The position numbers and the translations under genes are program-made. Below, piece by piece: positions 1 through 64,000 of a stretch of 64,000 nt of DNA; the stretch's first letter is position 1; each line of letters starts with the position of its first letter. The stretch comes from Kibdelosporangium sp. MJ126-NF4 (lineage in GTDB: Bacteria; Actinomycetota; Actinomycetes; Mycobacteriales; Pseudonocardiaceae). The stretch covers positions 369,019 to 433,018 of the forward strand of contig NZ_CDME01000010.1 of NCBI RefSeq assembly GCF_000826545.1, in the 5' to 3' direction. Under the pieces are notes generated by a model. It worked only from the letters and a program-made list of their open reading frames with translations, was not told the DNA's origin and did no database searches.

Positions 1-933
1 GTCCAACTGGGACTGGAGGCGCTGGGCATCGGGCCGGGCGACGAGGTGATCACCGTGTCGAACACGGCGGCGCCGACGGTCGTGGCGATCAACGGCGCCG
101 GGGCGACGCCCGTGTTCGTGGACATCAGGGAGGAGGACTTCCTGATGGACGTCAGCAAGGTCGAAGCCGCGATCACACCGCGTACCAAGGCATTGCTGCC
201 GGTACACCTGTACGGGCAGTGTGTGGACATGCAGCCGCTGCGTGACATCGCCGACGAGCGGGGTCTGCTCATTCTGGAGGACTGCGCGCAGGCACACGGC
301 GCACGACACCACGGCAAACTGGCGGGCACGATGGGCGACGCGGCAGCGTTCTCCTTCTATCCCACCAAGGTTCTCGGTGCGTACGGCGACGGCGGCGCGG
401 TCATCACCCCCTCCGACGAGGTGGACACGAACCTGCGGCGCCTGCGGTACTACGGCATGGAGGACGTCTACTACGTCGTCCGGACCCCCGGACACAACAG
501 CAGGCTGGACGAGGTCCACGCAGAGATCCTGCGGCGCAAACTGACCCGTTTGGACGGTTACATCGCCGCCCGCCGCGCGATCGCCCAGCGCTACGTCGAC
601 GGTCTCGCCGACCTCACCGGGCCGGACGGGCTGCGGCTGCCCACCCTCGCGGCAGGCAACGACCACGTCTACTACGTGTACGTGGTCCGGCATCCCGAGC
701 GGGACACGATCATCGAGCGGCTCAAGGGCTACGACATCTCCCTCAACGTCAGCTACCCGTGGCCGGTGCACACCATGACCGGGTTCGCCCACCTCGGCTA
801 CACGGCCGGTGACCTGCCGGTGACCGAGCGGCTGGCCAAGGAGATCTTCTCGTTGCCGATGTATCCGTCACTCGCCGCCGACGAGCAGGACAAGGTGATC
901 AGCGCACTGCGAGACGTGCTGACCAACCTCTGA
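1..933 (+). CDS. DegT/DnrJ/EryC1 PLP-dependent sugar aminotransferase (5' end outside window)
   Basis: This is a nucleotide-sugar 3-aminotransferase of the DegT/DnrJ/EryC1 family (EvaB/DesV type). It would transfer an amino group from glutamate to a dTDP-3-keto-6-deoxysugar. The reading frame is open to base 1, so the N-terminus lies outside the window. The PLP-binding lysine sits in [16 protein letters not shown] (Lys codon 367-369), and the Asp of the [11 protein letters not shown] motif precedes it, as expected for the family. The isochorismatase gene follows after about 30 bp. Co-occurrence with a C-methyltransferase, a 5-epimerase and an N,N-dimethyltransferase in the window suggests a vancosamine-like 3-amino sugar. 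The exact substrate is inferred. Confidence 0.9.
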
Positions 934-964
934 AGCGACTCTTCCCAGGCAGGAGAAATCTCCG

Positions 965-1618
965 TTGTCCGGAATTCCCAGCATCGAGCCGTACTCGCTG
1001 CCGACCGCCGCCGACCTCCCGCCCAACACCGCGGCCTGGGTCCCCGACCCGCGGCGGGTGGTGCTGCTGGTGCACGACATGCAGCGCTACTTCCTCCGCC
1101 CGTTCCCGGCCGAACTACGGGAACGCCTGGTGGGCAACGTCGACGAGCTGCGCCGGACCTGCGCCGCACTGGGCGTCCCGGTCGGCTTCACCGCCCAGCC
1201 CGGCAGCATGACCGCGGAGCAACGCGGCCTGCTCAAGGACTTCTGGGGCCCCGGGATGCGCGTCGACGATGCCGACCGGGCCATCGTCGAGCCGCTCGAG
1301 GTGTCCGATGAGGACTGGACGTTCACCAAATGGCGCTACAGCGCCTTCTTCCAGTCCGACCTGCTGGCCAGGATGCGCGCACACGGCCGCGACCAGTTGC
1401 TGGTCTGCGGGGTGTACGCGCACGTCGGGATCCTGATGACGGCCATCGAGGCGTTCACCAACGACATCGAGACGTTCGTGGCGGCCGACGCGATCGCGGA
1501 CTTCTCCGCCGAGTACCACGAACAAGCCGTGCACTACGCGGCCACCCGGTGCGCGGTGGTCGCCACCACGAGCGAGCTGACCAGCCGACTCGACGCGGCC
1601 AGGGAGGCACGCGTATGA
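965..1618 (+). CDS. phzD: PhzD-like isochorismatase (ADIC to DHHA hydrolase)
   Basis: This isochorismatase-fold hydrolase is expected to remove pyruvate from 2-amino-2-deoxyisochorismate (ADIC) and give trans-2,3-dihydro-3-hydroxyanthranilate (DHHA). The predicted 217 residues compare with about 207 in PhzD. The catalytic Asp falls at residue 38 ([10 protein letters not shown]) and the catalytic Lys at 122 ([10 protein letters not shown]), the positions known from Pseudomonas PhzD. The start is TTG, with an AGGAG ribosome-binding site about 10 bp upstream. The stop overlaps the ATG of the PhzE-like gene (ATGA), so the pair is translationally coupled. Other isochorismatases act on isochorismate itself, but the PhzE partner favours ADIC. 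Confidence 0.9.
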
Positions 1619-3519
1619 CCGCACGAGATCTGCTCGGGGAGATCCTGGCCCCCGACCCACCACCGTTCGCGCTGCTGCACCGGCCGGACACCGGACCGCT
1701 GGCGCTGGACGTGCTGGTCGGCGACGTCAGCGAGATCACCGCACTCGCCGACATCCCCGCCCCACGGCAGCCGCACCTGCCGGACGAGTCCATTCACGAC
1801 ACCCTGGTGCTCGTGCCGTACAGGCAGATCGCCGAACGCGGCTTCGCCTGCGTCGACGACGCAACACCGCTGCTGGCGATGTCGGTGACCGCGCAGCAGA
1901 CCGTTCCGCTGACCTCGGCGCTGACCCGGCTGCCCACGAACCCGATCCGGCTGACCGGCGAACGGTTCGACGTGTCCGACGAGGACTACGCCGAAACTGT
2001 GCGGCGGGTGGTCACCGAGGAGATCGGGCACGGTGTCGGTGCGAACTTCGTGATCCGCCGGACGTTCATCGCCGACATCGCCGACTACCGGCCGGACAGC
2101 GCGTTGAGCTTCTTCCGCAACCTGCTGCGGCGGGAATCCGGCGCCTACTGGACGTTCCTGGTGTACACGGGCGAACGCACGCTGGTCGGCGCGACGCCGG
2201 AGCGGCACGTCAGCCTGCGCGCGGGCACCGCGGTGATGAACCCGATCAGCGGCACCTACCGCTATCCACAGACCGGCCCGAGCCTGTCCGGCGTGCTGGA
2301 CTTCCTCGCCGACGGCAAGGAGACCGACGAGCTCTACATGGTGCTCGACGAGGAACTCAAGATGATGGCCCGGATCTGCGACAACGGCGGCCGGGTCGTC
2401 GGACCGTACCTCAAGGAGATGGCCAGGCTCGCGCACACCGAGTACCTGATCGAGGGCACGAGTTCCCGCGACCCACGGGAACTGCTGCGGGAGACCATGT
2501 TCGCTCCGACCGTGACCGGCAGTCCGCTGGAGAGCGCGTGCCGGGTGATCGCACGCCACGAACCGGGCGGCCGTGGCTACTACTCGGGCGTCATCGCGTT
2601 GCTGGGCCGGGACGCCATCGGGGCGCCGAGCCTGGACTCGTCGATCCTGATCCGCACCGCGGACATCGACCGGACCGGCCGGGCCCGCATCGGCGTCGGC
2701 GCCACCCTGGTCCGGCATTCCGACCCCACCGCCGAAGCGGCCGAGACCAAGGCCAAGGCGGCCGGTCTGCTGGCCGCGCTGCGCTCGGACGGGCCGACGC
2801 GGTTCGGTGCCCACCCCGAGGTGCGCGGCGCGCTCGCCCGCCGCAACACCGGGATCTCCCAGTTCTGGCTGGCCGGTCACGCCGAGCGGGCGCACACCGG
2901 GTTCGCGTTGGCTGGGCGGAACGTGCTGGTGGTCGACGCGGAGGACACGTTCACCACCATGATCGGCCACCAGTTGCGCTCACTCGGCCTGACGGCCACC
3001 GTGCGCCGGTTCGACGAGCCGTTCGAGCTCGACGGCCACGACCTCGTGGTGATGGGGCCCGGTCCTGGCGATCCGCGCGACGAGACTGATCCCCGGATCG
3101 GCACCGTGTGGGCGACTTTGCGTGCGCTGCTGGCCCGGCGGCAGCCCTTCCTCTCGGTCTGCCTGAGCCACCAGGTGCTCAGCCTGCAACTGGGGATGCC
3201 GGTGCGCCGCAAGCCACGGCCCAGCCAGGGCGAGCAGCGGCGGATCGACCTGTTCGGCTGCCCGGAACAGGTCGGCTTCTACAACACGTTCGCCGCGGTC
3301 AGCGCCGAGGACAAGGTGAAAGTCCCTGAGCTGGGTGTGGTCGAGGTCAGCCGTGACCCGGCGACCGGCGAGGTGTTCGCGTTGCGCGGACCGTACTTCG
3401 CGTCACTGCAGTTCCACGCGGAGTCCGTGCTCACCGCCGACGGCGTCGGCATCGTGGCCCGGTTGCTGACCGGTCTGCTCGGCGCGGTCCCGGTCCCTGT
3501 GCCGGAAAGGCTGGGCTGA
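1615..3519 (+). CDS. phzE: PhzE-like 2-amino-2-deoxyisochorismate synthase
   Basis: This 634-residue protein fuses an anthranilate-synthase-like chorismate-binding domain (about residues 1-410) to a class I glutamine amidotransferase domain (about 440-625). It should convert chorismate plus glutamine-derived ammonia to ADIC. The amidotransferase triad is visible as Cys516 (FLSVCLSHQ) and His601/Glu603 (QFHAES). The synthase half shows NPISGTYRY and [12 protein letters not shown]. The frame is open upstream, but the ATG at 1615 overlaps the phzD stop and gives a family-like length. Coupling to the PhzD-like hydrolase indicates a supply of DHHA. No PhzF, PhzB or PhzG is present in the window, so the branch probably leads to 3-hydroxyanthranilate rather than phenazine. 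Confidence 0.92.
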
Positions 3520-3522
3520 CGC

Positions 3523-5073
3523 GTGTACGCCGCCTATCTCGACGAACTCGGCGGGCCGGAGGTGATCCGTCACGGCGAGCTGCCCGACCCGGTCCCCGGG
3601 CCGACGGACGTGCTGGTGGACGTGCTCGCCACCACGGTCAACCCGGTGGACACGTTCGTGCGGTCCGGGAAATGGCGCACGCCGCTGTCGTTTCCGTTCG
3701 TGGTCAGCAGGGACCTGGTCGGTGTGGTCGCCTCGGCCGGTCCGGGCGCACCGGGCTTCTCACCCGGCGAGTGGGTCTGGGCCAACAGTCTCGGCCACGC
3801 GGGACGCCAGGGCGCCGCCGCGCAACGAGCCGTGGTGCCCGCCGAGCGGCTCTACCACCTGCCACCCAGTGTCGACCCGACCGACGCGGTGACCGTCGCC
3901 CATCCCGCCGCCACGGCGTATCTCGGCCTGTTCACCCACGGGCGGGTGCGGGCGGGGGAGACAGTGCTGGTCGCGGGCGCGGGCGGCAACGTCGGCAGCG
4001 CGATGGTGACCATGGCCGTCGACGCGGGCGCGCGCGTGATCACGACCTCCTCGGCCCGGGACACCGGCTACTGCCGGTCCATCGGCGCGTCGGAGACGTT
4101 CGACTACGCCGATCCGCGACTGCCGGAGCTACTACGTGCCGTCTGTCCTCGAGGTATTGACGTGTGGCTGGACAACGCGGGCCGCAACGACCTGTCCACC
4201 GCTGTCGGCTTGTTGGCGTTCCGCGGCCGGATCGTGCTGCTGGCCGGGTTGGACACCAGGCCTGTGTTGCCCGCCGGGTCGCTGTACCTCAAGGACGGCA
4301 CGGTCACCGGCTTCACGATCTCCCGGGCGAACGTCGCCGAACTGGCCGAGGCGGCGAGCGTGATCAACCGCTTGCTCGCGGCCGGGACGCTGCGGCCGCG
4401 CGCCAAGGACACAGTGCCGCTCAGCGCCATGGCCGAAGCGCACCGGCGACTGGAACAGGGACTGCTGCACGGAAGAAGGCTCGTGGTCGATACGGGCCGA
4501 TTCGACGACGAAAGGAAGCGACCGGCCATGAGTACCTCCATTGTGGACACCAGGCCGCTGTTCGAGCTGAGTGCCGAGATCGAGGTCGACGCCAGTCCGG
4601 CCGAGATCTACGCGGTGGTCAGCGATCTGAAGCGGAGCGCCGAGTGGAGCCCGGAGTGCCGGGGCGGCCAGTGGATCTCCGGCGAGCCCAGCCAGGTCGG
4701 CTCGGTGTTCCGCGGCGAGAACCTGCGTGCGGACGACGTGGTCGGGTGGGCGCCGCTGGTGCGCGGCACCTGGCACACCGAGAGCAGGGTGATCGCCGCC
4801 GACCCCGGCCGCACGTTCCGCTGGATGATGCTCTCGTACGCGCGCGAGGACCAGGAAAGCATCTGGGGCTTCGACATCCGGCCATCCGCGACCGGCGGCG
4901 TGCTGACGCATCACTTCCGGATGGGCAAGGCCACCGTGGGCATCCACAAGATCGTCGCGGAGTTGTCCGAACCGGACCGCAGGCGGTTCGTGGCCGACTG
5001 GACCGCGAAGCTCGAACAGGACCTGGCCGACACACTCAAGAGGCTCAAGGACGTCATCGAACACCAACGCTGA
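3523..5073 (+). CDS. Fusion of zinc-free quinone oxidoreductase (MDR) and SRPBCC/polyketide-cyclase-like domain
   Basis: Residues 1 to about 325 form a medium-chain dehydrogenase/reductase of the NADPH:quinone oxidoreductase type, with nucleotide motif AGAGGNVGSAM and no structural zinc cysteine cluster. Residues from about 336 onward form an SRPBCC (START-like) domain with a hydrophobic pocket, beginning ELSAEIEVDASPAEIYAVVSDL. The GTG start follows a GGAAAGG ribosome-binding site, and the acyl-CoA-ligase-like gene starts 13 bp after the stop. Oddly, the junction holds GAAAGGAAG followed by an in-frame ATG at 4528, which looks like the start of a formerly separate SRPBCC gene, so a separate C-terminal product is possible. 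The reductase could deliver hydride to a quinone or diazo intermediate and the SRPBCC could bind an aromatic substrate. Both roles are inferred. Confidence 0.82.
   Translation: MYAAYLDELGGPEVIRHGELPDPVPGPTDVLVDVLATTVNPVDTFVRSGKWRTPLSFPFVVSRDLVGVVASAGPGAPGFSPGEWVWANSLGHAGRQGAAAQRAVVPAERLYHLPPSVDPTDAVTVAHPAATAYLGLFTHGRVRAGETVLVAGAGGNVGSAMVTMAVDAGARVITTSSARDTGYCRSIGASETFDYADPRLPELLRAVCPRGIDVWLDNAGRNDLSTAVGLLAFRGRIVLLAGLDTRPVLPAGSLYLKDGTVTGFTISRANVAELAEAASVINRLLAAGTLRPRAKDTVPLSAMAEAHRRLEQGLLHGRRLVVDTGRFDDERKRPAMSTSIVDTRPLFELSAEIEVDASPAEIYAVVSDLKRSAEWSPECRGGQWISGEPSQVGSVFRGENLRADDVVGWAPLVRGTWHTESRVIAADPGRTFRWMMLSYAREDQESIWGFDIRPSATGGVLTHHFRMGKATVGIHKIVAELSEPDRRRFVADWTAKLEQDLADTLKRLKDVIEHQR
4528..5073 (+). 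other. Possible internal translation start giving a free SRPBCC protein
   Basis: Inside the fused oxidoreductase-SRPBCC gene an ATG at 4528 is preceded by GAAAGGAAG (about 4510-4519), spaced about 9 bp. It is in frame and lies exactly at the domain boundary, directly before the first beta strand of the SRPBCC domain. This could be a relic of gene fusion by stop-codon loss, or a working second start that yields a 181-residue protein in addition to the fusion. The sequence alone cannot distinguish these. Confidence 0.4.
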
Positions 5074-5086
5074 AGGAGCGTGTCGG

Positions 5087-6646
5087 ATGCTGGTACAACG
5101 TATTGCCAACAAGGGGATCCGGCTGGGCACGCTGCTGGAGCGGGCGGCGGCGCGCAACCCGGGCAACGTGGTGGTCCTCGACCACGACCTGGACGCGGCC
5201 CCGCACGTCGGCAGGCGATGCACGGTCGCCGAACTGGCCGACCTGGTGGACGAGTTCGCCGCCAGGCTCGCGGCGGCGGGCGTGCGGCCGCAGGGCCGGG
5301 TGGTCGTGCACAAGGCGGCCGGATTCGACATCACGCTGCTGGCGCTGGCCATCTCCCGGCTCGGTGCCGTGCCGGTGCTGCTCTCGCCCAACCTGGACGG
5401 CCCGACCGTCGTCGAACTGCTGCGCCGAGTCGACCGGCCGGTCCTGGTCACCGATCAGGCCAAACTGGACAACGACCTCCCGCCGACCGTGTTCGACGCC
5501 GTGCAGCGGGTCGTGCTGGCCACCGGCAGCCACGCACGGGCCGACGAGCTCAGCTCGTTCGCCGGTGCGCCCCGGGTCCGGCCGGTGACCAACCGGCCGA
5601 ACCTGCCCGCGCTGATCACCCACACCTCGGGCACCACCGGTATCCCCAAGCTGGCCGTGCACACCGGGGCCACCCTCAACGCACGCCACCGCCTGCAGGT
5701 CGCACTGTTCCACGCGATCCGCAAACGCCAGACCGTCGCGGTGCATGTGTCCTTTGTGCACTCCCGGATGTTCACCGCGCTGAGCGTGCCGATGTACCGC
5801 GGCTTCCCGATGCTGGTGCTCAAGGAGTCCGAGCCCGAGCACGTGGCCCGGATGTTCGCCGCCACCCGGCCCGGCTTCATCGAGGCACACCCGAACTCGT
5901 TCCTCGAATGGGAGGACCTGGCCGAACACCCGAGCAAGCCCTTGTCCAGCGTCGGCGTGTTCAGCAGCACGTTCGACGCCATCCACCCCCGCACCGTGCG
6001 GCGGATGCTGGCCGGATCCACCCGCCGCTGGCCGTTGTTCTTCCAGCTGTACGGGCAGAGCGAGTGCGGCCCGCTGATCGGCCGCGGCTACACCAAACGC
6101 AACGCGCACAAGATGGACGGCCGTTGCGTCGGCTACGCCATTCCCGGGATGACGGCGGTGCGGGTGGTGAGCAAGGACGGGCAGCGTCCGACAGAGTCCT
6201 CACCGGGCTTCATCGAGGTGCGGACCGATGGCCGGATCGTGACCTACCTCGGCGAACAGGACCGCTACGACAAGCAACGCAACGGTGGCTGGTGGCGGAT
6301 GGGCGACGTCGGCTACAAGACCAAGCTGGGCTGCCTGCACCTGCTGGACCGCGAGGTGGACGAGATCCCCGGCTTTGGCAGCACGTTGGCCGTCGAGGAC
6401 AAGCTGCTCGAACGGATCGCCACGCTGACCGAGGTGATCATCATCCCCGGCGTCGACGGGCAGCCGACCCCAGTGGTGTGCACCAAGGGCGACCGCCCGC
6501 TCGACCGAGGCGAGTGGAACCGCGCCGTGACGGGCCTGCCGACGATGGCCGAGCCGGTGCAGTGGAAGCACGGCGAGCTGCCACAGACCGCGACCACGAA
6601 GATCAAGCGATTGGAGCTGGTCAAACTGCTCCAGGCCGGTCGCTGA
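5087..6646 (+). CDS. ANL-superfamily AMP-forming ligase, CreM-like (candidate ATP-dependent diazotase)
   Basis: This 519-residue class I adenylate-forming enzyme has the P-loop TSGTTGIPK at residues 180-188, YGQSECGP with Glu326, Asp407 in WWRMGDVGY, and a C-terminal catalytic lysine candidate at about 505 (TATTKIKR). Family members normally activate carboxylates. However, CreM of cremeomycin biosynthesis and its relatives use ATP and nitrite to diazotise aromatic amines. Here the gene stop overlaps the start of a CreE-like nitrosuccinate synthase (TGATG), and a CreD-like lyase is also in the window, so the diazotase reading is attractive. The alternative is an aryl-CoA ligase acting on 3-hydroxyanthranilate. 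The start ATG has AAGGAG upstream. Confidence 0.72.
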   Translation: MLVQRIANKGIRLGTLLERAAARNPGNVVVLDHDLDAAPHVGRRCTVAELADLVDEFAARLAAAGVRPQGRVVVHKAAGFDITLLALAISRLGAVPVLLSPNLDGPTVVELLRRVDRPVLVTDQAKLDNDLPPTVFDAVQRVVLATGSHARADELSSFAGAPRVRPVTNRPNLPALITHTSGTTGIPKLAVHTGATLNARHRLQVALFHAIRKRQTVAVHVSFVHSRMFTALSVPMYRGFPMLVLKESEPEHVARMFAATRPGFIEAHPNSFLEWEDLAEHPSKPLSSVGVFSSTFDAIHPRTVRRMLAGSTRRWPLFFQLYGQSECGPLIGRGYTKRNAHKMDGRCVGYAIPGMTAVRVVSKDGQRPTESSPGFIEVRTDGRIVTYLGEQDRYDKQRNGGWWRMGDVGYKTKLGCLHLLDREVDEIPGFGSTLAVEDKLLERIATLTEVIIIPGVDGQPTPVVCTKGDRPLDRGEWNRAVTGLPTMAEPVQWKHGELPQTATTKIKRLELVKLLQAGR

Positions 6647-8607
6647 TGGGCATCGAGATCGCTGTCGTCGGCGCCGGGCCACGCGGCCTGTCGGTGCTGG
6701 AACGGTTGTGTGCCAACGAACGGATCGCTCCATCGCACCCGGCGGTCACTGTGCACGTCGTCGACCCGGTCGACGCGGGGCCGGGCGCGGTGTGGCGGAC
6801 CGACCAGTCACGGCACCTGCTGACCAACACGGTGGCGTCGCAGATCAGTGTGTACACCGACGACAGCGTCACGATGGACGGCCCGGTCGAGCAAGGGCCC
6901 AGCCTGTACGAATGGGCCAGCTCACTGGCCCTGCTGGGCCCGCTCGGCGACATCGACGACGAGATCCTCACGGAGGCACGGGCGCTCGGCCCGGACGACT
7001 ACCCGACCCGAGCGCTCTACGGCCGTTACCTGCAGCACGCGTTCGAGCGCGTGGTGGCCAACGCGCCGTCGCACATGACCATCCACGTGCACCGGTCGCA
7101 CGCGGTCGCGATCGCCGACACACATGGCGTGGTCGGTGGGCCGCAGGGAATCCGGCTACGCAACGGCACCCGGCTCAACCAACTGGACGCCGTGGTGCTC
7201 GCGCAGGGACACGTGCCCGCCAAGCTCACCCCGCGTGAGGCACGGACCGCGAGCCTGGCACGGATCTACTACCTCACGTACCTGACTCCCGCCAATCCCG
7301 CGGACGTCGACCTCGGCGGGATCGATCCGGGCGAGACCGTGCTGCTGCGCGGCCTCGGCCTGAACTTCTTCGACTACCTGGCGTTGCTCACCGTCGGCCG
7401 CGGCGGCACGTTCCGCCGTGAGGGCGAACGGCTGCGGTACGAGGCGTCTGGGCGGGAACCGCGGCTGTTCGCCTGCTCGCGGCGCGGGGTGCCGTATCAC
7501 GCCAGGGGCGAGAACCAGAAGGGAGCGTTCGGCCGGTACGTACCGCGGCTGCTGACTCCGGAGATGATCACCCGGCTGCGGGAGCGGGCCGGTCGCGGCG
7601 ACTGGGTGCGGCTGGACAAGGACCTGTGGCCGGTGATCGCCAAGGAGATCGAAAGCCTCTACTACGGCACCTGGCTCACCGCCGCCGGACGGGACGACGA
7701 GCGGTCGTCGTTCGTGTGCCAGTACCTGTCCGCCGGGCCGAAACAACAGGCCAGACTGCTCGACACGATCGGTGTCCCGCTGTCGGAACGCTGGGACTGG
7801 GACCGGATCGCCCGGCCGTACGCGGGCGTGCGGTTCACCGACCGCGCGCACTTCCACGGCTGGCTGCTGGACTACCTCGCCAACGACGTCCGGGAGGCGA
7901 AGGCAGGCAACGTCTCCGGCCCGCTCAAGGCGGCACTGGACGCCCTCCGCGACCTGCGCAACGAGATACGACTCGTGGTGGACCACGGCGGCCTGGAAGG
8001 CCAGTCCTACCGGGACCACCTGCAGGGCTGGTACACGCCGCTGAACGCGTACCTGTCCATCGGCCCGCCGGTGTCGCGGATCGAGGAGATGATCGCGCTC
8101 GTCGACGCCGGTGTCCTGGAGCTGACCGGACCCGGTACGCAGGTGGCCATCGACATGGCCGAGCCCGCGTTCGTCGCCGCGTCACCGCTGGTGCCCGGCC
8201 CGCAGGTGCGCGCGCAGGTGCTGATCGAGGCCAGACTGCCCGAACCGGACCTGCGCCGCACCGAGGACCCGTTGCTGCGGCACATGCTGGACACCGACCA
8301 GTGCCGTCCCTTCTCGATTCCCACAGCAGGGGGCGGCCTGTACGAGACCGGCGGCCTCGCGGTCACCGCACGACCCAACCGCGTGATCGACGCGCAGGGC
8401 AACACGCACCCACGCAGGTTCGCCTATGGCGTGCCGACGGAGGCAGTGCACTGGGTGACCGCCGCGGGCATCCGGCCAGGCGTCGACTCGATGACGGTCG
8501 GGGACTCCGACGCCATCGCGCGTGCCGTGCTGGCACTGGACCCGGTGGCCGACGTCCCGGCCACTGCCGTCGAGGAGAACCCCACCCCATCGCGCGTGAT
8601 CGTCTGA
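6646..8607 (+). CDS. FAD/NAD(P)-binding monooxygenase, CreE-like (candidate nitrosuccinate synthase)
   Basis: This 653-residue flavoprotein belongs to the FAD_NAD_binding (pfam13454-type) group. It has GAGPRG at residues 9-14 and the characteristic WRTDQSRHLLTNTVASQI segment near residue 60. CreE of this family oxidises the amino group of L-aspartate with NADPH and O2 to nitrosuccinate, the first step of bacterial nitrous-acid formation. The length and large insertions after the FAD domain match that group rather than simple lysine/ornithine N-hydroxylases. The ATG overlaps the stop of the CreM-like ligase, and paired hairpins terminate transcription immediately downstream. The substrate is inferred from family and context. 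Confidence 0.75.
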   Translation: MGIEIAVVGAGPRGLSVLERLCANERIAPSHPAVTVHVVDPVDAGPGAVWRTDQSRHLLTNTVASQISVYTDDSVTMDGPVEQGPSLYEWASSLALLGPLGDIDDEILTEARALGPDDYPTRALYGRYLQHAFERVVANAPSHMTIHVHRSHAVAIADTHGVVGGPQGIRLRNGTRLNQLDAVVLAQGHVPAKLTPREARTASLARIYYLTYLTPANPADVDLGGIDPGETVLLRGLGLNFFDYLALLTVGRGGTFRREGERLRYEASGREPRLFACSRRGVPYHARGENQKGAFGRYVPRLLTPEMITRLRERAGRGDWVRLDKDLWPVIAKEIESLYYGTWLTAAGRDDERSSFVCQYLSAGPKQQARLLDTIGVPLSERWDWDRIARPYAGVRFTDRAHFHGWLLDYLANDVREAKAGNVSGPLKAALDALRDLRNEIRLVVDHGGLEGQSYRDHLQGWYTPLNAYLSIGPPVSRIEEMIALVDAGVLELTGPGTQVAIDMAEPAFVAASPLVPGPQVRAQVLIEARLPEPDLRRTEDPLLRHMLDTDQCRPFSIPTAGGGLYETGGLAVTARPNRVIDAQGNTHPRRFAYGVPTEAVHWVTAAGIRPGVDSMTVGDSDAIARAVLALDPVADVPATAVEENPTPSRVIV

Positions 8608-8614
8608 TTCCCAT

Positions 8615-8667
8615 GCAACGAAGGTGGCCTTCGGTGCGCGAAACGCACCCAAGGCCACCTTCGTTGC
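8615..8667. terminator. Large inverted repeat, bidirectional terminator candidate (copy 1)
   Basis: Arms 8615-8638 and 8644-8667 are 24 nt each with one mismatch and a 5-nt loop. They contain the core AAGGTGGCCTTCG. The repeat lies between the convergent CreE-like gene and the SARP gene and is nearly the same sequence as a second hairpin at 8712-8764. There is no U tract, so it may act as a factor-independent GC-rich terminator or as a dispersed palindromic repeat. Confidence 0.75.
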
Positions 8668-8711
8668 GCAGCACCCACGCGCCAAAAACCGCCTCCGCCG
8701 AGCTGTCTCGT

Positions 8712-8764
8712 GCAACCAAGGTGGCCTTCGGTGCGTGGGGTGCACCGAAGGCCACCTTCGTTGC
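8712..8764. terminator. Large inverted repeat, bidirectional terminator candidate (copy 2)
   Basis: Arms 8712-8734 and 8742-8764 are 23 nt with one mismatch and a 7-nt loop. They share the AAGGTGGCCTTCGGTGC core with the repeat at 8615-8667. This copy sits 4 bp beyond the SARP stop on the minus strand and would terminate that gene. Confidence 0.75.
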
Positions 8765-8768
8765 GGGG

Positions 8769-9578
8769 TCAGGAGCCGCTGGAGATGAGTTCCTGGTGTA
8801 GCTGGCGCAGCTCGGCACCGGGCTCCAGGCCCAGTTCCTCGTTGAGACTGGCCCGAACGCGCTGGTAGGCGTGTAACGCGTCACCACGGCGGCCACTGCG
8901 GTCGAGCACCCGGATCAACTGTGCGTGCACTGACTCGTCCAACGGGTTCGTGTCGGCCAGTGAGCGCAGTTCACCGATCAGCTCCCGGTTCAGACCGGCC
9001 TCCATCTCGGCCTGGATCCGCAGGATGTGCGCGTTGCGCCGCTGTTCCTGCAGGTCCACGCAGAACGCCGCCAGCACCGGCCCGTGCTGCACGTTGGCCA
9101 GCGGCGGACCGGACCACAGCGCCAGCGCGGACCGCAGCGTCGCCGCCGCCTCGCTGAACCGCCGCTGCGCCAGCAACGCCCGGCCTTCCCGGCACCGCTC
9201 CTGGAACCAGTACACGTCAAGGTGTTCCGGTTCGATCCGCAACACGTACCCCAGCCTGCGGGTGACCAGCAGATGATCCGGCCGGTCGGTCAGCTCCGCG
9301 CGCCGGAACAGGTTGCGCAGCTGGTAGATGTAGGTCTGCAGGGTCGGCTGTGCGCTGCGTGGCGGCTCGTCCGGCCACAGCTCCCGCACGATCGACCCGG
9401 TCTGCACGGCCTGGCCCGCCCCAGTCAGCAGCACCGCGAGTACCTGCAACAACTTCGGTGTGGTCGGCGCGAAGTCGAGGCCCGAGTTGAGCACCCGCAC
9501 CTGGCCGAGCACCGTGAATGTCACGTCCTGTCCGGACGGGCTGTCGTTACCCCAGTCGACGAACTGCGACGGTAGCAC
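8769..9578 (-). CDS. SARP-family transcriptional activator
   Basis: This 269-residue Streptomyces antibiotic regulatory protein has an N-terminal OmpR-type winged helix (about 20-115, FTVLGQVRVLN to GYVLRIEP) and a bacterial transcriptional activation domain (about 120-265, LDVYWFQERCREG to GAELRQLHQEL). Such proteins activate biosynthetic operons by binding heptameric direct repeats near the -35 region. It is transcribed divergently from the transposase-like gene at 9832, across a region containing GAAG repeats at 11-12 bp spacing. The GTG start has AGGAAGGGG upstream. It is probably a pathway-specific activator for this cluster. Confidence 0.92.
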   Translation of the reverse strand: MLPSQFVDWGNDSPSGQDVTFTVLGQVRVLNSGLDFAPTTPKLLQVLAVLLTGAGQAVQTGSIVRELWPDEPPRSAQPTLQTYIYQLRNLFRRAELTDRPDHLLVTRRLGYVLRIEPEHLDVYWFQERCREGRALLAQRRFSEAAATLRSALALWSGPPLANVQHGPVLAAFCVDLQEQRRNAHILRIQAEMEAGLNRELIGELRSLADTNPLDESVHAQLIRVLDRSGRRGDALHAYQRVRASLNEELGLEPGAELRQLHQELISSGS

Positions 9579-9664
9579 GTGTGTTACCCCTTCCTATCCG
9601 TCCCTTTTCGCCACGGATCGTGTCCGCCTCTGCACGATCGCAAGGCGCGGTGGTCGAACGGCAG

Positions 9665-9695
9665 TGAAGAACCACACGAAGTGACTTTGAAGAAC
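9665..9695 (+). promoter_or_regulatory. Candidate SARP operator: direct repeats with about 11 bp period
   Basis: TGAAGAAC occurs at 9665-9672 and again at 9688-9695, with CGAAGTG between them. The GAAG cores therefore start at 9666, 9678 and 9689, spaced 12 and 11 bp. SARPs bind heptamer repeats at one-helical-turn spacing, and the site lies in the 253-bp divergent region between the SARP gene and the 9832 operon. A second symmetric element, GGTTCGAACC, lies near 9755. Binding is inferred. Confidence 0.45.
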
Positions 9696-9831
9696 TCCAG
9701 TGCCCCGGTATGAGAAACACACACCGCCACGGGGCAAGAGGCGCTCTTCAGACCGGTTCGAACCGGCCGCCCTAGCGTGGGCCGAGTCCGCGGTTCAGGG
9801 ATTTCCCCAGCACTGTGCGAGGTGAGAATCC

Positions 9832-11094
9832 ATGCGCGACGCGGTCATCGACCGGCCGCGAGTCCCGGCTCCCAGCATTGTCGGCAACGTTCCCGGCGGC
9901 GGGATCCGGGCGGCGATCCTGCACGACCTGGGCACGGCCCTGTTCGACTCACTGCCCCGCAGCGACCAGCGTGGCACCGGGATGGACTACTTGCGCGGGT
10001 TGCTGACCACCCCGGGACGCAAGTCCATTCGCAACATGGCCAGCCTGGTCGAGCGTCCCGCTGCCGACCAGAGCCTGCACCACTTCATCAACTCGTCCAC
10101 ATGGGACTGGGACGCGCTGCGCCGCGCGCTCGCGCACTACCTCGATCATCGGGCGTCGCTGCCCGCGTGGGTGGTGCGGCCGATGGTGATCCCCAAGAGC
10201 GGACCGCACTCCGTCGGCGTCGACCGGAGGTTCTCGGTGTCCAGGGGACACGCGGTGAACGCGCAGCAGGCGGTCGGTGTGTGGGGCGCCTCGACCGAGT
10301 TGAGCGGGCCGGTGAACTGGCGGCTGCGGCTGTCGGCGGCGTGGCTGGAGGACGAGTCCCGGCGCAACCAGGCCGCCATTCCCGACGACGTGCGAGGCCC
10401 GGAAACACTGGCCGAGTGCGCGGTCCGGGCGTGCCTGCGCACCGCGCGGGGCTGGGACCTGCCGGTCCGTCCGGTGGTGGCCGACGTTCCCGGAGCCGAT
10501 CCGATCACGGTCGTGCGCGGCCTGCGTGCCGCGGGCCTGCCGATGCTCGTGCGAGTCGGCCAGGACATGCCGCTGACCGTCTGCGACCCCGCGCTGTCCG
10601 GTCACACCGCCGCCGCGGTGTCCGCGGGCCGGATCGTGGCCGCGGCCAGGGACCTGCGCCGACCAGTGACGTTGCCGTGCCTCGGCACAGGCGGGATCAC
10701 CGAACTGCCACGCACCGTGCTGGCCGCGGCGGTGCGTGTCCGGATGTCCGCCAGCCTGCGCAAGACCGGCAGGGCAGGCCGATACGGCGAACTGCTGCTG
10801 CTCGCCGAGGGCGGCGACGGCCCCGGCCGCCCGGAACGGCTGTGGCTCACCGACATGGTGTCCACGAACCCGGCGGCCCTGCTGCGGCTGACCGGGCTGA
10901 CCCGCCGGGTCGACAGGGACTTCACCGAACTCGCCGAACCGGCCGGGATCCGCGACTTCGCCGGTCGCTCCTTCCGCGGCTGGCACCGGCACATCACGCT
11001 CGCGTCGGCCGCGCATTCCGTTGGCGCGCTGGCTGGTCTGGTCGAGCGGCACGGACGTTACGGGAAAGGAGACCGGGCATGGTCGCTGTGGTGA
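9832..11094 (+). CDS. IS701-like transposase-fold protein, probably catalytically inactive regulator
   Basis: The 420 residues follow the IS701/DDE_5 transposase layout: GRKSIRNMASLVE (62-74), SLHHFINSSTWDWDAL (81-96), VIPKSGPHSVGV (119-130), VNWRLRLSAAWLED and PVVADVPGADP. In active family members the segment before IPKSG carries the first catalytic Asp pair. Here it reads VVRPMVIPK, so those acidic residues are replaced by Arg-Pro at 116-117. Asp218 of the second motif remains. The gene is the first of an apparent operon with the SDR (16 bp overlap), its promoter faces the SARP gene, and no terminal inverted repeats were noticed. I infer a domesticated DNA-binding protein rather than a mobile element. 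Confidence 0.7.
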   Translation: MRDAVIDRPRVPAPSIVGNVPGGGIRAAILHDLGTALFDSLPRSDQRGTGMDYLRGLLTTPGRKSIRNMASLVERPAADQSLHHFINSSTWDWDALRRALAHYLDHRASLPAWVVRPMVIPKSGPHSVGVDRRFSVSRGHAVNAQQAVGVWGASTELSGPVNWRLRLSAAWLEDESRRNQAAIPDDVRGPETLAECAVRACLRTARGWDLPVRPVVADVPGADPITVVRGLRAAGLPMLVRVGQDMPLTVCDPALSGHTAAAVSAGRIVAAARDLRRPVTLPCLGTGGITELPRTVLAAAVRVRMSASLRKTGRAGRYGELLLLAEGGDGPGRPERLWLTDMVSTNPAALLRLTGLTRRVDRDFTELAEPAGIRDFAGRSFRGWHRHITLASAAHSVGALAGLVERHGRYGKGDRAWSLW

Positions 11095-11840
11095 CCGGGG
11101 CCGCTGGCGGAATCGGACTGTCGGTGGCCAGGGTACTGGCCGAGGCAGGCCACGAGATCGCCGCCGTGGACCGCAGGGAGAACGAACTCGCCGACGCCGT
11201 GGACAAACTGACCGCCGACGGACTCTCAGTGACGGGCTTCCAGGCGGACCTGACCGCCAGCGGCCGCGCGGAGTCCGTTGTGGACGAGATCGAGCGCGGC
11301 CTTGGCCCCGTTGACGCACTGGTCAACGCGGCGGGAGTGCTGCGCACCGGCGACACGCGGCACTGCGCCGACGAGGACTGGGACGCGATGTTCGCGGTCA
11401 ACGCGGCCGGAGTGTTCCGGATGTGCCGTGCCGTGGTCAACCGGATGGTGCCGCGCGGTCGCGGGGTGATCGTCACGGTGGCGTCCAACGCCGCTGGGAC
11501 ACCGCGCTCGGGGATGTCCGGCTATGCCGCGTCGAAGGCCGCGGCGGCGATGCTCACCAAGAGCCTCGGGCTTGAGGTGGCCCAGTACGGCATCCGGTGC
11601 AACGTCGTGGCTCCCGGGTCGACCGACACCGAGATGCTGCGGTCCATGTGGCGTGACGAGTCAGGGCCGCGGGCCACGCTCAACGGCGATCCCGCGACCT
11701 ACCGGCTCGGCATCCCGCTCGGCAAGCTGGCCCAACCGTCCGATGTGGCCGAGGCGGTGGCGTTCCTGCTGTCGGAGAAGGCCGGTCACATCACGATGGC
11801 GACCCTCACCGTGGACGGCGGCGCCACGCTGGGCGTCTGA
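11079..11840 (+). CDS. Short-chain dehydrogenase, EntA/DHHA-dehydrogenase type
   Basis: This 253-residue classical SDR has TGAAGGIG at 6-13, NAAG at 83-86, Ser136, Tyr149 and Lys153 (SGYAASK). It resembles 2,3-dihydro-2,3-dihydroxybenzoate dehydrogenases. In clusters with PhzD/PhzE-like enzymes such an SDR aromatises DHHA to 3-hydroxyanthranilate, which is the proposed role here. The ATG at 11079 follows AAAGGAGA and overlaps the upstream gene by 16 bp. The alternative is a sugar or tailoring ketoreductase. Confidence 0.78.
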   Translation: MVAVVTGAAGGIGLSVARVLAEAGHEIAAVDRRENELADAVDKLTADGLSVTGFQADLTASGRAESVVDEIERGLGPVDALVNAAGVLRTGDTRHCADEDWDAMFAVNAAGVFRMCRAVVNRMVPRGRGVIVTVASNAAGTPRSGMSGYAASKAAAAMLTKSLGLEVAQYGIRCNVVAPGSTDTEMLRSMWRDESGPRATLNGDPATYRLGIPLGKLAQPSDVAEAVAFLLSEKAGHITMATLTVDGGATLGV

Positions 11841-11867
11841 GTTCCCGACTGGAGAAAGGACTTTCCT

Positions 11868-12602
11868 GTGGCGACGAGGACACCGCCGGGGATCTACCAC
11901 CGCGCCGAGCTGTACGACGTGATCTACCGGGGCCGTGGCAAGGACTACCACGGCGACGCACGCGAACTGGTCAAGATCGTCAAGGAACACAACGACACCG
12001 CGTCGTCCCTTTTGGACGTCGCATGCGGCACCGGAAAACACCTGCGCCACTTCGCCGAGGAGTTCGAGCACGTTGCCGGGATCGACCTGGCCGAGGACAT
12101 GGTCCGGATCGCCGCGCGCGCCCTTCCCGGTGTCCCGGTGCACCACGGCGACATGGCCGACTTCGACCTCGGTACCCGGTTCGACGCGATCACGTGCATG
12201 TTCAGCTCGATCGGCTACCTGCCAGGAGTGTCCGAACTGGACTCGGCGCTGCGCTCCTTCGCCAGGCACCTCAACCCCGGCGGGGTGGTCGTGGTCGAGC
12301 CGTGGTGGTTTCCGGAGAAGGCGATCTCGGGACATGTCGTGAGCGACCTCGTGACCGAGGGCGACCACACGGTGTCCCGGATCTCGCACGCGGTACTCGC
12401 GGACAACGCGCACCGGATGGAGGTGCACTACGTCGTGGCCACGGCAGGCCAGGGAATCGAGCACTTCACCGACACGCATGTGCTGGCGCTGTTCACCCGT
12501 GCACAGTACGAGCACGCCTTCACCTCGGCTGGTCTGGCTGTGGAGTACCTGACCTGGGACAAACCGGGCCCGGGGCTGTTCGTCGGAACGAAGGCACGCT
12601 GA
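11868..12602 (+). CDS. dTDP-3-amino-sugar N,N-dimethyltransferase (DesVI/TylM1-like)
   Basis: This 244-residue SAM-dependent methyltransferase has LLDVACGTGKHL near residue 46. It also carries long stretches typical of DesVI/TylM1, notably YDVIYRGRGKDY, ITCMFSSIGYL, VVVEPWWFPE and HRMEVHYVVA. These enzymes dimethylate the 3-amino group of a dTDP-3-amino-3,6-dideoxyhexose. A GTG start lies 8 bp after GGAGAAAGGA. The stop overlaps the ATG of the epimerase gene, so it is coupled to sugar genes. This is one of the most specific functional assignments in the window. Confidence 0.92.
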   Translation: MATRTPPGIYHRAELYDVIYRGRGKDYHGDARELVKIVKEHNDTASSLLDVACGTGKHLRHFAEEFEHVAGIDLAEDMVRIAARALPGVPVHHGDMADFDLGTRFDAITCMFSSIGYLPGVSELDSALRSFARHLNPGGVVVVEPWWFPEKAISGHVVSDLVTEGDHTVSRISHAVLADNAHRMEVHYVVATAGQGIEHFTDTHVLALFTRAQYEHAFTSAGLAVEYLTWDKPGPGLFVGTKAR

Positions 12603-13222
12603 TGGAATCCCAGCCGTTGCGTGTGGACGGTGCGTTCGTGTTCACGCCGCCGGTCTACCGCGACGATCGGGGTTTCATCCTGGCTCCGTTCCAGGAGGGC
12701 CCGTTCGTCGACCAGATCGGCTACCCGCTGTTCCCCCTGGCGCAGACGTGCTTCAGCAGGTCTCGCCGCGGGGTGGTGCGCGGTGTGCACTACACCGCGA
12801 CCCCGCCCGGCATGGCCAAGTTCGTCTACTGTGCCCACGGCGAGATCCTGGACGTGCTGGTGGACCTGCGAGTCGGGTCGCCGACGTACGGAGCGTGGGA
12901 CAGCATCGTCCTCGACCAGAGCGACTTCCGCGCGGTGTATGTGCCGGTCGGCGTCGGACACGCGTTCGTGTCACTGGCCGACGACAGCGTGATGCACTAC
13001 ATGCTGTCAACAGGCTACTCCACGGACACCGAACTGGCGATCTCCCCGACGGACCCGGACCTCGGCCTGCCACTGGTCATCGACGCCGACCCGATCCTGT
13101 CCGAACGGGACGCCAAAGCGCCGACACTGGCCGAGGCGCAGCGGGCGGGACTGCTGCCACACTACGACAGATGCCTGGAGATCGAAGCCAAGTTCGGCCA
13201 TCCGGGCGTGCGGGAGGCGTGA
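12602..13222 (+). CDS. dTDP-4-keto-6-deoxyhexose 3,5- or 5-epimerase
   Basis: This 206-residue RmlC-cupin epimerase has RGVVRGVHYTATPPGMAKFVYC (catalytic His in GVHYT) and VYVPVGVGHAFVSL. In vancosamine-type pathways the homologue EvaD inverts C5 and yields the L-sugar. It is joined by 1-4 bp overlaps to the N,N-dimethyltransferase upstream and the ketoreductase downstream. The ATG at 12602 is favoured by coupling and by family length. Whether it epimerises C3, C5 or both cannot be read from the sequence. Confidence 0.9.
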   Translation: MESQPLRVDGAFVFTPPVYRDDRGFILAPFQEGPFVDQIGYPLFPLAQTCFSRSRRGVVRGVHYTATPPGMAKFVYCAHGEILDVLVDLRVGSPTYGAWDSIVLDQSDFRAVYVPVGVGHAFVSLADDSVMHYMLSTGYSTDTELAISPTDPDLGLPLVIDADPILSERDAKAPTLAEAQRAGLLPHYDRCLEIEAKFGHPGVREA

Positions 13223-14136
13223 TGCGGGTAGCGGTGCTCGGCGGCACGGGCTGGGTCGGCAGGCAGGCGTGCGCCGCGTTCACCCGTGGCGGCGCGGACG
13301 TCGTCGCCGTTGCCCGGCACCAGCCCGCGGACCTGCCGTATCCGTTCCACCGGCTCGACCTGGCCGACGCGACCCCCGACGACATCACCGCACTGGTGTC
13401 GCGTGACCAGGTGGACGTCGTGGTCAACGCGACCGACGCGGCCAACGCCAACGACGGCTTCCACGGCACGCCCGAGCATCTGGCCCGGGTCAACGTGGAC
13501 GCCGTGCACACCGTCCTCGACGCGCTCGCCGCCGTCCCCTGGCGGCCCAGGCTGGTCCACCTGGGCACGATCCACGAGTACGGCCCCATCACCGAGGGTA
13601 CCGCTGTCGACGAGACCGCACGACCGGATCCGACGAACGTCTACACCCGCACCAAACTCGACGGCTCGGTCGCGGTGCTGGACGCCGCACGCGAGGGCAA
13701 GGTCAACGGAGTGGTCCTGCGGATCACCCAGATCCTCGGGCCACGACCGTCTCCGGCCACGTTCCCAGGCAAACTGCTGGCGTCGCTGCGTGCGGCAACT
13801 CTCGACGAGCCCGCGTCGATACGGATCGCGCACGCCGCGCGTGACTTCGTCGACGTGCGGGACGTGGCCGACGCGGTGCTGCTCGCGGCGGGCAAACCGT
13901 TGTCCGGCAAGGTGATCAACATCGGCAGCGGGGTGGCCGTGTCGATCCGTGACCTGGTCGGGCAGTTCACCATTACAGCGGGGCTCCCGGACCATGCGGT
14001 GCGGGAGGACCCCAGCCCGGTGTCCAGTCTCGGTGCTGACTGGATGCTCGCCGACATCCGGCTGGCCGAGCGCCTGCTCGGCTGGCGCCCGCGGTTCACG
14101 CTGCGGGATTCGCTGCGAGCCATGTGGGAGAGCTGA
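13222..14136 (+). CDS. NAD(P)-dependent dTDP-hexose 4-ketoreductase (EvaE/TylD/UrdR-like)
   Basis: This 304-residue extended SDR has GGTGWVG at the N-terminus and a modified active site (THE-type: LGTIHEYG, and YTRTKLDG with the Tyr and Lys). The segment VLRITQILGPRPSP follows. Such reductases set the C4 hydroxyl as the last step before glycosyl transfer. It overlaps the epimerase stop (TGATG) and precedes the MpaB-like gene by 2 bp, so it sits in the main operon. Confidence 0.86.
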   Translation: MRVAVLGGTGWVGRQACAAFTRGGADVVAVARHQPADLPYPFHRLDLADATPDDITALVSRDQVDVVVNATDAANANDGFHGTPEHLARVNVDAVHTVLDALAAVPWRPRLVHLGTIHEYGPITEGTAVDETARPDPTNVYTRTKLDGSVAVLDAAREGKVNGVVLRITQILGPRPSPATFPGKLLASLRAATLDEPASIRIAHAARDFVDVRDVADAVLLAAGKPLSGKVINIGSGVAVSIRDLVGQFTITAGLPDHAVREDPSPVSSLGADWMLADIRLAERLLGWRPRFTLRDSLRAMWES

Positions 14137-14138
14137 CT

Positions 14139-15071
14139 ATGGGTGCCGAACAGCGATACGCCCGTCGTCGCGCGATCGAGGCGATGGACGTGCACGAGTC
14201 CTGCAGCGACATCTGGCTGCAGGACATGGCCTACGAGTTCCCGTGGGAGTGGCAGGTGGCGGGCAGCGTCGCCTTCTACGCCAGCTTCGCGCCGGTCCGG
14301 CTGGCCGAACTGCTGGTACGGACCCGTGAGCTGACTGAGAACACGGAGAAAAGGCTGGAGGACACGTCCATCCTGATGTGGGAGACCTTCCGGCACGGGG
14401 TGCGTGGGCCGGAAGGAAAAGCGGCGGTGAGACAGCTCAACCGGATCCACCGCAACGCCGTCCGGCACATCAGCGACGAGCACAGGACATGGGAGATCAC
14501 CGGGGAGGACTACCTGTTCGTGCTCGCGACCACGTTCCTGACCACGATCCGCGTGGCGCAGCGCATCACGTGGCGTCCGTTGATCGACCAGGAGCGGACC
14601 GGCGCGTACCTGCACTTCCGTGAGATCGGCGAAGTCATGGGACTCAAGGACATCCCACGGACCTACGCGGACATGGCCAGGTTCCACGACGACTACGCGG
14701 CCCGGCACATCCGGTACTCGCCGGAAGCCCGACGGCTCTACCTGGCCACCAGGGACATGATCGTGGACGTGCTGACGATGTGGCTGCCCGAGCGGTCACC
14801 GGCGTGGTTCGCTGGCCTGATGCGGCGGATCGCCGTCAGCGTCCTGCCCGCGATCGTGCCCAAGGTGTTGCGTACGGCGTTCGGCATGCGCGATCCGTCG
14901 CCGTTGCTCTCAGTGGCCGTGGGGGCCGCGATGCGGGTGCGCGGCGCTGTTGTACGCCGGATGTCGCCACGGACCGAACCGGCCATCCCGGACCGGTTCC
15001 CGACTGAGGAGTTCCCGGACGGCGACTACCGGATCGACCAGATCGGCCCGACGCACACGGTGCGCCGCTGA
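14139..15071 (+). CDS. MpaB-like/DUF2236 oxygenase (rubber-oxygenase-type heme domain)
   Basis: This 310-residue protein shows the DUF2236 pattern: a basic HRNAVRHISDEHRTW helix, EDYLFVLATTFLTTIRVA, LHFREIGEVMGL and IPRTYADMARFHDDY. The family includes latex-clearing heme protein Lcp and MpaB, which cleaves the farnesyl side chain during mycophenolic-acid synthesis. With a prenyl diphosphate synthase and a UbiA prenyltransferase in the same cluster, oxidative cleavage or oxidation of an isoprenoid chain is plausible. The preferred ATG at 14139 has GGGAGAG upstream; a GTG at 14124 is in frame. The gene ends 1 bp from a convergent LysE gene. Confidence 0.75.
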   Translation: MGAEQRYARRRAIEAMDVHESCSDIWLQDMAYEFPWEWQVAGSVAFYASFAPVRLAELLVRTRELTENTEKRLEDTSILMWETFRHGVRGPEGKAAVRQLNRIHRNAVRHISDEHRTWEITGEDYLFVLATTFLTTIRVAQRITWRPLIDQERTGAYLHFREIGEVMGLKDIPRTYADMARFHDDYAARHIRYSPEARRLYLATRDMIVDVLTMWLPERSPAWFAGLMRRIAVSVLPAIVPKVLRTAFGMRDPSPLLSVAVGAAMRVRGAVVRRMSPRTEPAIPDRFPTEEFPDGDYRIDQIGPTHTVRR

Positions 15072-15072
15072 C

Positions 15073-15711
15073 TCAGTCTCGGACCAGGGCCAAGCGGGTG
15101 GCCAGGCCCGCGAAAACGGTTCCGCTGAAGTAGTCGAGTGCCCGCAGGACGCGTCGGCTGCGACCGAGCAGATGACCGATCCTGCCTGCCAGCAGACCGA
15201 CGGCGCCGTCGATGGCCAGATCGACGACGATCAGGGTGACACCGAGAATCAGGAACTGAAGACCGACCGCACCCAGGTCCGGCCGGACGAACTGCGGCAG
15301 GAACGCGATGGAGAAGACAATGACCTTGGGGTTGAGCAGGTTCGTGACGACGGCCTGCCGGAATGTCCGCCAATGTCCGGTTGGGGCGGGGGTGTCGCCC
15401 TCCTGCGGAGTCAGCAGTGACCCGTTCCGGGCGGTGAACGCCTTGAAGGCGAGGTAGAGCAAGTAGGCCGCGCCGATCCACCGCATCGCGTCGTAAAGCA
15501 GTGGTAACGCTGCGAACATGGCCGAGAGACCGAGCACAGCGGCAGCGGTGTGGACGGCGAGTCCCACTGCGACGCCCAGTGCGGCCATGAAGCCGGTCAT
15601 CGGGCCGCCTCGCACGCCCACTGCCACAATGAAAATCATGTCCGGGCCCGGCGTGATCACCAGGATCGCCGCGGTCACGAGGAACGTCAGGTAGAGCGTC
15701 GGGTCGATCAT
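15073..15711 (-). CDS. LysE/RhtB-family amino-acid or metabolite exporter
   Basis: This 212-residue membrane protein has about six hydrophobic segments and the LysE/RhtB signature TPGPDMIFIVAVGVRGG near residues 20-35 and NLLNPKVIVFSIAFLPQF in the middle. It exports small molecules such as amino acids across the cytoplasmic membrane. It is transcribed opposite to the biosynthetic operon with a 1-bp gap. It could export an intermediate or simply be a neighbour. Confidence 0.9.
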   Translation of the reverse strand: MIDPTLYLTFLVTAAILVITPGPDMIFIVAVGVRGGPMTGFMAALGVAVGLAVHTAAAVLGLSAMFAALPLLYDAMRWIGAAYLLYLAFKAFTARNGSLLTPQEGDTPAPTGHWRTFRQAVVTNLLNPKVIVFSIAFLPQFVRPDLGAVGLQFLILGVTLIVVDLAIDGAVGLLAGRIGHLLGRSRRVLRALDYFSGTVFAGLATRLALVRD

Positions 15712-15790
15712 GGCGGGACTCTAGCGCGCGAGTACATATCGGTGCCACGAAACGGGATACGCACCATGCACACCACGAGCCGCCAGCCTC

Positions 15791-15833
15791 GACACGCGAG
15801 AGCTCCCCGGTACCAACGGGGGTCTCGCGTGTC
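15791..15833 (-). terminator. Stem-loop terminator candidate downstream of the small secreted protein gene
   Basis: GACACGCGAGA (15791-15801) pairs perfectly with TCTCGCGTGTC (15823-15833). An inner CCCCG/CGGGG helix adds to the stem. It lies after the minus-strand gene ending at 15895 and before the LysE start region. Confidence 0.6.
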
Positions 15834-15894
15834 TCGGCAAGTGTCAGTCACATGTCACTCGTCGCATGACTCGACGAAGCAGCGATGAGCACGG

Positions 15895-16203
15895 TCACGT
15901 GGGCTCATAGTAAAGAACGAACCATTCGTAACCGGCGTGGTCGATGAAAGGCTCGCAGTCGATGGCGCTTGCCCACCCTCTTTTCATGTACTCACGTCCT
16001 TCTTTCAAACAGGATGGGAGATCCCAAAAAGTACCGGGTGCGCGCACCCAAAGAATGCCCACATGATCGGGCGATGCCGACGGGTCCGTACGATGACCAG
16101 CGACGGAGCTGTCCGCTGCCATCGCTGGAGAGCCATGTGCGAAACCCAGGGCAGTAATGCCAAGCACGGTCGACAACGTGACAACAAGTCGGCGCGACTT
16201 CAT
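15895..16203 (-). CDS. Small secreted protein of unknown function
   Basis: This 102-residue protein starts MKSRRLVVTLSTVLGITA, with a signal peptide probably cut after AMA (about residue 29). The mature part has two Cys (DLPSCLKEG and SAIDCEPF) that could form a disulfide, and is rich in Trp, Tyr and Gly. The ATG at 16203 follows GAAAGGAAG; the frame extends further upstream but without a ribosome-binding site. I do not recognise a family. It lies between the LysE exporter and the PhyH gene. Confidence 0.7.
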   Translation of the reverse strand: MKSRRLVVTLSTVLGITALGFAHGSPAMAADSSVAGHRTDPSASPDHVGILWVRAPGTFWDLPSCLKEGREYMKRGWASAIDCEPFIDHAGYEWFVLYYEPT

Positions 16204-16336
16204 ACACGCTTCCTTTCTGAATCTTGGCTGAATTGTCACGTTACCATCGAGATGGTCTGCTGGCCTTGCATTTGCCTTGCATTACTCGGGCATTGCGTCG
16301 CTCGCCGTTCTTACTCTCAAGCGGGACAAAGTTGGA

Positions 16337-17140
16337 TTACTGGTGGTCGGCGACCAATGGGTAGCGGTCGAGGTCGAAACGCTGGCCCGGCTGCACGCCC
16401 AGATCCTCCTCGGCGGTGCCGTAGGACGGGTCGAAGACTGTATCGGCGTCGATGTACACCGTGCCAAGGGAGACGCGGTCGGTGTCGGTCAGGTTCGCAC
16501 CGGCCATGTGCACCACGCGCTCGTGGTGGAACGTCATCCCACCGGCTCGCAGCGGTGCGGTGATCCGCTGCATCCAGGCCAACTCCGGCCGGGTGGCGAA
16601 GATGTCCCAGTCGTCCGGTGTCGGTTCCGGGCCGATGTGTGAACCGGGCACGAAGCTCATGCAGCCACGCTCCACTGGCACGTCGGTCAGCGCGACCCAC
16701 GCGGTCAGCGACGCGCCAGGCCAGCCACGGTCCGCGCCACTCTTCCACGGCCAGTAGGGCGCGTCGATGTGCGGCGGGGTGACGCTGGACTTGTCGTTGG
16801 GCTTGCGGACGATCTCGCTGCGGAACATGCGCAGCTTGGCGCCGGTGAGCTTCTCGGCGATCGCGGTGATCCGGGGGTGCAGCGCGAGACGGCGCAGGGC
16901 CGCGCTCTGCGGGCTCTCCACCCACTCCATCACCGTTCCGTCCACAACGGACTCGTCGACGGACTTGTCCCACGCCATCTTCTCACCGCGGCCAAGCCAG
17001 TCCTTGGCGTCCCGCAGGCACTCGGCGACCTCGTCGTCGGTCAGCACCTTGGGGAAGTGTGCGAACCCGTTCGCCCGGAACGCCGCGACGGCCTCGTCGG
17101 TCAGGTTCTCCGGTGTGGTCAGCTCGGCTGGATTCGACAT
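16337..17140 (-). CDS. PhyH-family Fe(II)/2-oxoglutarate dioxygenase
   Basis: This 267-residue phytanoyl-CoA-dioxygenase-like enzyme has the iron facial triad visible as His124-x-Asp126 (TPPHIDAPYW) and a distal His at about 211 (FHHERVVHMAGAN). A 2-oxoglutarate-binding Arg candidate lies at 222. PERGCMSFVPGSH-type core strands are also present. Family members hydroxylate or epoxidise natural-product scaffolds. The ATG follows GGAGAAAGGA. It is divergent from the glycosyltransferase gene across about 190 bp, which places it in the cluster as a tailoring hydroxylase. The substrate is unknown. Confidence 0.88.
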   Translation of the reverse strand: MSNPAELTTPENLTDEAVAAFRANGFAHFPKVLTDDEVAECLRDAKDWLGRGEKMAWDKSVDESVVDGTVMEWVESPQSAALRRLALHPRITAIAEKLTGAKLRMFRSEIVRKPNDKSSVTPPHIDAPYWPWKSGADRGWPGASLTAWVALTDVPVERGCMSFVPGSHIGPEPTPDDWDIFATRPELAWMQRITAPLRAGGMTFHHERVVHMAGANLTDTDRVSLGTVYIDADTVFDPSYGTAEEDLGVQPGQRFDLDRYPLVADHQ

Positions 17141-17334
17141 CCTGCCCGTCCTTTCTCCATTGTGGACACGGGATGCTTCCCGACCCGATGCTATGGACAG
17201 GCCGAGCGCGCGCGGCCGAAGCCCGGACGGTGTCTGTCAAGTCCGTCCGACGACATGACAGACCAGCGCCGGATCGCTTGGGCCCGCGCGGGCGGGCGAA
17301 CAGACTCCTGGTGGACGAATTCCTAGGAGGCGTG

Positions 17335-18453
17335 GTGAAGTTCCTGTTCATACCGGGCAACAGCCCTTCTCCGATCTTCTCCCAGGCCGTGCTGGCCACG
17401 GCCGCCCGCAGCGCGGGCCACCAGGTGCTGGTCGGCGGAATCGAGTGGGTGCTGCCGGACATCGCGGGTATCGGACTGGCGCCGGTGCGGATCTCGCCAC
17501 TGACCGAGCAGGACGTCGCCAACTTCATGGCCACCGTGCCGCAGGACCCGGTCGAGCAGGCGGTCGCGGTCGGCCGGATCTACGCCGAGATCGCGCTGGA
17601 CAGCCAGAAAGCACTGCTGGAACTGGCCGAGCACTGGCGGCCGGACATCGTGGTCGGCGGGTCGATGTTCTACACCGCGCCGCTGCTGGCCCACCAGCTC
17701 GGCATCCCGTCAGTGCGGCTGGACTGGGACCGCTGCGAGTCCGCGATGTACGCGCCGGGCGCGACGGAGGTGCTCGAACCGGCGTTGCCGCGGTTCGGCC
17801 TGACCGCCATGCCGGAACCCGACCTGTGGGTGGACATCTGCCCACCGAGCCTGCGAGCGCCCGACGCGCCGCCGGTCCAGCTGATGCGCTGGTCGCCGGT
17901 GAACCCGCAGGTGCCGTTGGAGCCGTGGATGTACAGCAAGGGCGACCGGCCGCGTGTCTACATCACGGCGGGCGCGCGACTGTTCAGCGGGGAGCACCTG
18001 CGCGACATGGCTCGTGCGATCGGCGATCTCGGCGTCGAAGTCGTGATCGGCGCGCCCGAGCGCGTGGCCAAGGATCTACGTGCCGACCTTCCGGACGCCC
18101 GGATCGGCTGGGTGCCGTTGGACGTGCTGGCCCCGACGTGTGACGTGATCCTGCACCACGGCGGTGGCGTGACGGACATGACCGCGATCCGCAACGGCAT
18201 CCCGCAGGTGATCGTCAACTACGACATCTCGCACGACGCGATGCTGCAGCTCGCCGAGTTCGGTGCGGCGATCATGCTCAAGCCCGGCGAGGACGCGCCG
18301 GAGAAGATCGCCGCGGCCTGCCGCGAGACGCTGACCGACCCGCGGTACCGGGAGCGGGCGGGCCAGTTGGCCGCGGAGGTCGAGGCGCTGCCGTCACCGG
18401 CGGAGATCGTCGACCGGATGGAGAAGCTCGTGACCGGATCCGCGTCGGTGTGA
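17335..18453 (+). CDS. GT-B (GT1/DesVII-like) macrolide-type glycosyltransferase
   Basis: This 372-residue GT1-family glycosyltransferase has the N-terminal acceptor domain start VKFLFIPGNSPSPIF and the donor-binding segment HHGGGVTDMTAIRNGIPQVIV near residue 265. These are typical of enzymes that transfer deoxysugars to antibiotic aglycones. The GTG at 17335 is preferred because GGAGG ends 4 bp upstream; the frame stays open far upstream. It is somewhat shorter than the usual 400-420 residues. No DesVIII-type auxiliary protein was seen. It probably attaches the dimethylaminosugar. The next gene begins 14 bp downstream. Confidence 0.9.
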   Translation: MKFLFIPGNSPSPIFSQAVLATAARSAGHQVLVGGIEWVLPDIAGIGLAPVRISPLTEQDVANFMATVPQDPVEQAVAVGRIYAEIALDSQKALLELAEHWRPDIVVGGSMFYTAPLLAHQLGIPSVRLDWDRCESAMYAPGATEVLEPALPRFGLTAMPEPDLWVDICPPSLRAPDAPPVQLMRWSPVNPQVPLEPWMYSKGDRPRVYITAGARLFSGEHLRDMARAIGDLGVEVVIGAPERVAKDLRADLPDARIGWVPLDVLAPTCDVILHHGGGVTDMTAIRNGIPQVIVNYDISHDAMLQLAEFGAAIMLKPGEDAPEKIAAACRETLTDPRYRERAGQLAAEVEALPSPAEIVDRMEKLVTGSASV

Positions 18454-18467
18454 CGGGAGGGGCAGAC

Positions 18468-19790
18468 ATGTGCGGCGTGAAGAGGACCGCTGTGATCGGC
18501 GGGGGAATGGCAGGCTGTGCCGCGGCGAAGGAACTCGTCGGCAAGGGCCACGATGTGACCGTCTTCGAGTCCGGTGACGGACTCGGCGGCAGGGCGCGGT
18601 CGTGGCACCGGTCGGAGATCGAGCCCAGCGTGGGTATCAACCTGATGTGCGCCAGCATCTACGACCTGATGTGGCAGCGCGTGCGGGAATACGGTCTGGA
18701 GGACCAGCTCGTCGAGATCTCCAGCAACCTGCTGGTGGTCGACAATGGCGTGGCCGCGAGCCTGCCGTCCGACTCGCCCAAAGCCGTGCTGTCCTACCAG
18801 CACGCGCCTCGCCGGGACAGGTTCGCGTTCGTGGTCAACTCGTTGAAGGAGTTCTTCCTCAACCGCAAGAAGATCGACCTGTTCGACGCGGAGAAGCTGG
18901 CCGCGTTCGACAGCGGCGATTCCGCAGTGGACTACGGCAGGAAGTTCCTGTCCCAGCGAGGCTTCGACTACATGCTGCGCGCGCAGATCGAGGGCTTCTG
19001 GAACTTCCGCTGCGAGGACATCTCAGCGGCGCACGCGAAAGCCCTCCTGGCCACGATGGGTGGCGTGCGGTTCTACGTGTTCGCCAACGGCATGCAGGTA
19101 CTGGCCGAACGCAACGCCGAAGGCGCCGACGTCCGTCTGGAACACGAGGTCACGGACGTTCGGCAGACGGGCGACCGAGTCGAGTTGACGTGGCGTGCGG
19201 GCGATGACGTCGACTCGGACGTGTTCGACAACGTCGTGCTGGCCACCCCGGCACCGATCGCCGCCAAGCTCACGGCGGCCCTGCCCGAGCAATGGGTGGA
19301 CGCGGACACCCGGCGTTTCCTGGAAACCCAGGAGTACGAGCCCGCACTGTCGGTGTCCTATCTTGTCGACCGGGGCAACCTGCCGTCGACGACACACCTG
19401 ATGGCGGGCGGGTCGGCGGATCCGAAGATCCGAAACATGATCATCTACCCACGGATGGCCGGTGATCAGGAGAAGTTCCTGGTGTTCGCCTATCCCGGTC
19501 GGGCGATCACGCGGAGCCTGCTCGGCAAACCGGCGGAGCAGCAGTTCGCCACCGTGACTCCGTTGCTGAAGACGATGGTGCCGGACTTCCCGGCCGATCC
19601 GGAGCCTTTCCAGATCGCCGAACGGCCTTACGGGTTCCCGATTCCCGCTCCCGGACGGTACCGGTGGTCGGTTCGGGTGTCGGCGCGGCAGCGTCCGCCG
19701 GTGGTGTACGCCGGTGACTACTTCAGCGCTCCGACAACGGAAGCCGCCATGCTGGCCGGTCATCGGGCTGCCGCCAGCGTCGCACACTAG
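18468..19790 (+). CDS. FAD-dependent oxidoreductase (amine-oxidase/protoporphyrinogen-oxidase fold)
   Basis: This 440-residue flavoprotein has a GxGxxG dinucleotide motif (VIGGGMAGCAAAKEL, residues 9-23) followed by ESGDGLGGRARSW. A C-terminal FAD segment, VVYAGDYFSAPTTEAAMLAG, closes the fold. This group includes amine oxidases, protoporphyrinogen oxidase and phytoene-desaturase-like enzymes, so it may desaturate or oxidise the prenyl chain or ring. The ATG at 18468 follows GGGAGGGG; a GTG at 18450 that overlaps the GT stop is an alternative. It is co-transcribed with the glycosyltransferase. Confidence 0.85.
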   Translation: MCGVKRTAVIGGGMAGCAAAKELVGKGHDVTVFESGDGLGGRARSWHRSEIEPSVGINLMCASIYDLMWQRVREYGLEDQLVEISSNLLVVDNGVAASLPSDSPKAVLSYQHAPRRDRFAFVVNSLKEFFLNRKKIDLFDAEKLAAFDSGDSAVDYGRKFLSQRGFDYMLRAQIEGFWNFRCEDISAAHAKALLATMGGVRFYVFANGMQVLAERNAEGADVRLEHEVTDVRQTGDRVELTWRAGDDVDSDVFDNVVLATPAPIAAKLTAALPEQWVDADTRRFLETQEYEPALSVSYLVDRGNLPSTTHLMAGGSADPKIRNMIIYPRMAGDQEKFLVFAYPGRAITRSLLGKPAEQQFATVTPLLKTMVPDFPADPEPFQIAERPYGFPIPAPGRYRWSVRVSARQRPPVVYAGDYFSAPTTEAAMLAGHRAAASVAH

Positions 19791-19822
19791 CGCGCTGAGC
19801 ACGTACATGGGGTTGGTGCTGA

Positions 19823-19862
19823 TCTCACCCTTGACGGCGCGTTGGTGTTGACAAGGGTGAGA
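19823..19862. terminator. Stem-loop between convergent genes
   Basis: TCTCACCCTTG (19823-19833) and CAAGGGTGAGA (19852-19862) form a perfect 11-bp stem with an 18-nt loop. It lies between the FAD oxidoreductase (plus strand) and the ABM gene (minus strand), so it can serve both. Confidence 0.65.
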
Positions 19863-19885
19863 AACGCGCTGATCGCCGCGATCAC

Positions 19886-20197
19886 TCAGTCGTGCAGGTC
19901 CACCAGCACGGTCCGATGCACCGCGATCGACTCGCTCTCCTCCAGGAAGTCCAGAGCCTCCGGTTCGACGACCGCTGCCGTGAGATCGTCGCCGGTGAAG
20001 GCGCGGATCGCCTCGATCGAAGCCCACAGCGTGTGCACGGTCAACTCGACCAGGCCACTGTCGTCGCGGGAAAGCAGGTACCCGCCCACGAATCCGGGGA
20101 GCTTGCGCAACTGATGGGTCAATGTCTTCTCGAAGTACGCGCGGTAACGGTCCGCGCCGGTCTCAGTAGCTCGGGCGGACCACGTTCGGACGATCAT
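19886..20197 (-). CDS. Antibiotic biosynthesis monooxygenase-like (ABM/dimeric alpha-beta barrel) protein
   Basis: This 103-residue protein has the ferredoxin-like layout of ABM-domain proteins: YFEKTLTHQLRKLPGFVGGYLLSRDD, VELTVHTLWASIEAIRAFTG and VEPEALDFLEESESIAVHRTVL. Some members are cofactor-free monooxygenases, others bind heme or have no known activity. It stands alone on the minus strand. The function is not determined. Confidence 0.72.
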   Translation of the reverse strand: MIVRTWSARATETGADRYRAYFEKTLTHQLRKLPGFVGGYLLSRDDSGLVELTVHTLWASIEAIRAFTGDDLTAAVVEPEALDFLEESESIAVHRTVLVDLHD

Positions 20198-20267
20198 GGC
20201 TCCAGTATGCCGCTTCGGACTCCGCCGGTCCGGTTGACCCGTTTTGCAGAGCTGCGGGCCGCGTCCA

Positions 20268-20936
20268 TCACGGCATCCCCAGACGAACCGTGGCGACGTT
20301 CTCCCATTCGTACGCCTTGTTGTCCCGGTTCAGGTTGATCAGCGAGACGGCTCGTACGGTGACCTTGGCGGTGTGTTCACCGTGCTCGGCCAAGGCTTCC
20401 GCGACTGGCTCGGACGGTCCCGCACTGTTCGAGTAGCCCAACGAGACGTGCGCCCGGAACCCGTCAGCGGCCTCGGGCACGTTGTCAGCTCCCCAGACTT
20501 CACCGATCGCGTCCCGGATCGCTTGGCGTACGCGCGCGAGCGGCTCGGCCGGGCGGACCGGCATCTGGATCGTCTCCCGCTCCACCCGAGCTGGCCCGAT
20601 CGTCACCGTGAACGGCTCCAACTCTGCGCACCGCTTCTGGACTGCGGAAACAACCCGATTCACGTCACCGCTGTCGACCTCGTCGGTGAAGCCCAGCCCC
20701 TGCGTCGTCAGGTGCAGCCATCGCAGCGGTACCGGGTCGAGCTGGGGCAGTTGGGCCAGCACGGGCGCGTACGCGTCGACCAGCTCGGCGACGGCCGGTT
20801 GGTTGGCGAAGGTGACATGCCAGGTGAAGAAGGACCTGCCGACTCGCCAGCCGGGCCGCCACCACCAGTGATCACGCATCGCTTCCAGGCCAGCCATGTT
20901 CACCCCGATCAGGCTTTGCAGTACCGGGCTCGGCAC
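20268..20936 (-). CDS. 2'-5' RNA ligase-like 2H phosphoesterase
   Basis: This 222-residue protein of the 2H phosphoesterase superfamily has two HxT/S motifs visible as HLTTQG (about residue 75) and HVSLGYS (about 169), which would form the twin-His active site. Family members hydrolyse 2',3'-cyclic or 2'-5' phosphodiester bonds, or ligate tRNA halves in vitro. It lies 3 bp after the stop of the kinase gene, third in an XRE-kinase-2H operon. The physiological substrate is unknown. Confidence 0.82.
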   Translation of the reverse strand: MPSPVLQSLIGVNMAGLEAMRDHWWWRPGWRVGRSFFTWHVTFANQPAVAELVDAYAPVLAQLPQLDPVPLRWLHLTTQGLGFTDEVDSGDVNRVVSAVQKRCAELEPFTVTIGPARVERETIQMPVRPAEPLARVRQAIRDAIGEVWGADNVPEAADGFRAHVSLGYSNSAGPSEPVAEALAEHGEHTAKVTVRAVSLINLNRDNKAYEWENVATVRLGMP

Positions 20937-20939
20937 TGT

Positions 20940-21827
20940 CTAAGGGACTGCTTTCCATCCGGTCCAAGGTCGATCACCACGTAGCCCGCGCAGGCAGGCG
21001 AGCCGATGGGCCGCTTGTTCGCCATACTGCTCGGGGTCCTGCGCTGCGAACTGACAAGCCATCGTCGTCATCCGCAGCTCGCGAATGTCACGCAACACTA
21101 GGAACCCGGCCCACTGGGTCACGTCGTGACCGTAGGCGTCGCAGTACGCCGTCCAGTCCGTTGTGCTCATTCGGCCTGTCGTGACGCGCGAGATGGCTGT
21201 CGAGACCAGGTCCCATTCTGGTGGACCGAGTGAGCAACGCTCGAAGTCGAGCAGGACGACTTTCCCGTCTATCGTGCGCACGACATTGCCTCGCCAAGCG
21301 TCGCCGTGCACCACAGAACGCGGCAGACCGGGTGGCAGTTCTGCGTACGCGGCCTCAAGCTCCGCGGTCCTTTGCCGCATCCACGCGCGATCGTCCTCGG
21401 TGACCGTCATGGACATCTCGATCCGCTCGCGCAGGCGGACGAACGGTGCGAGTTCCGTCAACTCGATGTCCTTCGGCGGTGCAAGCCTATGCAGCTCTCG
21501 TATGGCCGTGCCGACGTCGGTATCAGTGCCGTACCGGTGTTCCGGTAGTTCGTGCCAGAAGGAAACAGACCGCCCGTCGACGATGATGGGCTGGTCGACA
21601 TCGCGCAGGATCCGGACTGCCGAGACACCAGAGTCCTCCAACCAGCGGGCAACGCCGACTTCTTTGCGCGCGGCCGCGTCTTGGCCTGCTCGTGCGATGC
21701 GGGCGACCACCTTGCCTGGCAGGCGGTAGATCGCGTTCTCACCCAGTCGGATCACCTCTGCGCCGGTGGCATCCAGGCCGACGGTCCTAGCGGCGGCATC
21801 CAGTACGGCGCGGCTGTTGTCGGTCAC
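20940..21827 (-). CDS. Aminoglycoside phosphotransferase (APH)-family kinase
   Basis: This 295-residue protein-kinase-like phosphotransferase has the catalytic loop VVHGDAWRGNVV and the metal-binding LLDFERCSLGPPEWDL. An N-terminal nucleotide-binding lobe starts EVIRLGENAIYRLPGKVVARI. The family phosphorylates antibiotics and many small metabolites, and nothing here fixes the substrate. The start overlaps the stop of the XRE gene by 4 bp and the 2H phosphoesterase follows at once, indicating an operon. Confidence 0.85.
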   Translation of the reverse strand: MTDNSRAVLDAAARTVGLDATGAEVIRLGENAIYRLPGKVVARIARAGQDAAARKEVGVARWLEDSGVSAVRILRDVDQPIIVDGRSVSFWHELPEHRYGTDTDVGTAIRELHRLAPPKDIELTELAPFVRLRERIEMSMTVTEDDRAWMRQRTAELEAAYAELPPGLPRSVVHGDAWRGNVVRTIDGKVVLLDFERCSLGPPEWDLVSTAISRVTTGRMSTTDWTAYCDAYGHDVTQWAGFLVLRDIRELRMTTMACQFAAQDPEQYGEQAAHRLACLRGLRGDRPWTGWKAVP

Positions 21828-23140
21828 GCGATCACCGCTGTCCCGATGCGCTGCCGTAGTTCCTCGACCTCCGCAAGCCGGTTGTGCGGCGCACCGAACC
21901 GACGCAGATCTCGCAGGTCGTCAGCAGCCCGCCGAGAGCGAATGGTGCCCGCCCAATCCAAGGCTTGGTGTCCGGCGGCCGCTGCCTCGACCGGGTCGCC
22001 CGTCGCCATGACCAGGGAGGCGAGTTTGGTCTGACTGATCGCACGAGCCCGGGCGAACTCGTCATCGTGTCCGACAACGGCAGTGCTCAGACGGTGCTGA
22101 GCCTCGGTGACGAAGTGGCCGTTCACCCCGATGTCCCACAACGCATGTCCAGTGTCTCCGGCGTGCTGTGCCGCGTCGTAGTACTTCATCCACGGAGAAT
22201 CACTCGACGGCCTGGTGCGGCCGAACTCTTCATCGGCCGCGCCCACCGCGCGGACAGTGGCTTCGATGTCGCCAAGCTTGGCGAGCGCGCGGGCACGACC
22301 CGTGTGGAGCATCGCCCGCTCGGTTGAAGTGAGCCGGTCCGAGCGCACCATGGCCAGTTCGGTGAACGTCAGACCAGCGTCCGGATCACCGCACCAGATC
22401 GCTTGACGTGCCAGTGAGGAGAGGACCTTCGCGCGCAGATGCCAGTCCGCGACTTCTTCGGCGCAGGACAGAGCGAACCGGAACATCCGCTGCGCGTCCT
22501 CATGGGCGTATGCGTCGAAGGCCATGAAACCGGTGACGTGCGCGAGGTAGCCGACGCCGGAGAACAGCTCTGTCCGTACACGATCGGAGTAGCGGGCTCC
22601 GAGCAACTGGGCGCAGTACTGGAGCTGCGCTGTGACCGCTTCGCGAACCAGACCGCCGCCATACAGTGCGTCCCAGCCTTCAAACGCGCTAGCCGCGTTG
22701 TGGACCTCCAAAGCTTCGGTCATGCCGATCACAGCCGGGATGGGAGTGGGTTGGGTGGTCAGGATCCGCTCGGCGGCAAACTCGGATCGGCTGGCAGTCG
22801 CGGTGTCGCGCAGGGCGGCGGTGAACAGCTGTGCCCGGTCGATGTCCAGCAGGATGGACTTGGTGCGTCGTGGACGCCGGAACCCCAGGTCGGCATCGGT
22901 TTTCACGCCGAGCACGCCCCGGAATGCCGCTCGACGGTCGGCATCCTGTGGCCAGCGAATCACACCTTGTTCGAGCTTGCCGATGTAGTTGGCGTCCAGT
23001 GCGATGTTGCGTCCGGTGTACTCGAACACCCATTTGTTGACCAGTTCCGCAAGCTCTTGACGTGACAGCGGCTCGCCGGTGGCGTGCGGTGATTCGACGC
23101 GTTCACGCGCTCGGCGCAACTGCTCATTGGGCTCGACCAC
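21824..23140 (-). CDS. XRE-family HTH regulator with TPR-like C-terminal domain
   Basis: This 438-residue protein has an N-terminal Cro/C1-type helix-turn-helix (about 20-75, SRQELAELVNKWVFEYTG to ANYIGKLEQGVIRWP) and a long helical region with TPR-like repeats. The pattern is common in actinomycete regulators. It heads the operon with the kinase and 2H phosphoesterase and is divergent from the gene at 23271. It resembles the regulator at 59217-60557 in architecture (ADLGFR and GKLE(Q/R)GV both shared), so the two are paralogues. The GTG start at 23140 is inferred. Confidence 0.87.
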   Translation of the reverse strand: MVEPNEQLRRARERVESPHATGEPLSRQELAELVNKWVFEYTGRNIALDANYIGKLEQGVIRWPQDADRRAAFRGVLGVKTDADLGFRRPRRTKSILLDIDRAQLFTAALRDTATASRSEFAAERILTTQPTPIPAVIGMTEALEVHNAASAFEGWDALYGGGLVREAVTAQLQYCAQLLGARYSDRVRTELFSGVGYLAHVTGFMAFDAYAHEDAQRMFRFALSCAEEVADWHLRAKVLSSLARQAIWCGDPDAGLTFTELAMVRSDRLTSTERAMLHTGRARALAKLGDIEATVRAVGAADEEFGRTRPSSDSPWMKYYDAAQHAGDTGHALWDIGVNGHFVTEAQHRLSTAVVGHDDEFARARAISQTKLASLVMATGDPVEAAAAGHQALDWAGTIRSRRAADDLRDLRRFGAPHNRLAEVEELRQRIGTAVIA

Positions 23141-23270
23141 CTACCTAGTGTCCCACTTGGCCAGCCGTTGGGGTACGGCGTGTCTCCCAGTAATCCTCCC
23201 TCAATCCTCCCGTTGACACCCCGGATCAACGCAGTTCAGAGCGTGCGTTTCACCGGGCACGCTCGTGGTC

Positions 23271-23675
23271 ATGACGTCCCAACTTCGACCGACGGTCCAT
23301 TGCGCCACGACGGACTCAGGTTTGCTCGACGAATGGCTCGGTGAGTTGCGTCGCCGCCGATGGGTTCACATGTATTTCCCAACCAGGGAATCGCCGAAGG
23401 TCCACGCGTCGTTGTTCCAGCACGCCGGTGGCATCGTGGACGTGGCTGCGATCTTTGACAGTGCGACCGCAGTGGCCTATCGCGCACCGATCCCGCAGGG
23501 CGGCGATCCGTTCGACCCGCTTCAGGTCACTTGGGTCTTCGCTGGCGAGCCCGTCTGGGCCGTTCGTGGAGCACTCGCTCTGCCTGCCCCCGGCAGTCCG
23601 GGCGAGCCCCACCACCTGTTGCCACCGCCCCCACTCGTCCGTGGCCTAGCCGAACTGACAGGCCTGTCCACCTAG
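23271..23675 (+). CDS. Hypothetical actinobacterial protein
   Basis: This 134-residue protein has no signal peptide or membrane segment. Aromatic and charged stretches such as RRRWVHMYFPTRESPKVHASLF and a Pro-rich C-terminus (EPHHLLPPPPLV) are the only visible landmarks. It is divergent from the XRE operon across about 130 bp and precedes the degenerate aminotransferase-like gene by 27 bp, so it may share its transcript. The ATG at 23271 is preferred; a GTG at 23265 is in frame. I do not recognise it. Confidence 0.6.
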   Translation: MTSQLRPTVHCATTDSGLLDEWLGELRRRRWVHMYFPTRESPKVHASLFQHAGGIVDVAAIFDSATAVAYRAPIPQGGDPFDPLQVTWVFAGEPVWAVRGALALPAPGSPGEPHHLLPPPPLVRGLAELTGLST

Positions 23676-23702
23676 TTCTGACTGACGGAGGAAGTTGCAC
23701 TT

Positions 23703-24977
23703 ATGTCCACTCCGATCGCCGAGCTGCTGCACTTGGCTCGCTTGTTGGATCGTCCTTCGTCATCCGCGATGGGAGTCGCGCCGATCGTACGATGGCTCGT
23801 GAGTTGGATTGACCGAACCGTTGTGGGTGCGTCAGATGAGGCTGCGCAGGCGACGGTCGGACTCGTGGCGGCGCACTTTCGACAGCATGGTCTTGATGTC
23901 GGTCCTGAGCAGGTTCTGGTCATGGACGGTGGCATCAAGAGCATCGTCGATTCGTTTCTGCACGCGGTGATGTTGCCGGATCACGGCGACAACTACCTGC
24001 TTGTCCCGGCCGGGTTTGACCGGTCGCTGGTGGGCGACTTGCGGGGCTACGGATCTGATGTGGTGCTGAAGAGGTTCACGGAACAGGTTCTTCGCGACGA
24101 CTGGCTTGTCGAATGGGCACACGACGATGACCAGATCGTGCTGTACGTCCCGTTGGTCAACCATCTCACCGGTCAGGTGCTGACACGCGAACGTGCCCGC
24201 GGGATTGCGCGAGCGGTGTTGCGGTACAACCAGGAGCGCGGGGCGCGAAGGCCTGTGTGGGTGGTCGCAGACGATTCCGAGGTGGGCAGTTGCCACTTCG
24301 GTGTAAGCGGTGCCCGTGTGCAGCGGATGGCGACCATCACCGGGGCCGATCTCGGCGACGGCCGTCTGGGACGGATGGCTGACTGGACGTTGACCGTGGT
24401 CAGTCCGGCGAGAGCTGTCGGGTTGAAGTCCAGCGATGTCGCCTTTGCTGTTGTGCCCAATCAGGACACTCGTCTGGCCATGGACAATCGCGCTGGAAAG
24501 CATGATCAGTTGGCTGATGAGCTGGTCTCGGCGGTTGCGCTGTATTTGACGCCTCGGAGTTGGCTGGGGAAGGGCAACTCGCGGGCGAGACAGAATCTGG
24601 AGTTGGTGCGTCTGACTGTGGCCCGGATGAACAGGGTGCTTGGCTTCGAGGCGGTCAAGGTCAGCAGACAGACCACTGGTGGCAGGCATACCGCGTTGTA
24701 TCTGCATTCGCGCGTCTACGAGATGCCGACTGATCGTGCGATCTTCCAGCTCACTTGGTGTGACGCGGACAGCGCAGCGGGCGATGTGCTCGCCTACCGC
24801 GAGCTGTTCACGTGGCACTACTCCGACGCGGACAACCGTAGCCATCGGCCGCTGACGCTGCGCGTGAACCTTGATGTGCCTGCGGCCGAGTTCGTGGAGC
24901 GTGTGGCCGTGCTCGAACTGGCTTTGACTGCGTTGAGTGCCGGTAGGCGCCGAGAGTTGCGAGGGGAATACGTATGA
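23703..24977 (+). CDS. Degenerate fold-type I aminotransferase-like protein lacking the Schiff-base lysine
   Basis: The 424 residues follow the layout of class I/II aminotransferases: EQVLVMDGGIKSIVDSFLHA, YVPLVNHLTGQVL, VVADDSEVGSCHF, then VSPARAVGLKSSDVAFAV. In functional relatives the last segment is S-x-S-K-x-x-G with the PLP lysine. Here Arg237 stands in its place, and His154 replaces the Asn of the NPTG motif. The fold is probably kept while PLP catalysis is lost. The stop overlaps the ATG of an XRE/DUF5753 regulator (ATGA). Third-position GC is lower than in the cluster arms. A sensory or scaffolding role is inferred. Confidence 0.6.
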   Translation: MSTPIAELLHLARLLDRPSSSAMGVAPIVRWLVSWIDRTVVGASDEAAQATVGLVAAHFRQHGLDVGPEQVLVMDGGIKSIVDSFLHAVMLPDHGDNYLLVPAGFDRSLVGDLRGYGSDVVLKRFTEQVLRDDWLVEWAHDDDQIVLYVPLVNHLTGQVLTRERARGIARAVLRYNQERGARRPVWVVADDSEVGSCHFGVSGARVQRMATITGADLGDGRLGRMADWTLTVVSPARAVGLKSSDVAFAVVPNQDTRLAMDNRAGKHDQLADELVSAVALYLTPRSWLGKGNSRARQNLELVRLTVARMNRVLGFEAVKVSRQTTGGRHTALYLHSRVYEMPTDRAIFQLTWCDADSAAGDVLAYRELFTWHYSDADNRSHRPLTLRVNLDVPAAEFVERVAVLELALTALSAGRRRELRGEYV

Positions 24978-25630
24978 CGAGGGCCGCGCCGAGACAGAAC
25001 TACCACGGCCGTAGGCTCCAACGGGCCCTGAAAGAGCTGCGCGTGCTGAACAAGCTGACCCAGGTGGAAGCGGGTGAGCGCGCGTACATGGACTTCAGGA
25101 AACTCAGCCGGATCGAGCTTCGCCAGCTGCCCACGTACCACGAACTCGTCATCCTGCTGGACGCATATGGGGTGCCCAGTTGCGACTACGGGCAATATCT
25201 TGGGCTGTGGGAGCTGGCCTCGCAGCGGCCGTGGTGGCGACAGTTCGATCTCGGGGACACTCGCTACGTCCGGATGGAGGACGAGGCCGCCCGCAAGGTC
25301 GAGTTCCAGCTCGGTCAGATCCCCACACTCCTGCAAACCGAAGCCCACGCTCGCAAGACCCTCGCGAAGCAGAACGCGTCGCTGGTGCCCGACTTGGTCG
25401 CTTTCCGTATGCGGCAACAGAAACGCCTCACCACTGAGCCGCTGTTGGAATTCCACGCCTTGATTCACGAATCCGTACTGCGGCGAGGTGTTGATCGGGC
25501 CCAGCGATGCTGTCCGGCGTGCGACCAACCCGGAAAGGTCACTCACGCAGATCCGCGCCCTGTGGCGATCACGTTAGTGCCCTGTGCTCAGCGGATCAGG
25601 CCTGCGGCGCGCAGGTCGGTCCAGACCTGA
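24974..25630 (+). CDS. XRE-family HTH regulator with truncated DUF5753 domain
   Basis: The 218 residues begin with an atypical HTH (LQRALKELRVLNKLTQVEAGE to KLSRIELRQLPTY). A DUF5753 ligand-binding-type domain follows: RYVRMEDEAARKVEFQLGQI, PTLLQTEAHARKTLAKQNA, LLEFHALIHESVLRRGV. Similarity ends at about 25490, where family members continue for roughly 80 more residues. The remaining tail (QRCCPACDQPGK) looks out of frame and runs into the convergent aldo/keto reductase gene. The gene is probably truncated by a deletion or frameshift. It is translationally coupled to the aminotransferase-like gene. Confidence 0.65.
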   Translation: MTRAAPRQNYHGRRLQRALKELRVLNKLTQVEAGERAYMDFRKLSRIELRQLPTYHELVILLDAYGVPSCDYGQYLGLWELASQRPWWRQFDLGDTRYVRMEDEAARKVEFQLGQIPTLLQTEAHARKTLAKQNASLVPDLVAFRMRQQKRLTTEPLLEFHALIHESVLRRGVDRAQRCCPACDQPGKVTHADPRPVAITLVPCAQRIRPAARRSVQT

Positions 25631-26571
25631 TCGGGCACCTCCACGGCGAACGACTCCACGTTGCGCCGAGCCTCCTCGGCGGACCGCATGCCCACCGCGA
25701 TACCGGCGACAACCGGGTGGCGCAGCGGGAAAGCCATGGCCACCTGGGGAAGCGTCACGCCATGCGCCTCACACACGTCGGCGATCCTGTTCGCCCGCGC
25801 CAACATCTCCGGCGTCGCGGCGTCGTAGTCGAAGTACGCCCCCTCGCCTGGCCGGGGCACGGCGAGCAGCCCGGAGTTGAAGATCGCCGCCGCGATCACT
25901 GAGACACCGCGTTCCTCGCACGCGGGCAGGAACGTGTCGAGCGCGCTGTGATTGAGCAGCGTGCAGCGACTCGCTTGCATGACCACGTCGATATCCGCTT
26001 CCCGCACCAAGGTGGTCAGCATGTCCGTGTCGTACATGCCTGCGCCGATCGCGCCGACGATCCCTTCCGAGCGCAGCTCCGCCAGTGCCGGGTAGCCGTC
26101 ACGCAACGCGTCGTCGAAGAACTCCTCAGCGTCATGCAGGTACAGCACGTCGATCCGGTCGAGGCCCAGTCGTTCCAGCGAATCCTCCACGCTGCGCCGG
26201 ACCCCGTCGCGGGTGAAGTCACGCACTCGGTAGTGCGTCGCGGGCACGTGGAATCCTGCCGGGTCCAGTTTTCCGCCCGCGTCCTGGGGCACCAGCACCC
26301 GGCCGACCTTCGTCGACAGGGTGAACGAGTCACGCTCCTGCTGGCTCAGGAACTCGCCGATCCTGCGCTCGGAATGCCCGATCCCGTAGTGCGGTGACGT
26401 GTCGTAGTACCGGATCCCGGCGTCCCACGCCGTGGCCAGCGCTCCCGCCGCGGTTTCGTCGTCCAGTGGCGCGAACAGTCCGCCGAGTGGCCCACCACCG
26501 AACCCCAGCTCGGTCACTTCGACGTCTGTGCGCCCAAGTCGGTTCGTCCGCACGCCCAGCTCCCCTCGCAT
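25588..26571 (-). CDS. Aldo/keto reductase (aldose/L-fucose dehydrogenase-like)
   Basis: This 327-residue TIM-barrel NAD(P)-dependent oxidoreductase starts VRTNRLGRTDVEVTELGFGGGPLG. The catalytic tetrad is visible as Asp/Tyr in YYDTSPHYGIG, Lys in STKVGRVL and His in LYLHDAEE. Close relatives oxidise aldoses or reduce pyridoxal and small aldehydes. It is adjacent to the exporter gene but separated by a strong terminator, so it is its own unit. A cluster role is possible but unsupported. Confidence 0.88.
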   Translation of the reverse strand: MRGELGVRTNRLGRTDVEVTELGFGGGPLGGLFAPLDDETAAGALATAWDAGIRYYDTSPHYGIGHSERRIGEFLSQQERDSFTLSTKVGRVLVPQDAGGKLDPAGFHVPATHYRVRDFTRDGVRRSVEDSLERLGLDRIDVLYLHDAEEFFDDALRDGYPALAELRSEGIVGAIGAGMYDTDMLTTLVREADIDVVMQASRCTLLNHSALDTFLPACEERGVSVIAAAIFNSGLLAVPRPGEGAYFDYDAATPEMLARANRIADVCEAHGVTLPQVAMAFPLRHPVVAGIAVGMRSAEEARRNVESFAVEVPDQVWTDLRAAGLIR

Positions 26572-26607
26572 GATCGGCTCGCTGCCAACCTTGCCACATC
26601 GAAGCGA

Positions 26608-26645
26608 ATGCCTCGCCGGGAACTGGGGGATTCCCGGCGAGGCAT
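26608..26645 (-). terminator. Perfect 15-bp stem-loop terminator
   Basis: The arm 26608-26622 (ATGCCTCGCCGGGAA) pairs perfectly with 26631-26645 around an 8-nt loop. It lies 17 bp past the stop of the DHA2 exporter on the minus strand and ahead of the aldo/keto reductase start. Confidence 0.8.
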
Positions 26646-26661
26646 CCGTCGGACAGGCAGG

Positions 26662-28269
26662 CTACTTGGGGGTGGTAGCCCGCTGGTCCGACTCGGCGGG
26701 ACTCTCGTCCTCTTCGGACTCCGCCGATTCGCTCTCCGTACCTACTGGGGGAAGGTGCCGGAGGAGGGTTGCCGAGACGATGGCGAGTGCGACCAGCAGC
26801 ACGGCGCCGACCATGCCCGCGATGTTCAGGCCGCTGGTGAACGCCTCCCGCGCCGGTTCCAGCAGCGCTGTGGCCTGCTCGGGCGGGAGGTTCTGGGCCG
26901 CGCCCACCGCGCCGTTGAGGCTTTCCTGGCCTGCCTGCGCCGCTTCGGTGGGCAGGCCTGGTGGGGTGGTGTCGATCATCTCGGAACGGTAGACCGCCGT
27001 CGCCACGGTGCCCATGATCGCGACGCCGAGGCCGACGCCGAGTTCACCGCTTGTCTCCGACAGTGCCGCCGCCGCACCGGCTTTCTCGCCCGGCGCCGTG
27101 CCGACCACCATGTCCGTTGTCAGCACGCCCATGGGGCTCAGGCCGATGATGGTGACCACACCCGCCACCATCAGCAGGCCGATGCCCGACACCGCGTCCA
27201 CCTGCGTGATCAGCAGGAAACCGACCACCGAGATCACCGCGCCGCCCGCGATCACGAACGCTGGCCTGACCTTGCGGGCCAGCAGCGGCGCCACGAGTGA
27301 GCCGAGCACAGCCGCCAGCGCGATCGGGATCATCCACAGCCCGGCCTCCATCGGCGACAGCTCCTTCACCGACTGCAGGAACTGCGGATAAAGGAAGTTC
27401 ACGCCGTTGATCGCCGTGATTCCGAGCAGCAGCAACGCGAGTGCGGCGGAGAAGGCGCGGATCTTGAACAGCCGCAAGTCGATCATCGGGTTGTCCAGCC
27501 GCCGTTGCCTGCGGGCGAACACCACACCGAAGACGACACCCGCCACGAGGCCCACGTACGGCAGCCACGACGCGTGGCCGGTCGCGATCTCCTTCAGGCC
27601 GTAGATCACCGGCAGGATGGTCGCCAGCGACAGCACCACGCTGAGCAGGTCCAGCTTGCCAGCGTCCGGATCGCGGTACTCCGGCAACAGGATCGGCGCC
27701 AGCACCACCAGCAACACCATCACCGGCACGGCGATCAGGAACACCGATCCCCACCAGAAGTTCTCCAGCAGCGCGCCGCCGATGATCGGGCCGATCGAGA
27801 TACCCGCCGAGAACGTGGTCATCCAGATGCCGATCGCGAACCCGCGCTGTTTCGGGTCCTTGAACATGTTGCTGATCAACGCGAGCGTCGACGGCATCAG
27901 CGTGGCACCGGCGACACCGAGCAGCGCGCGGGCGATGATGAGCATCACCGGGGAGGACGCGTACGCCGCGAGCACCGACGCCAGCGCGAACGCGATCGCG
28001 CCGATGACCAGCAGTTTCCTGCGGCCGATCCGGTCGCCGATAGTCCCCATCGTGACCAGGAACCCGGCGATCAGGAAGCCGTAGACGTCCAGGATCCACA
28101 GCAGTTCGGTACTGGTCGGCTGCAGGTCCGTGCCGAGGTGTGGCGCGGCGAGGAACAGCACGCTGACGTCCAGCGCCAGCACCAGCAGCGGCAGGGTGAG
28201 CACGGCGAGGCCGAGCCACTCCCGCGGACCGGCTCGCAGGCCGGGCTGCGCGGCCTCGTTGGTCGACAT
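26662..28269 (-). CDS. DHA2-family (14-TMS) MFS drug exporter
   Basis: This 535-residue EmrB/QacA-type transporter has about 14 hydrophobic segments, motif A GTIGDRIGRRKLLVIG near residue 78, and PSTLALISNMFKDPKQRGFAIGIWMT with antiporter motif C-like GISIGPIIGGALL. It would expel a hydrophobic compound in exchange for protons. It sits between the two arms of the biosynthetic cluster and is co-directional with the FMN reductase upstream (25 bp gap), so it is a good candidate for product export or resistance. The C-terminus is acidic and Ser/Glu-rich. Confidence 0.93.
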   Translation of the reverse strand: MSTNEAAQPGLRAGPREWLGLAVLTLPLLVLALDVSVLFLAAPHLGTDLQPTSTELLWILDVYGFLIAGFLVTMGTIGDRIGRRKLLVIGAIAFALASVLAAYASSPVMLIIARALLGVAGATLMPSTLALISNMFKDPKQRGFAIGIWMTTFSAGISIGPIIGGALLENFWWGSVFLIAVPVMVLLVVLAPILLPEYRDPDAGKLDLLSVVLSLATILPVIYGLKEIATGHASWLPYVGLVAGVVFGVVFARRQRRLDNPMIDLRLFKIRAFSAALALLLLGITAINGVNFLYPQFLQSVKELSPMEAGLWMIPIALAAVLGSLVAPLLARKVRPAFVIAGGAVISVVGFLLITQVDAVSGIGLLMVAGVVTIIGLSPMGVLTTDMVVGTAPGEKAGAAAALSETSGELGVGLGVAIMGTVATAVYRSEMIDTTPPGLPTEAAQAGQESLNGAVGAAQNLPPEQATALLEPAREAFTSGLNIAGMVGAVLLVALAIVSATLLRHLPPVGTESESAESEEDESPAESDQRATTPK

Positions 28270-28294
28270 GGGGATTCCTTCCTGTCTGGACGGT

Positions 28295-28939
28295 TCAGCG
28301 TCCGTAGGGGTGTCTGGTCCGGTGGTCCCGCAACGCCCTGGCCCACCAGCCGAGCCGGGCGAGCAGCACGTCGGCGGCCGCGTCGTAGGTCCCGCTGTCC
28401 AGTGGTCTGCCGTCGGCGCCGAACTGCTCGGTGTGGTTGTGGAAACTGACCGTCTCGCGCACGGTCACCGCGTCGAGCTCGGCGAAGACCAGCCGCAACT
28501 GCTCGACCGCGCGCAGGCCACCGGCCACGCCGCCGTAGCTGACGAAGCCGACCGGTTTGGCGCGCCACTCGTCGCGGAACCAGTCGATGGCGGTCTTCAG
28601 CGAGCCGGGGAAGCTGTGGTTGTACTCCGGGGTGACGATCACGAACGCGTCGGCGGCGGCGAGCCACGGCGCGAGCGTCCGCACCGGCTGCGGTTTGCGG
28701 CCGTCCGATTCGACGGCGTTGTCGCTGAGCACGTCCGGCAGCCAGGCCTCGGCCAGGTCGATCAGGTCGAGGTCGAGGTCGTCCCTGCGGCCAGCGCGTC
28801 CGGCGAACCACCGCGCCGCGGTCGGGCCGAACCGGCCGTCGCGGATGCTGCCGATGATCACCGCCAGCCGGATCCGGTCGTCGTGGGTGTCCGGCGGCGC
28901 GACCGTGGTGGTCTCCGTGCTCGCCGGTTCGTCGATCAC
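28295..28939 (-). CDS. NADPH-dependent FMN reductase
   Basis: This 214-residue flavodoxin-fold reductase shows IIGSIRDGRFGPTAARW (FMN phosphate loop), VIVTPEYNHSFPGSLKTAID (the PEYN motif) and FVSYGGVAGGLRAVEQLR. Such enzymes reduce FMN or quinones with NADPH. It is likely first in a two-gene unit with the DHA2 exporter. It could supply reduced flavin to a monooxygenase or detoxify a quinone product. Confidence 0.9.
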   Translation of the reverse strand: MIDEPASTETTTVAPPDTHDDRIRLAVIIGSIRDGRFGPTAARWFAGRAGRRDDLDLDLIDLAEAWLPDVLSDNAVESDGRKPQPVRTLAPWLAAADAFVIVTPEYNHSFPGSLKTAIDWFRDEWRAKPVGFVSYGGVAGGLRAVEQLRLVFAELDAVTVRETVSFHNHTEQFGADGRPLDSGTYDAAADVLLARLGWWARALRDHRTRHPYGR

Positions 28940-29064
28940 GTGCCGCCTCCTTCCCCGGTGTCCTGTCCGAGTCCTGACCGACTGTGCTCGGAGTGGGTTC
29001 CGGTTCGGTTGTGGTCGCGTTTTGGTGCCCGTTTCGCCGTCTTCGGGTGGGTTACCTTGATCCC

Positions 29065-32000
29065 ATGCGTTTCGGGGTGCTCGGTCCGGTGGAGGTGTGG
29101 ACCGCGGACGGCAGGCCGGTGCGTGTGCCCGAGCTGAAGGTGCGCGCCCTGCTGGCCGCGCTGCTGGTTGGCGACGGCCGTCCGGTGCCCGCGGATCGCC
29201 TGGTCGACGACCTCTGGGGAACGGACCCGCCCGGCAAACCCGGGGGAGTGCTGCGCAGCAAGGTCTCCCAGTTGCGGCGTGCGCTGTCCGAGGCCGAGCC
29301 GGACGCGCGCACGCTCGTCGTGCACCGAGCTCCCGGCTACTTGCTGCGAGTCGGACCTGACGGCGCGCAGACGGACGCGCAGCAGTTCGTCGAGCTGGTC
29401 ACACGGGCGAGAGCGGCGTCGGACCCACGCGGCCGTGCCGCGGTGCTGGCCGAGGCGTTGGCGTTGTGGCGCGGCGCCGCGTACGCCGATTTCGCCGACG
29501 AGCAGTTCGCCAGGCCAGCCGTCGCCCGGCTGACCGAACTACGGCTCGCGGCGCTGGAGGACCAGGCCGAGGCACGGCTGGCGCTGGGCGAACACAGCCT
29601 GCTGGCCGGGGAACTGGCTGATCTGATCGAGGAGCACCCGCTGCGGGAACGGCTGCGCGCGGTGCACATGCGCGCGTTGTACGGCGCGGGGCGAGCAGGG
29701 GACGCGCTGGCGAGCTTCGCCGACGTGCGCGCCCGGTTGGCCGACGAACTCGGAATGGATCCCAGCCAGGAGTTGACCGCCCTGCACCAGGCGATCCTCC
29801 GGCAGGACCCGCACCTGGCCGCCCCGTCGGCCCCGGCCACGTCGGCGGCGCGGCCGAGCGGCAACCTCCCGGCGTCGCTCTCGGAGCTGATCGGCCGCGA
29901 CGACGCGGTGGTCGACGTCGGCCACCTCGTCGGGACGGCACGAATGGTCACGCTCACCGGCCCCGGTGGGGTCGGCAAGACGCGGCTGGCCGTCCGGGTG
30001 GCCAGCGAGTTGACGAAGTCGTTCCCGGATGGGGTGTGGCTGGCCGAACTCGACGCCGTCGCCGGTCCCGCCGAACTGGTCGCGACCGCACTGGGTGTGC
30101 GGGACAGCGCGTCGGCCGAACCGCTGGTCGAACGGCTGGCGGGCGCGTTGCGGCACAAGCGGACCCTGCTGGTGCTCGACAACTGCGAACAGGTCGTCGA
30201 CGAGGTCGCTGCTCTGGCCGGGACGCTGCTGCGCGCCGCGCCGGAGCTGCGGATCCTGGCCACCAGCAGGCAGCCGCTGGGGATCGACGGGGAACAGCTG
30301 TGGGTGGTGCCGCCGCTCGAGCGGGACCGTGCGGTCGAACTGTTCGTGGCCAGGGCCACGGCGACCGCGCCCGGGTTCGTGCTCGACGAGGACAACGCGG
30401 AGGCCGTCGCCTCGATCTGCACTCGGCTCGACGGCATCCCGCTGGCGTTGGAGCTGGCCGCGACCAGGGTGCGTTCGTTGGGCGTGTGGCAGCTCGCCGA
30501 CCGGCTCGGCGACCGTTTCCACGTGCTGGCCGCCGGGCGTCGTGGCGCGCCGCAGCGGCAGCAGACGCTGCGGGCGATGATCGACTGGAGCTGGGAGCTG
30601 CTGACCCAGGACGAGCGGATGTTGTTGCGCCGCCTGGCGGTCTACTCCGGCGGATGCACACTCGCGGCCGTTGAGGCGGTGTGCACGGACAGCGACGTGC
30701 TCGACCTGCTTGCCCGGTTGGTCGACCGGTCGCTGGTGGTGACCGACGGCCGGGACAGCGCGGACGGCCCCCGCTACCGGCTGCTGGAGTCGGTCGCCGC
30801 GTACGCGGCGGAGCGGCTGGCGGAGTCCGGCGAGTTCGACCGGGTGCAGCAAGCCCACTTCGACTACTTCACCGCGTTCGCCGAACAGGCCCAGCCACAT
30901 CTGCTCGGCCACGGTCAGCGGCAGTGGCTGCGGCTGCTGGACGCGGAGACCGGCAACCTGCACGCGGCGATGGACGGCGCTGTGCGACAGGCGAACGCGG
31001 CCGTGGCGCTGCGGCTGGCCAACGCCACCGCGTGGTTTCGGTATCTGCGCGGGCGGTGGGGCGCGGCCCGGCGGGCACTGGACCTGGCGCTGGGAATCGA
31101 CGGCCCGGCACCGGACTCGGACCGGGCGATGGCCGAGGTGTGGCGGGCCGGTGGCGAGATCCTGGCCCGCGACGAGACCGTCCCGTTCGAGGAAACCGAG
31201 ATCTGCCACCGCATCGACGACCCGGTACGGCGGGCACGGGCGGAGTGGTTCCTCGGCTTCGCCCGGATCGGGTTCGGCGATCCGGAAGCGGGCGAGCAGG
31301 CCGTGCGCCGGATCCTCGCGGTGTTCCGCGGCCACGCCGACCGGTGGGGCACGGCGGCGACGCTGACCACGCGGGCGTGGAACGCGCTGGCTCGCAGCGA
31401 TCTCGCGAACGCGGCGGACGACGCCGAGCGGGCCGTGGCGCTGTTCGGCGAACTCGGTGACAGCTGGGGCCGGATGCAGGCGATGGACGTGCTCGGCGAG
31501 GTCGCGCAGATCACCGGCGACTACCCGCGAGCCGCGCGCCTGCACCGCGACGGGCTGCGTGTCGCCGAGGACCTCGGGCTGTGGCGTGACGTGTCGTACA
31601 AACTGGCCCAGCTGGGGCGAATCGCGTTGCTGTCCGGGGACTATCCGCGCGCCGAGGAGTTCCACGAACGCGCGAGGAGACTGGCCGCGGAGCAGTCCGA
31701 CCGGTTCGGCGAGCAGTTCGCCGAGATCGGCCTGGCGCTCGCGGCACGCAGGCAGGGCCGGATGGCGGACGCCGAGGAGCGGCTGGACGGCTGGCTGGAC
31801 TGGTACCGCGAGATCGGGTGGGGCCCGGGAGTGGCGCTCGTGTACGCCGAACGCGGGTTCATCGCCGAGTCGCGCGGCGACGCGCGGACCGCGCTCGACC
31901 TGCACAGGGCCGGGCTCGACGCGGCACAGGGCACCAGTGACCCGAGAGCGGTCGCGCTCGCCGTGGAAGGCATCGCCGGGGCGTTGTCGTTGGCGGGCAA

Positions 32001-32226
32001 CGCCGGTGTCGCGGCCCGGTTGCTCGGCGCGGCGAGTTCGGCGCGGCAGGCGGCCGGTGCGCCACTGCCCTCGGCCGAGCGCGGCGACATCGACCGGATC
32101 ACCACACGCACTCGTGACGCGCTGGGGGAGCGGGAGTTCACCGCCGAGTACGAGCGCGGCACGGCGCTCTCCGCGGCCGAACTGTTGTCCACTGTGGAAG
32201 AAATAAGTTCGAGTGCCGCTCGATAA
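29065..32226 (+). CDS. AfsR-like regulator: SARP DNA-binding/BTAD, NB-ARC ATPase and TPR repeats
   Basis: This protein of about 1053 residues has a winged helix (1-90, MRFGVLGPVEVWTADGR), a BTAD (about 95-245), and an NB-ARC/STAND ATPase with P-loop GPGGVGKTRLAVRV near residue 300 and LLVLDNCEQVVDE. A TPR-rich C-terminal half follows. STAND activators of this type switch on antibiotic clusters in response to a ligand. The ATG at 29065 begins the conserved domain; the frame is open upstream without support. It is divergent from the FMN reductase gene and opens the second arm of the cluster. Confidence 0.93.
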   Translation: MRFGVLGPVEVWTADGRPVRVPELKVRALLAALLVGDGRPVPADRLVDDLWGTDPPGKPGGVLRSKVSQLRRALSEAEPDARTLVVHRAPGYLLRVGPDGAQTDAQQFVELVTRARAASDPRGRAAVLAEALALWRGAAYADFADEQFARPAVARLTELRLAALEDQAEARLALGEHSLLAGELADLIEEHPLRERLRAVHMRALYGAGRAGDALASFADVRARLADELGMDPSQELTALHQAILRQDPHLAAPSAPATSAARPSGNLPASLSELIGRDDAVVDVGHLVGTARMVTLTGPGGVGKTRLAVRVASELTKSFPDGVWLAELDAVAGPAELVATALGVRDSASAEPLVERLAGALRHKRTLLVLDNCEQVVDEVAALAGTLLRAAPELRILATSRQPLGIDGEQLWVVPPLERDRAVELFVARATATAPGFVLDEDNAEAVASICTRLDGIPLALELAATRVRSLGVWQLADRLGDRFHVLAAGRRGAPQRQQTLRAMIDWSWELLTQDERMLLRRLAVYSGGCTLAAVEAVCTDSDVLDLLARLVDRSLVVTDGRDSADGPRYRLLESVAAYAAERLAESGEFDRVQQAHFDYFTAFAEQAQPHLLGHGQRQWLRLLDAETGNLHAAMDGAVRQANAAVALRLANATAWFRYLRGRWGAARRALDLALGIDGPAPDSDRAMAEVWRAGGEILARDETVPFEETEICHRIDDPVRRARAEWFLGFARIGFGDPEAGEQAVRRILAVFRGHADRWGTAATLTTRAWNALARSDLANAADDAERAVALFGELGDSWGRMQAMDVLGEVAQITGDYPRAARLHRDGLRVAEDLGLWRDVSYKLAQLGRIALLSGDYPRAEEFHERARRLAAEQSDRFGEQFAEIGLALAARRQGRMADAEERLDGWLDWYREIGWGPGVALVYAERGFIAESRGDARTALDLHRAGLDAAQGTSDPRAVALAVEGIAGALSLAGNAGVAARLLGAASSARQAAGAPLPSAERGDIDRITTRTRDALGEREFTAEYERGTALSAAELLSTVEEISSSAAR

Positions 32227-32304
32227 TCCCTGGTGTTAATGGGAAGTGCGGACATGACAAACCCGTGTTCGCGCGGTTGCCCGCGGTAACGTCCGATCAG
32301 ATGC

Positions 32305-32335
32305 TGAGTGACGGTTCGACATCGACTGTCACTCA
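32305..32335. promoter_or_regulatory. Inverted repeat upstream of the isoprenoid operon
   Basis: TGAGTGACGGT (32305-32315) and ACTGTCACTCA (32325-32335) match at 10 of 11 positions as an inverted repeat around a 9-nt spacer that itself contains TCGACATCG. It lies 31 bp before the DUF2306 gene that heads the isoprenoid gene run. It could be an operator. It could also end the AfsR-like transcript. Confidence 0.4.
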
Positions 32336-32365
32336 AGCACGTTCCTCGATCGGAGGGATTCGGGC

Positions 32366-33070
32366 ATGGTGGACTCATCCAAAGTAGACATACAACGACC
32401 GCCGCCGCGCCGCGCGGGACCGACGCCCTTATGGCGTACTCCCTGGCTGATCGCGCTGGTGGCGCTGGTGATCGCGTTCATGGTCTACGCGTTGCCGCCG
32501 TACCTCACGCTCGACCCGAACCAGGCCGCGGTGTCACTGCATCCCGACTATCCACCGCACTACCCGTTCCTTGTGGTGCACATCTTCAGCGGAACTGTCA
32601 CGTTCGTGGCCGCGTGCCTGCAACTGTGGCCGTGGCTGCGCCGCAAGCACCCGGCCGTGCACCGCGCGAGCGGCAGGCTGTACGTGTTCCTCGGCGTGCT
32701 GCCCAGTGCGTTGCTCGCGATGGCCATCGTGCCGTGGGCGTTCGAAGGCCAGCCGGTCGGCGCGATCGGCAACATGCTGTCCGGTGCCCTGTGGCTCGGC
32801 ACCACGTTCGCCGGGTTCGCCGCGGCACGCCGTCGCAAGTTCGCCCGGCACCGCCGGTGGATGGTCTACAGCTTCGCGCTGGCCCTGCACATCGTGTGGG
32901 GCCGTGTCTTCGGCCTGATGGCCGAACACTTTCCGTGGTTCGCCGTGGACGGACAGGTGATCAAGGAGTGGTCCGGCTGGTTCGGTGTCGCGTTCAACCT
33001 GGCCGTCGCGTGGTGGGTGCTCAACCGCAAGCGGATCCGCGCGCGTAGCAAGGTCGTGCCCGCGGCGTGA
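32366..33070 (+). CDS. DUF2306 membrane protein
   Basis: This 234-residue predicted integral membrane protein has about six hydrophobic segments, for example TPWLIALVALVIAFMVYALP and VVHIFSGTVTFVAACLQLWPW. It carries the DUF2306 pattern HPAVHRASGRLYVFLGVLP and FARHRRWMVYSFAL with conserved His residues. The biochemical role of the family is not established. It is followed by ispH after 72 bp on the same strand and may belong to the same unit. Confidence 0.85.
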   Translation: MVDSSKVDIQRPPPRRAGPTPLWRTPWLIALVALVIAFMVYALPPYLTLDPNQAAVSLHPDYPPHYPFLVVHIFSGTVTFVAACLQLWPWLRRKHPAVHRASGRLYVFLGVLPSALLAMAIVPWAFEGQPVGAIGNMLSGALWLGTTFAGFAAARRRKFARHRRWMVYSFALALHIVWGRVFGLMAEHFPWFAVDGQVIKEWSGWFGVAFNLAVAWWVLNRKRIRARSKVVPAA

Positions 33071-33142
33071 CAGGTTCCTGGGATATCCACCGGGCTGTCC
33101 CGGCTGCGACAGTCAAAGGGGACAACGAAGAGTGGGGCGTGA

Positions 33143-34087
33143 ATGGATTCCGGGAAGAAGGTTCTGCTCGTCGAGCCGCGCAGTTTCTGCGCAGGCGTCC
33201 GGCGGGCGATAGCCATCATCGATCTCGCGCTCGAACGACACGGCGCGCCGATCTATGTCCGCAAGGAAATCGTGCACAACCATTACGTGGTGCGCCAGTT
33301 CGAGCGCCGGGGAGTGACGTTCGTCGACTCCGAACAGGAGGTGCCGGAAGGCTCGGTGTGCGTGTTCTCCGCGCACGGTGTCTCGCCACAGGTCCGCCAG
33401 AACGCCAGGTCACGCAACCTCGACGTGCTCGACGCGACGTGCCCGCTGGTGTCGAAGGTGCACCAGGAGGCCCTCCGGTTCGCCAAGGACGGCCGGACGC
33501 TGCTGCTGGTCGGGCACGACGGGCACGAGGAGGTGGAAGGCACCTTCGGGCACGCCCCTGACCAGACGATCATCGTCGAGACGGTCGAGGACGCGGAGGC
33601 GCTGGACCTGCCGTCGGACGCCCCGCTGGCGTTCCTCACCCAGACCACCCTGTCGGTGGACGAGACGAAGGGCATCATCGCGGTGCTGCAGCGCCGGTTC
33701 AGCGATCTGCGCGGCCCGGCCACCGACGACATCTGCTACGCCAGCCAGAACCGCCAGGACGGGATCAGGGCGGTGGTCAGCCGCAGTGATCTGGTGCTCG
33801 TGGTCGGTTCCCGCAACTCGAGCAACTCGATCCGGATGGTCGAGGTCGCCGAGCGCCTGGGCACCAGCTCCTACCTGGTGCCGGACGTGACCGAGTTCGA
33901 CGAGGCCTGGCTGGACGGGGTCGACACGATCGCGGTCAGCGCCGGGGCGAGCGCGCCGGAGATCCTCGTCGAGCAACTGCTGGACCGGCTGGCCGAACTG
34001 GGCTACGCGGACGTCGAACTCGAACAGGTCGCCGAGGAGAACATCGTCTTCTCGCCACCGGCCCGGCTCACCGTGCCCCTGGCTTGA
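33143..34087 (+). CDS. ispH: 4-hydroxy-3-methylbut-2-enyl diphosphate reductase
   Basis: This 314-residue IspH/LytB catalyses the last step of the MEP pathway, reducing HMBPP to IPP and DMAPP. The three iron-sulfur cysteines are Cys16 (SFCAGV), Cys100 (DATCPLV) and Cys198 (DICYASQNRQ). The substrate-binding motifs HGVSP and TQTTLS are present. It opens a run ispH - prenyl synthase - dxs - ispG. Such duplicated MEP genes in a secondary-metabolite cluster normally boost precursor supply. It lacks the N-terminal extension found in some actinobacterial housekeeping IspH proteins. Confidence 0.96.
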   Translation: MDSGKKVLLVEPRSFCAGVRRAIAIIDLALERHGAPIYVRKEIVHNHYVVRQFERRGVTFVDSEQEVPEGSVCVFSAHGVSPQVRQNARSRNLDVLDATCPLVSKVHQEALRFAKDGRTLLLVGHDGHEEVEGTFGHAPDQTIIVETVEDAEALDLPSDAPLAFLTQTTLSVDETKGIIAVLQRRFSDLRGPATDDICYASQNRQDGIRAVVSRSDLVLVVGSRNSSNSIRMVEVAERLGTSSYLVPDVTEFDEAWLDGVDTIAVSAGASAPEILVEQLLDRLAELGYADVELEQVAEENIVFSPPARLTVPLA

Positions 34088-34115
34088 CACGGCCTGACAC
34101 TGCGAAAGGGCGGAC

Positions 34116-35156
34116 ATGCTCGAAGCACAAGCGGTACGACCGGCCCGGTTCGGGTTGATGGCCGCGATCGAGACCAGGCTCAACAGCTTCCTCGCCGCGG
34201 AACGCGAACGGTGGGCGGCGGTGGATCACCGCTGTGCCGTTCCGCCTGACGCGGTCGCCGGGCTGGTCGCGGCGGGTGGCAAACGCTGGCGCCCGGCGTT
34301 CTGCGTGAGCGGCTTCCTCGCCGCGGGCGGCCCGGAAGCCCAGACCGAGACCCTGCTGGACGCCGCCGCGGCGATCGAACTGGTGCACGCGGCCGCGCTC
34401 ATCCACGACGACGTGCTCGACGACTCGGCACTGCGCCGGGGCGCCCCGACCGTGCACACGACGCACACAGCGGCACACGCCGCCGCGGGCTGGCTCGGTG
34501 AGTCACGCCGCTACGGCGAGGGAACCGCGATCCTCGCCGGTGACCTGGCGATGGTCTACGCCGGTCAGCTCACCGCGGGCCTGCCGGACGTGGCCAGGCC
34601 GGTGTGGGACGAGATGCTCACCGAGATCCAGATCGGCCAGTACCTCGACATGGCGGTGGCCGCCGAGGGCGTGGTCGACCCGGACGTGTCCCGCTGGGTC
34701 GCGGTCTGCAAGTCCGGCCGCTACAGCATTCACCGGCCGTTGCTGCTCGGCGCCGCGATCGCGGGCCGCCCGCAGCTGGCGACCCATTTCGCCGAGTACG
34801 GCGAGGCGCTGGGGGAGGCGTTCCAGCTGCGGGACGACCTGATCGACACCTTCGGCGACAGCGCGGCGACCGGCAAACCGGTCGGCTCCGACCTCGCGCA
34901 GCACAAGATGACGCTGCTGCTGGCGATGGCGTGCGGACGGGACGAGCAGGTGCGCGCGCTGGTCGCCGAGCAGGAGTGGGACACCGAGGCGATCCGCCGC
35001 AGGCTCGTGGAGACCCGTGCGCGCGAGGAGATCGAACACCGGATCGACGAACTCGTGCGCTGGGCCCGTGCGGCGATCGCCCAGGCCGGGCTTGACCCGG
35101 CATGGCAGGCCGAACTGACTGACATGGCGGCTCAGGTCGCCTACCGCAACCGCTGA
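34116..35156 (+). CDS. Trans-isoprenyl diphosphate synthase (probably GGPP or longer)
   Basis: This 346-residue polyprenyl synthase condenses IPP with allylic diphosphates. The first Asp-rich motif is at 98-102 ([13 protein letters not shown]) and the second at 240-244 (RDDLID). GGKRWRP binds IPP. Residues 4 and 5 before the first motif are both Ala rather than the bulky aromatics of farnesyl diphosphate synthases, which argues for C20 or longer. It lies between ispH and dxs with short gaps. The chain length is inferred. Confidence 0.93.
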
Positions 35157-35169
35157 GGAGCACCCACGC

Positions 35170-36972
35170 ATGGCACTGCTGGAATCGGTGCGCGGCCCGG
35201 CGCGGCTGCGTGAGCTGACGATCGATGAGCTCACCACGCTCGCCGACGAGATCCGCGCGTTCCTGATCGACCGGGTCAGCGCCACCGGCGGCCACCTCGG
35301 GCCCAACCTCGGTGTGGTGGAGCTGACCATCGCGCTGCACACCGTGTTCGACTCGCCTCGCGACCGGCTGCTGTGGGACACCGGGCACCAGTCGTACGTG
35401 CACAAGATCCTCACCGGGCGGCAGGCCGGGTTCGCCCGGCTGCGCAAGTCCGACGGCCTGTCCGGCTACCCCAGCCAGACCGAGTCCGAGCACGATCTGG
35501 TGGAGAACTCGCACGCGTCGACCGCGCTGTCGTACGCCGACGGCCTGGCCCGCGCGGACGCGCACCTCGGCCGGACCGACCGCGCGGTGGTCGCGGTGAT
35601 CGGCGACGGGGCCATGACCGGCGGCATGGCGTGGGAGGCCCTCAACAACATCGCCGGTGGCCCGGACCGGCCGTTGATCGTCGTGCTCAACGACAACGAA
35701 CGCTCCTACTCGCCCACGGTCGGCGGCTTCGCCGAGCACCTGGCGGACCTGCGTGCCGGGAACGGGCCGGGCGTGTTCGGCCGGTTCGGTCTGGACTACA
35801 TCGGCCCGGTCGACGGCCACGACATCGAGGCCGTCCAGGACGCGTTGCGCCGGGCCCGCGCGGCGGGCAGGCCGGTGGTGGTGCACGTGATCACCGCCAA
35901 GGGCCGCGGTTTCGAGCACACCGAGAACAACGAGCTGGACCTCGGGCACGCGATCAAGCCGATGGATCCGGCGACAGGCCAGGCGCTGGGCGCGTCGACG
36001 CGGTCGTTCACGTCGGTGTTCGGCGAGACCCTGATCGAGCTGGCCGAACAGCGTGACGACCTGGTCGCGATCACCGCCGCGATGACCGAGCCGACGGGCC
36101 TGCTGCCGTTGCAGCGCCGGTTCCCGAACCGTGTGGTCGACGTCGGCATCGCCGAACAGCACGCGGTCACCATGGCCGCCGGGCTGTCCATGGGCGGGGT
36201 GCACCCGGTTGTCGCGATCTACTCGACGTTCGTCAACCGGGCTCTCGACCAGTTGCTGATGGACGTGGCGCTGCACCGCCGCCCGGTGACGTTCGTGCTC
36301 GACCGGTCCGGCGTGACCGGCGACGACGGGCCGAGCCACAACGGCATGTGGGACCTCTCGGTGCTGCAGGTGGTTCCCGGCCTGCGGATCGCCGCGCCCC
36401 GCGACGGCACCCGGCTGGCCGAGCTGTTGCGTGAGGCGGTGGCGTGGTCGGAGGGCCCGACGCTGCTGCGGTTCCCCAAAGGCCCGGCCGGTGCGGACAT
36501 TCCCGCCGTGACCACGTTCGGCGGGATGGACGTGCTGCGCCGCTCCGGCTCGTTGGACGTGATGATCGTGGCGGTCGGCGCGCTGGCCGGGATGGCGCTC
36601 GCCGTCGCCGACGGCGTTGCGGCACAGGGCATCGGCGTGACCGTGGTGGACCCGCGCTGGGTCACGCCGGTCAATCCCGCGCTTGCCGACATGGCCCGCC
36701 GTCACCGGCTCGCGATCACCGTCGAGGACAACAGCCGCACCGGTGGCGTCGGCTCCGCGGTGGCGCAGACGTTGCGCGACAACGGCGTGAGCACGCCGAT
36801 GCGGGAATTCGGTATTCCACGGCGGTTCCTCGGGCACGGTTCACGGGCCGAGGTGCTCGCCGCGTGCGGCCTGACCGCGCAGGACATCTCCCGGGCCGTC
36901 GTCGAACTCGTCGCCGACCTGGACGCGGAACCGGACAAGGTGGAACTCGACGCCGAAGGGAGGACGTGGTGA
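35170..36972 (+). CDS. dxs: 1-deoxy-D-xylulose-5-phosphate synthase
   Basis: This 600-residue thiamine-diphosphate enzyme makes DXP from pyruvate and glyceraldehyde-3-phosphate, the committed step of the MEP pathway. The ThDP motif [16 protein letters not shown] lies near residue 141. The transketolase pyrimidine domain has [16 protein letters not shown], and [15 protein letters not shown] marks the active-site loop. The length is slightly shorter than the usual 620-640. The stop overlaps the ispG start. As the rate-limiting enzyme it supports dedicated isoprenoid supply for the cluster. Confidence 0.96.
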
Positions 36973-38117
36973 CCACAGTCGCCTTGGGCATGCCGAAGCC
37001 ACGTGACGACAACGACCAGCCAGCGGTGTCCGTGGCCACGCGCCGCAAGTCCCGGCAGATCATGGTCGGCCCGGTCGCGGTCGGCGGTGACGCGCCGGTG
37101 TCGGTCCAGTCGATGACCACGACCCTGACCTCCGACATCAACGCCACCCTGCAGCAGATCGCCGAGCTGACCGCGTCGGGCTGCGAGATCGTGCGGGTCG
37201 CTGTGCCGTCCGCCGATGACGCGGAGGCGTTGCCGATCATCGCCCGCAAGTCCCAGATCCCGGTGATCGCCGACATCCACTTCCAGCCGAAGTACGTCTT
37301 CGCCGCGATCGACGCGGGCTGCGCGGCGGTCCGTGTGAACCCCGGCAACATCCGCAAGTTCGACGACCAGGTCGGCGCGATCGCCCGTGCGGCGGCTGAT
37401 CGGGGAATCCCGATCCGGATCGGCGTGAACGCGGGCTCGCTCGACCCGCGCCTGCTGGAGAAACACGGCGGCGTCACCCCGGAGGCACTGGTCGAGTCCG
37501 CGCTGTGGGAGTGCTCGCTGTTCGAGGAGCACGGCTTCCAGGACATCAAGATCTCGGTCAAGCACAACGACCCCGTGGTGATGATCGAGGCGTACCGGCA
37601 GCTCGCGGCCCAGTGCGACTACGCGTTGCACCTCGGCGTGACCGAGGCGGGCCCGACCTTCCAGGGCACGATCAAGTCCGCGGTCGCGTTCGGCGCGCTG
37701 CTGGCCGAGGGCATCGGCGACACCATCCGGGTGTCGCTGTCCGCGCCGCCGGTGGAGGAGGTCAAGGTCGGCAACCAGATACTGGAGTCGCTCGGCCTGC
37801 GGCCACGCGGGCTGGACATCGTGTCCTGCCCGTCCTGCGGCCGTGCCCAGGTGGACGTGCACACGCTGGCCGAGCGGGTCAGCGCGGCCCTGGAGGGCTT
37901 CCCCGTCCCGCTGCGCGTGGCCGTGATGGGCTGTGTGGTCAACGGCCCCGGCGAGGCACGGGAAGCCGACCTCGGGGTGGCGTCCGGCAACGGCAAGGGC
38001 CAGATCTTCGTCAAGGGCAAGGTGATCAAGACCGTGCCCGAGTCGCAGATCGTGGAGACGCTGCTGGAGGAGGCCGCGCGCATCGCGGCCGAGATGGGCA
38101 TCGACATCGAAGCCTGA
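36969..38117 (+). CDS. ispG: 4-hydroxy-3-methylbut-2-en-1-yl diphosphate synthase
   Basis: IspG (GcpE) converts MEcPP to HMBPP using a [4Fe-4S] cluster. The protein of about 382 residues shows [19 protein letters not shown] near the N-terminus. The cluster cysteines are in [14 protein letters not shown] and [16 protein letters not shown]. The GTG at 36969 overlaps the dxs stop and has AAGGGAGGA upstream; a second GTG at 36966 is equally possible. It completes a partial MEP set (dxs, ispG, ispH). No dxr, ispD, ispE or ispF occurs in the window. Confidence 0.96.
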
Positions 38118-38230
38118 AAACCCTCGTGAGTGTTTCAGGGTCCCGATGTGCTCTCTAAGGCGAGTTGACATCCGGCGGATACCGTCGGACGTGTCACTGC
38201 CCGGAGAGCCATCGGGAAGGGGAATCCCAG

Positions 38231-39493
38231 GTGCGCACCAAGACCACAGCGCCGGTGCCGTTGGTCGGCCGGGACGCCGAGTTGGCGGCGTTGGGCACAC
38301 GGCTGCTCGACCAGGACGTCCGGCTGATCACCGTCACCGGCCAGGTCGGCGTCGGCAAGAGCAGACTGGTGGCCGCGCTGTTCAACCAGGTCCGCGACCA
38401 GTTCTCCGACGGCGGTGCGTACCTCGACGATCTGACGGACGCCGCCATCGACGGGCTGCGTGATCAGCATTTCCTGCTCGCGGTCGACGGCTGCGAGGAC
38501 AAGACCGGCGACCTGGCACCGAAGCTGGCCTCGCTGGTCACGGCCTGTCCACGGGTGAGTGCGCTGGTGGCCAGCCCGGCCCGGCTCGGGGTGTACGGCG
38601 AGGCCGTGGTCCGGCTCGCCCCTCTGCAACTCCCGGACGCCGTGCGGCTGTTCGTCGAACGCACCCAGGCTGTCCGACCGGACTTCCGCCTCACCGAGGC
38701 CAACCGGTCCGCGGTGGCCGAACTCTGTGCACGCACCGATGGCGTTCCGCTGGCGATCGAACTGCTGGCGGCGGGGATGGAACTGTCCTCACCGCACCGG
38801 CTGCTCGCCGAGGTGGACCGTGACCTCGGTTGCCTGACCGGCACCGGCTCAGCCACGTTGTCTCGCCACCACAGCATGACCGCGGCGATCGAGTGGAGTC
38901 TGGCCCGGCTCGATCCCGACGAGCGCGACCTGCTCGCCCGGCTCGCGGTGTTCACCGGCCACTTCGACGTGCCCGCAGCCACCGCGGTCGGCCGCGCACC
39001 ACGGCTGCTGGTCGGCCTGGTCGACAAGAACCTGTTGAGTACCACCGAATGCCAGGACGGCGACCTCATCTTCCGGATGTCCGGGCCCACTCGGCGATAC
39101 CTCGTGCAGCGCCACGAACACCGGGCGGCCCGGCGATCGCACGCCGAGTACTTCCTGGGCATGGTCGACGAGGCCCCTCCGCTCGAGCTGCTCGAAGCCT
39201 GGCACCCGGACATCGAGGCCGCACGGACCTACCTGGACGAGTCCGGTGACCAGGCCGGGGTGACCCGGCTGGCCGATTCGCTCAAGCGCCGCCGCCGGGT
39301 GGACCATCCGCTGACCAACCGCGAGTTCGAGGTCGCTCAGCTGGTGGCGTGCGGGATGACCAACCGCGAGGTGGCACGCAAACTCGGCATCGCCGAGTGG
39401 ACCGCGGTCAACCACATGCGCAAGATCATGCGCAAACTGGAGTGCTCCTCACGGGTCCAGGTGGCCAGTTGGCTGACCACGCTGGACCGGTGA
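38231..39493 (+). CDS. STAND ATPase-LuxR family transcriptional regulator
   Basis: The 420 residues begin with a STAND/AAA-type ATPase (VPLVGRDAELAALGTRLL, P-loop TGQVGVGKSRLVAALF at about 36-51). They end with a LuxR-type HTH (LTNREFEVAQLVACGMTNREVARKLGIAEWTAVNHMRKIMRKLE). It is shorter than LAL regulators because it has few or no TPR repeats. The GTG at 38231 has AGGGG upstream; the frame extends back to 38165. A TTGACA lies at 38165-38170. It ends 10 bp from the convergent prenyltransferase and is probably a cluster regulator. Confidence 0.88.
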   Translation: MRTKTTAPVPLVGRDAELAALGTRLLDQDVRLITVTGQVGVGKSRLVAALFNQVRDQFSDGGAYLDDLTDAAIDGLRDQHFLLAVDGCEDKTGDLAPKLASLVTACPRVSALVASPARLGVYGEAVVRLAPLQLPDAVRLFVERTQAVRPDFRLTEANRSAVAELCARTDGVPLAIELLAAGMELSSPHRLLAEVDRDLGCLTGTGSATLSRHHSMTAAIEWSLARLDPDERDLLARLAVFTGHFDVPAATAVGRAPRLLVGLVDKNLLSTTECQDGDLIFRMSGPTRRYLVQRHEHRAARRSHAEYFLGMVDEAPPLELLEAWHPDIEAARTYLDESGDQAGVTRLADSLKRRRRVDHPLTNREFEVAQLVACGMTNREVARKLGIAEWTAVNHMRKIMRKLECSSRVQVASWLTTLDR

Positions 39494-39503
39494 GGAGCTG
39501 TAC

Positions 39504-40487
39504 TCAGAACCCGATGTAGACGATGTTGACGGCCAGCACACAGACCACTGTTGTGCGGAACACCAGCACGCCACGGATGCGCGCCACCAGAGGAGCCTGC
39601 GGGTTGCGGACGAACCCGCCGTACTGCCGCAGCCGCAACACGATCGCGGGCAGCAGGGCGATCGGCAGCCACCACGGCACCCACCCGGCCAGCGTCGGCA
39701 CCAGGATCACCAGGATGTTCGCGGCGGTCAGCAGGCCGAGGAAGATCACGTTGCCGTGCCGGGTCCCCGAGGTCAACACCGCGACCGTGCGCCGACCGGC
39801 GGACTTGTCCCCGTCGATGTCGTTGGTGTTGGAATACCCCGCGATCATCAGCTGGCCGAACCCGAACAGCAGGCCCTCGACGAGCACCAGCGCGGGCAGT
39901 TCACCGGTGGCCAGGCCGTAGGGGGCGATCAGGAACGCCGCCGCGGAGAACAACAGCACCAGCTCGCCCAGCCCGTAGTAGCTCAGCTTGAGGCCCCACG
40001 AGTACTGCACGCTCAGTGCCAGCAACAACCCGGTGACCACCAGGATCCACGCCTGCTGGTGGTCGGTGTGCAGGATCGCGGCGGTCCACCAGCCCGCGCC
40101 CCACACCAGGCTCAGGTAGCCGTAGCGCTGCGCCTGGGCCACGGTCAACTCGCCCGTGAGCAAAGGTTTGCGCTTGAGCGGTCGCAGCTGGGTCTTGTTC
40201 GCGTCCAGGTAGTTGGCGCGGTCGCTGCCGTCCTTGATCCCGGTCACGTCGTCGAGCGTCATCACGGCGAACAGCACACCGGCTTGGCCGAGTGCGAAGA
40301 ACAGCAACGTGACCAGCGTTTCGCCGTCGGTCTTCAGCAACGGGGCGAGCGCGGTCCACGCGATGATCGGCGCCAGGTAGAAATCCAGCACGAACTGGAA
40401 CTTCACCAGTCTGGCGTAACTTCGAATCGTTCGGAGAATCCCCGGTTTCGCGGTGATCTCGGAGGAGGCATCGGTACGCGCCGTCAT
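39504..40487 (-). CDS. UbiA-family membrane prenyltransferase with atypical first Asp motif
   Basis: This 327-residue protein has about eight or nine membrane segments. It would transfer a prenyl group from prenyl diphosphate to an aromatic or other acceptor at the membrane. The second Asp-rich motif is canonical (YSNTNDIDGDKSAGRRT, Asp 223/225/227). The first reads LDDVTGIKDGSDRANYLD (Asp79-89) instead of the usual NDxxDxxxD spacing. It is divergent from the C-methyltransferase and faces the LuxR gene. It is the probable step joining the isoprenoid and aromatic halves, although MenA-like quinone functions cannot be excluded. Confidence 0.87.
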   Translation of the reverse strand: MTARTDASSEITAKPGILRTIRSYARLVKFQFVLDFYLAPIIAWTALAPLLKTDGETLVTLLFFALGQAGVLFAVMTLDDVTGIKDGSDRANYLDANKTQLRPLKRKPLLTGELTVAQAQRYGYLSLVWGAGWWTAAILHTDHQQAWILVVTGLLLALSVQYSWGLKLSYYGLGELVLLFSAAAFLIAPYGLATGELPALVLVEGLLFGFGQLMIAGYSNTNDIDGDKSAGRRTVAVLTSGTRHGNVIFLGLLTAANILVILVPTLAGWVPWWLPIALLPAIVLRLRQYGGFVRNPQAPLVARIRGVLVFRTTVVCVLAVNIVYIGF

Positions 40488-40606
40488 GCTTTTCCCTTAC
40501 GCGCGTCGGAAGTGGGCTCCGGTCACGGTAACAACGCACAGTGACAGCCCCATATAGCAACAATTCGTCATTGTGCCCGTGCCCGTGCGCGGGTCACGCT
40601 GCATGC

Positions 40607-41836
40607 GTGACCACTTCGACGAGCATGTGCCGTGTCTGCGGCGGTCCGGTCGAGGAGTTCCTCGACCTCGGCAGGCAGCCGCTGTCCGACGCGTTCCGCG
40701 ACCCGGCCGAGACGCGGACCGAGTACTTCTACCGCCTCGCTGTGGGCCAGTGCGCGACCTGCACCATGGTGCAACTGGTCGAGGAGGTCCCGCGCGAGCG
40801 GATGTTCCACGAGGACTACCCGTACCACTCGTCCGGCTCGGCCGTGATGCGGGAGCACTTCCAGCGACTGGCAGGGCGTCTGCTGGACACCGAGCTGGGC
40901 GGCGACAACCCGTTCGTGGTCGAGATCGGCTGCAACGACGGGATCATGCTGCGCACGATCGGCAAGGCCGGGATCCGGCACCTCGGGGTGGAGCCGTCCG
41001 GTGGTGTCGCGGAAGTGGCCAGGGCCAACGGGGTGACCGTCCGCAACGACTTCTTCCAGGAGTCGACCGCGGTCGAGATCCGCCAGGAGCACGGGCACGC
41101 CGACGTGATCTACGCGGCCAACACCTTCTGTCACATCCCTTATGTGGACTCGATCTTCGCGGGCATCGACGCGTTGCTCGCGCCCACCGGCGTGTTCGTG
41201 TTCGAGGACCCGTACCTCGGCGACGTCGTGGCCAAGACCTCGTTCGACCAGATCTACGACGAGCACTTCTTCCTGTTCTCCGCGCGGTCGGTCGCCGCGA
41301 TGGCCGGGCACTTCGGATTCGCGCTCGTCGACGTCGAGCGGCTCGACGTGCACGGCGGCGAGGTCCGCTACACCCTCGCCCGCGTCGGCGCACGGACACC
41401 GACGCCCGCGGTCGCGCGGTTGCTGGCCGAGGAGGAGGCCGCCGCCCTGGCGGACCTGACCACGTTGCGGCGTTTCGCGGGCAACGTGCACACCATTCGC
41501 GACGATCTGCGGACGCTGCTTCAGGATCTGCGCGCCAAGGGACACCGGGTCGTCGCCTACGGGGCCACCGCCAAGAGCGCCACTGTGGCCAACTTCTGCG
41601 GCATCGGACCGGATCTGGTCGAGTTCGTCTGCGACACCACACCGGCCAAGCAGGGTAGGCTGACGCCCGGGTCGCACATCCCGGTGCGGCCCGCGAGTGC
41701 GTTCGCCGACCCCTACCCGGACTACGCGTTGCTGTTCGCGTGGAACCATGCCGAGGAGATCATGGGCAAGGAGCAGGAGTACCAGGCGGCGGGCGGCCGG
41801 TGGATCCGTTACGTCCCGAAGGTAACCGTTGACTAG
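40607..41836 (+). CDS. dTDP-sugar C-3 methyltransferase (EvaC/TylC3-like)
   Basis: The approximately 409-residue protein has the three-part build of NDP-sugar C-methyltransferases. A zinc-binding N-domain holds Cys8, Cys11, Cys49 and Cys52 (MCRVCGGP and GQCATC). A SAM domain follows (VVEIGCNDGIMLRTI), then a C-terminal Rossmann-like domain (HRVVAYGATAKSATVANF). It adds the branching methyl at C3 of a 3-keto sugar. The GTG at 40607 or ATG at 40625 is the likely start. Together with the aminotransferase and N,N-dimethyltransferase it defines a branched aminosugar. The lyase gene overlaps its 3' end by 8 bp. Confidence 0.92.
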   Translation: MTTSTSMCRVCGGPVEEFLDLGRQPLSDAFRDPAETRTEYFYRLAVGQCATCTMVQLVEEVPRERMFHEDYPYHSSGSAVMREHFQRLAGRLLDTELGGDNPFVVEIGCNDGIMLRTIGKAGIRHLGVEPSGGVAEVARANGVTVRNDFFQESTAVEIRQEHGHADVIYAANTFCHIPYVDSIFAGIDALLAPTGVFVFEDPYLGDVVAKTSFDQIYDEHFFLFSARSVAAMAGHFGFALVDVERLDVHGGEVRYTLARVGARTPTPAVARLLAEEEAAALADLTTLRRFAGNVHTIRDDLRTLLQDLRAKGHRVVAYGATAKSATVANFCGIGPDLVEFVCDTTPAKQGRLTPGSHIPVRPASAFADPYPDYALLFAWNHAEEIMGKEQEYQAAGGRWIRYVPKVTVD

Positions 41837-43226
41837 TTCTCCAGGCACTGACTCCGGGCTGCTCGCGCCGACATGGGCGGGCAGCCCGGCTGAGTCCGAG
41901 GTGACCGACGAGGCGTTCCTGCAGGCGATGCTGGACGTCGAAGCCGCGCTGGCGCGCACACAGGCCTCCCTCGGGCTGGTGCCGGACACGGCCGCGCGGG
42001 CGATCACAGCGGCCGCGCACGCGGACCGGCTGGACGTGGTCGCGCTGGCGCGGCAGGCGCGCGCGGCGGCCAACCCGGTGGTGGCGTTCGTCCCCGCCTT
42101 CACCACTGTCGTGTCCGAAGTGGATCCGGACGCGGCCGAGTACGTCCACAGGGGATCGACCAGCCAGGACATCCTCGACTCGGCGTTCATGCTCGTGTCC
42201 CGGCGGGTGCTCGGCCTCCTCGACGCGGACCTCGGGCACGTCGCGAACGCACTGGCCCGCCTGGCCGACGAGCACCGCGCGACCGTGCAGGCGGGCCGGA
42301 CGCTCACCCAACACGCGGTGCCGGTCACCTTCGGGTTGAAGGCGGCGGGCTGGCTGCACCTGGCGCTGGACGCGATCGAGCGGGTCCGTGTGGTCGCGTC
42401 CCGGTTGCCCGCGCAGCTCGGTGGCGCGGCGGGAACCCTTGCAGCCTATGCGGAATACGCCGCGATCGACGGCGACGGCGTGGACGGCGCCGACCTGGTC
42501 GCCCCCTTCGCCGCCGAGCTCGGCCTTGCCGAGCCGGTCCTGCCGTGGCACGCGGCACGCACCCCGATCGCGGACCTCGGTGCGGTGCTGGCGTTCGTCA
42601 CCGGTGCGCTCGGGAAGTTCGCGCTGGACGTGCAGACCCTGTCCCGCACCGAGATCGCCGAGGTCAGCGAACCGGCCGCGCCGGGAAGGGGAGCCTCCTC
42701 GGCGATGCCGCAGAAACGCAACCCGGTGCTGGCCACGCTGATCGTCACGGCCGCACGCCAGGTCCCCGCGCACGCGGCCATCCTGGCGCAGTCGATGCTG
42801 TCGGAGGACGAACGAGCCGGTGGCGCGTGGCACGCCGAGTGGCAGCCGCTGCGTGAGGCGCTGCGCCTCGCGGGCGGCGCGGCCCACCTCGCCGTCGAAC
42901 TCGCCGAAGGTCTGCAGGTGTATCCGGAACGGATGCTGGAGAACGTCAACCTGACCCGTGGCGAGATCGTCGCCGAACGCCTGAACGTCGCGCTGGCACC
43001 GGCATTGGGCAAGGCCGCCGCGAAGAAGATACTGGCCGGGGCGTCCCGGGAGGCCGCCGAGACCGGCAAGCCGTTGGCTGAGGTGCTGGCTGGTCGCAGC
43101 GAACTGTCCGGGCTGACCGACCGGTTGGCCGGGCTGCTCGACCCGGCAGGCTATGTCGGCGCCGCCACAGCGCTGGTGGACCGTGTCCTGGCCCGCGCCG
43201 AGGAGATGGGCGTCACGGCGTCGTAG
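41829..43226 (+). CDS. Fumarase/aspartase-superfamily lyase, CreD-like candidate nitrosuccinate lyase
   Basis: This 465-residue lyase belongs to the group often annotated 3-carboxy-cis,cis-muconate cycloisomerase (PcaB). The signature loop SSAMPQKRNP is at 290-299, and GSTSQDILDSAFML marks the first active-site region. CreD of cremeomycin biosynthesis belongs to this group and splits nitrosuccinate into fumarate and nitrite. A CreE-like and a CreM-like protein in the same cluster and the absence of protocatechuate genes favour the nitrite role. The TTG start overlaps the C-methyltransferase stop. PcaB or adenylosuccinate-lyase-like activity remains the alternative. Confidence 0.78.
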   Translation: MTSSPGTDSGLLAPTWAGSPAESEVTDEAFLQAMLDVEAALARTQASLGLVPDTAARAITAAAHADRLDVVALARQARAAANPVVAFVPAFTTVVSEVDPDAAEYVHRGSTSQDILDSAFMLVSRRVLGLLDADLGHVANALARLADEHRATVQAGRTLTQHAVPVTFGLKAAGWLHLALDAIERVRVVASRLPAQLGGAAGTLAAYAEYAAIDGDGVDGADLVAPFAAELGLAEPVLPWHAARTPIADLGAVLAFVTGALGKFALDVQTLSRTEIAEVSEPAAPGRGASSAMPQKRNPVLATLIVTAARQVPAHAAILAQSMLSEDERAGGAWHAEWQPLREALRLAGGAAHLAVELAEGLQVYPERMLENVNLTRGEIVAERLNVALAPALGKAAAKKILAGASREAAETGKPLAEVLAGRSELSGLTDRLAGLLDPAGYVGAATALVDRVLARAEEMGVTAS

Positions 43227-44097
43227 CTCCCAGTTCCTGGGCTATGGCCATCACGTACTGGCCATAGCCCGACTTCGCCTGCTGCTCGCCCAGCGCGAAA
43301 CAGGCGTCCGGGTCGATGAAACCCATGCGCAGCGCGACTTCCTCGACACACGCGATCCGGACGCCCTGCCGGTGCTCCAGGGTCTGCACGTACTGCCCGG
43401 CCAGCAGCAGGGACTCCGGCGTGCCGGTGTCCAGCCAGGCGAAGCCGCGGCCGAGATCGACGAGCCTGGCCTTGCCACGCTCGAGGTAGATCCGGTTGAC
43501 GTCACTGATCTCCAGCTCACCGCGCGCGGACGGGTGCAGGTTCTTGGCGATGTCGACGACGTCGTTGTCGTAGAAGTACAGGCCGGTGATGGCCCGGTTG
43601 GACCTCGGCTGCGCCGGTTTCTCCGCAATGGACACCAGGCGTCCGCTCGCGTCGGTCTCGCCGACGCCGTACCGCTCGGGATCGTGCACCGGATATCCGA
43701 AAAGGACACATCCGTCCAGGTCGCGGATACCGTCCGCGAGCACGTCGGAGAACCGCGGGCCGTGGAAGATGTTGTCCCCGAGGACAAGCGCCACCGAGTC
43801 GGTGCCGATGTGGTCGGCGCCGATGAGGAACGCCTCGGGCAGGCCGTTGGGCTGGCGCTGCACCGCGTAGTCCAGCCGCAGTCCGAGCTCCGAGCCGTCG
43901 CCGAGCAGCCGCTCGAACTGCGGCAGATCCCGCTCGGTCGAGATGACCAGGATCTCCCGGATGCCCGCCAGCATCAGCACGGACAGCGGATAGTAGATCA
44001 TCGGCTTGTCGTTGACCGGCAGCAGCTGTTTGGACACCGCGACCGTGATCGGGTGAAGCCGGGTGCCGGATCCTCCGGCGAGGATGATCCCTTTCAT
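43213..44097 (-). CDS. rfbA: Glucose-1-phosphate thymidylyltransferase
   Basis: This 294-residue nucleotidyltransferase makes dTDP-glucose, the entry to the deoxysugar pathway. The N-terminus MKGIILAGGSGTRLHPIT and VSKQLLPVNDKPMIYYPLSVLM are diagnostic. LGDNIFHG and EKPAQPRSNRAITGLYFYD follow. The ATG at 44097 matches the family start; a TTG at 44106 is in frame. The 3' end overlaps the convergent lyase by 14 bp. It marks the probable right edge of the cluster. The 4,6-dehydratase, 2,3-dehydratase and 3-ketoreductase expected for such a sugar are not in the window. Confidence 0.96.
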   Translation of the reverse strand: MKGIILAGGSGTRLHPITVAVSKQLLPVNDKPMIYYPLSVLMLAGIREILVISTERDLPQFERLLGDGSELGLRLDYAVQRQPNGLPEAFLIGADHIGTDSVALVLGDNIFHGPRFSDVLADGIRDLDGCVLFGYPVHDPERYGVGETDASGRLVSIAEKPAQPRSNRAITGLYFYDNDVVDIAKNLHPSARGELEISDVNRIYLERGKARLVDLGRGFAWLDTGTPESLLLAGQYVQTLEHRQGVRIACVEEVALRMGFIDPDACFALGEQQAKSGYGQYVMAIAQELGATTP

Positions 44098-44217
44098 TGC
44101 CGCCAATCTACGGATCCGCTGTCAAGCCCCACACGAGATCCGGTCGTGTGGCGAGCGCGATGCCCATGATCGGTTTTTCCGTGGAACGCCACCCCGGTCC
44201 GTGCTACGTTACTCCGA

Positions 44218-44805
44218 ATGCCCACCTACGAAGAGATCACTCGCCACCACGACGTCGACCCCGACGAGAACCCCTGGGTCAACGGACCACCACCACCGGA
44301 GACGGTCCAGATCGTGCCGTACAACCCGGAGTGGCCCCGCCGCTACGAGAAGCTGGCAGCGGACATCCGCGCCGCACTGGGCGACACCGTCCTCGACATC
44401 GAACACATGGGTTCCACGTCTGTCGAAGGGCTCGCGGCCAAGGACGTCATCGACATCCATCTCACGGTCGCCGACTCCCGTGACGAGGTTCGCTACGTCC
44501 CTCAGCTGGTACCCCTCGGTTACCAGCTCACGGTCCGTGAGCCGTCCTTTCACGAGCACCGGTGCCTGAGGCTCGCCGAACCGCGCGTCAACCTGCACGT
44601 GTACGGCCCGGACAGCCCGGAAACCATCCGTGTCCGGATGTTCCGGGACTGGCTGCGGACCCATCCTGAGGACCGCGCGCTCTACGAGGACGCGAAACGC
44701 GCGGCGATCCCAGGCGGCGGCCGCGTGATGGATTACAACGCGCGCAAGCAGAACGTGATCCGCGAGATCTACGACCGGCTGTTCCGGGCGGCAGGGATGC
44801 TGTAG
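44218..44805 (+). CDS. GrpB-family (UPF0157) nucleotidyltransferase-like protein
   Basis: This 195-residue protein of the GrpB/UPF0157 group shows VQIVPYNPEWPRRYEKLAADI, IEHMGSTSVEGLAAKDVIDI (the GSTSVxGLxxKxxID motif of a nucleotidyltransferase fold) and a C-terminal YNARKQNVIREI. The biochemical role of the family is not established. It is divergent from rfbA and lies outside the likely cluster. Confidence 0.85.
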   Translation: MPTYEEITRHHDVDPDENPWVNGPPPPETVQIVPYNPEWPRRYEKLAADIRAALGDTVLDIEHMGSTSVEGLAAKDVIDIHLTVADSRDEVRYVPQLVPLGYQLTVREPSFHEHRCLRLAEPRVNLHVYGPDSPETIRVRMFRDWLRTHPEDRALYEDAKRAAIPGGGRVMDYNARKQNVIREIYDRLFRAAGML

Positions 44806-44811
44806 CCGCCG

Positions 44812-45612
44812 TCAGCCTGCCGGTGCTGGTACCAGGTCGAGAACCTCGCCCGGTGCCAGCACCCTGGTGGCCACGCCCAACCGGTTCGCCTCCGCCACAA
44901 AGGTTCCGGCCGGATCGTCGACCTGTTCGTACACGCCCTCCGCGTTGATCGCGTCGTAGTGGATCGGCACGGCCAGCCGGGTGGTGAGGATGTTCGCGGC
45001 CACGGCGGCCTGCTGCGGGTTCATGTCGGCGGGCAGGGGACTGGCGGGCTTGCGGTGCGGGAACGTGCACACAGCGCCGTTGGTCGGCAGGAAGACCGCG
45101 TCGAACGGACCGCAGCGCATCGCGATGTGCCACCAGAAGCCGTGGAACAAGGTGTCACCACCATGGAAGATCCGCACACCGTCGGCTTCGAGCACCCATG
45201 ACACCTGCGGGTCGCCGAAGCCGTCGACGGCGGGCACGGCGGTGGCCCGGAACGGGCCGCGGTCCACCGACTCCCATGGCTCGACCACCAGCCCGACCAG
45301 GTTCCGCTCGGCCAGTCCAGCCTCGGCGACCGCGGTGAAGGCGACTTCCAATGCGGTCCCCGTCATCGGGGCGGGCCTGAGGAACAGGCCGCCGCCTGCC
45401 AGCGCCGTGGCGAGCGTGGCGGCGTCGGTGTGGTCGGTGTGCAGGTGGGTGACCATGGCCAAGTCCACCGGGCCCTCCGGCGTGAGCAGGGGAGTCAGCG
45501 GGGGACCGACGTACTTGTCGATCCCGGCCATGTCGGTCACCGCGTCGATGACCGCCCGGTGGCCGTCCGCCTCGATCTCCAGTCCTGCCCAGCCCAGACT
45601 GCGAATCCGCAT
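44812..45612 (-). CDS. Metallo-beta-lactamase-fold hydrolase (UlaG-like)
   Basis: This 266-residue MBL-fold protein starts MRIRSLGWAGLEIEADGHRAVIDAV. The metal motif is MVTHLHTDHTDA, and GGDTLFHGFW is a further ligand segment. It belongs to the lactonase UlaG-like group of predicted hydrolases. The ATG at 45612 follows GAAGGGA; longer readings lack support. It is divergent from a TetR regulator across a palindromic operator, suggesting that regulator controls it. Confidence 0.87.
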   Translation of the reverse strand: MRIRSLGWAGLEIEADGHRAVIDAVTDMAGIDKYVGPPLTPLLTPEGPVDLAMVTHLHTDHTDAATLATALAGGGLFLRPAPMTGTALEVAFTAVAEAGLAERNLVGLVVEPWESVDRGPFRATAVPAVDGFGDPQVSWVLEADGVRIFHGGDTLFHGFWWHIAMRCGPFDAVFLPTNGAVCTFPHRKPASPLPADMNPQQAAVAANILTTRLAVPIHYDAINAEGVYEQVDDPAGTFVAEANRLGVATRVLAPGEVLDLVPAPAG

Positions 45613-45658
45613 CGGATGTGTTCCCTTCGTCGTGATCTGCCGACAACGACGACGATAG

Positions 45659-45672
45659 CGAACGATCGTTCG
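45659..45672. promoter_or_regulatory. Perfect 14-bp palindrome, probable TetR operator
   Basis: CGAACGATCGTTCG is a perfect palindrome in the 87-bp region between the MBL gene and the divergent TetR gene. It is followed by TAAGGTAAATAG, a possible -10 region. The size and position fit autoregulation by the adjacent TetR protein and repression of the MBL gene. Confidence 0.7.
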
Positions 45673-45699
45673 TAAGGTAAATAGGCTAGACTGGCCGAC

Positions 45700-46314
45700 G
45701 TGAGCCCACGCCGATCCGCCGACGACACCATGGCCACCCGCGAGAAGATCATCGACAGGGCTCGCCTGCTCGCGGCCAACGAAGGCCTTGAGGGCATCAC
45801 CATCGGCAGGCTCGCGGACGACCTCGGCATGAGCAAAGCGGGCGTGATCGGCCCCTTCGGCTCCAAGGAAGCGCTGCAACTGGAGACGTTGGACGCCGCC
45901 GTCACCCTGTTCCGACACGAGGTGATCGACCGTGTCGCGGAAACGCGACCAGGGCTCGAACGTCTACTGCGGCTCTGCGAAGCCTGGCTGGACTACCTGG
46001 CCAACGGCCGAGTCTCACCCGGTGGCTGCTTCCTGACCGCCGCGTCCAGCGAGTTCGACGGCAGACCGGGCCCAGTGCACGACAAGGTGGCCGAATTCAG
46101 CGCCCGTTGGCAGGCCTTCCTCAGAGCCGAAGCCCGAGCCGCGGTGGCCGCCGGAGACCTGCCAGCGGACACCGACTGCGCCCAGACAGCGTTCGAGCTC
46201 AACGCCATAGCCCTCGGCACGAACCAGCAAATCCAACTGCACCAGGACCCGAAGGCCCGCGAACGAGCCTGGCACGCGATGCGCCGAATCTGCGGCCAGA
46301 CTCCCTCACGGTAG
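45700..46314 (+). CDS. TetR/AcrR-family transcriptional regulator
   Basis: This 204-residue repressor has an N-terminal HTH (REKIIDRARLLAANEGLEGITIGRLADDLGMSKAGVIGPFGSKEAL) and a TetR_C-type ligand domain with GGCFLTAASSEFDGRPGPV. The GTG start is directly downstream of the 45659 palindrome. It ends in a 9-bp overlap with the convergent Lrp-type gene. It probably controls the divergent MBL hydrolase. Confidence 0.9.
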   Translation: MSPRRSADDTMATREKIIDRARLLAANEGLEGITIGRLADDLGMSKAGVIGPFGSKEALQLETLDAAVTLFRHEVIDRVAETRPGLERLLRLCEAWLDYLANGRVSPGGCFLTAASSEFDGRPGPVHDKVAEFSARWQAFLRAEARAAVAAGDLPADTDCAQTAFELNAIALGTNQQIQLHQDPKARERAWHAMRRICGQTPSR

Positions 46315-47289
46315 AACCGCGCCACGACTGAGCTGTGCCGGGCCGACCGGGCCAGCGTGCTTCACCGTGTGCAGGACCGGAGAAGTCTCAATACTGGTGA
46401 TGGCAGGCAGCGCCAACCTGTTCACGAGATAGTCGTGCAAAGCCTGGGGGCTGGCACACAACGCGGTCGCCAGCAGGTTGGTCGGCCCGGTCGTGGCAGC
46501 GACAACCGCGAGCTCCTCATGCTCGGCCAAGATCCGCCCGATGCGGTCGACCTGAGCGGGAGGCATCGACATCCACAACATCGCCTTGGTCCGTTCACCG
46601 GGAAGGGCGACCGTGAGGTCGACGTCGAAGAACAGCGTCCCGTTCGCCCGCAGCTCAGTCAGACGCCGCGAAACCGTGGACTGCGACCACCCAGTCGCCT
46701 CGGCAAGCGCGGCATAGCCCGCCCGGCCGTCATGGAGCAACGCGCTCAAAAGACGGTGTTCACCAGCATCCAGTTCCGACGGCGACCCGGTCGGCGGCGA
46801 AGGAGTGAGCGCTGCGATCTGATCCGAGCCAAGCGCGCTGGTGCGCCCGTGCCACGTGGTCGGGCCACCGAGATACATGTGCAGCATGCAGTGCGCGGAC
46901 ACAGCGGTGATGCTCGCGGTACGCGGGATGTCGCGGAGCAGCAACGCATGCGCCTGGTCCGCTCCGGGCAACGCGCGAACGATCGCGGAGATCTCCGTAC
47001 CACCGGATGTCAACTGCACCCACGACGTGTCCGCTCGCCTGGCCAGCGCGTGCGCGATGTCCTGCGCACTGGCAGCACCGGCGGTGAGCCGCACAATCCA
47101 CTGCTGGTGCCCGTCGAGATTGGGAGCGGGCAGACCGACCACACGTAACCCGACCTCGGCCCGCATCCGCTGATAGCGACGAATGACGGTCTGCGCCGAG
47201 ATACCGAGCACGTCAGCGAGTCGGCTGAACGGCACCCGCCCATCGAGATGCAGAGCGTGAACCAGAGAACGATCCAGCTCATCAAGCAT
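46306..47289 (-). CDS. Lrp/AsnC-family regulator with two HTH domains
   Basis: This 327-residue protein has two AsnC-type winged helices, one at the N-terminus (LDELDRSLVHALHLDGRVPFSRLADVLGIS) and one near residue 180 (AGEHRLLSALLHDGRAGYAALAEATGWSQSTVSRRL). Each is followed by an RAM-like ligand region. The ATG at 47289 has GGGAGA upstream. It is divergent from the DHA2 exporter and probably regulates it in response to an amino-acid-like effector. Confidence 0.87.
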   Translation of the reverse strand: MLDELDRSLVHALHLDGRVPFSRLADVLGISAQTVIRRYQRMRAEVGLRVVGLPAPNLDGHQQWIVRLTAGAASAQDIAHALARRADTSWVQLTSGGTEISAIVRALPGADQAHALLLRDIPRTASITAVSAHCMLHMYLGGPTTWHGRTSALGSDQIAALTPSPPTGSPSELDAGEHRLLSALLHDGRAGYAALAEATGWSQSTVSRRLTELRANGTLFFDVDLTVALPGERTKAMLWMSMPPAQVDRIGRILAEHEELAVVAATTGPTNLLATALCASPQALHDYLVNRLALPAITSIETSPVLHTVKHAGPVGPAQLSRGAVLP

Positions 47290-47411
47290 GGCTGATTCTC
47301 CCATGAGGCAGCCGAGCGCGGCAATTCCTTGCATCAGCGCCCGTGTGAGTGGAGTTTTCCACCTCCCGCCGCAGAGACTGCGCCGAAGAACATCAACAGG
47401 GGAGAAAACGG

Positions 47412-48746
47412 ATGAACTACCGGTGGCGCTGGACCGGCCTGGCCGCAGTGCTGGTCGCGGAAGCGATGAACCTGCTGGACAGCACGGTCGTGCAGGTGGC
47501 GGCCCCTGTCATCCACCGCGAACTGGGCGGATCAACCGCTCAGGTGCAGTGGTACACGGCCGCGTACACACTGCCCTTCGCGGTACTGCTGATAACGGGC
47601 GGAAGGGTGGGTGACATCGCAGGCAGGCGAAGAACCTTCCAGTGGGGAGTAGCAGCCTTCGCGGTGACCTCGGCGGTGTGCGCGGGAGCGACAGAGCCCT
47701 GGCTCCTGATCCTCGCCCGCGCACTACAAGGAGTTGCGGCGGCACTGGTCATCCCGCAAACCTTCGGCCTGATCAAAGCAATGTTCAGAGGAGAGGAACT
47801 GGGCAGGGCACTGGGAACCATCGGCCCAGTGATGGGCCTGGCAGCGGTGTGCGGCCCAGTGATCGGCGGAATACTCACGGAAGGGACGTCGTGGCGAGCG
47901 GTGTTCCTGATCAACCTCCCCCTGTCGGCAGCGGTGCTCGCAATCAGCCCCCTGATCCAAGAAGACCGCGCACCGAAACGCCCCAAGCTGGACCTGGCCG
48001 GAACAGCGTTGGCAGCACTGGGAACCGGCCTCGTGGTGTACCCACTGATAGAGACCAACAAGGACGGATGGCCAGTACCCCCATGGCTGGTGATCACAGC
48101 AGGAGTAGTCATTTTGCTGCTGTTCGCAACACAACAACGACGCGGCGGATCGCTCATCGAGTCCAGCCTGTTCACCGACCGCCGTTTCCCAGCGGCACTG
48201 ATCACGTCGACCTTGTTCTTCGCGGCACTCACCGGACTGATGCTGGTGCTGGTGCTGCACATGCAACGGGACCAAGGCCTCGGCGCCCGCGCGGCCGGAT
48301 TGACGATGGCGCCATGGTCAATCGCCATGGGACTCGCTTCCTGGGCGGCAGGCGCCCACCTGGTGCCCCGCTACGGAAACCGGCCAATGTTCGCAGGAGC
48401 GGCCCTACTGCTAACAGGAGTACTCCTCCTCAACCTCCCGCAGCCGACAACCCTGATCGCACTGGCCATCGGCGGATGCGGAGCAGGACTCTTCGCAACC
48501 TCGTTCTTCACACTGGCGCTGAAGGACATCAGCCCGCAAGAAGCAGGCTCGGCAGCAGGACTTCTGAACGCGGTTCAACAACTGGGCGGAACCCTCGGAG
48601 TCGCCGTGCTGGGAAGCGTCTTCCTCAACGGGGGCTTCCTTGCAGCGCAATGGGTGGCAGCGGGCGTACTGGTGCCCGCCACAGCGGCCGCAGCACTGAT
48701 GATCCACAAGCGAATACCTGCACGCGTGCGCGCCGTGAAATGTTGA
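47412..48746 (+). CDS. DHA2-family MFS exporter
   Basis: This 444-residue multidrug-type transporter has MNLLDSTVVQVAAPVI in TM1, motif A GGRVGDIAGRRRTFQWG, and VMGLAAVCGPVIGGIL. About 14 hydrophobic stretches are expected. The ATG at 47412 has GGGGAGAA upstream. Codon use favours A-ending codons (GCA, GGA, CCA) more than neighbouring genes, hinting at a different origin. It is divergent from the Lrp-type regulator and precedes the secreted peptide gene by 56 bp. Confidence 0.92.
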   Translation: MNYRWRWTGLAAVLVAEAMNLLDSTVVQVAAPVIHRELGGSTAQVQWYTAAYTLPFAVLLITGGRVGDIAGRRRTFQWGVAAFAVTSAVCAGATEPWLLILARALQGVAAALVIPQTFGLIKAMFRGEELGRALGTIGPVMGLAAVCGPVIGGILTEGTSWRAVFLINLPLSAAVLAISPLIQEDRAPKRPKLDLAGTALAALGTGLVVYPLIETNKDGWPVPPWLVITAGVVILLLFATQQRRGGSLIESSLFTDRRFPAALITSTLFFAALTGLMLVLVLHMQRDQGLGARAAGLTMAPWSIAMGLASWAAGAHLVPRYGNRPMFAGAALLLTGVLLLNLPQPTTLIALAIGGCGAGLFATSFFTLALKDISPQEAGSAAGLLNAVQQLGGTLGVAVLGSVFLNGGFLAAQWVAAGVLVPATAAAALMIHKRIPARVRAVKC

Positions 48747-48802
48747 CGCAATGTCGAGATGACATGGTTGGTTTGTATCAACCAATGACAGGAAAGGCGA
48801 CT

Positions 48803-49225
48803 ATGGACGCGCGACAACTTGCTTTCCTTGATGATGTCGAGACCGATTTGACCGCGTCAAAGCCCAGTTCGAAGGCGGCCGTCAGGCGGATCGGTGTCGC
48901 TGGTTCCGTGGCGGCAGCGGGGGCGGCGTTCTTCGCGCTGACCGCTGCTCCGGCGAGCGCTGCTCCGGCGGACACTGGTTCGGTCACGGTTGGTACTCAG
49001 TCCACCGGTGACGTAGGAGTACTGGAAACCTGCTTCCAGCCCAACCGTGTGGCGGCCAACCACCTGAAGCGCTGTGGGAATCCACTGGCGTCGGTGTCTT
49101 TCACCTACATCCGCACCGGCACGTGCGGCCCCGGCGGTAACGGGACCTTCTACGAATTCAATCGCTGGTACAGCAGCTCGTGTGGCAGCGCTGACATCGG
49201 CCCAGCCCGGACGCCCTGCTTCTGA
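48803..49225 (+). CDS. Small secreted Cys-containing peptide, candidate substrate of the adjacent glycosyltransferase
   Basis: This 140-residue protein has an unusual charged leader (MDARQLAFLDDVETDL), then a twin-Arg and hydrophobic stretch (VRRIGVAGSVAAAG, FFALTAAPASAA) that looks like an export signal. Cleavage would fall near residue 54. The mature part of about 87 residues has five Cys and is rich in Ser, Thr, Gly and Asn. An AGGAAAGG ribosome-binding site precedes the ATG. A perfect hairpin follows the stop, and then comes a SunS-like glycosyltransferase. A glycosylated peptide is an attractive but unproven reading, and a plain secreted protein is the alternative. Confidence 0.7.
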   Translation: MDARQLAFLDDVETDLTASKPSSKAAVRRIGVAGSVAAAGAAFFALTAAPASAAPADTGSVTVGTQSTGDVGVLETCFQPNRVAANHLKRCGNPLASVSFTYIRTGTCGPGGNGTFYEFNRWYSSSCGSADIGPARTPCF

Positions 49226-49236
49226 CTCCTGAGAGT

Positions 49237-49264
49237 ACTGCGCGCTGTCCGGACAGCGCGCAGT
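49237..49264. terminator. Perfect 28-bp palindrome between peptide gene and glycosyltransferase
   Basis: ACTGCGCGCTGTCC and its exact complement GGACAGCGCGCAGT form a 14-bp palindrome starting 12 bp after the peptide stop. It can fold into a GC-rich hairpin that terminates or attenuates transcription. That would raise peptide mRNA over downstream mRNA, a common arrangement for structural peptides. Confidence 0.75.
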
Positions 49265-49305
49265 GCCGGAGCCGCACCATCAAGGAAAGGTGATCGTGGC
49301 CGCCA

Positions 49306-50532
49306 GTGTCCTCATCAGACTGCCCCAATCCCTGGGTACGCCGACTCTTCCCGCCACTGCAGGCCCTGGAGCTCGGGAAGAATCCGGTGTCTCTCCCGAT
49401 CACCGTCGTGGTGCTGGCTCGGGACGAGGAGCGCTGTATAGCTCGTTGTCTGGACAGCGTGACAGGCCGGGGTTTCGACCGCGTCCTCGTGGTCGACTCC
49501 GGATCCGTCGATCGGACCATGAACATCGTCGACGACTACCGGCGGCACGGCGTCGAGTCGGTCCGGGTGCCGTGGCCGGGCTCGTTCGCCGAGCTGCGCA
49601 ACCACGCGATCGACCTGGTGGAGACTGGCTGGATCGTCTTCCTGGACGCCGACGAATGGCTCGAGGAACAGTCCGCCGACCAGCTCGGTCCGTGCCTGGC
49701 GTCGCTGTCCGCTGTCCAACGCCCGGAGCGGCTGGCATTCGCACCGATGATCCATCACCCTGACTCCAGCTTGAATGTCATCGACCTGCCGCGTGTTTTC
49801 CTGGCGGACAGTGGAATCCGCTATCGCGGTGCGCTGCACGAGTATCCGGTGCTGCCGGGGACGAACCAACCACCGGACCTGGTCGGGCTGGACATCTGGT
49901 TCCAGCACGACGGCTACCTCCCGGAGGTCGCCATCGCCAAGAACAAGATGGACCGCAACCTCGCGCTGCTGCGCACCGCCCGCGACGACGACCCGGACAA
50001 CCCGCGATGGCTGTACTACGTAGTCAAAGACGGCTTGCCGACCCTGAGCCACACACAACTCATCGACATCTGCACCGAACTGCGGGTGTTCGCCGAGCGC
50101 GACATGCCCACCGGCGACCGACGTACCGCCCGCGAGTACTACCGCCTCGCGCTGTGCGAGGCGTGCCAGGGACTCGCGGTCGTCGGTGACTGGGACACCG
50201 TCCGCCGCTACAGCGACGAAATGGGCGGCCCGGACGCTCACTACTACCACGCGATGGCCGAACTGATCACGGATGCGCCCGATGAACGCGACCTGCTGGA
50301 CACAATTCGACTGCGCCGCGATGAGAAGTGGGTGTCCACCAGCAACCTCTGCACCTCCGGCCGACACTTGGACGCGCTGATCGTCAGCCTGCTGGCTCGG
50401 TTCCGCGGCGCATCCGCCGCCGAACGCTACCGCGAACTCTGCCTACCATGGTCCGACGTGTTCTTCGCGGAATCGGCGATGCGAACGTACTTGTGGGAGC
50501 CGTACGCGGGTTCCGCCGCAAGGCGATCGTGA
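49306..50532 (+). CDS. GT2-family glycosyltransferase, SunS-like
   Basis: The 408-residue protein has a GT-A catalytic domain: ITVVVLARDEERCIARCLDSV, then Asp114-x-Asp116 in WIVFLDADEW, and RGALHEYPVLPG. A helical TPR-like C-terminus follows, with DNPRWLYYVVKD. The order and spacing of these blocks parallel SunS, the peptide S-glycosyltransferase of sublancin. The start is uncertain: GTG at 49306 lacks a close ribosome-binding site, while GTG at 49387 has GGAAG 6 bp upstream. It lies directly downstream of the secreted Cys-containing peptide. Other members glycosylate unrelated acceptors. Confidence 0.82.
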   Translation: MSSSDCPNPWVRRLFPPLQALELGKNPVSLPITVVVLARDEERCIARCLDSVTGRGFDRVLVVDSGSVDRTMNIVDDYRRHGVESVRVPWPGSFAELRNHAIDLVETGWIVFLDADEWLEEQSADQLGPCLASLSAVQRPERLAFAPMIHHPDSSLNVIDLPRVFLADSGIRYRGALHEYPVLPGTNQPPDLVGLDIWFQHDGYLPEVAIAKNKMDRNLALLRTARDDDPDNPRWLYYVVKDGLPTLSHTQLIDICTELRVFAERDMPTGDRRTAREYYRLALCEACQGLAVVGDWDTVRRYSDEMGGPDAHYYHAMAELITDAPDERDLLDTIRLRRDEKWVSTSNLCTSGRHLDALIVSLLARFRGASAAERYRELCLPWSDVFFAESAMRTYLWEPYAGSAARRS

Positions 50533-50540
50533 GCGAACGG

Positions 50541-50580
50541 ACCGGCGCCGCACCGGGCGAGTGGCCGGTGCGGCGCCGGT
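50541..50580 (+). terminator. Perfect 16-bp stem-loop after the SunS-like gene
   Basis: The arm 50541-50556 (ACCGGCGCCGCACCGG) pairs exactly with 50565-50580 around an 8-nt loop, starting 9 bp after the glycosyltransferase stop. It is a strong GC-rich terminator candidate. Confidence 0.8.
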
Positions 50581-50639
50581 GTGCGCCCGCGTTCTCTCCC
50601 TGCTTCCAATGTGAACCCGGACGCGATCCCGCCGGATCC

Positions 50640-50673
50640 GGTCCGGTCTTCCATCGTCGGAGAAGACCGGACC
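50640..50673 (-). terminator. Perfect 12-bp stem-loop after the protease gene
   Basis: GGTCCGGTCTTC (50640-50651) and GAAGACCGGACC (50662-50673) form a perfect stem with a 10-nt loop. It lies 20 bp past the stop of the minus-strand metalloprotease. Confidence 0.8.
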
Positions 50674-50692
50674 AGGGTGGGTCGGCGGGCGA

Positions 50693-53600
50693 CTAGACGG
50701 TCACACTCCAACTGTCGAGCATCCCGGTGTCACCGGGCCCGTAGTCGTACATCGCCAGCTGCCACCGTCCCGTAGCTGATCCCATGACGCCGGGCACGGT
50801 GAACGTGGCGGCGCCGTTCCATGGTGTGCACACGTTGCCACCGGCGTTCTTCACCGGATAGATCTGACCGGACGGGGCGACCAGGGAGATACCGATGTCC
50901 TCGGCGCAGGTGTGCTGCACCGTGACGTTCACGGTGACGGGGTTAGCCGCCGCACCATCGGCAGTCGACGTCACCGGACTGAAGATCTGCTGCTGGTCCA
51001 TGATCGGGAAGTCGGCATCGTTGGTGAAAGTCCGCTCGTTGCCCGGACCGCCGCTTTGGACAGTCAGGGAGAACGTCGCCGTGCGGACCACGGTTCCACT
51101 GGCGGTGATGGTCACGGTGTACGCCCCTGCGGCAGTGCCCGCTGTCGTGGTGACGGTCAGCGTGGACGAACCACCCGTTGTCACCGATGTCGGGCTCAGG
51201 CTCGCTGTCGGCCCACCAGGCGACACGTTCGCAGTCAACGAGAGCGTCTGCGAGTTGCCGCTGACGAGCGCCGAGCTGACCGTGGCAGACGTCGCCTGGC
51301 CCGCGCTGACCGTGGCACTCGACGGGTTGACCGAGATCGAGAAGTCACTGCCGCCGGTTCCCTGCACGGTGAGCGTGTAGGTCGCCGTACGGGTGACGGA
51401 CTTCCCGGTTCCGGTGATCGTGATCGTGTAGTTCCCCGCCGGTGTTCTCGATCCCGTCGAGATGCTCATCGTGGCCGCGTTGCCCGCGTTGACCGACGCC
51501 GGGGCGAACGTCACCAACGGACCACTGGGCGAGACAGTCGAGGTCAGGTCGATCACCTGACTGTTGCCCTTGATCACCGAGGTGTTGATGCTGGCCGCAG
51601 TGGACTGTCCCGGTTGGACCGACCCGGACGACGGGTTCGGGCCGAGGGTGAAGTCGTCGCCTGGTGCGGGGCTGCTGCCGACGGCGACCTTCCACACCGC
51701 CCACGCGATCGCGTCCGAGCTGCGGTCCAGTGCGGTGGTGTCGATGTTGGCCGGGTAGCTGTCACACGCCTGGTGGTAGCACCGGTCGAACGCCTGGCCC
51801 GAAGTGCCGCCCCACTTCTGGGCCTGCGCCGCGGACTTGGTCGCCGACGCGCCGGTGGACAGGAACGACGTGGTGATGCCCGCGTTGCGGAACGACCCGT
51901 CGTCGCTGCAGCACTCGCTCATCTCCTCGGTTCCGACGTTGATGGAATCGAAGTACCCCTTCAGGTTCGCCGACAACGGCGAATTGACACCGTAGAGGAA
52001 GTAGCCCGGGTTCGGCGAGCCGACCATGTCGAAGTTGAAGTATCCCTTGATCTTCGATCGTTCTGCCGCGGGCAGTTGGCCCACGTAGAACTTCGAGCCG
52101 TTGAGACCTTGCTCCTCGTCGGTCCACCACGCGAACCGGACATGGTTGAGCATCGTCGGGTTGGTCTGGGCCAGCTTCAGCGCCACTTCGAGCTGGGCGG
52201 CGGAACCCGTGCCGTTGTCGTTGATTCCCGGCCCTGCCGCGACACTGTCGAGGTGGGCACCGAACATGTACACGTTGTCCGCGCTGCCACCCGGCCAGTC
52301 GGCGACCAGGTTCGGGCCAGCACCCGAGGAACAGCCGGATGTGCAGTTCTGCCGGGACACCGAGAAACCGGCGCTCTGCAGCTTCTGCTCGATGTAGGAC
52401 ACCGAAGCGGTGTAACCGGCGCTGGTAGCCCGGCGGGTACCGCCGTTGTTGGTCGCGATCGTCTGCAGTTGCTGCAGATGGGCCTTGACGTTGTCCACGC
52501 TGATGTCAGGTGGTGCGCCCGGTCCAGGCCCGCCGGGACCGACAGTCAGGTTGTAACTCGTTGTTCGGGTAACACTTCCCGCGCCGGTGACGGTCACGGT
52601 GAACGAACCGCTCGTGGCGGTGTTGGTGGCCGAGATCGTCATCGTCGACGTGTTGCCCGACTGGATCTGCTGCGGGTTGAGGCTGACGCTGACACCTGGG
52701 TTGGACGGCGAGACGGTCGCGGACAGGTTCACGTTCTGCGCGCTACCGCCGGTGACCGTCGTGTTGACGGTCGCCTGTACCGACGAACCGGGCTGAACCG
52801 AGCCCGCGCCTGGCGACACGGACATCGAGAAGTCGTTGCCGGTGCTGGTGCACGTCGGTTCGCCGGACTGAGCGGCGAGACTGACCGCGTCCCACGCGTC
52901 CTTGACCTTCTTGTACAGGCCGCACGAGGAGTCGAGGTTCTTCGCCGCGGTCAGCGTCAGGACCCGGTATCGGGCGTAGTCGGAGTTGGACGTCTTCTGC
53001 AGCATCGCGTTGTAGAAGATCCTGCCCGCTTCCTGGATGCCGATCCCGGTCAGCGTGCTGCCGTTGCAGGACGCGCTGGACGGCTTGCCGCCGCCGGGGT
53101 TCGTGCCCTCCGCGAGCAGGTAGAACCAGTGGTTGCCGACGCCCGCGGCGGTGTGGGTCGGCATGCTGGGCACCGAGCTGGAGTAGCAGTCCGGGTGACC
53201 GGAGATGGTCGAGGGCTTGTACATGTTGCGGATCGGCCCGTTGCCCTGCAGGTTGGCCAACTCGCCGACGGTGTAGTCCGGTGTGTCCGCGGGGTTGTTC
53301 ATGTAGTGCTCGGTCAGCGCCCCCCAGACGTCCGCGACGAACTCGCCGGTGGACTGCCCGGAGAAGCCACCACCCGTCTTGGTGTCCAGGCCGTGCCCGA
53401 ACTCGTGCGCGACCACGTCCGCCGCGGTGATCCACTGCCTTGCCGAGTTCCAGCCGAAGACCGCCCCATCGGGGTTGTTCTGGTGTCCCCAGTACGCGTT
53501 GACCTCGTTCAGGCCTACGATCGCGTCCGCCCAGTTGCCCTGACCGTCGAGGCCGTTGCGGCCGTACCAGTTCTTCAGCAGGTCCCACTCGCCCGCGCCG

Positions 53601-54415
53601 ATGTACATCACGTCGACGCACCCGGATTCCTTGTCGGTCTTGGAACCGTTGCCCCACGTGTCGTCCGGCCCGGAGAAGACCTGGCGGGTGCTGAAGTCGG
53701 CGCACTCGAGCCTCGGCCGGGCCGGGTCGCGCATGGTGTACTGGCCGCCCTGCTGGGTCGTGCCGATGGTGACGTTGCTGCCGCTCCACGCACCGTTGCC
53801 GGTGCCCGCGACGACGGTCTCCAGCTTGTCGAACAGCTCACCGGTGATGGCGTCGATGTATACGTTCTTGCGGCTGGGCGTCTTGCCGTCGAGGCCGGAC
53901 ACGGTGGATTCCCACGCGAGCCGGGGCTTCCCGTACGCGTGCACGACGAGACGAGGGTCTTGTTGCTTCGCTTCGGGTTTGCTGAGCGCGCCGCGTGCTG
54001 TCCGCGCGGCGGCGGCCTTGTCCACCTTCGGGGTGACACCTACGTTGATTCGCTGGCTCTGCGCGACGGACAGGCCGCGCACGTTGCCCTTGGTGTCGGT
54101 GGTGACGACGAAGTCGCCGCCGACAACCGGCAACCCGCGGTGCGTCCGGTGGTATGTGATGTACTGCAGGCCCCACGGCGTGCTGGTTTCCTGTGTCCGC
54201 GTGTACTTCTCCCCATCGCCGGGGTGCAGTTCCGCGACACGGCCTGCTACCAGCCGTTCGGCGGATGCCACGGCGGCGGACAGTGGATTGGCCGCCGGTG
54301 GCTGTGGTTTCTGCTGTGCGGCCGTCGCGCCCGCGGCCGCCACCATGCTGGCCACCAACGCGATCACCAGCGTGATCATGCGGCCGACTAAGCGGATTCT
54401 TCTTCTTCGTTTCAC
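50693..54415 (-). CDS. Secreted double metalloprotease: M4 thermolysin-like plus M28 aminopeptidase, Ig-like linkers and P-domain
   Basis: This preproprotein of about 1240 residues has an RR-rich signal peptide (GRMITLVIALVASMVAAAGA) and an FTP/PepSY propeptide. An M4 catalytic domain (HEFGH zinc helix, GEFVADVWGAL glutamate) is followed by an Ig-like domain. Next is an M28 peptidase with zinc ligands in GAHLDSVAAGPGINDNGTG, TDEEQG, FDMVGSPNP and a late His in CYHQAC. Two more Ig-like repeats and a C-terminal proprotein-convertase P-domain (GRWQLAMYDYGPGDTGMLDSW) complete it. The GTG at 54415 follows GGAGGG. Two unrelated catalytic peptidases in one secreted chain is unusual. Confidence 0.9.
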   Translation of the reverse strand: MKRRRRIRLVGRMITLVIALVASMVAAAGATAAQQKPQPPAANPLSAAVASAERLVAGRVAELHPGDGEKYTRTQETSTPWGLQYITYHRTHRGLPVVGGDFVVTTDTKGNVRGLSVAQSQRINVGVTPKVDKAAAARTARGALSKPEAKQQDPRLVVHAYGKPRLAWESTVSGLDGKTPSRKNVYIDAITGELFDKLETVVAGTGNGAWSGSNVTIGTTQQGGQYTMRDPARPRLECADFSTRQVFSGPDDTWGNGSKTDKESGCVDVMYIGAGEWDLLKNWYGRNGLDGQGNWADAIVGLNEVNAYWGHQNNPDGAVFGWNSARQWITAADVVAHEFGHGLDTKTGGGFSGQSTGEFVADVWGALTEHYMNNPADTPDYTVGELANLQGNGPIRNMYKPSTISGHPDCYSSSVPSMPTHTAAGVGNHWFYLLAEGTNPGGGKPSSASCNGSTLTGIGIQEAGRIFYNAMLQKTSNSDYARYRVLTLTAAKNLDSSCGLYKKVKDAWDAVSLAAQSGEPTCTSTGNDFSMSVSPGAGSVQPGSSVQATVNTTVTGGSAQNVNLSATVSPSNPGVSVSLNPQQIQSGNTSTMTISATNTATSGSFTVTVTGAGSVTRTTSYNLTVGPGGPGPGAPPDISVDNVKAHLQQLQTIATNNGGTRRATSAGYTASVSYIEQKLQSAGFSVSRQNCTSGCSSGAGPNLVADWPGGSADNVYMFGAHLDSVAAGPGINDNGTGSAAQLEVALKLAQTNPTMLNHVRFAWWTDEEQGLNGSKFYVGQLPAAERSKIKGYFNFDMVGSPNPGYFLYGVNSPLSANLKGYFDSINVGTEEMSECCSDDGSFRNAGITTSFLSTGASATKSAAQAQKWGGTSGQAFDRCYHQACDSYPANIDTTALDRSSDAIAWAVWKVAVGSSPAPGDDFTLGPNPSSGSVQPGQSTAASINTSVIKGNSQVIDLTSTVSPSGPLVTFAPASVNAGNAATMSISTGSRTPAGNYTITITGTGKSVTRTATYTLTVQGTGGSDFSISVNPSSATVSAGQATSATVSSALVSGNSQTLSLTANVSPGGPTASLSPTSVTTGGSSTLTVTTTAGTAAGAYTVTITASGTVVRTATFSLTVQSGGPGNERTFTNDADFPIMDQQQIFSPVTSTADGAAANPVTVNVTVQHTCAEDIGISLVAPSGQIYPVKNAGGNVCTPWNGAATFTVPGVMGSATGRWQLAMYDYGPGDTGMLDSWSVTV

Positions 54416-54588
54416 GGTTCGATGCCCTCCATCTTCGCAGGGGTTAGCCACCCAGGGCATAGGGCGACGTACGCGGCAAAGGGCGGCGCAAGGCAGGGAG
54501 CACATACCGGTTGCCACGCCAGGTGGAGCAAGATTGGCATCCGGTCGGCCGTTGAGATCAGCTCGCAGTTGGGCATAGCCTTCAAGCT

Positions 54589-55572
54589 ATGGAGGTTGAA
54601 CTGCGCCACCTGCGTGTGCTCAGCCAGCTTGCCAAGGCGGGCAGCATCACGCGGACCGCTGCTGGACTGGGGGTTTCACAGCCGACGCTCAGCGCACAGC
54701 TCAACCGGATCGAACAGGCCTTCGGCGGGCCGTTGTTCGACCGTGGCCCCGACGGGATATCCCCGACCGCGCTGGGCAGGCACGTGCTGGCACGGGCACG
54801 CGGCATCCTGTCCGAAATGGATGACTTGCTGGTGTCAGTGCGCGGTGGTGGCACGACGGCAGGTATCCGGCTCGGCACCCATCCGACGATCCTGGTGGGG
54901 GAGTGGTTGCGCAGCCTGCAAACCGCGCTGCCCGACCGCACGATCAACACCACGTTGAACTACTCGGGCGCGGTGCTGAACCAGTTGCTCGCCAACGACC
55001 ACGTGGACGTGGTGTTCATGGGCCGGGTCAGCGATCACCACGCCCCGCCGTGTCCTCCCGGCACGTCCGAACGTGTCATCACCGTCGAACCGTGCGGCGT
55101 CGCCCTGCCGAGCAGCCACGAACTCGCCAGTCGGACCCAGGTCGGCCTTGGCGAACTCGCGGGCGAGACATGGATACCGCCCCAGGGCGGCGACGACGGC
55201 GGAACGGCCATGCTGCGCAACGCCTGCGAGGCGGCCGGGTATACCCCGCAGTTTCGGTACCACGACGTGGAAACCAACAGCATGGCCGGGTTCGTGTCGG
55301 CCGGTCTGGCGATCGCGCTCGCGTCCCCGACGTGGCGACCTGTCGACGGCGTGACGGTCGTCGCGCTCGCGGACCACGTGATCGATTGCCACCGTGTCCT
55401 GCGGTGGCGCACGTTCAGCGTGAACCGCGAGGAGATCGACATCCTGCACCGCAGCCACCACGACCTGTACTGGCCGCTCGTGCAGCGCCACATAGCCACA
55501 CTGCGATGGCTGTCCTGCAATCCGGACGCCCGCCCACGCCTGAACCGTTGCGAATTGGGTGTGTATGAGTGA
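54589..55572 (+). CDS. LysR-family transcriptional regulator
   Basis: This 327-residue LTTR has the N-terminal HTH ELRHLRVLSQLAKAGSITRTAAGLGVSQPTLSAQLNRIE and a periplasmic-binding-like effector domain (GIRLGTHPTILVGEWLRS to IALASPTWRPVDGVTVVAL). The C-terminus is extended beyond the usual 300 residues. It is divergent from the double protease across 173 bp and could regulate it; no T-N11-A box was confirmed. Confidence 0.9.
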   Translation: MEVELRHLRVLSQLAKAGSITRTAAGLGVSQPTLSAQLNRIEQAFGGPLFDRGPDGISPTALGRHVLARARGILSEMDDLLVSVRGGGTTAGIRLGTHPTILVGEWLRSLQTALPDRTINTTLNYSGAVLNQLLANDHVDVVFMGRVSDHHAPPCPPGTSERVITVEPCGVALPSSHELASRTQVGLGELAGETWIPPQGGDDGGTAMLRNACEAAGYTPQFRYHDVETNSMAGFVSAGLAIALASPTWRPVDGVTVVALADHVIDCHRVLRWRTFSVNREEIDILHRSHHDLYWPLVQRHIATLRWLSCNPDARPRLNRCELGVYE

Positions 55573-55610
55573 GCACGCCTTGTTCGCTGTCCGCCGTTGC
55601 CGGTGGCACG

Positions 55611-55718
55611 GCGCGTGCAATCGCTGCTCAAGGCGCTCATCGGTGATGACCGCCCCGAGGGGTGCGACTACCGGAATCGCAACGTGATCGAACGCCGCTA
55701 CTGCCACATCAAGCAATG
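55611..55718 (+). pseudogene. Transposase 3' remnant (IS5-like)
   Basis: One frame reads RRVQSLLKALIGDD, then CDYRNRNVIERRYCHIKQ and a stop. The R-N-x-(V/I)-E-R-x-x-x-x-x-K-Q pattern is typical of the C-terminal region of IS5-type transposases, where the text would normally continue. Only about 36 codons remain, with no start and no visible ends, so this is a decayed insertion-sequence fragment. Confidence 0.55.
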
Positions 55719-55760
55719 AGTCCCGGCTCGCCATCGGAGCTGATCGGCCGGCTCGGTAGC

Positions 55761-56207
55761 ATGCAACACATGGCGATCAAACTTGAGAACGTCGGCATCA
55801 CCGTTCGCGACCTCGAAGCAGCGATCTCTTTTTTCACAGACCTCGGTCTCACGGTCGTCGGCCGTGACACGGTCAGTGGTGAGTGGACCGACACTGCCGT
55901 CGGCCTTGATGGCAACCACGCCAACATCGCGATGCTCCAGACGCCAGACGGTCACGGTCGCCTTGAGCTCTTCGAGTACATCCACCCCAAAGCGATCGAG
56001 TCGAAGCCCACTCGTCCCAACGAGATTGGCATGCACCGCGTCGCCTTCTCAGTCGACGACATCGACAAAGCTCTTGAGATAGCCGCGAAACACGGATGCC
56101 GTCCGCTTCGCGGCGTGGCCACCTATGAGGACATCTACAAGCTCACGTACGTCCGCGGTCCCAGCGGCATCATCGTGATGCTCGCCGAGGAGCTGAAGAA
56201 GAACTGA
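55761..56207 (+). CDS. VOC-family (glyoxalase/dioxygenase-fold) protein
   Basis: This 148-residue vicinal-oxygen-chelate protein has two beta-alpha-beta-beta-beta modules: KLENVGITVRDLEAAISFFTDLGL and MHRVAFSVDDIDKALEIAAKHGC. The metal-ligand candidates are His/Glu in HRVAF and RLELFEY. The substrate is unknown; members include glyoxalases, dioxygenases and antibiotic-binding proteins. ATGs at 55761 and 55770 are both possible. It follows a transposase remnant and precedes the APH(3'')-like kinase by 101 bp. Confidence 0.82.
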   Translation: MQHMAIKLENVGITVRDLEAAISFFTDLGLTVVGRDTVSGEWTDTAVGLDGNHANIAMLQTPDGHGRLELFEYIHPKAIESKPTRPNEIGMHRVAFSVDDIDKALEIAAKHGCRPLRGVATYEDIYKLTYVRGPSGIIVMLAEELKKN

Positions 56208-56308
56208 GGTCCGATCGGCCCAAATTAGGATGTGAGCTGATCCAGGCGACCTGACAACTCTCCGAAACCGGGTAAACGGGTGGAAAACGGCCACGCAGTG
56301 TCGTTACG

Positions 56309-57136
56309 ATGATCTTCGTGTTCGGAACAGCACTTCGTGAGTGGCAGTCCCTGCTCGTCCGGCGCCAGCCCGGCGGATGGGAACCGGTCACCAGCGGCGA
56401 GTCCGGGGCCGTCGTCTTCCGTGGTGCCGACGGTTCGCGTTACGCCAAGTGCGTCCCGGCCGCGCACCGGGATCTCCTCTCGCAGGAACGCGATCGCGTC
56501 GACTGGCTGGCCACCAGCGGCATTCCGGGCCCCAGAGTGCTCGACTGGATCACCGACACGGACGGCGCGTGCCTGGTGACCAGCACGGTGCGCGGCGTGC
56601 CTGCCGACGGCGTGTCCGCCGAGGAGCTCCGCACGGCCTGGCCGTCCATCGCCGAAGCCGTGCGGGCTCTGCACGCGCTCCCAGTGCGGGAGTGCCCATT
56701 CCCGCGAGACCTGACACGGATGTTCGCCCTCGCCCAGGACGTGGTCGCGCGTGGCGCGGTCAATCCGGAGTTCCTGCCGGAGCAGCAGCAGGACACGCCG
56801 CCGGGCGAACAGCTCGCGCGGCTGGCCGGTCAGCTCGACCAGCGGCTCGGCCAGGAACCCGCCGACACAGTGGTCTGTCACGGCGACCTGTGCCTGCCCA
56901 ACATCATCCTCGACCCGGATACGTTCGCCTTCGCGGGCTTCATCGACCTTGGCCGTCTCGGCACGGCCGACCGGTACGCGGACATCTGCCTGCTGCTGGC
57001 CAATTCACGGGAAACCTGGGACGACGAGGAGCAGGCACTGGCGGCCGACGTGGCGTTCGCCCGTGACTACGGCATCACACTGGACGCCGACCGGCAGCGG
57101 TTCTACCTGCACCTCGATCCCCTCACGTGGGGATGA
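56309..57136 (+). CDS. Aminoglycoside 3''-phosphotransferase, APH(3'')-like
   Basis: This 275-residue kinase matches the APH(3'') group (StrA/AphE type) that inactivates streptomycin. The brackets VVCHGDLCLPNIILDPDT, FIDLGRLGTADRYADI and the ending FYLHLDPLTWG are characteristic. The N-lobe lysine is in RYAKCVP. It contrasts with the generic APH-family kinase at 20940. No streptomycin-type biosynthetic genes are present, so this is a resistance gene or a chromosomal relative. It is convergent with the DNA ligase gene (11-bp gap). Confidence 0.88.
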   Translation: MIFVFGTALREWQSLLVRRQPGGWEPVTSGESGAVVFRGADGSRYAKCVPAAHRDLLSQERDRVDWLATSGIPGPRVLDWITDTDGACLVTSTVRGVPADGVSAEELRTAWPSIAEAVRALHALPVRECPFPRDLTRMFALAQDVVARGAVNPEFLPEQQQDTPPGEQLARLAGQLDQRLGQEPADTVVCHGDLCLPNIILDPDTFAFAGFIDLGRLGTADRYADICLLLANSRETWDDEEQALAADVAFARDYGITLDADRQRFYLHLDPLTWG

Positions 57137-57147
57137 GCCCGTGCTGC

Positions 57148-59139
57148 CTACGCGATGCCCGCCGCGATGAGCTGGTGCCAGATCTCGCCCTGGTCGACGA
57201 CTGCGACCTCCAGTTTCTCGGCCTTGGTGAGCTTGCTCGCGCCGACGTCCGCGCCCGTGATCAGCATGTCGGTGCTGGCGGACACCGAGGACGCGGCCGT
57301 GGCGCCCGCTTTCTCGCACAACCGCTGGAAAGTGGGACGCGAGACCTTCTCGCCGGTGCGCGGATCGCTGATCGTGCCGGTGATCACGACCGTCTTACCG
57401 GCCAACGGCGCGTCGGACGCGACGACAGGCGGGAGGTCCTCGTCGCGTACGTCCAGCGAGACGCCGTACTCGCGCAGGCGTTCCAGTTCGGGCCGTAACC
57501 GGGCGAGGTGCGCTGTCAGCGAGGCCGCGACCTTGGGCCCGATGTCCTCCACGGCGACGAGCTTCTCCTCGCCCGCGTCGGCGACCTCCTCCAACGAGCC
57601 GAAGCCCGCGCGGCACATGCGGGTGGCGGTGCCTTCGGACGCCATCGGGATGGCCAGCCCGATCAGCGCCCGGCGCAGGCCCACGGCGCGGCTGGCGTCG
57701 ATCGACTCGATCATGCGCGTGGCCGAGACCTCGCCGATCCGGTCGAACTCCAGCAGCGTGTCCTTGGTCAGGCGGTAGAAGTCCGACGGGTTCTCCAGGT
57801 GCCCGGCCTCGGCGAGCCGTTCGATCCACATCGGACCGATCGCCTCGATGTCCGCCGCGGCCCGCGAGGCCCAGTGGACCAGCCGCCGCACGGTCTGTGC
57901 GGGACAGGAGACGTTCGTGCAGAACAGTTCCCGGCTGTTGCCCTGCTCGGTCAGCGGCTGCCCGCACGACGGACAGGTGGCGGGCGGGACGATGTCACGT
58001 TCGGCGCCGGTGCGTTTCGAGGCGTCGAGCACACCCGCGACGAACGGGATCACGTCGCCCGCACGGCGGACCAGCACGGTGTCACCGATCTTGATGCCGC
58101 GGGCGCGGATGACCTCCTGGTTGGCCAGTGTCGCGCGGGTGACCGTGGTTCCACCGACGAACACCGGTTCCAACTGGGCGACCGGGGCGATCTTGCCGGT
58201 CTTGCCGACGTCCCAGAGCACGTCGGACAGGATCGTGGTCTTCTCCTCGGCGGCGAACTTGTAGGCCAGCGCGCCACGCGGCGAACTCGACCTCGTTCCG
58301 GCGGCGGCGAAGGCATCGCGGTTGGCCAACCGCAGCACGGCGCCGTCCAGGTCGTAGTCGAGCTCGTTGCGTTGCTGCTCAACCTCCTCGATCACCGCCT
58401 GCGCAGCCGGGGCGTCGGCACAGTGGCGCATGTCGGCCGCGGTGAACCCGAGCGTGCGCAATCCCTCGGCCAGGTCCGCCGCCGCGGCCTCGGCGGCGGT
58501 GTCCAGATCGAAGGCGAAGAACTGCAGGCGTCTCTCCGCGACCGTGGCCGGGTCCTTCGCGCGCAGTGTGCCAGCGGCGGCGCCACGGGGGTTGATCAAC
58601 GGCTTGTCGGGATGCGCGGTGTTGTAGGCGGCGAAGGTCGATCGCAGCATCACCGCCTCGCCCCGCACCTCGACCCGGCCAGGCGCGGGGATACGCACCG
58701 GCACGCCGTCGATCAACGCGCGCGTCAGGATGGTCACGTCGTCGCCCGTCGTGCCGTCGCCACGAGTGATCGCCCTGGCCAGGCGCCCGTCCTCGTAGAC
58801 AAGGGCCAGCGACAACCCGTCGAGCTTCGGCATGACCACGACAGGCTGGCCGGGGAAACGGTCGAAGAACGCCACGACCTGCTCGGGACGCGTGGCCTTC
58901 TCCAGCGAGAGCATCGGCCGCGAATGGCGGATCGGCGCGTGCAGCACCGTGGGCGCACCCACCTGCTCCAGCGGGTTCGGATCGGGCGCCAGCCGCGGGT
59001 TGGCCTCGATCAGCGTCCGCAGCTCATCCTCGACCGCGTCGTACTCGGCGTCCGCCACCAACGGCGAACCCCGGTAGTACGCGTCCCGCAGCACCATGAC
59101 CTGGTCGGCGAGTTCCTGAATCCGTTCACCATCGCTCAC
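57148..59139 (-). CDS. ligA: NAD-dependent DNA ligase (LigA), divergent, probably a second copy
   Basis: The approximately 663-residue protein has all LigA parts: the Ia domain (DAYYRGSPLVADAEYDAVEDEL), the adenylation domain with the catalytic Lys in VVMPKLDGLSLAL, and the OB fold. A Cys4 zinc finger (CPSCG and CTNVSCP), a helix-hairpin-helix region and a C-terminal BRCT domain complete it. The active-site motif reads PKLDG rather than the (E/L)KxDG of most housekeeping copies, and the gene sits among accessory genes. An additional ligase is therefore likely, although I cannot see the rest of the genome. A GTG at 59163 is an alternative start. Confidence 0.93.
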   Translation of the reverse strand: MSDGERIQELADQVMVLRDAYYRGSPLVADAEYDAVEDELRTLIEANPRLAPDPNPLEQVGAPTVLHAPIRHSRPMLSLEKATRPEQVVAFFDRFPGQPVVVMPKLDGLSLALVYEDGRLARAITRGDGTTGDDVTILTRALIDGVPVRIPAPGRVEVRGEAVMLRSTFAAYNTAHPDKPLINPRGAAAGTLRAKDPATVAERRLQFFAFDLDTAAEAAAADLAEGLRTLGFTAADMRHCADAPAAQAVIEEVEQQRNELDYDLDGAVLRLANRDAFAAAGTRSSSPRGALAYKFAAEEKTTILSDVLWDVGKTGKIAPVAQLEPVFVGGTTVTRATLANQEVIRARGIKIGDTVLVRRAGDVIPFVAGVLDASKRTGAERDIVPPATCPSCGQPLTEQGNSRELFCTNVSCPAQTVRRLVHWASRAAADIEAIGPMWIERLAEAGHLENPSDFYRLTKDTLLEFDRIGEVSATRMIESIDASRAVGLRRALIGLAIPMASEGTATRMCRAGFGSLEEVADAGEEKLVAVEDIGPKVAASLTAHLARLRPELERLREYGVSLDVRDEDLPPVVASDAPLAGKTVVITGTISDPRTGEKVSRPTFQRLCEKAGATAASSVSASTDMLITGADVGASKLTKAEKLEVAVVDQGEIWHQLIAAGIA

Positions 59140-59216
59140 AGCGGACAAGCTACCTGCGCCCACCGACAGTTTCGCGCCTCCGGGGCCCTCGTGCCGTGCA
59201 CTTTCGATGGACTGCC

Positions 59217-60557
59217 TCAGGTCTGGCCAGTGCGAAGAACTTCGTCGATCTTCCGGTTCAGCTCTCGCACGCAGGGCGTCCCGCTGTGCGCCTTGCCCCG
59301 ATCTCGAAGCTGTTTCAGTGCTTCGACCACTCTGTTCGAGCGAACGTGTCCCATGGATTCAAGGGCCGTAGTGCCCAGTTCGACGGCATGGGCAGGGTCC
59401 TCGCGTGCCATGGTCAAGACCGCGAGGTTGACCATGGCCAGTGCCTTGCCGCGCGAATGGTCAGCCGGGAAGTCATCTATCGCTGACCTCAGTCGACGCT
59501 GCGCCTCTCGGTGGTCGCCACCGTTCAGCGCGAGACTGAGCAGGGCTCGACCGCTGTCTCGCTCCAGGCGGGCAGCGTCGTAGTATCTGATCCACTCCGG
59601 TTCGTCGCCTCCGCGCTCCGCGAAGGCGTCCTCCGCGCGGTGTACTGCTGAAACACAGTCAGCTCCACGTTCAGGCCCGACTGAGCCCAGAGCTCGCGCA
59701 TGCCGCGTGTGCATGACGGCCCGAACAACTGGGGAAAGCCTGTCCATTCGTACAAGGGCCATTTCCGAGAAACTCAGTGCATCGTCCGGCCTGTTTTGAT
59801 GCACTGCGAGGTTTGCCATCCCGGACAGTGCCTTCGCCCGCAGCGCCCAGTCGCCAGATTCGGTGGCACATCCCACCGAAAACCGAAAACACCGCTCGGC
59901 GTAGTGATGCATGCCAGCGTCAAAGCACATTCCAGCGGCAGTATCCGCGAGATCGCCAACTGCGGAGAACAAGGCTTGCCTGACCGAGTCGGTGTGCACC
60001 TGCCCATCGAGTAGTTCGGCTGACGTGGACAGCTGCGCGACCACGGCTTGAGCGGACGGAGTGCCACCAAACACATGGTCTTGACTCGCGAACATCCTCG
60101 CCATGTGTCGAATGTGTGCAACTTCGGCGCGGCCAACCCGACGATACGCATCGCCGGATGACGCCCGTGCAACGAACTCGTCCACAGGGTCTACAAAGGT
60201 CATACCGGCGATGCTGCCTGCCAGGACTCGCAAGAATGCCTTGCGCTCCATGTCGTCCTCCCCTCTGTTCACTCTCCTGGAGTTGCTCCCCACGGTAATC
60301 CCACGATGGCGGGTACTTCGAAACCCGAGCTCGGCGTCTGACGTCACAACGAGTACCGACCGCAGGGCTTGCCGATAGTGCTTGTTGGGCCACGTGTGCA
60401 CGCCACGTTCGAGTTTGCCGACATAGTCGGCATCCATCGCACCGAGCTTGCCTGTCAGCCGCTCGACCTCGGCGTTCGCCAGTTCGGCGAGCTGTCCCTG
60501 GGTGAGGTCGGCGTGGTCGCGTGCAGCTCGCAGAAGGTCATTTGATTCGTGAGCCAC
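59217..60557 (-). CDS. XRE-family HTH regulator with TPR-like C-terminal domain
   Basis: This 446-residue relative of the regulator at 21824-23140 has an HTH (LLRAARDHADLTQGQLAELANAE to DADYVGKLERGVHTWP). A linker with MERKAFLRVLAGSIAGMTF and helical TPR-like repeats follow. The GTG at 60557 has GAGAGGG upstream; the frame remains open to 60698. It is divergent from two small unknown genes. This trio resembles actinomycete regulator modules whose signals are unknown. Confidence 0.87.
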   Translation of the reverse strand: MAHESNDLLRAARDHADLTQGQLAELANAEVERLTGKLGAMDADYVGKLERGVHTWPNKHYRQALRSVLVVTSDAELGFRSTRHRGITVGSNSRRVNRGEDDMERKAFLRVLAGSIAGMTFVDPVDEFVARASSGDAYRRVGRAEVAHIRHMARMFASQDHVFGGTPSAQAVVAQLSTSAELLDGQVHTDSVRQALFSAVGDLADTAAGMCFDAGMHHYAERCFRFSVGCATESGDWALRAKALSGMANLAVHQNRPDDALSFSEMALVRMDRLSPVVRAVMHTRHARALGSVGPERGADCVSAVHRAEDAFAERGGDEPEWIRYYDAARLERDSGRALLSLALNGGDHREAQRRLRSAIDDFPADHSRGKALAMVNLAVLTMAREDPAHAVELGTTALESMGHVRSNRVVEALKQLRDRGKAHSGTPCVRELNRKIDEVLRTGQT

Positions 60558-60787
60558 GGTGGCCCTCTCTGCGACGGGTCGACTGCAGAGTGTAGTGCCT
60601 TGACGTGCCAGTTCGGGCGAACGCGGATTAATCCTCCGTGTATTTCTCCGTGCTGCCTGCGGTTCGTCCTGCGCGTCAGTAGTGCTGCCGACCTGCACGT
60701 ATGCCTCTGTTCCCGCCGCGACGAAAAGGACGCAAGCTGATCAGGCAGCGCGACAGCGCGTCTACCGGGTCAGGGGTGAGGACAGTT

Positions 60788-61438
60788 ATGCGAGTGGGAA
60801 AGTCACATTCTGCCGCTCAAGATTTGCCTGCGCAGCGGCAGATTGTCGCGCCTTACGTGACGAGATGGACTGAAGAGGAGGATCTGCCCTATGAGCTTGT
60901 GGAAGTTCGAGGGTCCGGCATTGGATACGCCGACGAGCAACTTATAGACCGCGATGAGCAAGGTGTTCTCTGGGGTCGAGTCTCCTCGCGGCACAGGGCG
61001 GGTCGGCCGGAGTTCGGCAAGGTGCACCCGCTCAGGCAACGCCGTGCGATGCGCCGATTGCTCTGTCAGGTCTGTGCTGGACCGGCTGACACTACCGATG
61101 AGGGAACCTTGTGGCTCATGCTTGACCACCACGAGGACTGGCCGGATTGGCCCGAAAACATGGGGGCTGTCGAGCCTCCTGTCTGCTTGCGGTGCGTCCG
61201 GAAGTCAATTCGACTGTGCCCGGCGCTGCGAGCGAGCCGGACACTTGTGCGCGTACGGGAGTGTGCCATTGTTGGTGTTCGCGGTGCAGTGCACTTTCGG
61301 GGGCGGTCGGAGATCTTGGCAGAATGTCACGATATTGTGCGTTACGGTGACCCGAGAATTCGCTGGGTCTGGGCTGTCGGCCTCGTTCGTGAACTGCGTG
61401 GATGTAAGATCATTCCTGTTGACGAGCTGGTGAACTGA
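60788..61438 (+). CDS. Hypothetical protein with Cys pairs
   Basis: The approximately 216-residue protein contains LLCQVCAGPADTT and EPPVCLRCVRKSIRLCPAL, two CxxC pairs plus additional Cys, which could bind zinc. WLMLDHHEDWPDWPENMGAVEPPVC is a distinctive Trp/His segment. The ATG at 60788 follows GGTGAGGA; a longer reading from 60701 lacks a ribosome-binding site. It is divergent from the XRE regulator and leads into the next small gene after 12 bp. I do not recognise a named family. Confidence 0.72.
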   Translation: MRVGKSHSAAQDLPAQRQIVAPYVTRWTEEEDLPYELVEVRGSGIGYADEQLIDRDEQGVLWGRVSSRHRAGRPEFGKVHPLRQRRAMRRLLCQVCAGPADTTDEGTLWLMLDHHEDWPDWPENMGAVEPPVCLRCVRKSIRLCPALRASRTLVRVRECAIVGVRGAVHFRGRSEILAECHDIVRYGDPRIRWVWAVGLVRELRGCKIIPVDELVN

Positions 61439-61450
61439 TCGGGAACAGTG

Positions 61451-61855
61451 ATGAGTTCAGAAGAGGGTCCGGCGCGTGACGGTGTTGATCAAAGAGAGCG
61501 AAGGTCGAAGGGTGAGCCATGCCCTGCATGGTGCGATGGAGACCATCCTGCTTTCCGGAAACATGTATCCAGTGGGCGAATGTGCTACATCGAGCTCGCG
61601 GTAGGCGGCCCAGACGTTGGTGTGACTGAGGATGACCGCCCCGACGGCTCCGGACTCGAACTATATCTGGAACAAGACGTTCGCGAAGTCGGTCCGCGTG
61701 TCGTTGTCGGGCAACTGCCCACCGGCTGGCCGAAGCTCAACTTGCTGCCAGCAGACGCCTTGCATCTCAGCAAGGCGCTTGCTCGTCTGGCACGTACTGC
61801 CATGGGTGACGGGCAGGCAACTACGTGTGAGCCGTGTGACAGGCCCGCGCCGTAG
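61451..61855 (+). CDS. Small DUF6907-like protein
   Basis: This 134-residue protein has CPAWCDGDHPAF near residue 25, a motif reminiscent of actinobacterial DUF6907 proteins, and later LHLSKALARLARTA. No function is known. It is downstream of the Cys-pair protein on the same strand, forming a two-gene unit opposite the XRE regulator. An in-frame GTG at 61448 is an alternative start. Family membership is from memory of the motif and is tentative. Confidence 0.6.
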   Translation: MSSEEGPARDGVDQRERRSKGEPCPAWCDGDHPAFRKHVSSGRMCYIELAVGGPDVGVTEDDRPDGSGLELYLEQDVREVGPRVVVGQLPTGWPKLNLLPADALHLSKALARLARTAMGDGQATTCEPCDRPAP

Positions 61856-61930
61856 GGACTGGGTGTCCAGAATTCTGTTAGGTAAGACATGTCGGATCAT
61901 TATGTATGACTTATCGGCTATCGTGGTTGT

Positions 61931-62695
61931 GTGGACGGAAAAACCAGCACATCGGCTGGACTGCGGATCGCGGTGGAGATGCGCGCTCGGATCGACGACG
62001 GTCTTTGGCCGGTCGGCACGACTCTGCCGACGGAGCTCGAGTTGGCGCGCGAGTTCGATGTCAGTCGCCCGTCGGTGCGGGAGGCGCTGAGTGCTCTGCG
62101 CTTCGCCGGGTACGTCGAACCGCGCCGCAGGCGTGGCACCGTGGTGACCAGCGCCTCGCCGGTGTCGAGTGGGCCACGGCATATCCGTGCCGCGCGTACT
62201 TTCGGTGAGGTCGTGGATCTGTTGGAAGCGCGGCTTGTGCTGGAACCCGCCGTTGTGGCCTTTGCCGCGGCGGATCCCGATCCCGTGGCGCTCGATCTGG
62301 CGCACGAGGCTGTCGGTGGGATGGAGTTGGTGACCGGGAGTGATGCCATCCCGGCCGACACCGACCACCGGCTGCACGCGGCGATCGCCGACGTGTGCCG
62401 AAATCCCGAACTCCGTGCCGGGCTCACTTCGTTGCTGGAACGGGCATCTGGCCCGGTATGGCGGCGAACGCAGGCCACCGCGTGGGAAGGCGGCGCCCCT
62501 CTGTCGCGCCGGTGGGCGCACGACCACAGGGAAGTTGTCGGCGCGCTGGAGCGTGGAGACGGCACTGCGGCGGCCGACGCGTCCCGGCGTCATCTGCTGT
62601 CCGCTGTGGGCAATGCGGCCGACTGTCCCGAGATGCCACCGTCGCTGCGTCGGCGGCTGCTGGGGCTCCGGGAGCGGTTCGGACCGGCTGAGTGA
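61931..62695 (+). CDS. GntR/FadR-family transcriptional regulator
   Basis: This 254-residue regulator has an N-terminal winged helix (LRIAVEMRARIDDGLWPVGTTLPTELELAREFDVSRPSVREALSALRFAGYVE) and an all-helical FCD ligand domain with metal-ligand His candidates (DTDHRLHAAIAD and WAHDHREVVGALE). The TauE gene overlaps its stop by 4 bp and the PLP lyase follows 8 bp after TauE. It therefore probably controls this operon in response to a small acid such as a sulfonate. Confidence 0.9.
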   Translation: MDGKTSTSAGLRIAVEMRARIDDGLWPVGTTLPTELELAREFDVSRPSVREALSALRFAGYVEPRRRRGTVVTSASPVSSGPRHIRAARTFGEVVDLLEARLVLEPAVVAFAAADPDPVALDLAHEAVGGMELVTGSDAIPADTDHRLHAAIADVCRNPELRAGLTSLLERASGPVWRRTQATAWEGGAPLSRRWAHDHREVVGALERGDGTAAADASRRHLLSAVGNAADCPEMPPSLRRRLLGLRERFGPAE

Positions 62696-63438
62696 TCGCC
62701 GTCGTCCTGCTCGCCCCTCCGGTCGGTCTCCTCATCGGAGCGATCGGTATCGGCGGCGTCCTTCTTCCTCCCGCCCTGACGTGGCTCGGCGGGCTCGACG
62801 CGCACACCGCCGCCGGAACGAGCAGTTGGTGCTTTCTGTTCACGGGGCTGGTCGGCACGGCCATGTACGCACGGCAGCGGACAGTCGCGTGGCGGTTGGC
62901 GGGCCTGCTCACCGTCGGCGCCGCGCCAGCCGCGGTGGGTGGCGCGGCTGTGAACGTGCTGCTTCCCGCGCAGTTCCTGCGAATGCTGCTGGCACTGCTG
63001 GTCCTCGGCGTGGGTGTGCACCAGATGTGGTTCCGTTCCGGGGCGTCCGGGGATCGCGTGGCCCTGCCCGCTTTCGGTACTGTGCTCGTCGGTGCCGTGG
63101 TGGGGTTCGGCTCCGCGCTGACCGGCACCGGCGGACCTGTGCTGCTCGTGCCCCTGCTGTTGGCACTCGGTGTCCAGCCGTTGACGACCATCGCGGTCGC
63201 CCAGGTGATCTCGCTGCCGCTCGTCGGATTCGCGGTACTCGGATACTCGGCGCACGGGTACGTCCACTTTGGACTTGGAAGTCTGCTCGGCGTGCTGGCC
63301 GGTGTCGGTGCGCTGGTCGGGTCCCGGCTGGTGCTCGGGCTCGCGAGGCAGCGTCTGCACCGTGTTGTCTCCGTCGCGATGGTGGCGTTCGGCGTTGTGC
63401 TGCTCGCCGGTGCTCTTGTCCCCGTTTTCCTGTCGTAG
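62692..63438 (+). CDS. TauE/SafE-family sulfite or organosulfonate exporter
   Basis: The 248-residue membrane protein has about eight hydrophobic segments and the family landmarks LLAPPVGLLIGAIGIGGVLLPPAL and VVGFGSALTGTGGPVLLVPLLL. TauE/SafE proteins move sulfite, sulfoacetate or related anions. The GTG start overlaps the regulator stop. Next to a cysteate-sulfo-lyase-like enzyme it resembles CuyZ, which exports the sulfite released from cysteate. The substrate is inferred. Confidence 0.88.
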   Translation: MIAVVLLAPPVGLLIGAIGIGGVLLPPALTWLGGLDAHTAAGTSSWCFLFTGLVGTAMYARQRTVAWRLAGLLTVGAAPAAVGGAAVNVLLPAQFLRMLLALLVLGVGVHQMWFRSGASGDRVALPAFGTVLVGAVVGFGSALTGTGGPVLLVPLLLALGVQPLTTIAVAQVISLPLVGFAVLGYSAHGYVHFGLGSLLGVLAGVGALVGSRLVLGLARQRLHRVVSVAMVAFGVVLLAGALVPVFLS

Positions 63439-63445
63439 GAAGGAC

Positions 63446-64000
63446 ATGACCGTGGACCTCGAAGCTCGTTTGGCGCGATTCCCCCGCGAGCGCCTCGCGT
63501 TGACCCCAACCCCGTTGGACGTGCTGGAGAACCTCAGTGCGCGGTTAGGCACCCGGGTGTTGCTCAAACGCGACGACCTCACCGGACTGGCACTCGGCGG
63601 GGACAAACCGCGCAAGCTCGAATACGAACTCGCCGATGCCCGGCTTGCCCAGGCCGACACGGTCGTCACCTGCGGATCGATGCAGAGCAACCATGCCCGG
63701 CTCACCACGGCGGCTGCCCGCAGGCTCGGAATGGACTGCACGGTGGTGCTCAGCCGAGACGCCTACGCGGAGCTCCAAGGCAACCTGCTCACGGTGCGGA
63801 TCCTGGGTGGGGACGTGCGGGTGGTCGACGTCGAAGACCACTGGGACCTCGAACCGCACGCACAGGCGGTGTGCGACGAGCTCCGCGCGGCCGGGCGCAG
63901 GCCGCATTTCATCCCGGTGAGCGGTACCACCGCGCGCAGTTGTCTCGGTTACGTTCGGGCAGGCTTGGAACTCGCCGCACAACTGCGTGCGGCCGGGGAA
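63446..64000 (+). CDS. D-cysteine desulfhydrase/cysteate sulfo-lyase-like PLP enzyme (3' end outside window)
   Basis: The first 185 residues of a fold-type II PLP enzyme are present. The PLP lysine candidate is Lys54 in GGDKPRKLEYEL, and VVTCGSMQSNHARLTTAAA is the family's substrate loop. Members include D-cysteine desulfhydrase, ACC deaminase and CuyA, which splits L-cysteate into pyruvate, ammonia and sulfite. The ATG follows GGAAGGA, and the frame is open to the end of the window. Its place after a TauE exporter favours a sulfur-releasing lyase. Confidence 0.85.
   Translation, partial: MTVDLEARLARFPRERLALTPTPLDVLENLSARLGTRVLLKRDDLTGLALGGDKPRKLEYELADARLAQADTVVTCGSMQSNHARLTTAAARRLGMDCTVVLSRDAYAELQGNLLTVRILGGDVRVVDVEDHWDLEPHAQAVCDELRAAGRRPHFIPVSGTTARSCLGYVRAGLELAAQLRAAGE

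What the first reader, a model, noticed from the sequence alone, without database searches (positions are those of the whole stretch)
5087..43226. Complete nitrous-acid and diazotase set split across both arms of the cluster
A CreM-like ANL ligase (5087-6646) overlaps a CreE-like flavoprotein (6646-8607), and a CreD-like fumarase-superfamily lyase lies at 41829-43226. In cremeomycin biosynthesis these three families convert aspartate to nitrosuccinate, release nitrite, and diazotise an aromatic amine. Here the obvious amine is 3-hydroxyanthranilate made by the PhzE/PhzD/SDR trio. Combining this chemistry with isoprenoid and branched-aminosugar genes fits no cluster I recognise. The product could carry a diazo or other N-N group, or lose the amine through a diazo intermediate.
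Basis: partly seen in the sequence, partly recalled or inferred. Interest (0 to 1): 0.92.

Follow-up and report, generated by a model that had tools for sequence, protein, structure and literature searches.

The report
Nitrite-to-diazo module in meroterpenoid-like cluster
The stretch encodes a bacterial pathway that appears to make nitrous acid from aspartate and use it to turn an aromatic amine into a reactive diazo intermediate of an unknown sugar-decorated, prenylated compound; in a related gene cluster the nitrous-acid genes are replaced by nitrate-reduction genes, which suggests two interchangeable ways to feed the same chemistry.

Summary
6646-8607 is an aspartate N-hydroxylase (58% to 8CP2, six tested residues kept). 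41829-43226 groups with nitrosuccinate lyase CreD in a tree that leaves out PcaB. 5087-6646 is a CreM-type ANL enzyme, not an AvaA6 orthologue. The 3-hydroxyanthranilate trio is real: PhzD 965-1618, PhzE 1621-3519, DhbA-like SDR 11088-11840.

The cluster recurs in Kibdelosporangium persicum and, without CreD, in K. phytohabitans. New here: union with MEP/UbiA prenyl genes and TDP-sugar genes, and a fused quinone-reductase/SRPBCC protein.

The strongest result came from surveying the ANL family (249 + 297 genomes). Of 67 places in the window's clade, 53 have a nitrite source within 9 kb: CreD/CreE (28), NarK/NasA nitrate reduction (13), or both (12). One related cluster (G132) shares the prenyl, 3-HAA and part of the sugar genes but has NarK-NasA; its genome gave no CreE match and no lyase above 45%. 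In four genomes checked, the linked NasA is an extra copy. This supports a nitrite-using diazotase with interchangeable supplies. No chemistry was tested; product and fate of the N-N bond are unknown.

The parts
46..933 (+). DegT/DnrJ/EryC1/StrS aminotransferase, N-terminus cut by the window edge; probably for the amino sugar, a ring aminotransferase is the alternative
   Evidence: Pfam PF01041 from profile position 68, 293.8 bits; 80-86% identical homologues in K. persicum, K. phytohabitans, G057 and G132
965..1618 (+). PhzD-like isochorismatase (ADIC to DHHA)
   Evidence: PF00857, 128.5 bits; no NCBIfam match at 1e-15
1621..3519 (+). PhzE-like ADIC synthase (chorismate-binding plus glutamine amidotransferase); start inferred, ORF opens at 1330
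   Evidence: PF00425 and PF00117
3523..5073 (+). fusion of quinone oxidoreductase-type MDR (residues 1-325) and SRPBCC domain (about 335-516); proposed partner of the diazotase
   Evidence: PF00107/PF08240 and PF10604; by simple gene calls fused in 3 of 31 loci that hold both (window, K. persicum, K. phytohabitans), separate in 28; loci L135-L166 not examined for this
5087..6646 (+). ANL-superfamily ligase, predicted ATP-dependent nitrite-using aryl diazotase
6646..8607 (+). CreE-family L-aspartate N-hydroxylase / nitrosuccinate synthase
8769..9578 (-). SARP regulator
   Evidence: PF03704 BTAD
9832..11094 (+). IS701-type transposase-like gene, kept at the same place in K. persicum and K. phytohabitans; pzm10 is also a transposase
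   Evidence: NF033540, 295.7 bits
11088..11840 (+). DhbA-type SDR, predicted DHHA to 3-hydroxyanthranilate dehydrogenase
   Evidence: TIGR04316 334.4 bits, cut-off 300; located
11868..12602 (+). SAM methyltransferase
   Evidence: PF13649
12599..13222 (+). RmlC-type sugar 3,5-epimerase (start approximate)
   Evidence: PF00908, 165.3 bits, on the longer ORF 12023-13222
13219..14136 (+). NDP-sugar epimerase/ketoreductase (extended SDR)
   Evidence: PF01370, 128 bits, on the longer ORF 12748-14136
14124..15071 (+). MPAB/Lcp-type oxygenase
   Evidence: PF09995, 69.1 bits
16337..17140 (-). PhyH-type dioxygenase
   Evidence: PF05721
17059..18453 (+). EryCIII-type glycosyltransferase
   Evidence: PF06722/PF21036
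18450..19790 (+). flavin amine oxidase-type oxidoreductase
   Evidence: PF01593; 63% homologue next to NarK in the related cluster L088
26662..28269 (-). MFS exporter
   Evidence: PF07690
28295..28939 (-). NADPH-dependent FMN reductase
   Evidence: PF03358
28984..32226 (+). large SARP-type regulator
   Evidence: PF03704, PF00931, PF13424
33143..34087 (+). IspH (LytB), MEP pathway
   Evidence: PF02401
34116..35156 (+). short-chain polyprenyl diphosphate synthase
   Evidence: PF00348; best NCBIfam model NF042416 farnesyl/geranyl-PP synthase, 210.6 bits, below cut-off
35170..36972 (+). DXS, MEP pathway
   Evidence: PF13292
36990..38117 (+). IspG (GcpE), MEP pathway (start approximate)
   Evidence: PF04551, on the longer ORF 36444-38117
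39504..40487 (-). UbiA-family prenyltransferase
   Evidence: PF01040
40541..41836 (+). sugar C-methyltransferase
   Evidence: PF08421, PF08484
41829..43226 (+). CreD-family nitrosuccinate lyase
43213..44106 (-). RmlA glucose-1-phosphate thymidylyltransferase
   Evidence: TIGR01207 427.8 bits, cut-off 360.65

Best explanation
A nitrite-dependent aryl-diazotisation module inside a prenylated, glycosylated 3-hydroxyanthranilate-derived natural-product cluster. Steps: (1) PhzE, PhzD and the SDR turn chorismate into 3-hydroxyanthranilate, an o-aminophenol (inferred from families; the same set is proposed for 3-HAA in pzm). (2) The CreE-like enzyme oxidises L-aspartate to nitrosuccinate and the CreD-like lyase releases nitrous acid plus fumarate (inferred from homology, kept residues and tree). 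(3) The ANL ligase uses ATP and nitrite to diazotise the amine of 3-HAA or a close derivative, giving an o-diazoquinone (inferred from family, genomic linkage to two unrelated nitrite sources, and linkage to PhzE). (4) The fused quinone-reductase/SRPBCC protein encoded directly upstream acts on the diazo product, either by hydride replacement with loss of N2 or by preparing it for coupling (weakest step; about 50:50 between loss and retention). (5) The core is prenylated by UbiA with a prenyl chain from the in-cluster MEP enzymes and prenyl synthase, glycosylated with a C-methylated amino sugar, and exported (inferred; order unknown; no separate 4,6-dehydratase gene was identified).
For: CreE and CreD identity. 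Linkage: clade of 67 ANL places (support 0.92), 53 with CreD/CreE and/or NarK/NasA within 9 kb (28 Cre only, 13 Nas only, 12 both, 14 none); leaving out the window and 13 places found by pattern search, 43 of the 53 places from the two genome surveys. Sister ANL clades serve as internal control: NarK/NasA beside 0 of 16 and 0 of 25; in the remaining 13 places, 2. Replacement inside a related cluster: G132 has UbiA, IspG, DXS, prenyl synthase, IspH, DAHPS, PhzD, PhzE, DegT, SDR, RmlC, glycosyltransferase, ANL, SRPBCC, MDR and NarK-NasA-two FAD reductases, no CreE match at E<=1e-40 and no lyase closer than 45%. The nitrate set is an extra copy in the four genomes checked (G132, G057, G250, G251): each also has a NasA within 10 kb of a full NirB elsewhere. 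The linked FAD proteins match only the front part of NirB; those of L088 and L007 have no siroheme domain. Linkage to the amine: PhzE match in 24 of 24 genomes tested, within 36 kb on the same contig in 20. Family function: a sister clade of 16 holds 15 places beside a type III PKS; the NapB5 paper says the diazo-forming enzyme is conserved in naphthoquinone meroterpenoid clusters (PMC12670698, passages); that the two are the same is my inference.
Against: No assay. 14 of 67 clade places have no nitrite source within 9 kb, 10 of them with at least 7 kb of flank on both sides. The ANL is far from the only NCBIfam diazotase model that matched (96.5 bits against 975) and scores slightly higher with a fatty-acid-CoA ligase model; identity to CreM itself was not computed. 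CreD is half a bit under its model's cut-off, and PcaB 1re5 shares 10 of the 11 CreD positions compared with it, all but L170. K. phytohabitans has lost CreD from the cluster while keeping CreE, though it has two other CreD matches. G132 gave no match for RmlA, the C-methyltransferase or the sugar epimerase in the 98 kb looked at, so its product must differ in part. The substrate of the ANL is inferred from gene neighbours only.
Confidence: 0.78

Rival explanations
1. The ANL enzyme is an ordinary aryl-acid:CoA or carrier-protein ligase that activates the carboxylate of 3-HAA, and nitrite from CreE/CreD serves another step (for example nitration or nitrosation elsewhere, or a small nitro compound).
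For: ANL superfamily includes many CoA ligases; the best NCBIfam match is a fatty-acid-CoA ligase model, 118.1 bits, with AvaA6 diazotase second, 96.5 bits; the adenylation glutamate and lysine are kept in all 121 relatives aligned.
Against: The gene is joined to CreE by a one-base overlap and lies beside nitrite sources of two unrelated kinds at 53 of 67 clade places; in the window no other ANL, PKS or NRPS gene was found among the 60 further ORFs scanned with Pfam, though ORFs under 120 aa, such as small carrier proteins, were not scanned.
Confidence: 0.12
2. The amine that is diazotised is not the 3-HAA amine but a second one put on the ring by the DegT aminotransferase (oxidative transamination as proposed for 8-aminoflaviolin and penzonemycin), so 3-HAA nitrogen is kept.
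For: DegT is well conserved (80-86%) in the four related clusters; PMC9323291 proposes a transamination before diazotisation, by an unknown enzyme.
Against: A DegT of at least 60% identity lies within 9 kb of only 4 of 67 clade ANLs, the window among them (that of G057 lies further off), whereas PhzE is general; the DegT scores best with sugar aminotransferase models, though below their cut-offs (PseC); DegT proteins beside the type III PKS-linked ANLs are only 27-32% alike.
Confidence: 0.2
3. CreE/CreD make nitrite that is not used in the cluster's product: the pair is a generic nitrite source that happens to lie here.
For: CreD-type lyases are common in the family (68 of 249 genomes at E<=1e-100) and CreD is lost from the K. 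phytohabitans cluster.
Against: Conservation of both genes in the K. persicum cluster, linkage of CreD/CreE to 40 of 67 clade ANLs, and nitrate-reduction genes in the related G132 and G057 clusters that lack them.
Confidence: 0.06

Closest known systems
Penzonemycin (pzm) cluster, Streptomyces sp. SCSIO 40020 (PMC9323291)
   Same: PhzE, PhzD, DhbA-type SDR, DAHP synthase (in the window's relatives), transposase, CreD, CreE, quinone reductase, CreM homologue and SRPBCC protein together; 3-HAA core
   Different: pzm has acetolactate synthase, a second acyl-CoA ligase, N-acetyltransferase and VOC protein, and no prenyl or sugar genes in its table; here quinone reductase and SRPBCC are one protein, and MEP, UbiA and TDP-sugar genes are added. 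Pzm sequences were not compared directly
Cremeomycin (cre): CreE, CreD, CreM (PMC11705231, section 4.2)
   Same: aspartate-nitrosuccinate pathway plus ANL diazotase acting on an ortho-hydroxy aromatic amine
   Different: cremeomycin's amine is 3-amino-2-hydroxy-4-methoxybenzoate; that it is not made by PhzE/PhzD is recalled
Napyradiomycin/furaquinocin/naphterpin-type naphthoquinone meroterpenoids (NapB4 and relatives; PMC12670698, PMC11705231)
   Same: homologous ANL 'diazo-forming enzyme' in a prenylated aromatic pathway
   Different: those cores are type III PKS tetrahydroxynaphthalene; the window gave no match to such a PKS and has 3-HAA genes; the PKS-linked ANLs form a separate clade
Avenalumic/p-coumaric acid (ava, cma): AvaA6/CmaA6 diazotase and AvaA7 (PMC10777205)
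   Same: ANS pathway plus ANL diazotase; possible removal of the amine as N2
   Different: window ANL is not an AvaA6 orthologue; no PKS found among the ORFs scanned; the reductant here would be a quinone-reductase-type MDR
Alanosine-type nitrite supply
   Same: an alternative nitrous acid route is mentioned for alanosine in PMC10777205, and possible use of nitrite and nitrate reductases in PMC12154649 (passages)
   Different: there described as alternative or non-dedicated; in the window's relatives a NarK-NasA-reductase set sits inside the cluster

Membership tests
Nitrosuccinate lyase (CreD) | falls with CreD, not PcaB, in a tree | tested here: met
   clade of 71 with 5xny and all 66 CreE-adjacent lyases, support 0.92; 1re5, 3c8t and two K. 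persicum lyases without CreE fall outside
Nitrosuccinate lyase (CreD) | fingerprint E49/H118/D125/H253/R341 and loop SSxMPxKRNP (PMC13411527, passages) | tested here: met
   all 19 positions compared are identical to ScCreD; but PcaB 1re5 shares 10 of the 11 compared with it, so this alone does not exclude PcaB
Nitrosuccinate lyase (CreD) | NCBIfam NF052556 cut-off 650 bits | tested here: inconclusive
   649.5 bits, best of all models; TIGR02426 PcaB is passed by 0.65 bits
Nitrosuccinate lyase (CreD) | nitrite release from nitrosuccinate | not testable with these tools
   -
Aspartate N-hydroxylase (CreE/FzmM) | sequence relation to 8CP2 and its residues W51, R266, R409, R412, N413, V571 | tested here: met
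   57.9% identity over 592 positions, all six residues kept; peripheral R593 kept, R597 replaced by A
Aspartate N-hydroxylase (CreE/FzmM) | linked CreD | tested here: met
   same cluster, 33 kb apart; split likewise in K. persicum; CreD deleted in K. phytohabitans
CreM-type ANL diazotase | conserved Mg/ATP glutamate (E352 in CreM per PMC11705231) and the C-terminal adenylation lysine | tested here: met
   Glu of YGQSE (E326) and K505 invariant in 121 of 121; that E326 equals CreM E352 is inferred from the motif; other ANL enzymes share these residues, so this is not specific
CreM-type ANL diazotase | genomic linkage to a nitrite source | tested here: met
   53 of 67 clade places
CreM-type ANL diazotase | AvaA6 equivalog model | tested here: not met
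   96.5 bits against 975; so not filed as AvaA6
CreM-type ANL diazotase | direct similarity to CreM | not tested
   CreM's sequence was not obtained
CreM-type ANL diazotase | ATP- and nitrite-dependent diazo formation | not testable with these tools
   -
Penzonemycin-type cluster | 3-HAA genes plus CreD, CreE, CreM homologue, quinone reductase, SRPBCC | tested here: met
   all present in the window; DAHP synthase lies left of DegT in K. persicum and K. phytohabitans, outside the window
Penzonemycin-type cluster | acetolactate synthase and second acyl-CoA ligase (Pzm16, Pzm17) | tested here: not met
   none among the 60 further ORFs scanned with Pfam; the part left of the window is not covered
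Naphthoquinone meroterpenoid cluster | type III PKS (THN synthase) | tested here: not met
   no tblastn match in the window

The most novel reading that the evidence does not exclude
Aryl-diazotase clusters of the 3-HAA type draw nitrite from two interchangeable, dedicated supplies: the aspartate-nitrosuccinate pair (CreE/CreD) or a private nitrate transporter plus NasA plus two flavoprotein reductases, a duplicate of the assimilatory system without its siroheme nitrite reductase. Close relatives of the window's cluster exist in both versions, so secondary metabolism has turned inorganic nitrate directly into a reagent for N-N bond formation, and the window makes a diazo-derived prenylated aminosugar product of a class not yet described.
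Probability: 0.6. Interest if true: 0.82.

Novelty: new variant of a known kind. Interest (0 to 1): 0.72.

Why it matters
It gives natural swap pairs that make the nitrite source of N-N bond enzymes directly testable, and may help with the question raised in PMC10777205 of where diazotase clusters without CreE/CreD get nitrite. It also points to a widespread 3-HAA-linked diazotase family (67 places sampled) for which I know of one described product family (penzonemycins), and to a cluster type joining diazo chemistry with prenyl and amino-sugar genes whose product is unknown.

Tried and rejected
Rejected: PcaB identity for 41829; AvaA6 orthology; a THN-derived meroterpenoid core (no type III PKS match); my first impression that no SDR is present (it lies in a gap after the transposase; found, confirmed). 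PhzD was also missed at first (found). Led nowhere: PMC11969235 (furaquinocin reductive deamination), which looks the most relevant enzyme paper, is not held, so I know of it only through citations in PMC12670698 and PMC12814520. CreM's and Pzm18's own sequences were not obtained, so there is no direct alignment. MDR and SRPBCC function was not resolved. No structure prediction was run. The left edge of the cluster lies outside the window and no genome is held for it; its kinship to Kibdelosporangium is inferred from 77-90% DNA identity to K. phytohabitans and K. persicum over most of the cluster.

Sampling: the two surveys drew 249 and 297 genomes from larger groups, and the family names Pseudonocardiaceae and Streptomycetaceae are inferred from the centre genomes. 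Of the listed ANL matches I fetched 42 of 47 and 65 of 96, in both cases all of at least 59% identity and only a part of the rest. Places are not independent: related genomes and in-genome duplicates are counted apart. One identical sequence was dropped. L001 (duplicate of L023), L018-L021 and L026-L054 (short CreD loci) were left out of the ANL neighbour count. Labels used fixed identity thresholds, 'Cre' means CreD or CreE, 'Nas' NasA or NarK; in the parsimony count 'both' and 'none' were read as either. The 26 ligase-linked NasA sequences include two identical ones and one from a locus whose ligase is outside the window's clade; the split NasA of L103 was not included.

Papers: most were seen as listings only. 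Passages were seen of PMC12670698, PMC12814520, PMC10777205, PMC9323291 (with gene table), PMC10404684, PMC13411527 and PMC12154649; section 4.2 of PMC11705231 was read whole.


Full report
WHAT IS THERE. The three genes of the finding are open at the stated coordinates. The ligase and the flavoprotein share one base (TGATG at 6646), and the lyase overlaps the upstream sugar C-methyltransferase by 8 bases. Pfam and NCBIfam scans give a cluster from the left window edge to about 44.1 kb: DegT aminotransferase (cut by the edge), PhzD, PhzE, a fused quinone-oxidoreductase/SRPBCC protein, the ANL ligase, CreE, SARP, IS701-type transposase, DhbA-type SDR, methyltransferase, RmlC, sugar epimerase, MPAB/Lcp oxygenase, PhyH oxygenase, EryCIII-type glycosyltransferase, flavin amine oxidase; then, after a stretch absent from both relatives, MFS, FMN reductase, large SARP, IspH, prenyl synthase, DXS, IspG, LuxR, UbiA, C-methyltransferase, CreD, RmlA.

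THE TWO NITRITE GENES. CreE: 57.9% identical over 592 positions to 8CP2, which PMC10404684 (passages) describes as an L-aspartate N-hydroxylase; W51, R266, R409, R412, N413 and V571 of that structure are kept, the peripheral R597 is not. CreD: 485 bits to CreD 5xny against 284 to PcaB 1re5; best NCBIfam model nitrosuccinate lyase at 649.5 bits, half a bit under its cut-off, while TIGR02426 PcaB is passed by less than one bit. All 19 CreD positions compared are identical, but the PcaB structure shares 10 of the 11 compared with it, so residues alone do not separate them. A tree of 75 lyases does: the window protein, 5xny and all 66 lyases that lie beside a CreE gene form one clade of 71 (support 0.92) that leaves out 1re5, 3c8t and two K. 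persicum lyases without CreE. No tree of CreE against lysine N-hydroxylases was built; no such enzyme matched in the PDB search at E<=0.001.

THE LIGASE. It is an ANL enzyme with the adenylation glutamate and lysine invariant in 121 of 121 places aligned. It is far from the AvaA6 diazotase model, which is nevertheless its second-best NCBIfam match. Its nearest relatives are 93% (K. phytohabitans), 86% (K. persicum), 72% and 71% identical; below those come many actinomycete proteins at about 65%. Surveys found the family (E<=1e-100) in 37 of 249 Pseudonocardiaceae genomes and (E<=1e-120) in 80 of 297 Streptomycetaceae genomes. A FastTree tree of 121 places has a clade of 67 with the window (support 0.92), a clade of 16 of which 15 lie beside a type III PKS, a clade of 25 of which 18 lie beside an ADC-synthase-like gene, and 13 others. 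The clade of 16 looks like naphthoquinone meroterpenoid clusters; the NapB5 paper (PMC12670698, passages) says a diazo-forming enzyme is conserved in those clusters, and the N-N review (PMC11705231, section 4.2) names NapB4 as a CreM homologue (43%). That these 16 are NapB4 orthologues is my inference from gene neighbours.

NITRITE SOURCES FOLLOW THE LIGASE. In the window's clade, within 9 kb, 28 places have CreD and/or CreE only, 13 NarK and/or NasA only, 12 both, 14 neither; five switches between the two sources by parsimony. Without the window and the 13 places found only by pattern search the numbers are 25, 7, 11 and 10 of 53. The clades of 16 and 25 have NarK/NasA at none and CreD/CreE at 3 and 5; the 13 others have NarK/NasA at 2 and CreD/CreE at 6. 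NarK matches nitrate/nitrite MFS transporter models and NasA assimilatory nitrate reductase models, both below the curated cut-offs, and NasA has molybdopterin domains. The two flavoproteins beside them match only the front part of NirB (1-465 and 1-395 of 794 in L088) and, in L088 and L007, have no siroheme domain. In four genomes with such a set (G132, G057, G250, G251) a second NasA lies elsewhere, within 10 kb of a full NirB; K. persicum and K. phytohabitans, which have the CreE version, show only the NasA beside NirB, apart from one 36% match in K. persicum. In a tree the six NirB-linked NasA form one group (support 0.98) apart from the 26 ligase-linked ones, whose own inner order is weakly supported. 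So the linked set can make nitrite from nitrate but, by gene content, not reduce it further; the full NirB elsewhere could still do so.

THE SAME KIND OF CLUSTER IN TWO VERSIONS. K. persicum carries the window cluster with 63-94% protein identity (queries taken from K. persicum itself left out) and CreD in the same place; K. phytohabitans carries it too, but CreD is deleted between the C-methyltransferase and RmlA while CreE is kept at 89-90%; two other CreD matches exist in its genome. It has no CreE at E<=1e-40 and no lyase above 45%. G057 has a related cluster with DegT, RmlA, RmlC, epimerase and glycosyltransferase matches but no prenyl-gene matches in the 99 kb looked at, also with the nitrate set, without CreE and with no lyase above 46%.

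THE AMINE. In 24 genomes with window-clade ligases (chosen mostly because no PhzE lay within 9 kb), a PhzE match was found in all 24: within 36 kb on the same contig in 20, only on other contigs in 4. Most of these genomes also have a second, more distant PhzE-like gene, so the nearness rather than the mere presence is the evidence. Together with the 21 of 67 places that have PhzE within 9 kb this makes 3-HAA, an o-aminophenol, the best candidate for the substrate. The penzonemycin cluster (PMC9323291, passages and gene table) has the same set and a 3-HAA core. Its authors propose a transamination before diazotisation, so a second ring amine is a live alternative.

MECHANISM. Shown by sequence: family membership, conservation, linkage and replacement. 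Inferred: aspartate to nitrosuccinate to nitrite; ATP-dependent diazotisation of 3-HAA or a derivative; action of the MDR-SRPBCC fusion on the diazo product; prenylation and glycosylation. The fusion (3 of 31 loci holding both; separate in 28 by simple gene calls) suggests that the two proteins work on the same intermediate. Because penzonemycins keep the N-N bond and pzm also has both proteins, their presence does not tell whether N2 is lost.

NOVELTY. The diazo module is a known kind (pzm, cre). I saw no description of its combination with prenyl and aminosugar genes, or of a nitrate-reduction set in exchange for CreE/CreD, in the listings of my ten paper searches, which cover open-licence PMC papers only and were mostly seen as titles and abstract beginnings. 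PMC10777205 names an alternative nitrous acid route (as reported for alanosine) as one possibility for ava-type clusters lacking avaE and avaD, so nitrite from other sources is not a new idea; the physical embedding and replacement pattern are what appear new.

Noticed in passing
window 19778-26604: About 6.8 kb (RNA ligase-like, APH kinase, two genes without Pfam match, HTH, aldo/keto reductase) without a DNA match at this place in the two Kibdelosporangium relatives; GC somewhat lower; looks like a strain-specific insert splitting the cluster.
   Followed up: partly
window 15073-15711: LysE-type exporter gene in a stretch of about 1.3 kb with no DNA match at this place in K. persicum or K. 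phytohabitans.
   Followed up: no
L077:7863-7934: K. phytohabitans has lost nearly the whole CreD gene from the cluster (about 1.3 kb) but keeps CreE; five other CreE-like matches (36-69%) and two other CreD matches are elsewhere in its genome.
   Followed up: partly
window 9832-11094: IS701-type transposase-like gene kept at the same position in three Kibdelosporangium-type clusters, within 9 kb of 8 of 67 clade ligases, and listed as pzm10; a domesticated role is possible.
   Followed up: no
L078, L058, L133: A more distant ligase group (52-53%) with its own PhzE, PhzD, SDR and SRPBCC, L078 also with CreE/CreD: a second possible 3-HAA diazotase lineage.
   Followed up: no
L104, L105, L154, L153: Two clade ligases in the same cluster, flanking CreE/CreD in L104, L105 and L154 and without CreE/CreD nearby in L153, suggesting two diazotisations or a divided task.
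   Followed up: no
window 14124-15071: MPAB/Lcp-type oxygenase in a prenyl cluster; the fungal MpaB cleaves a farnesyl chain (recalled), so side-chain shortening is conceivable.
   Followed up: no
window 50693-54517: Large protein combining M4 and M28 peptidase domains and a P-domain, outside the cluster.
   Followed up: no
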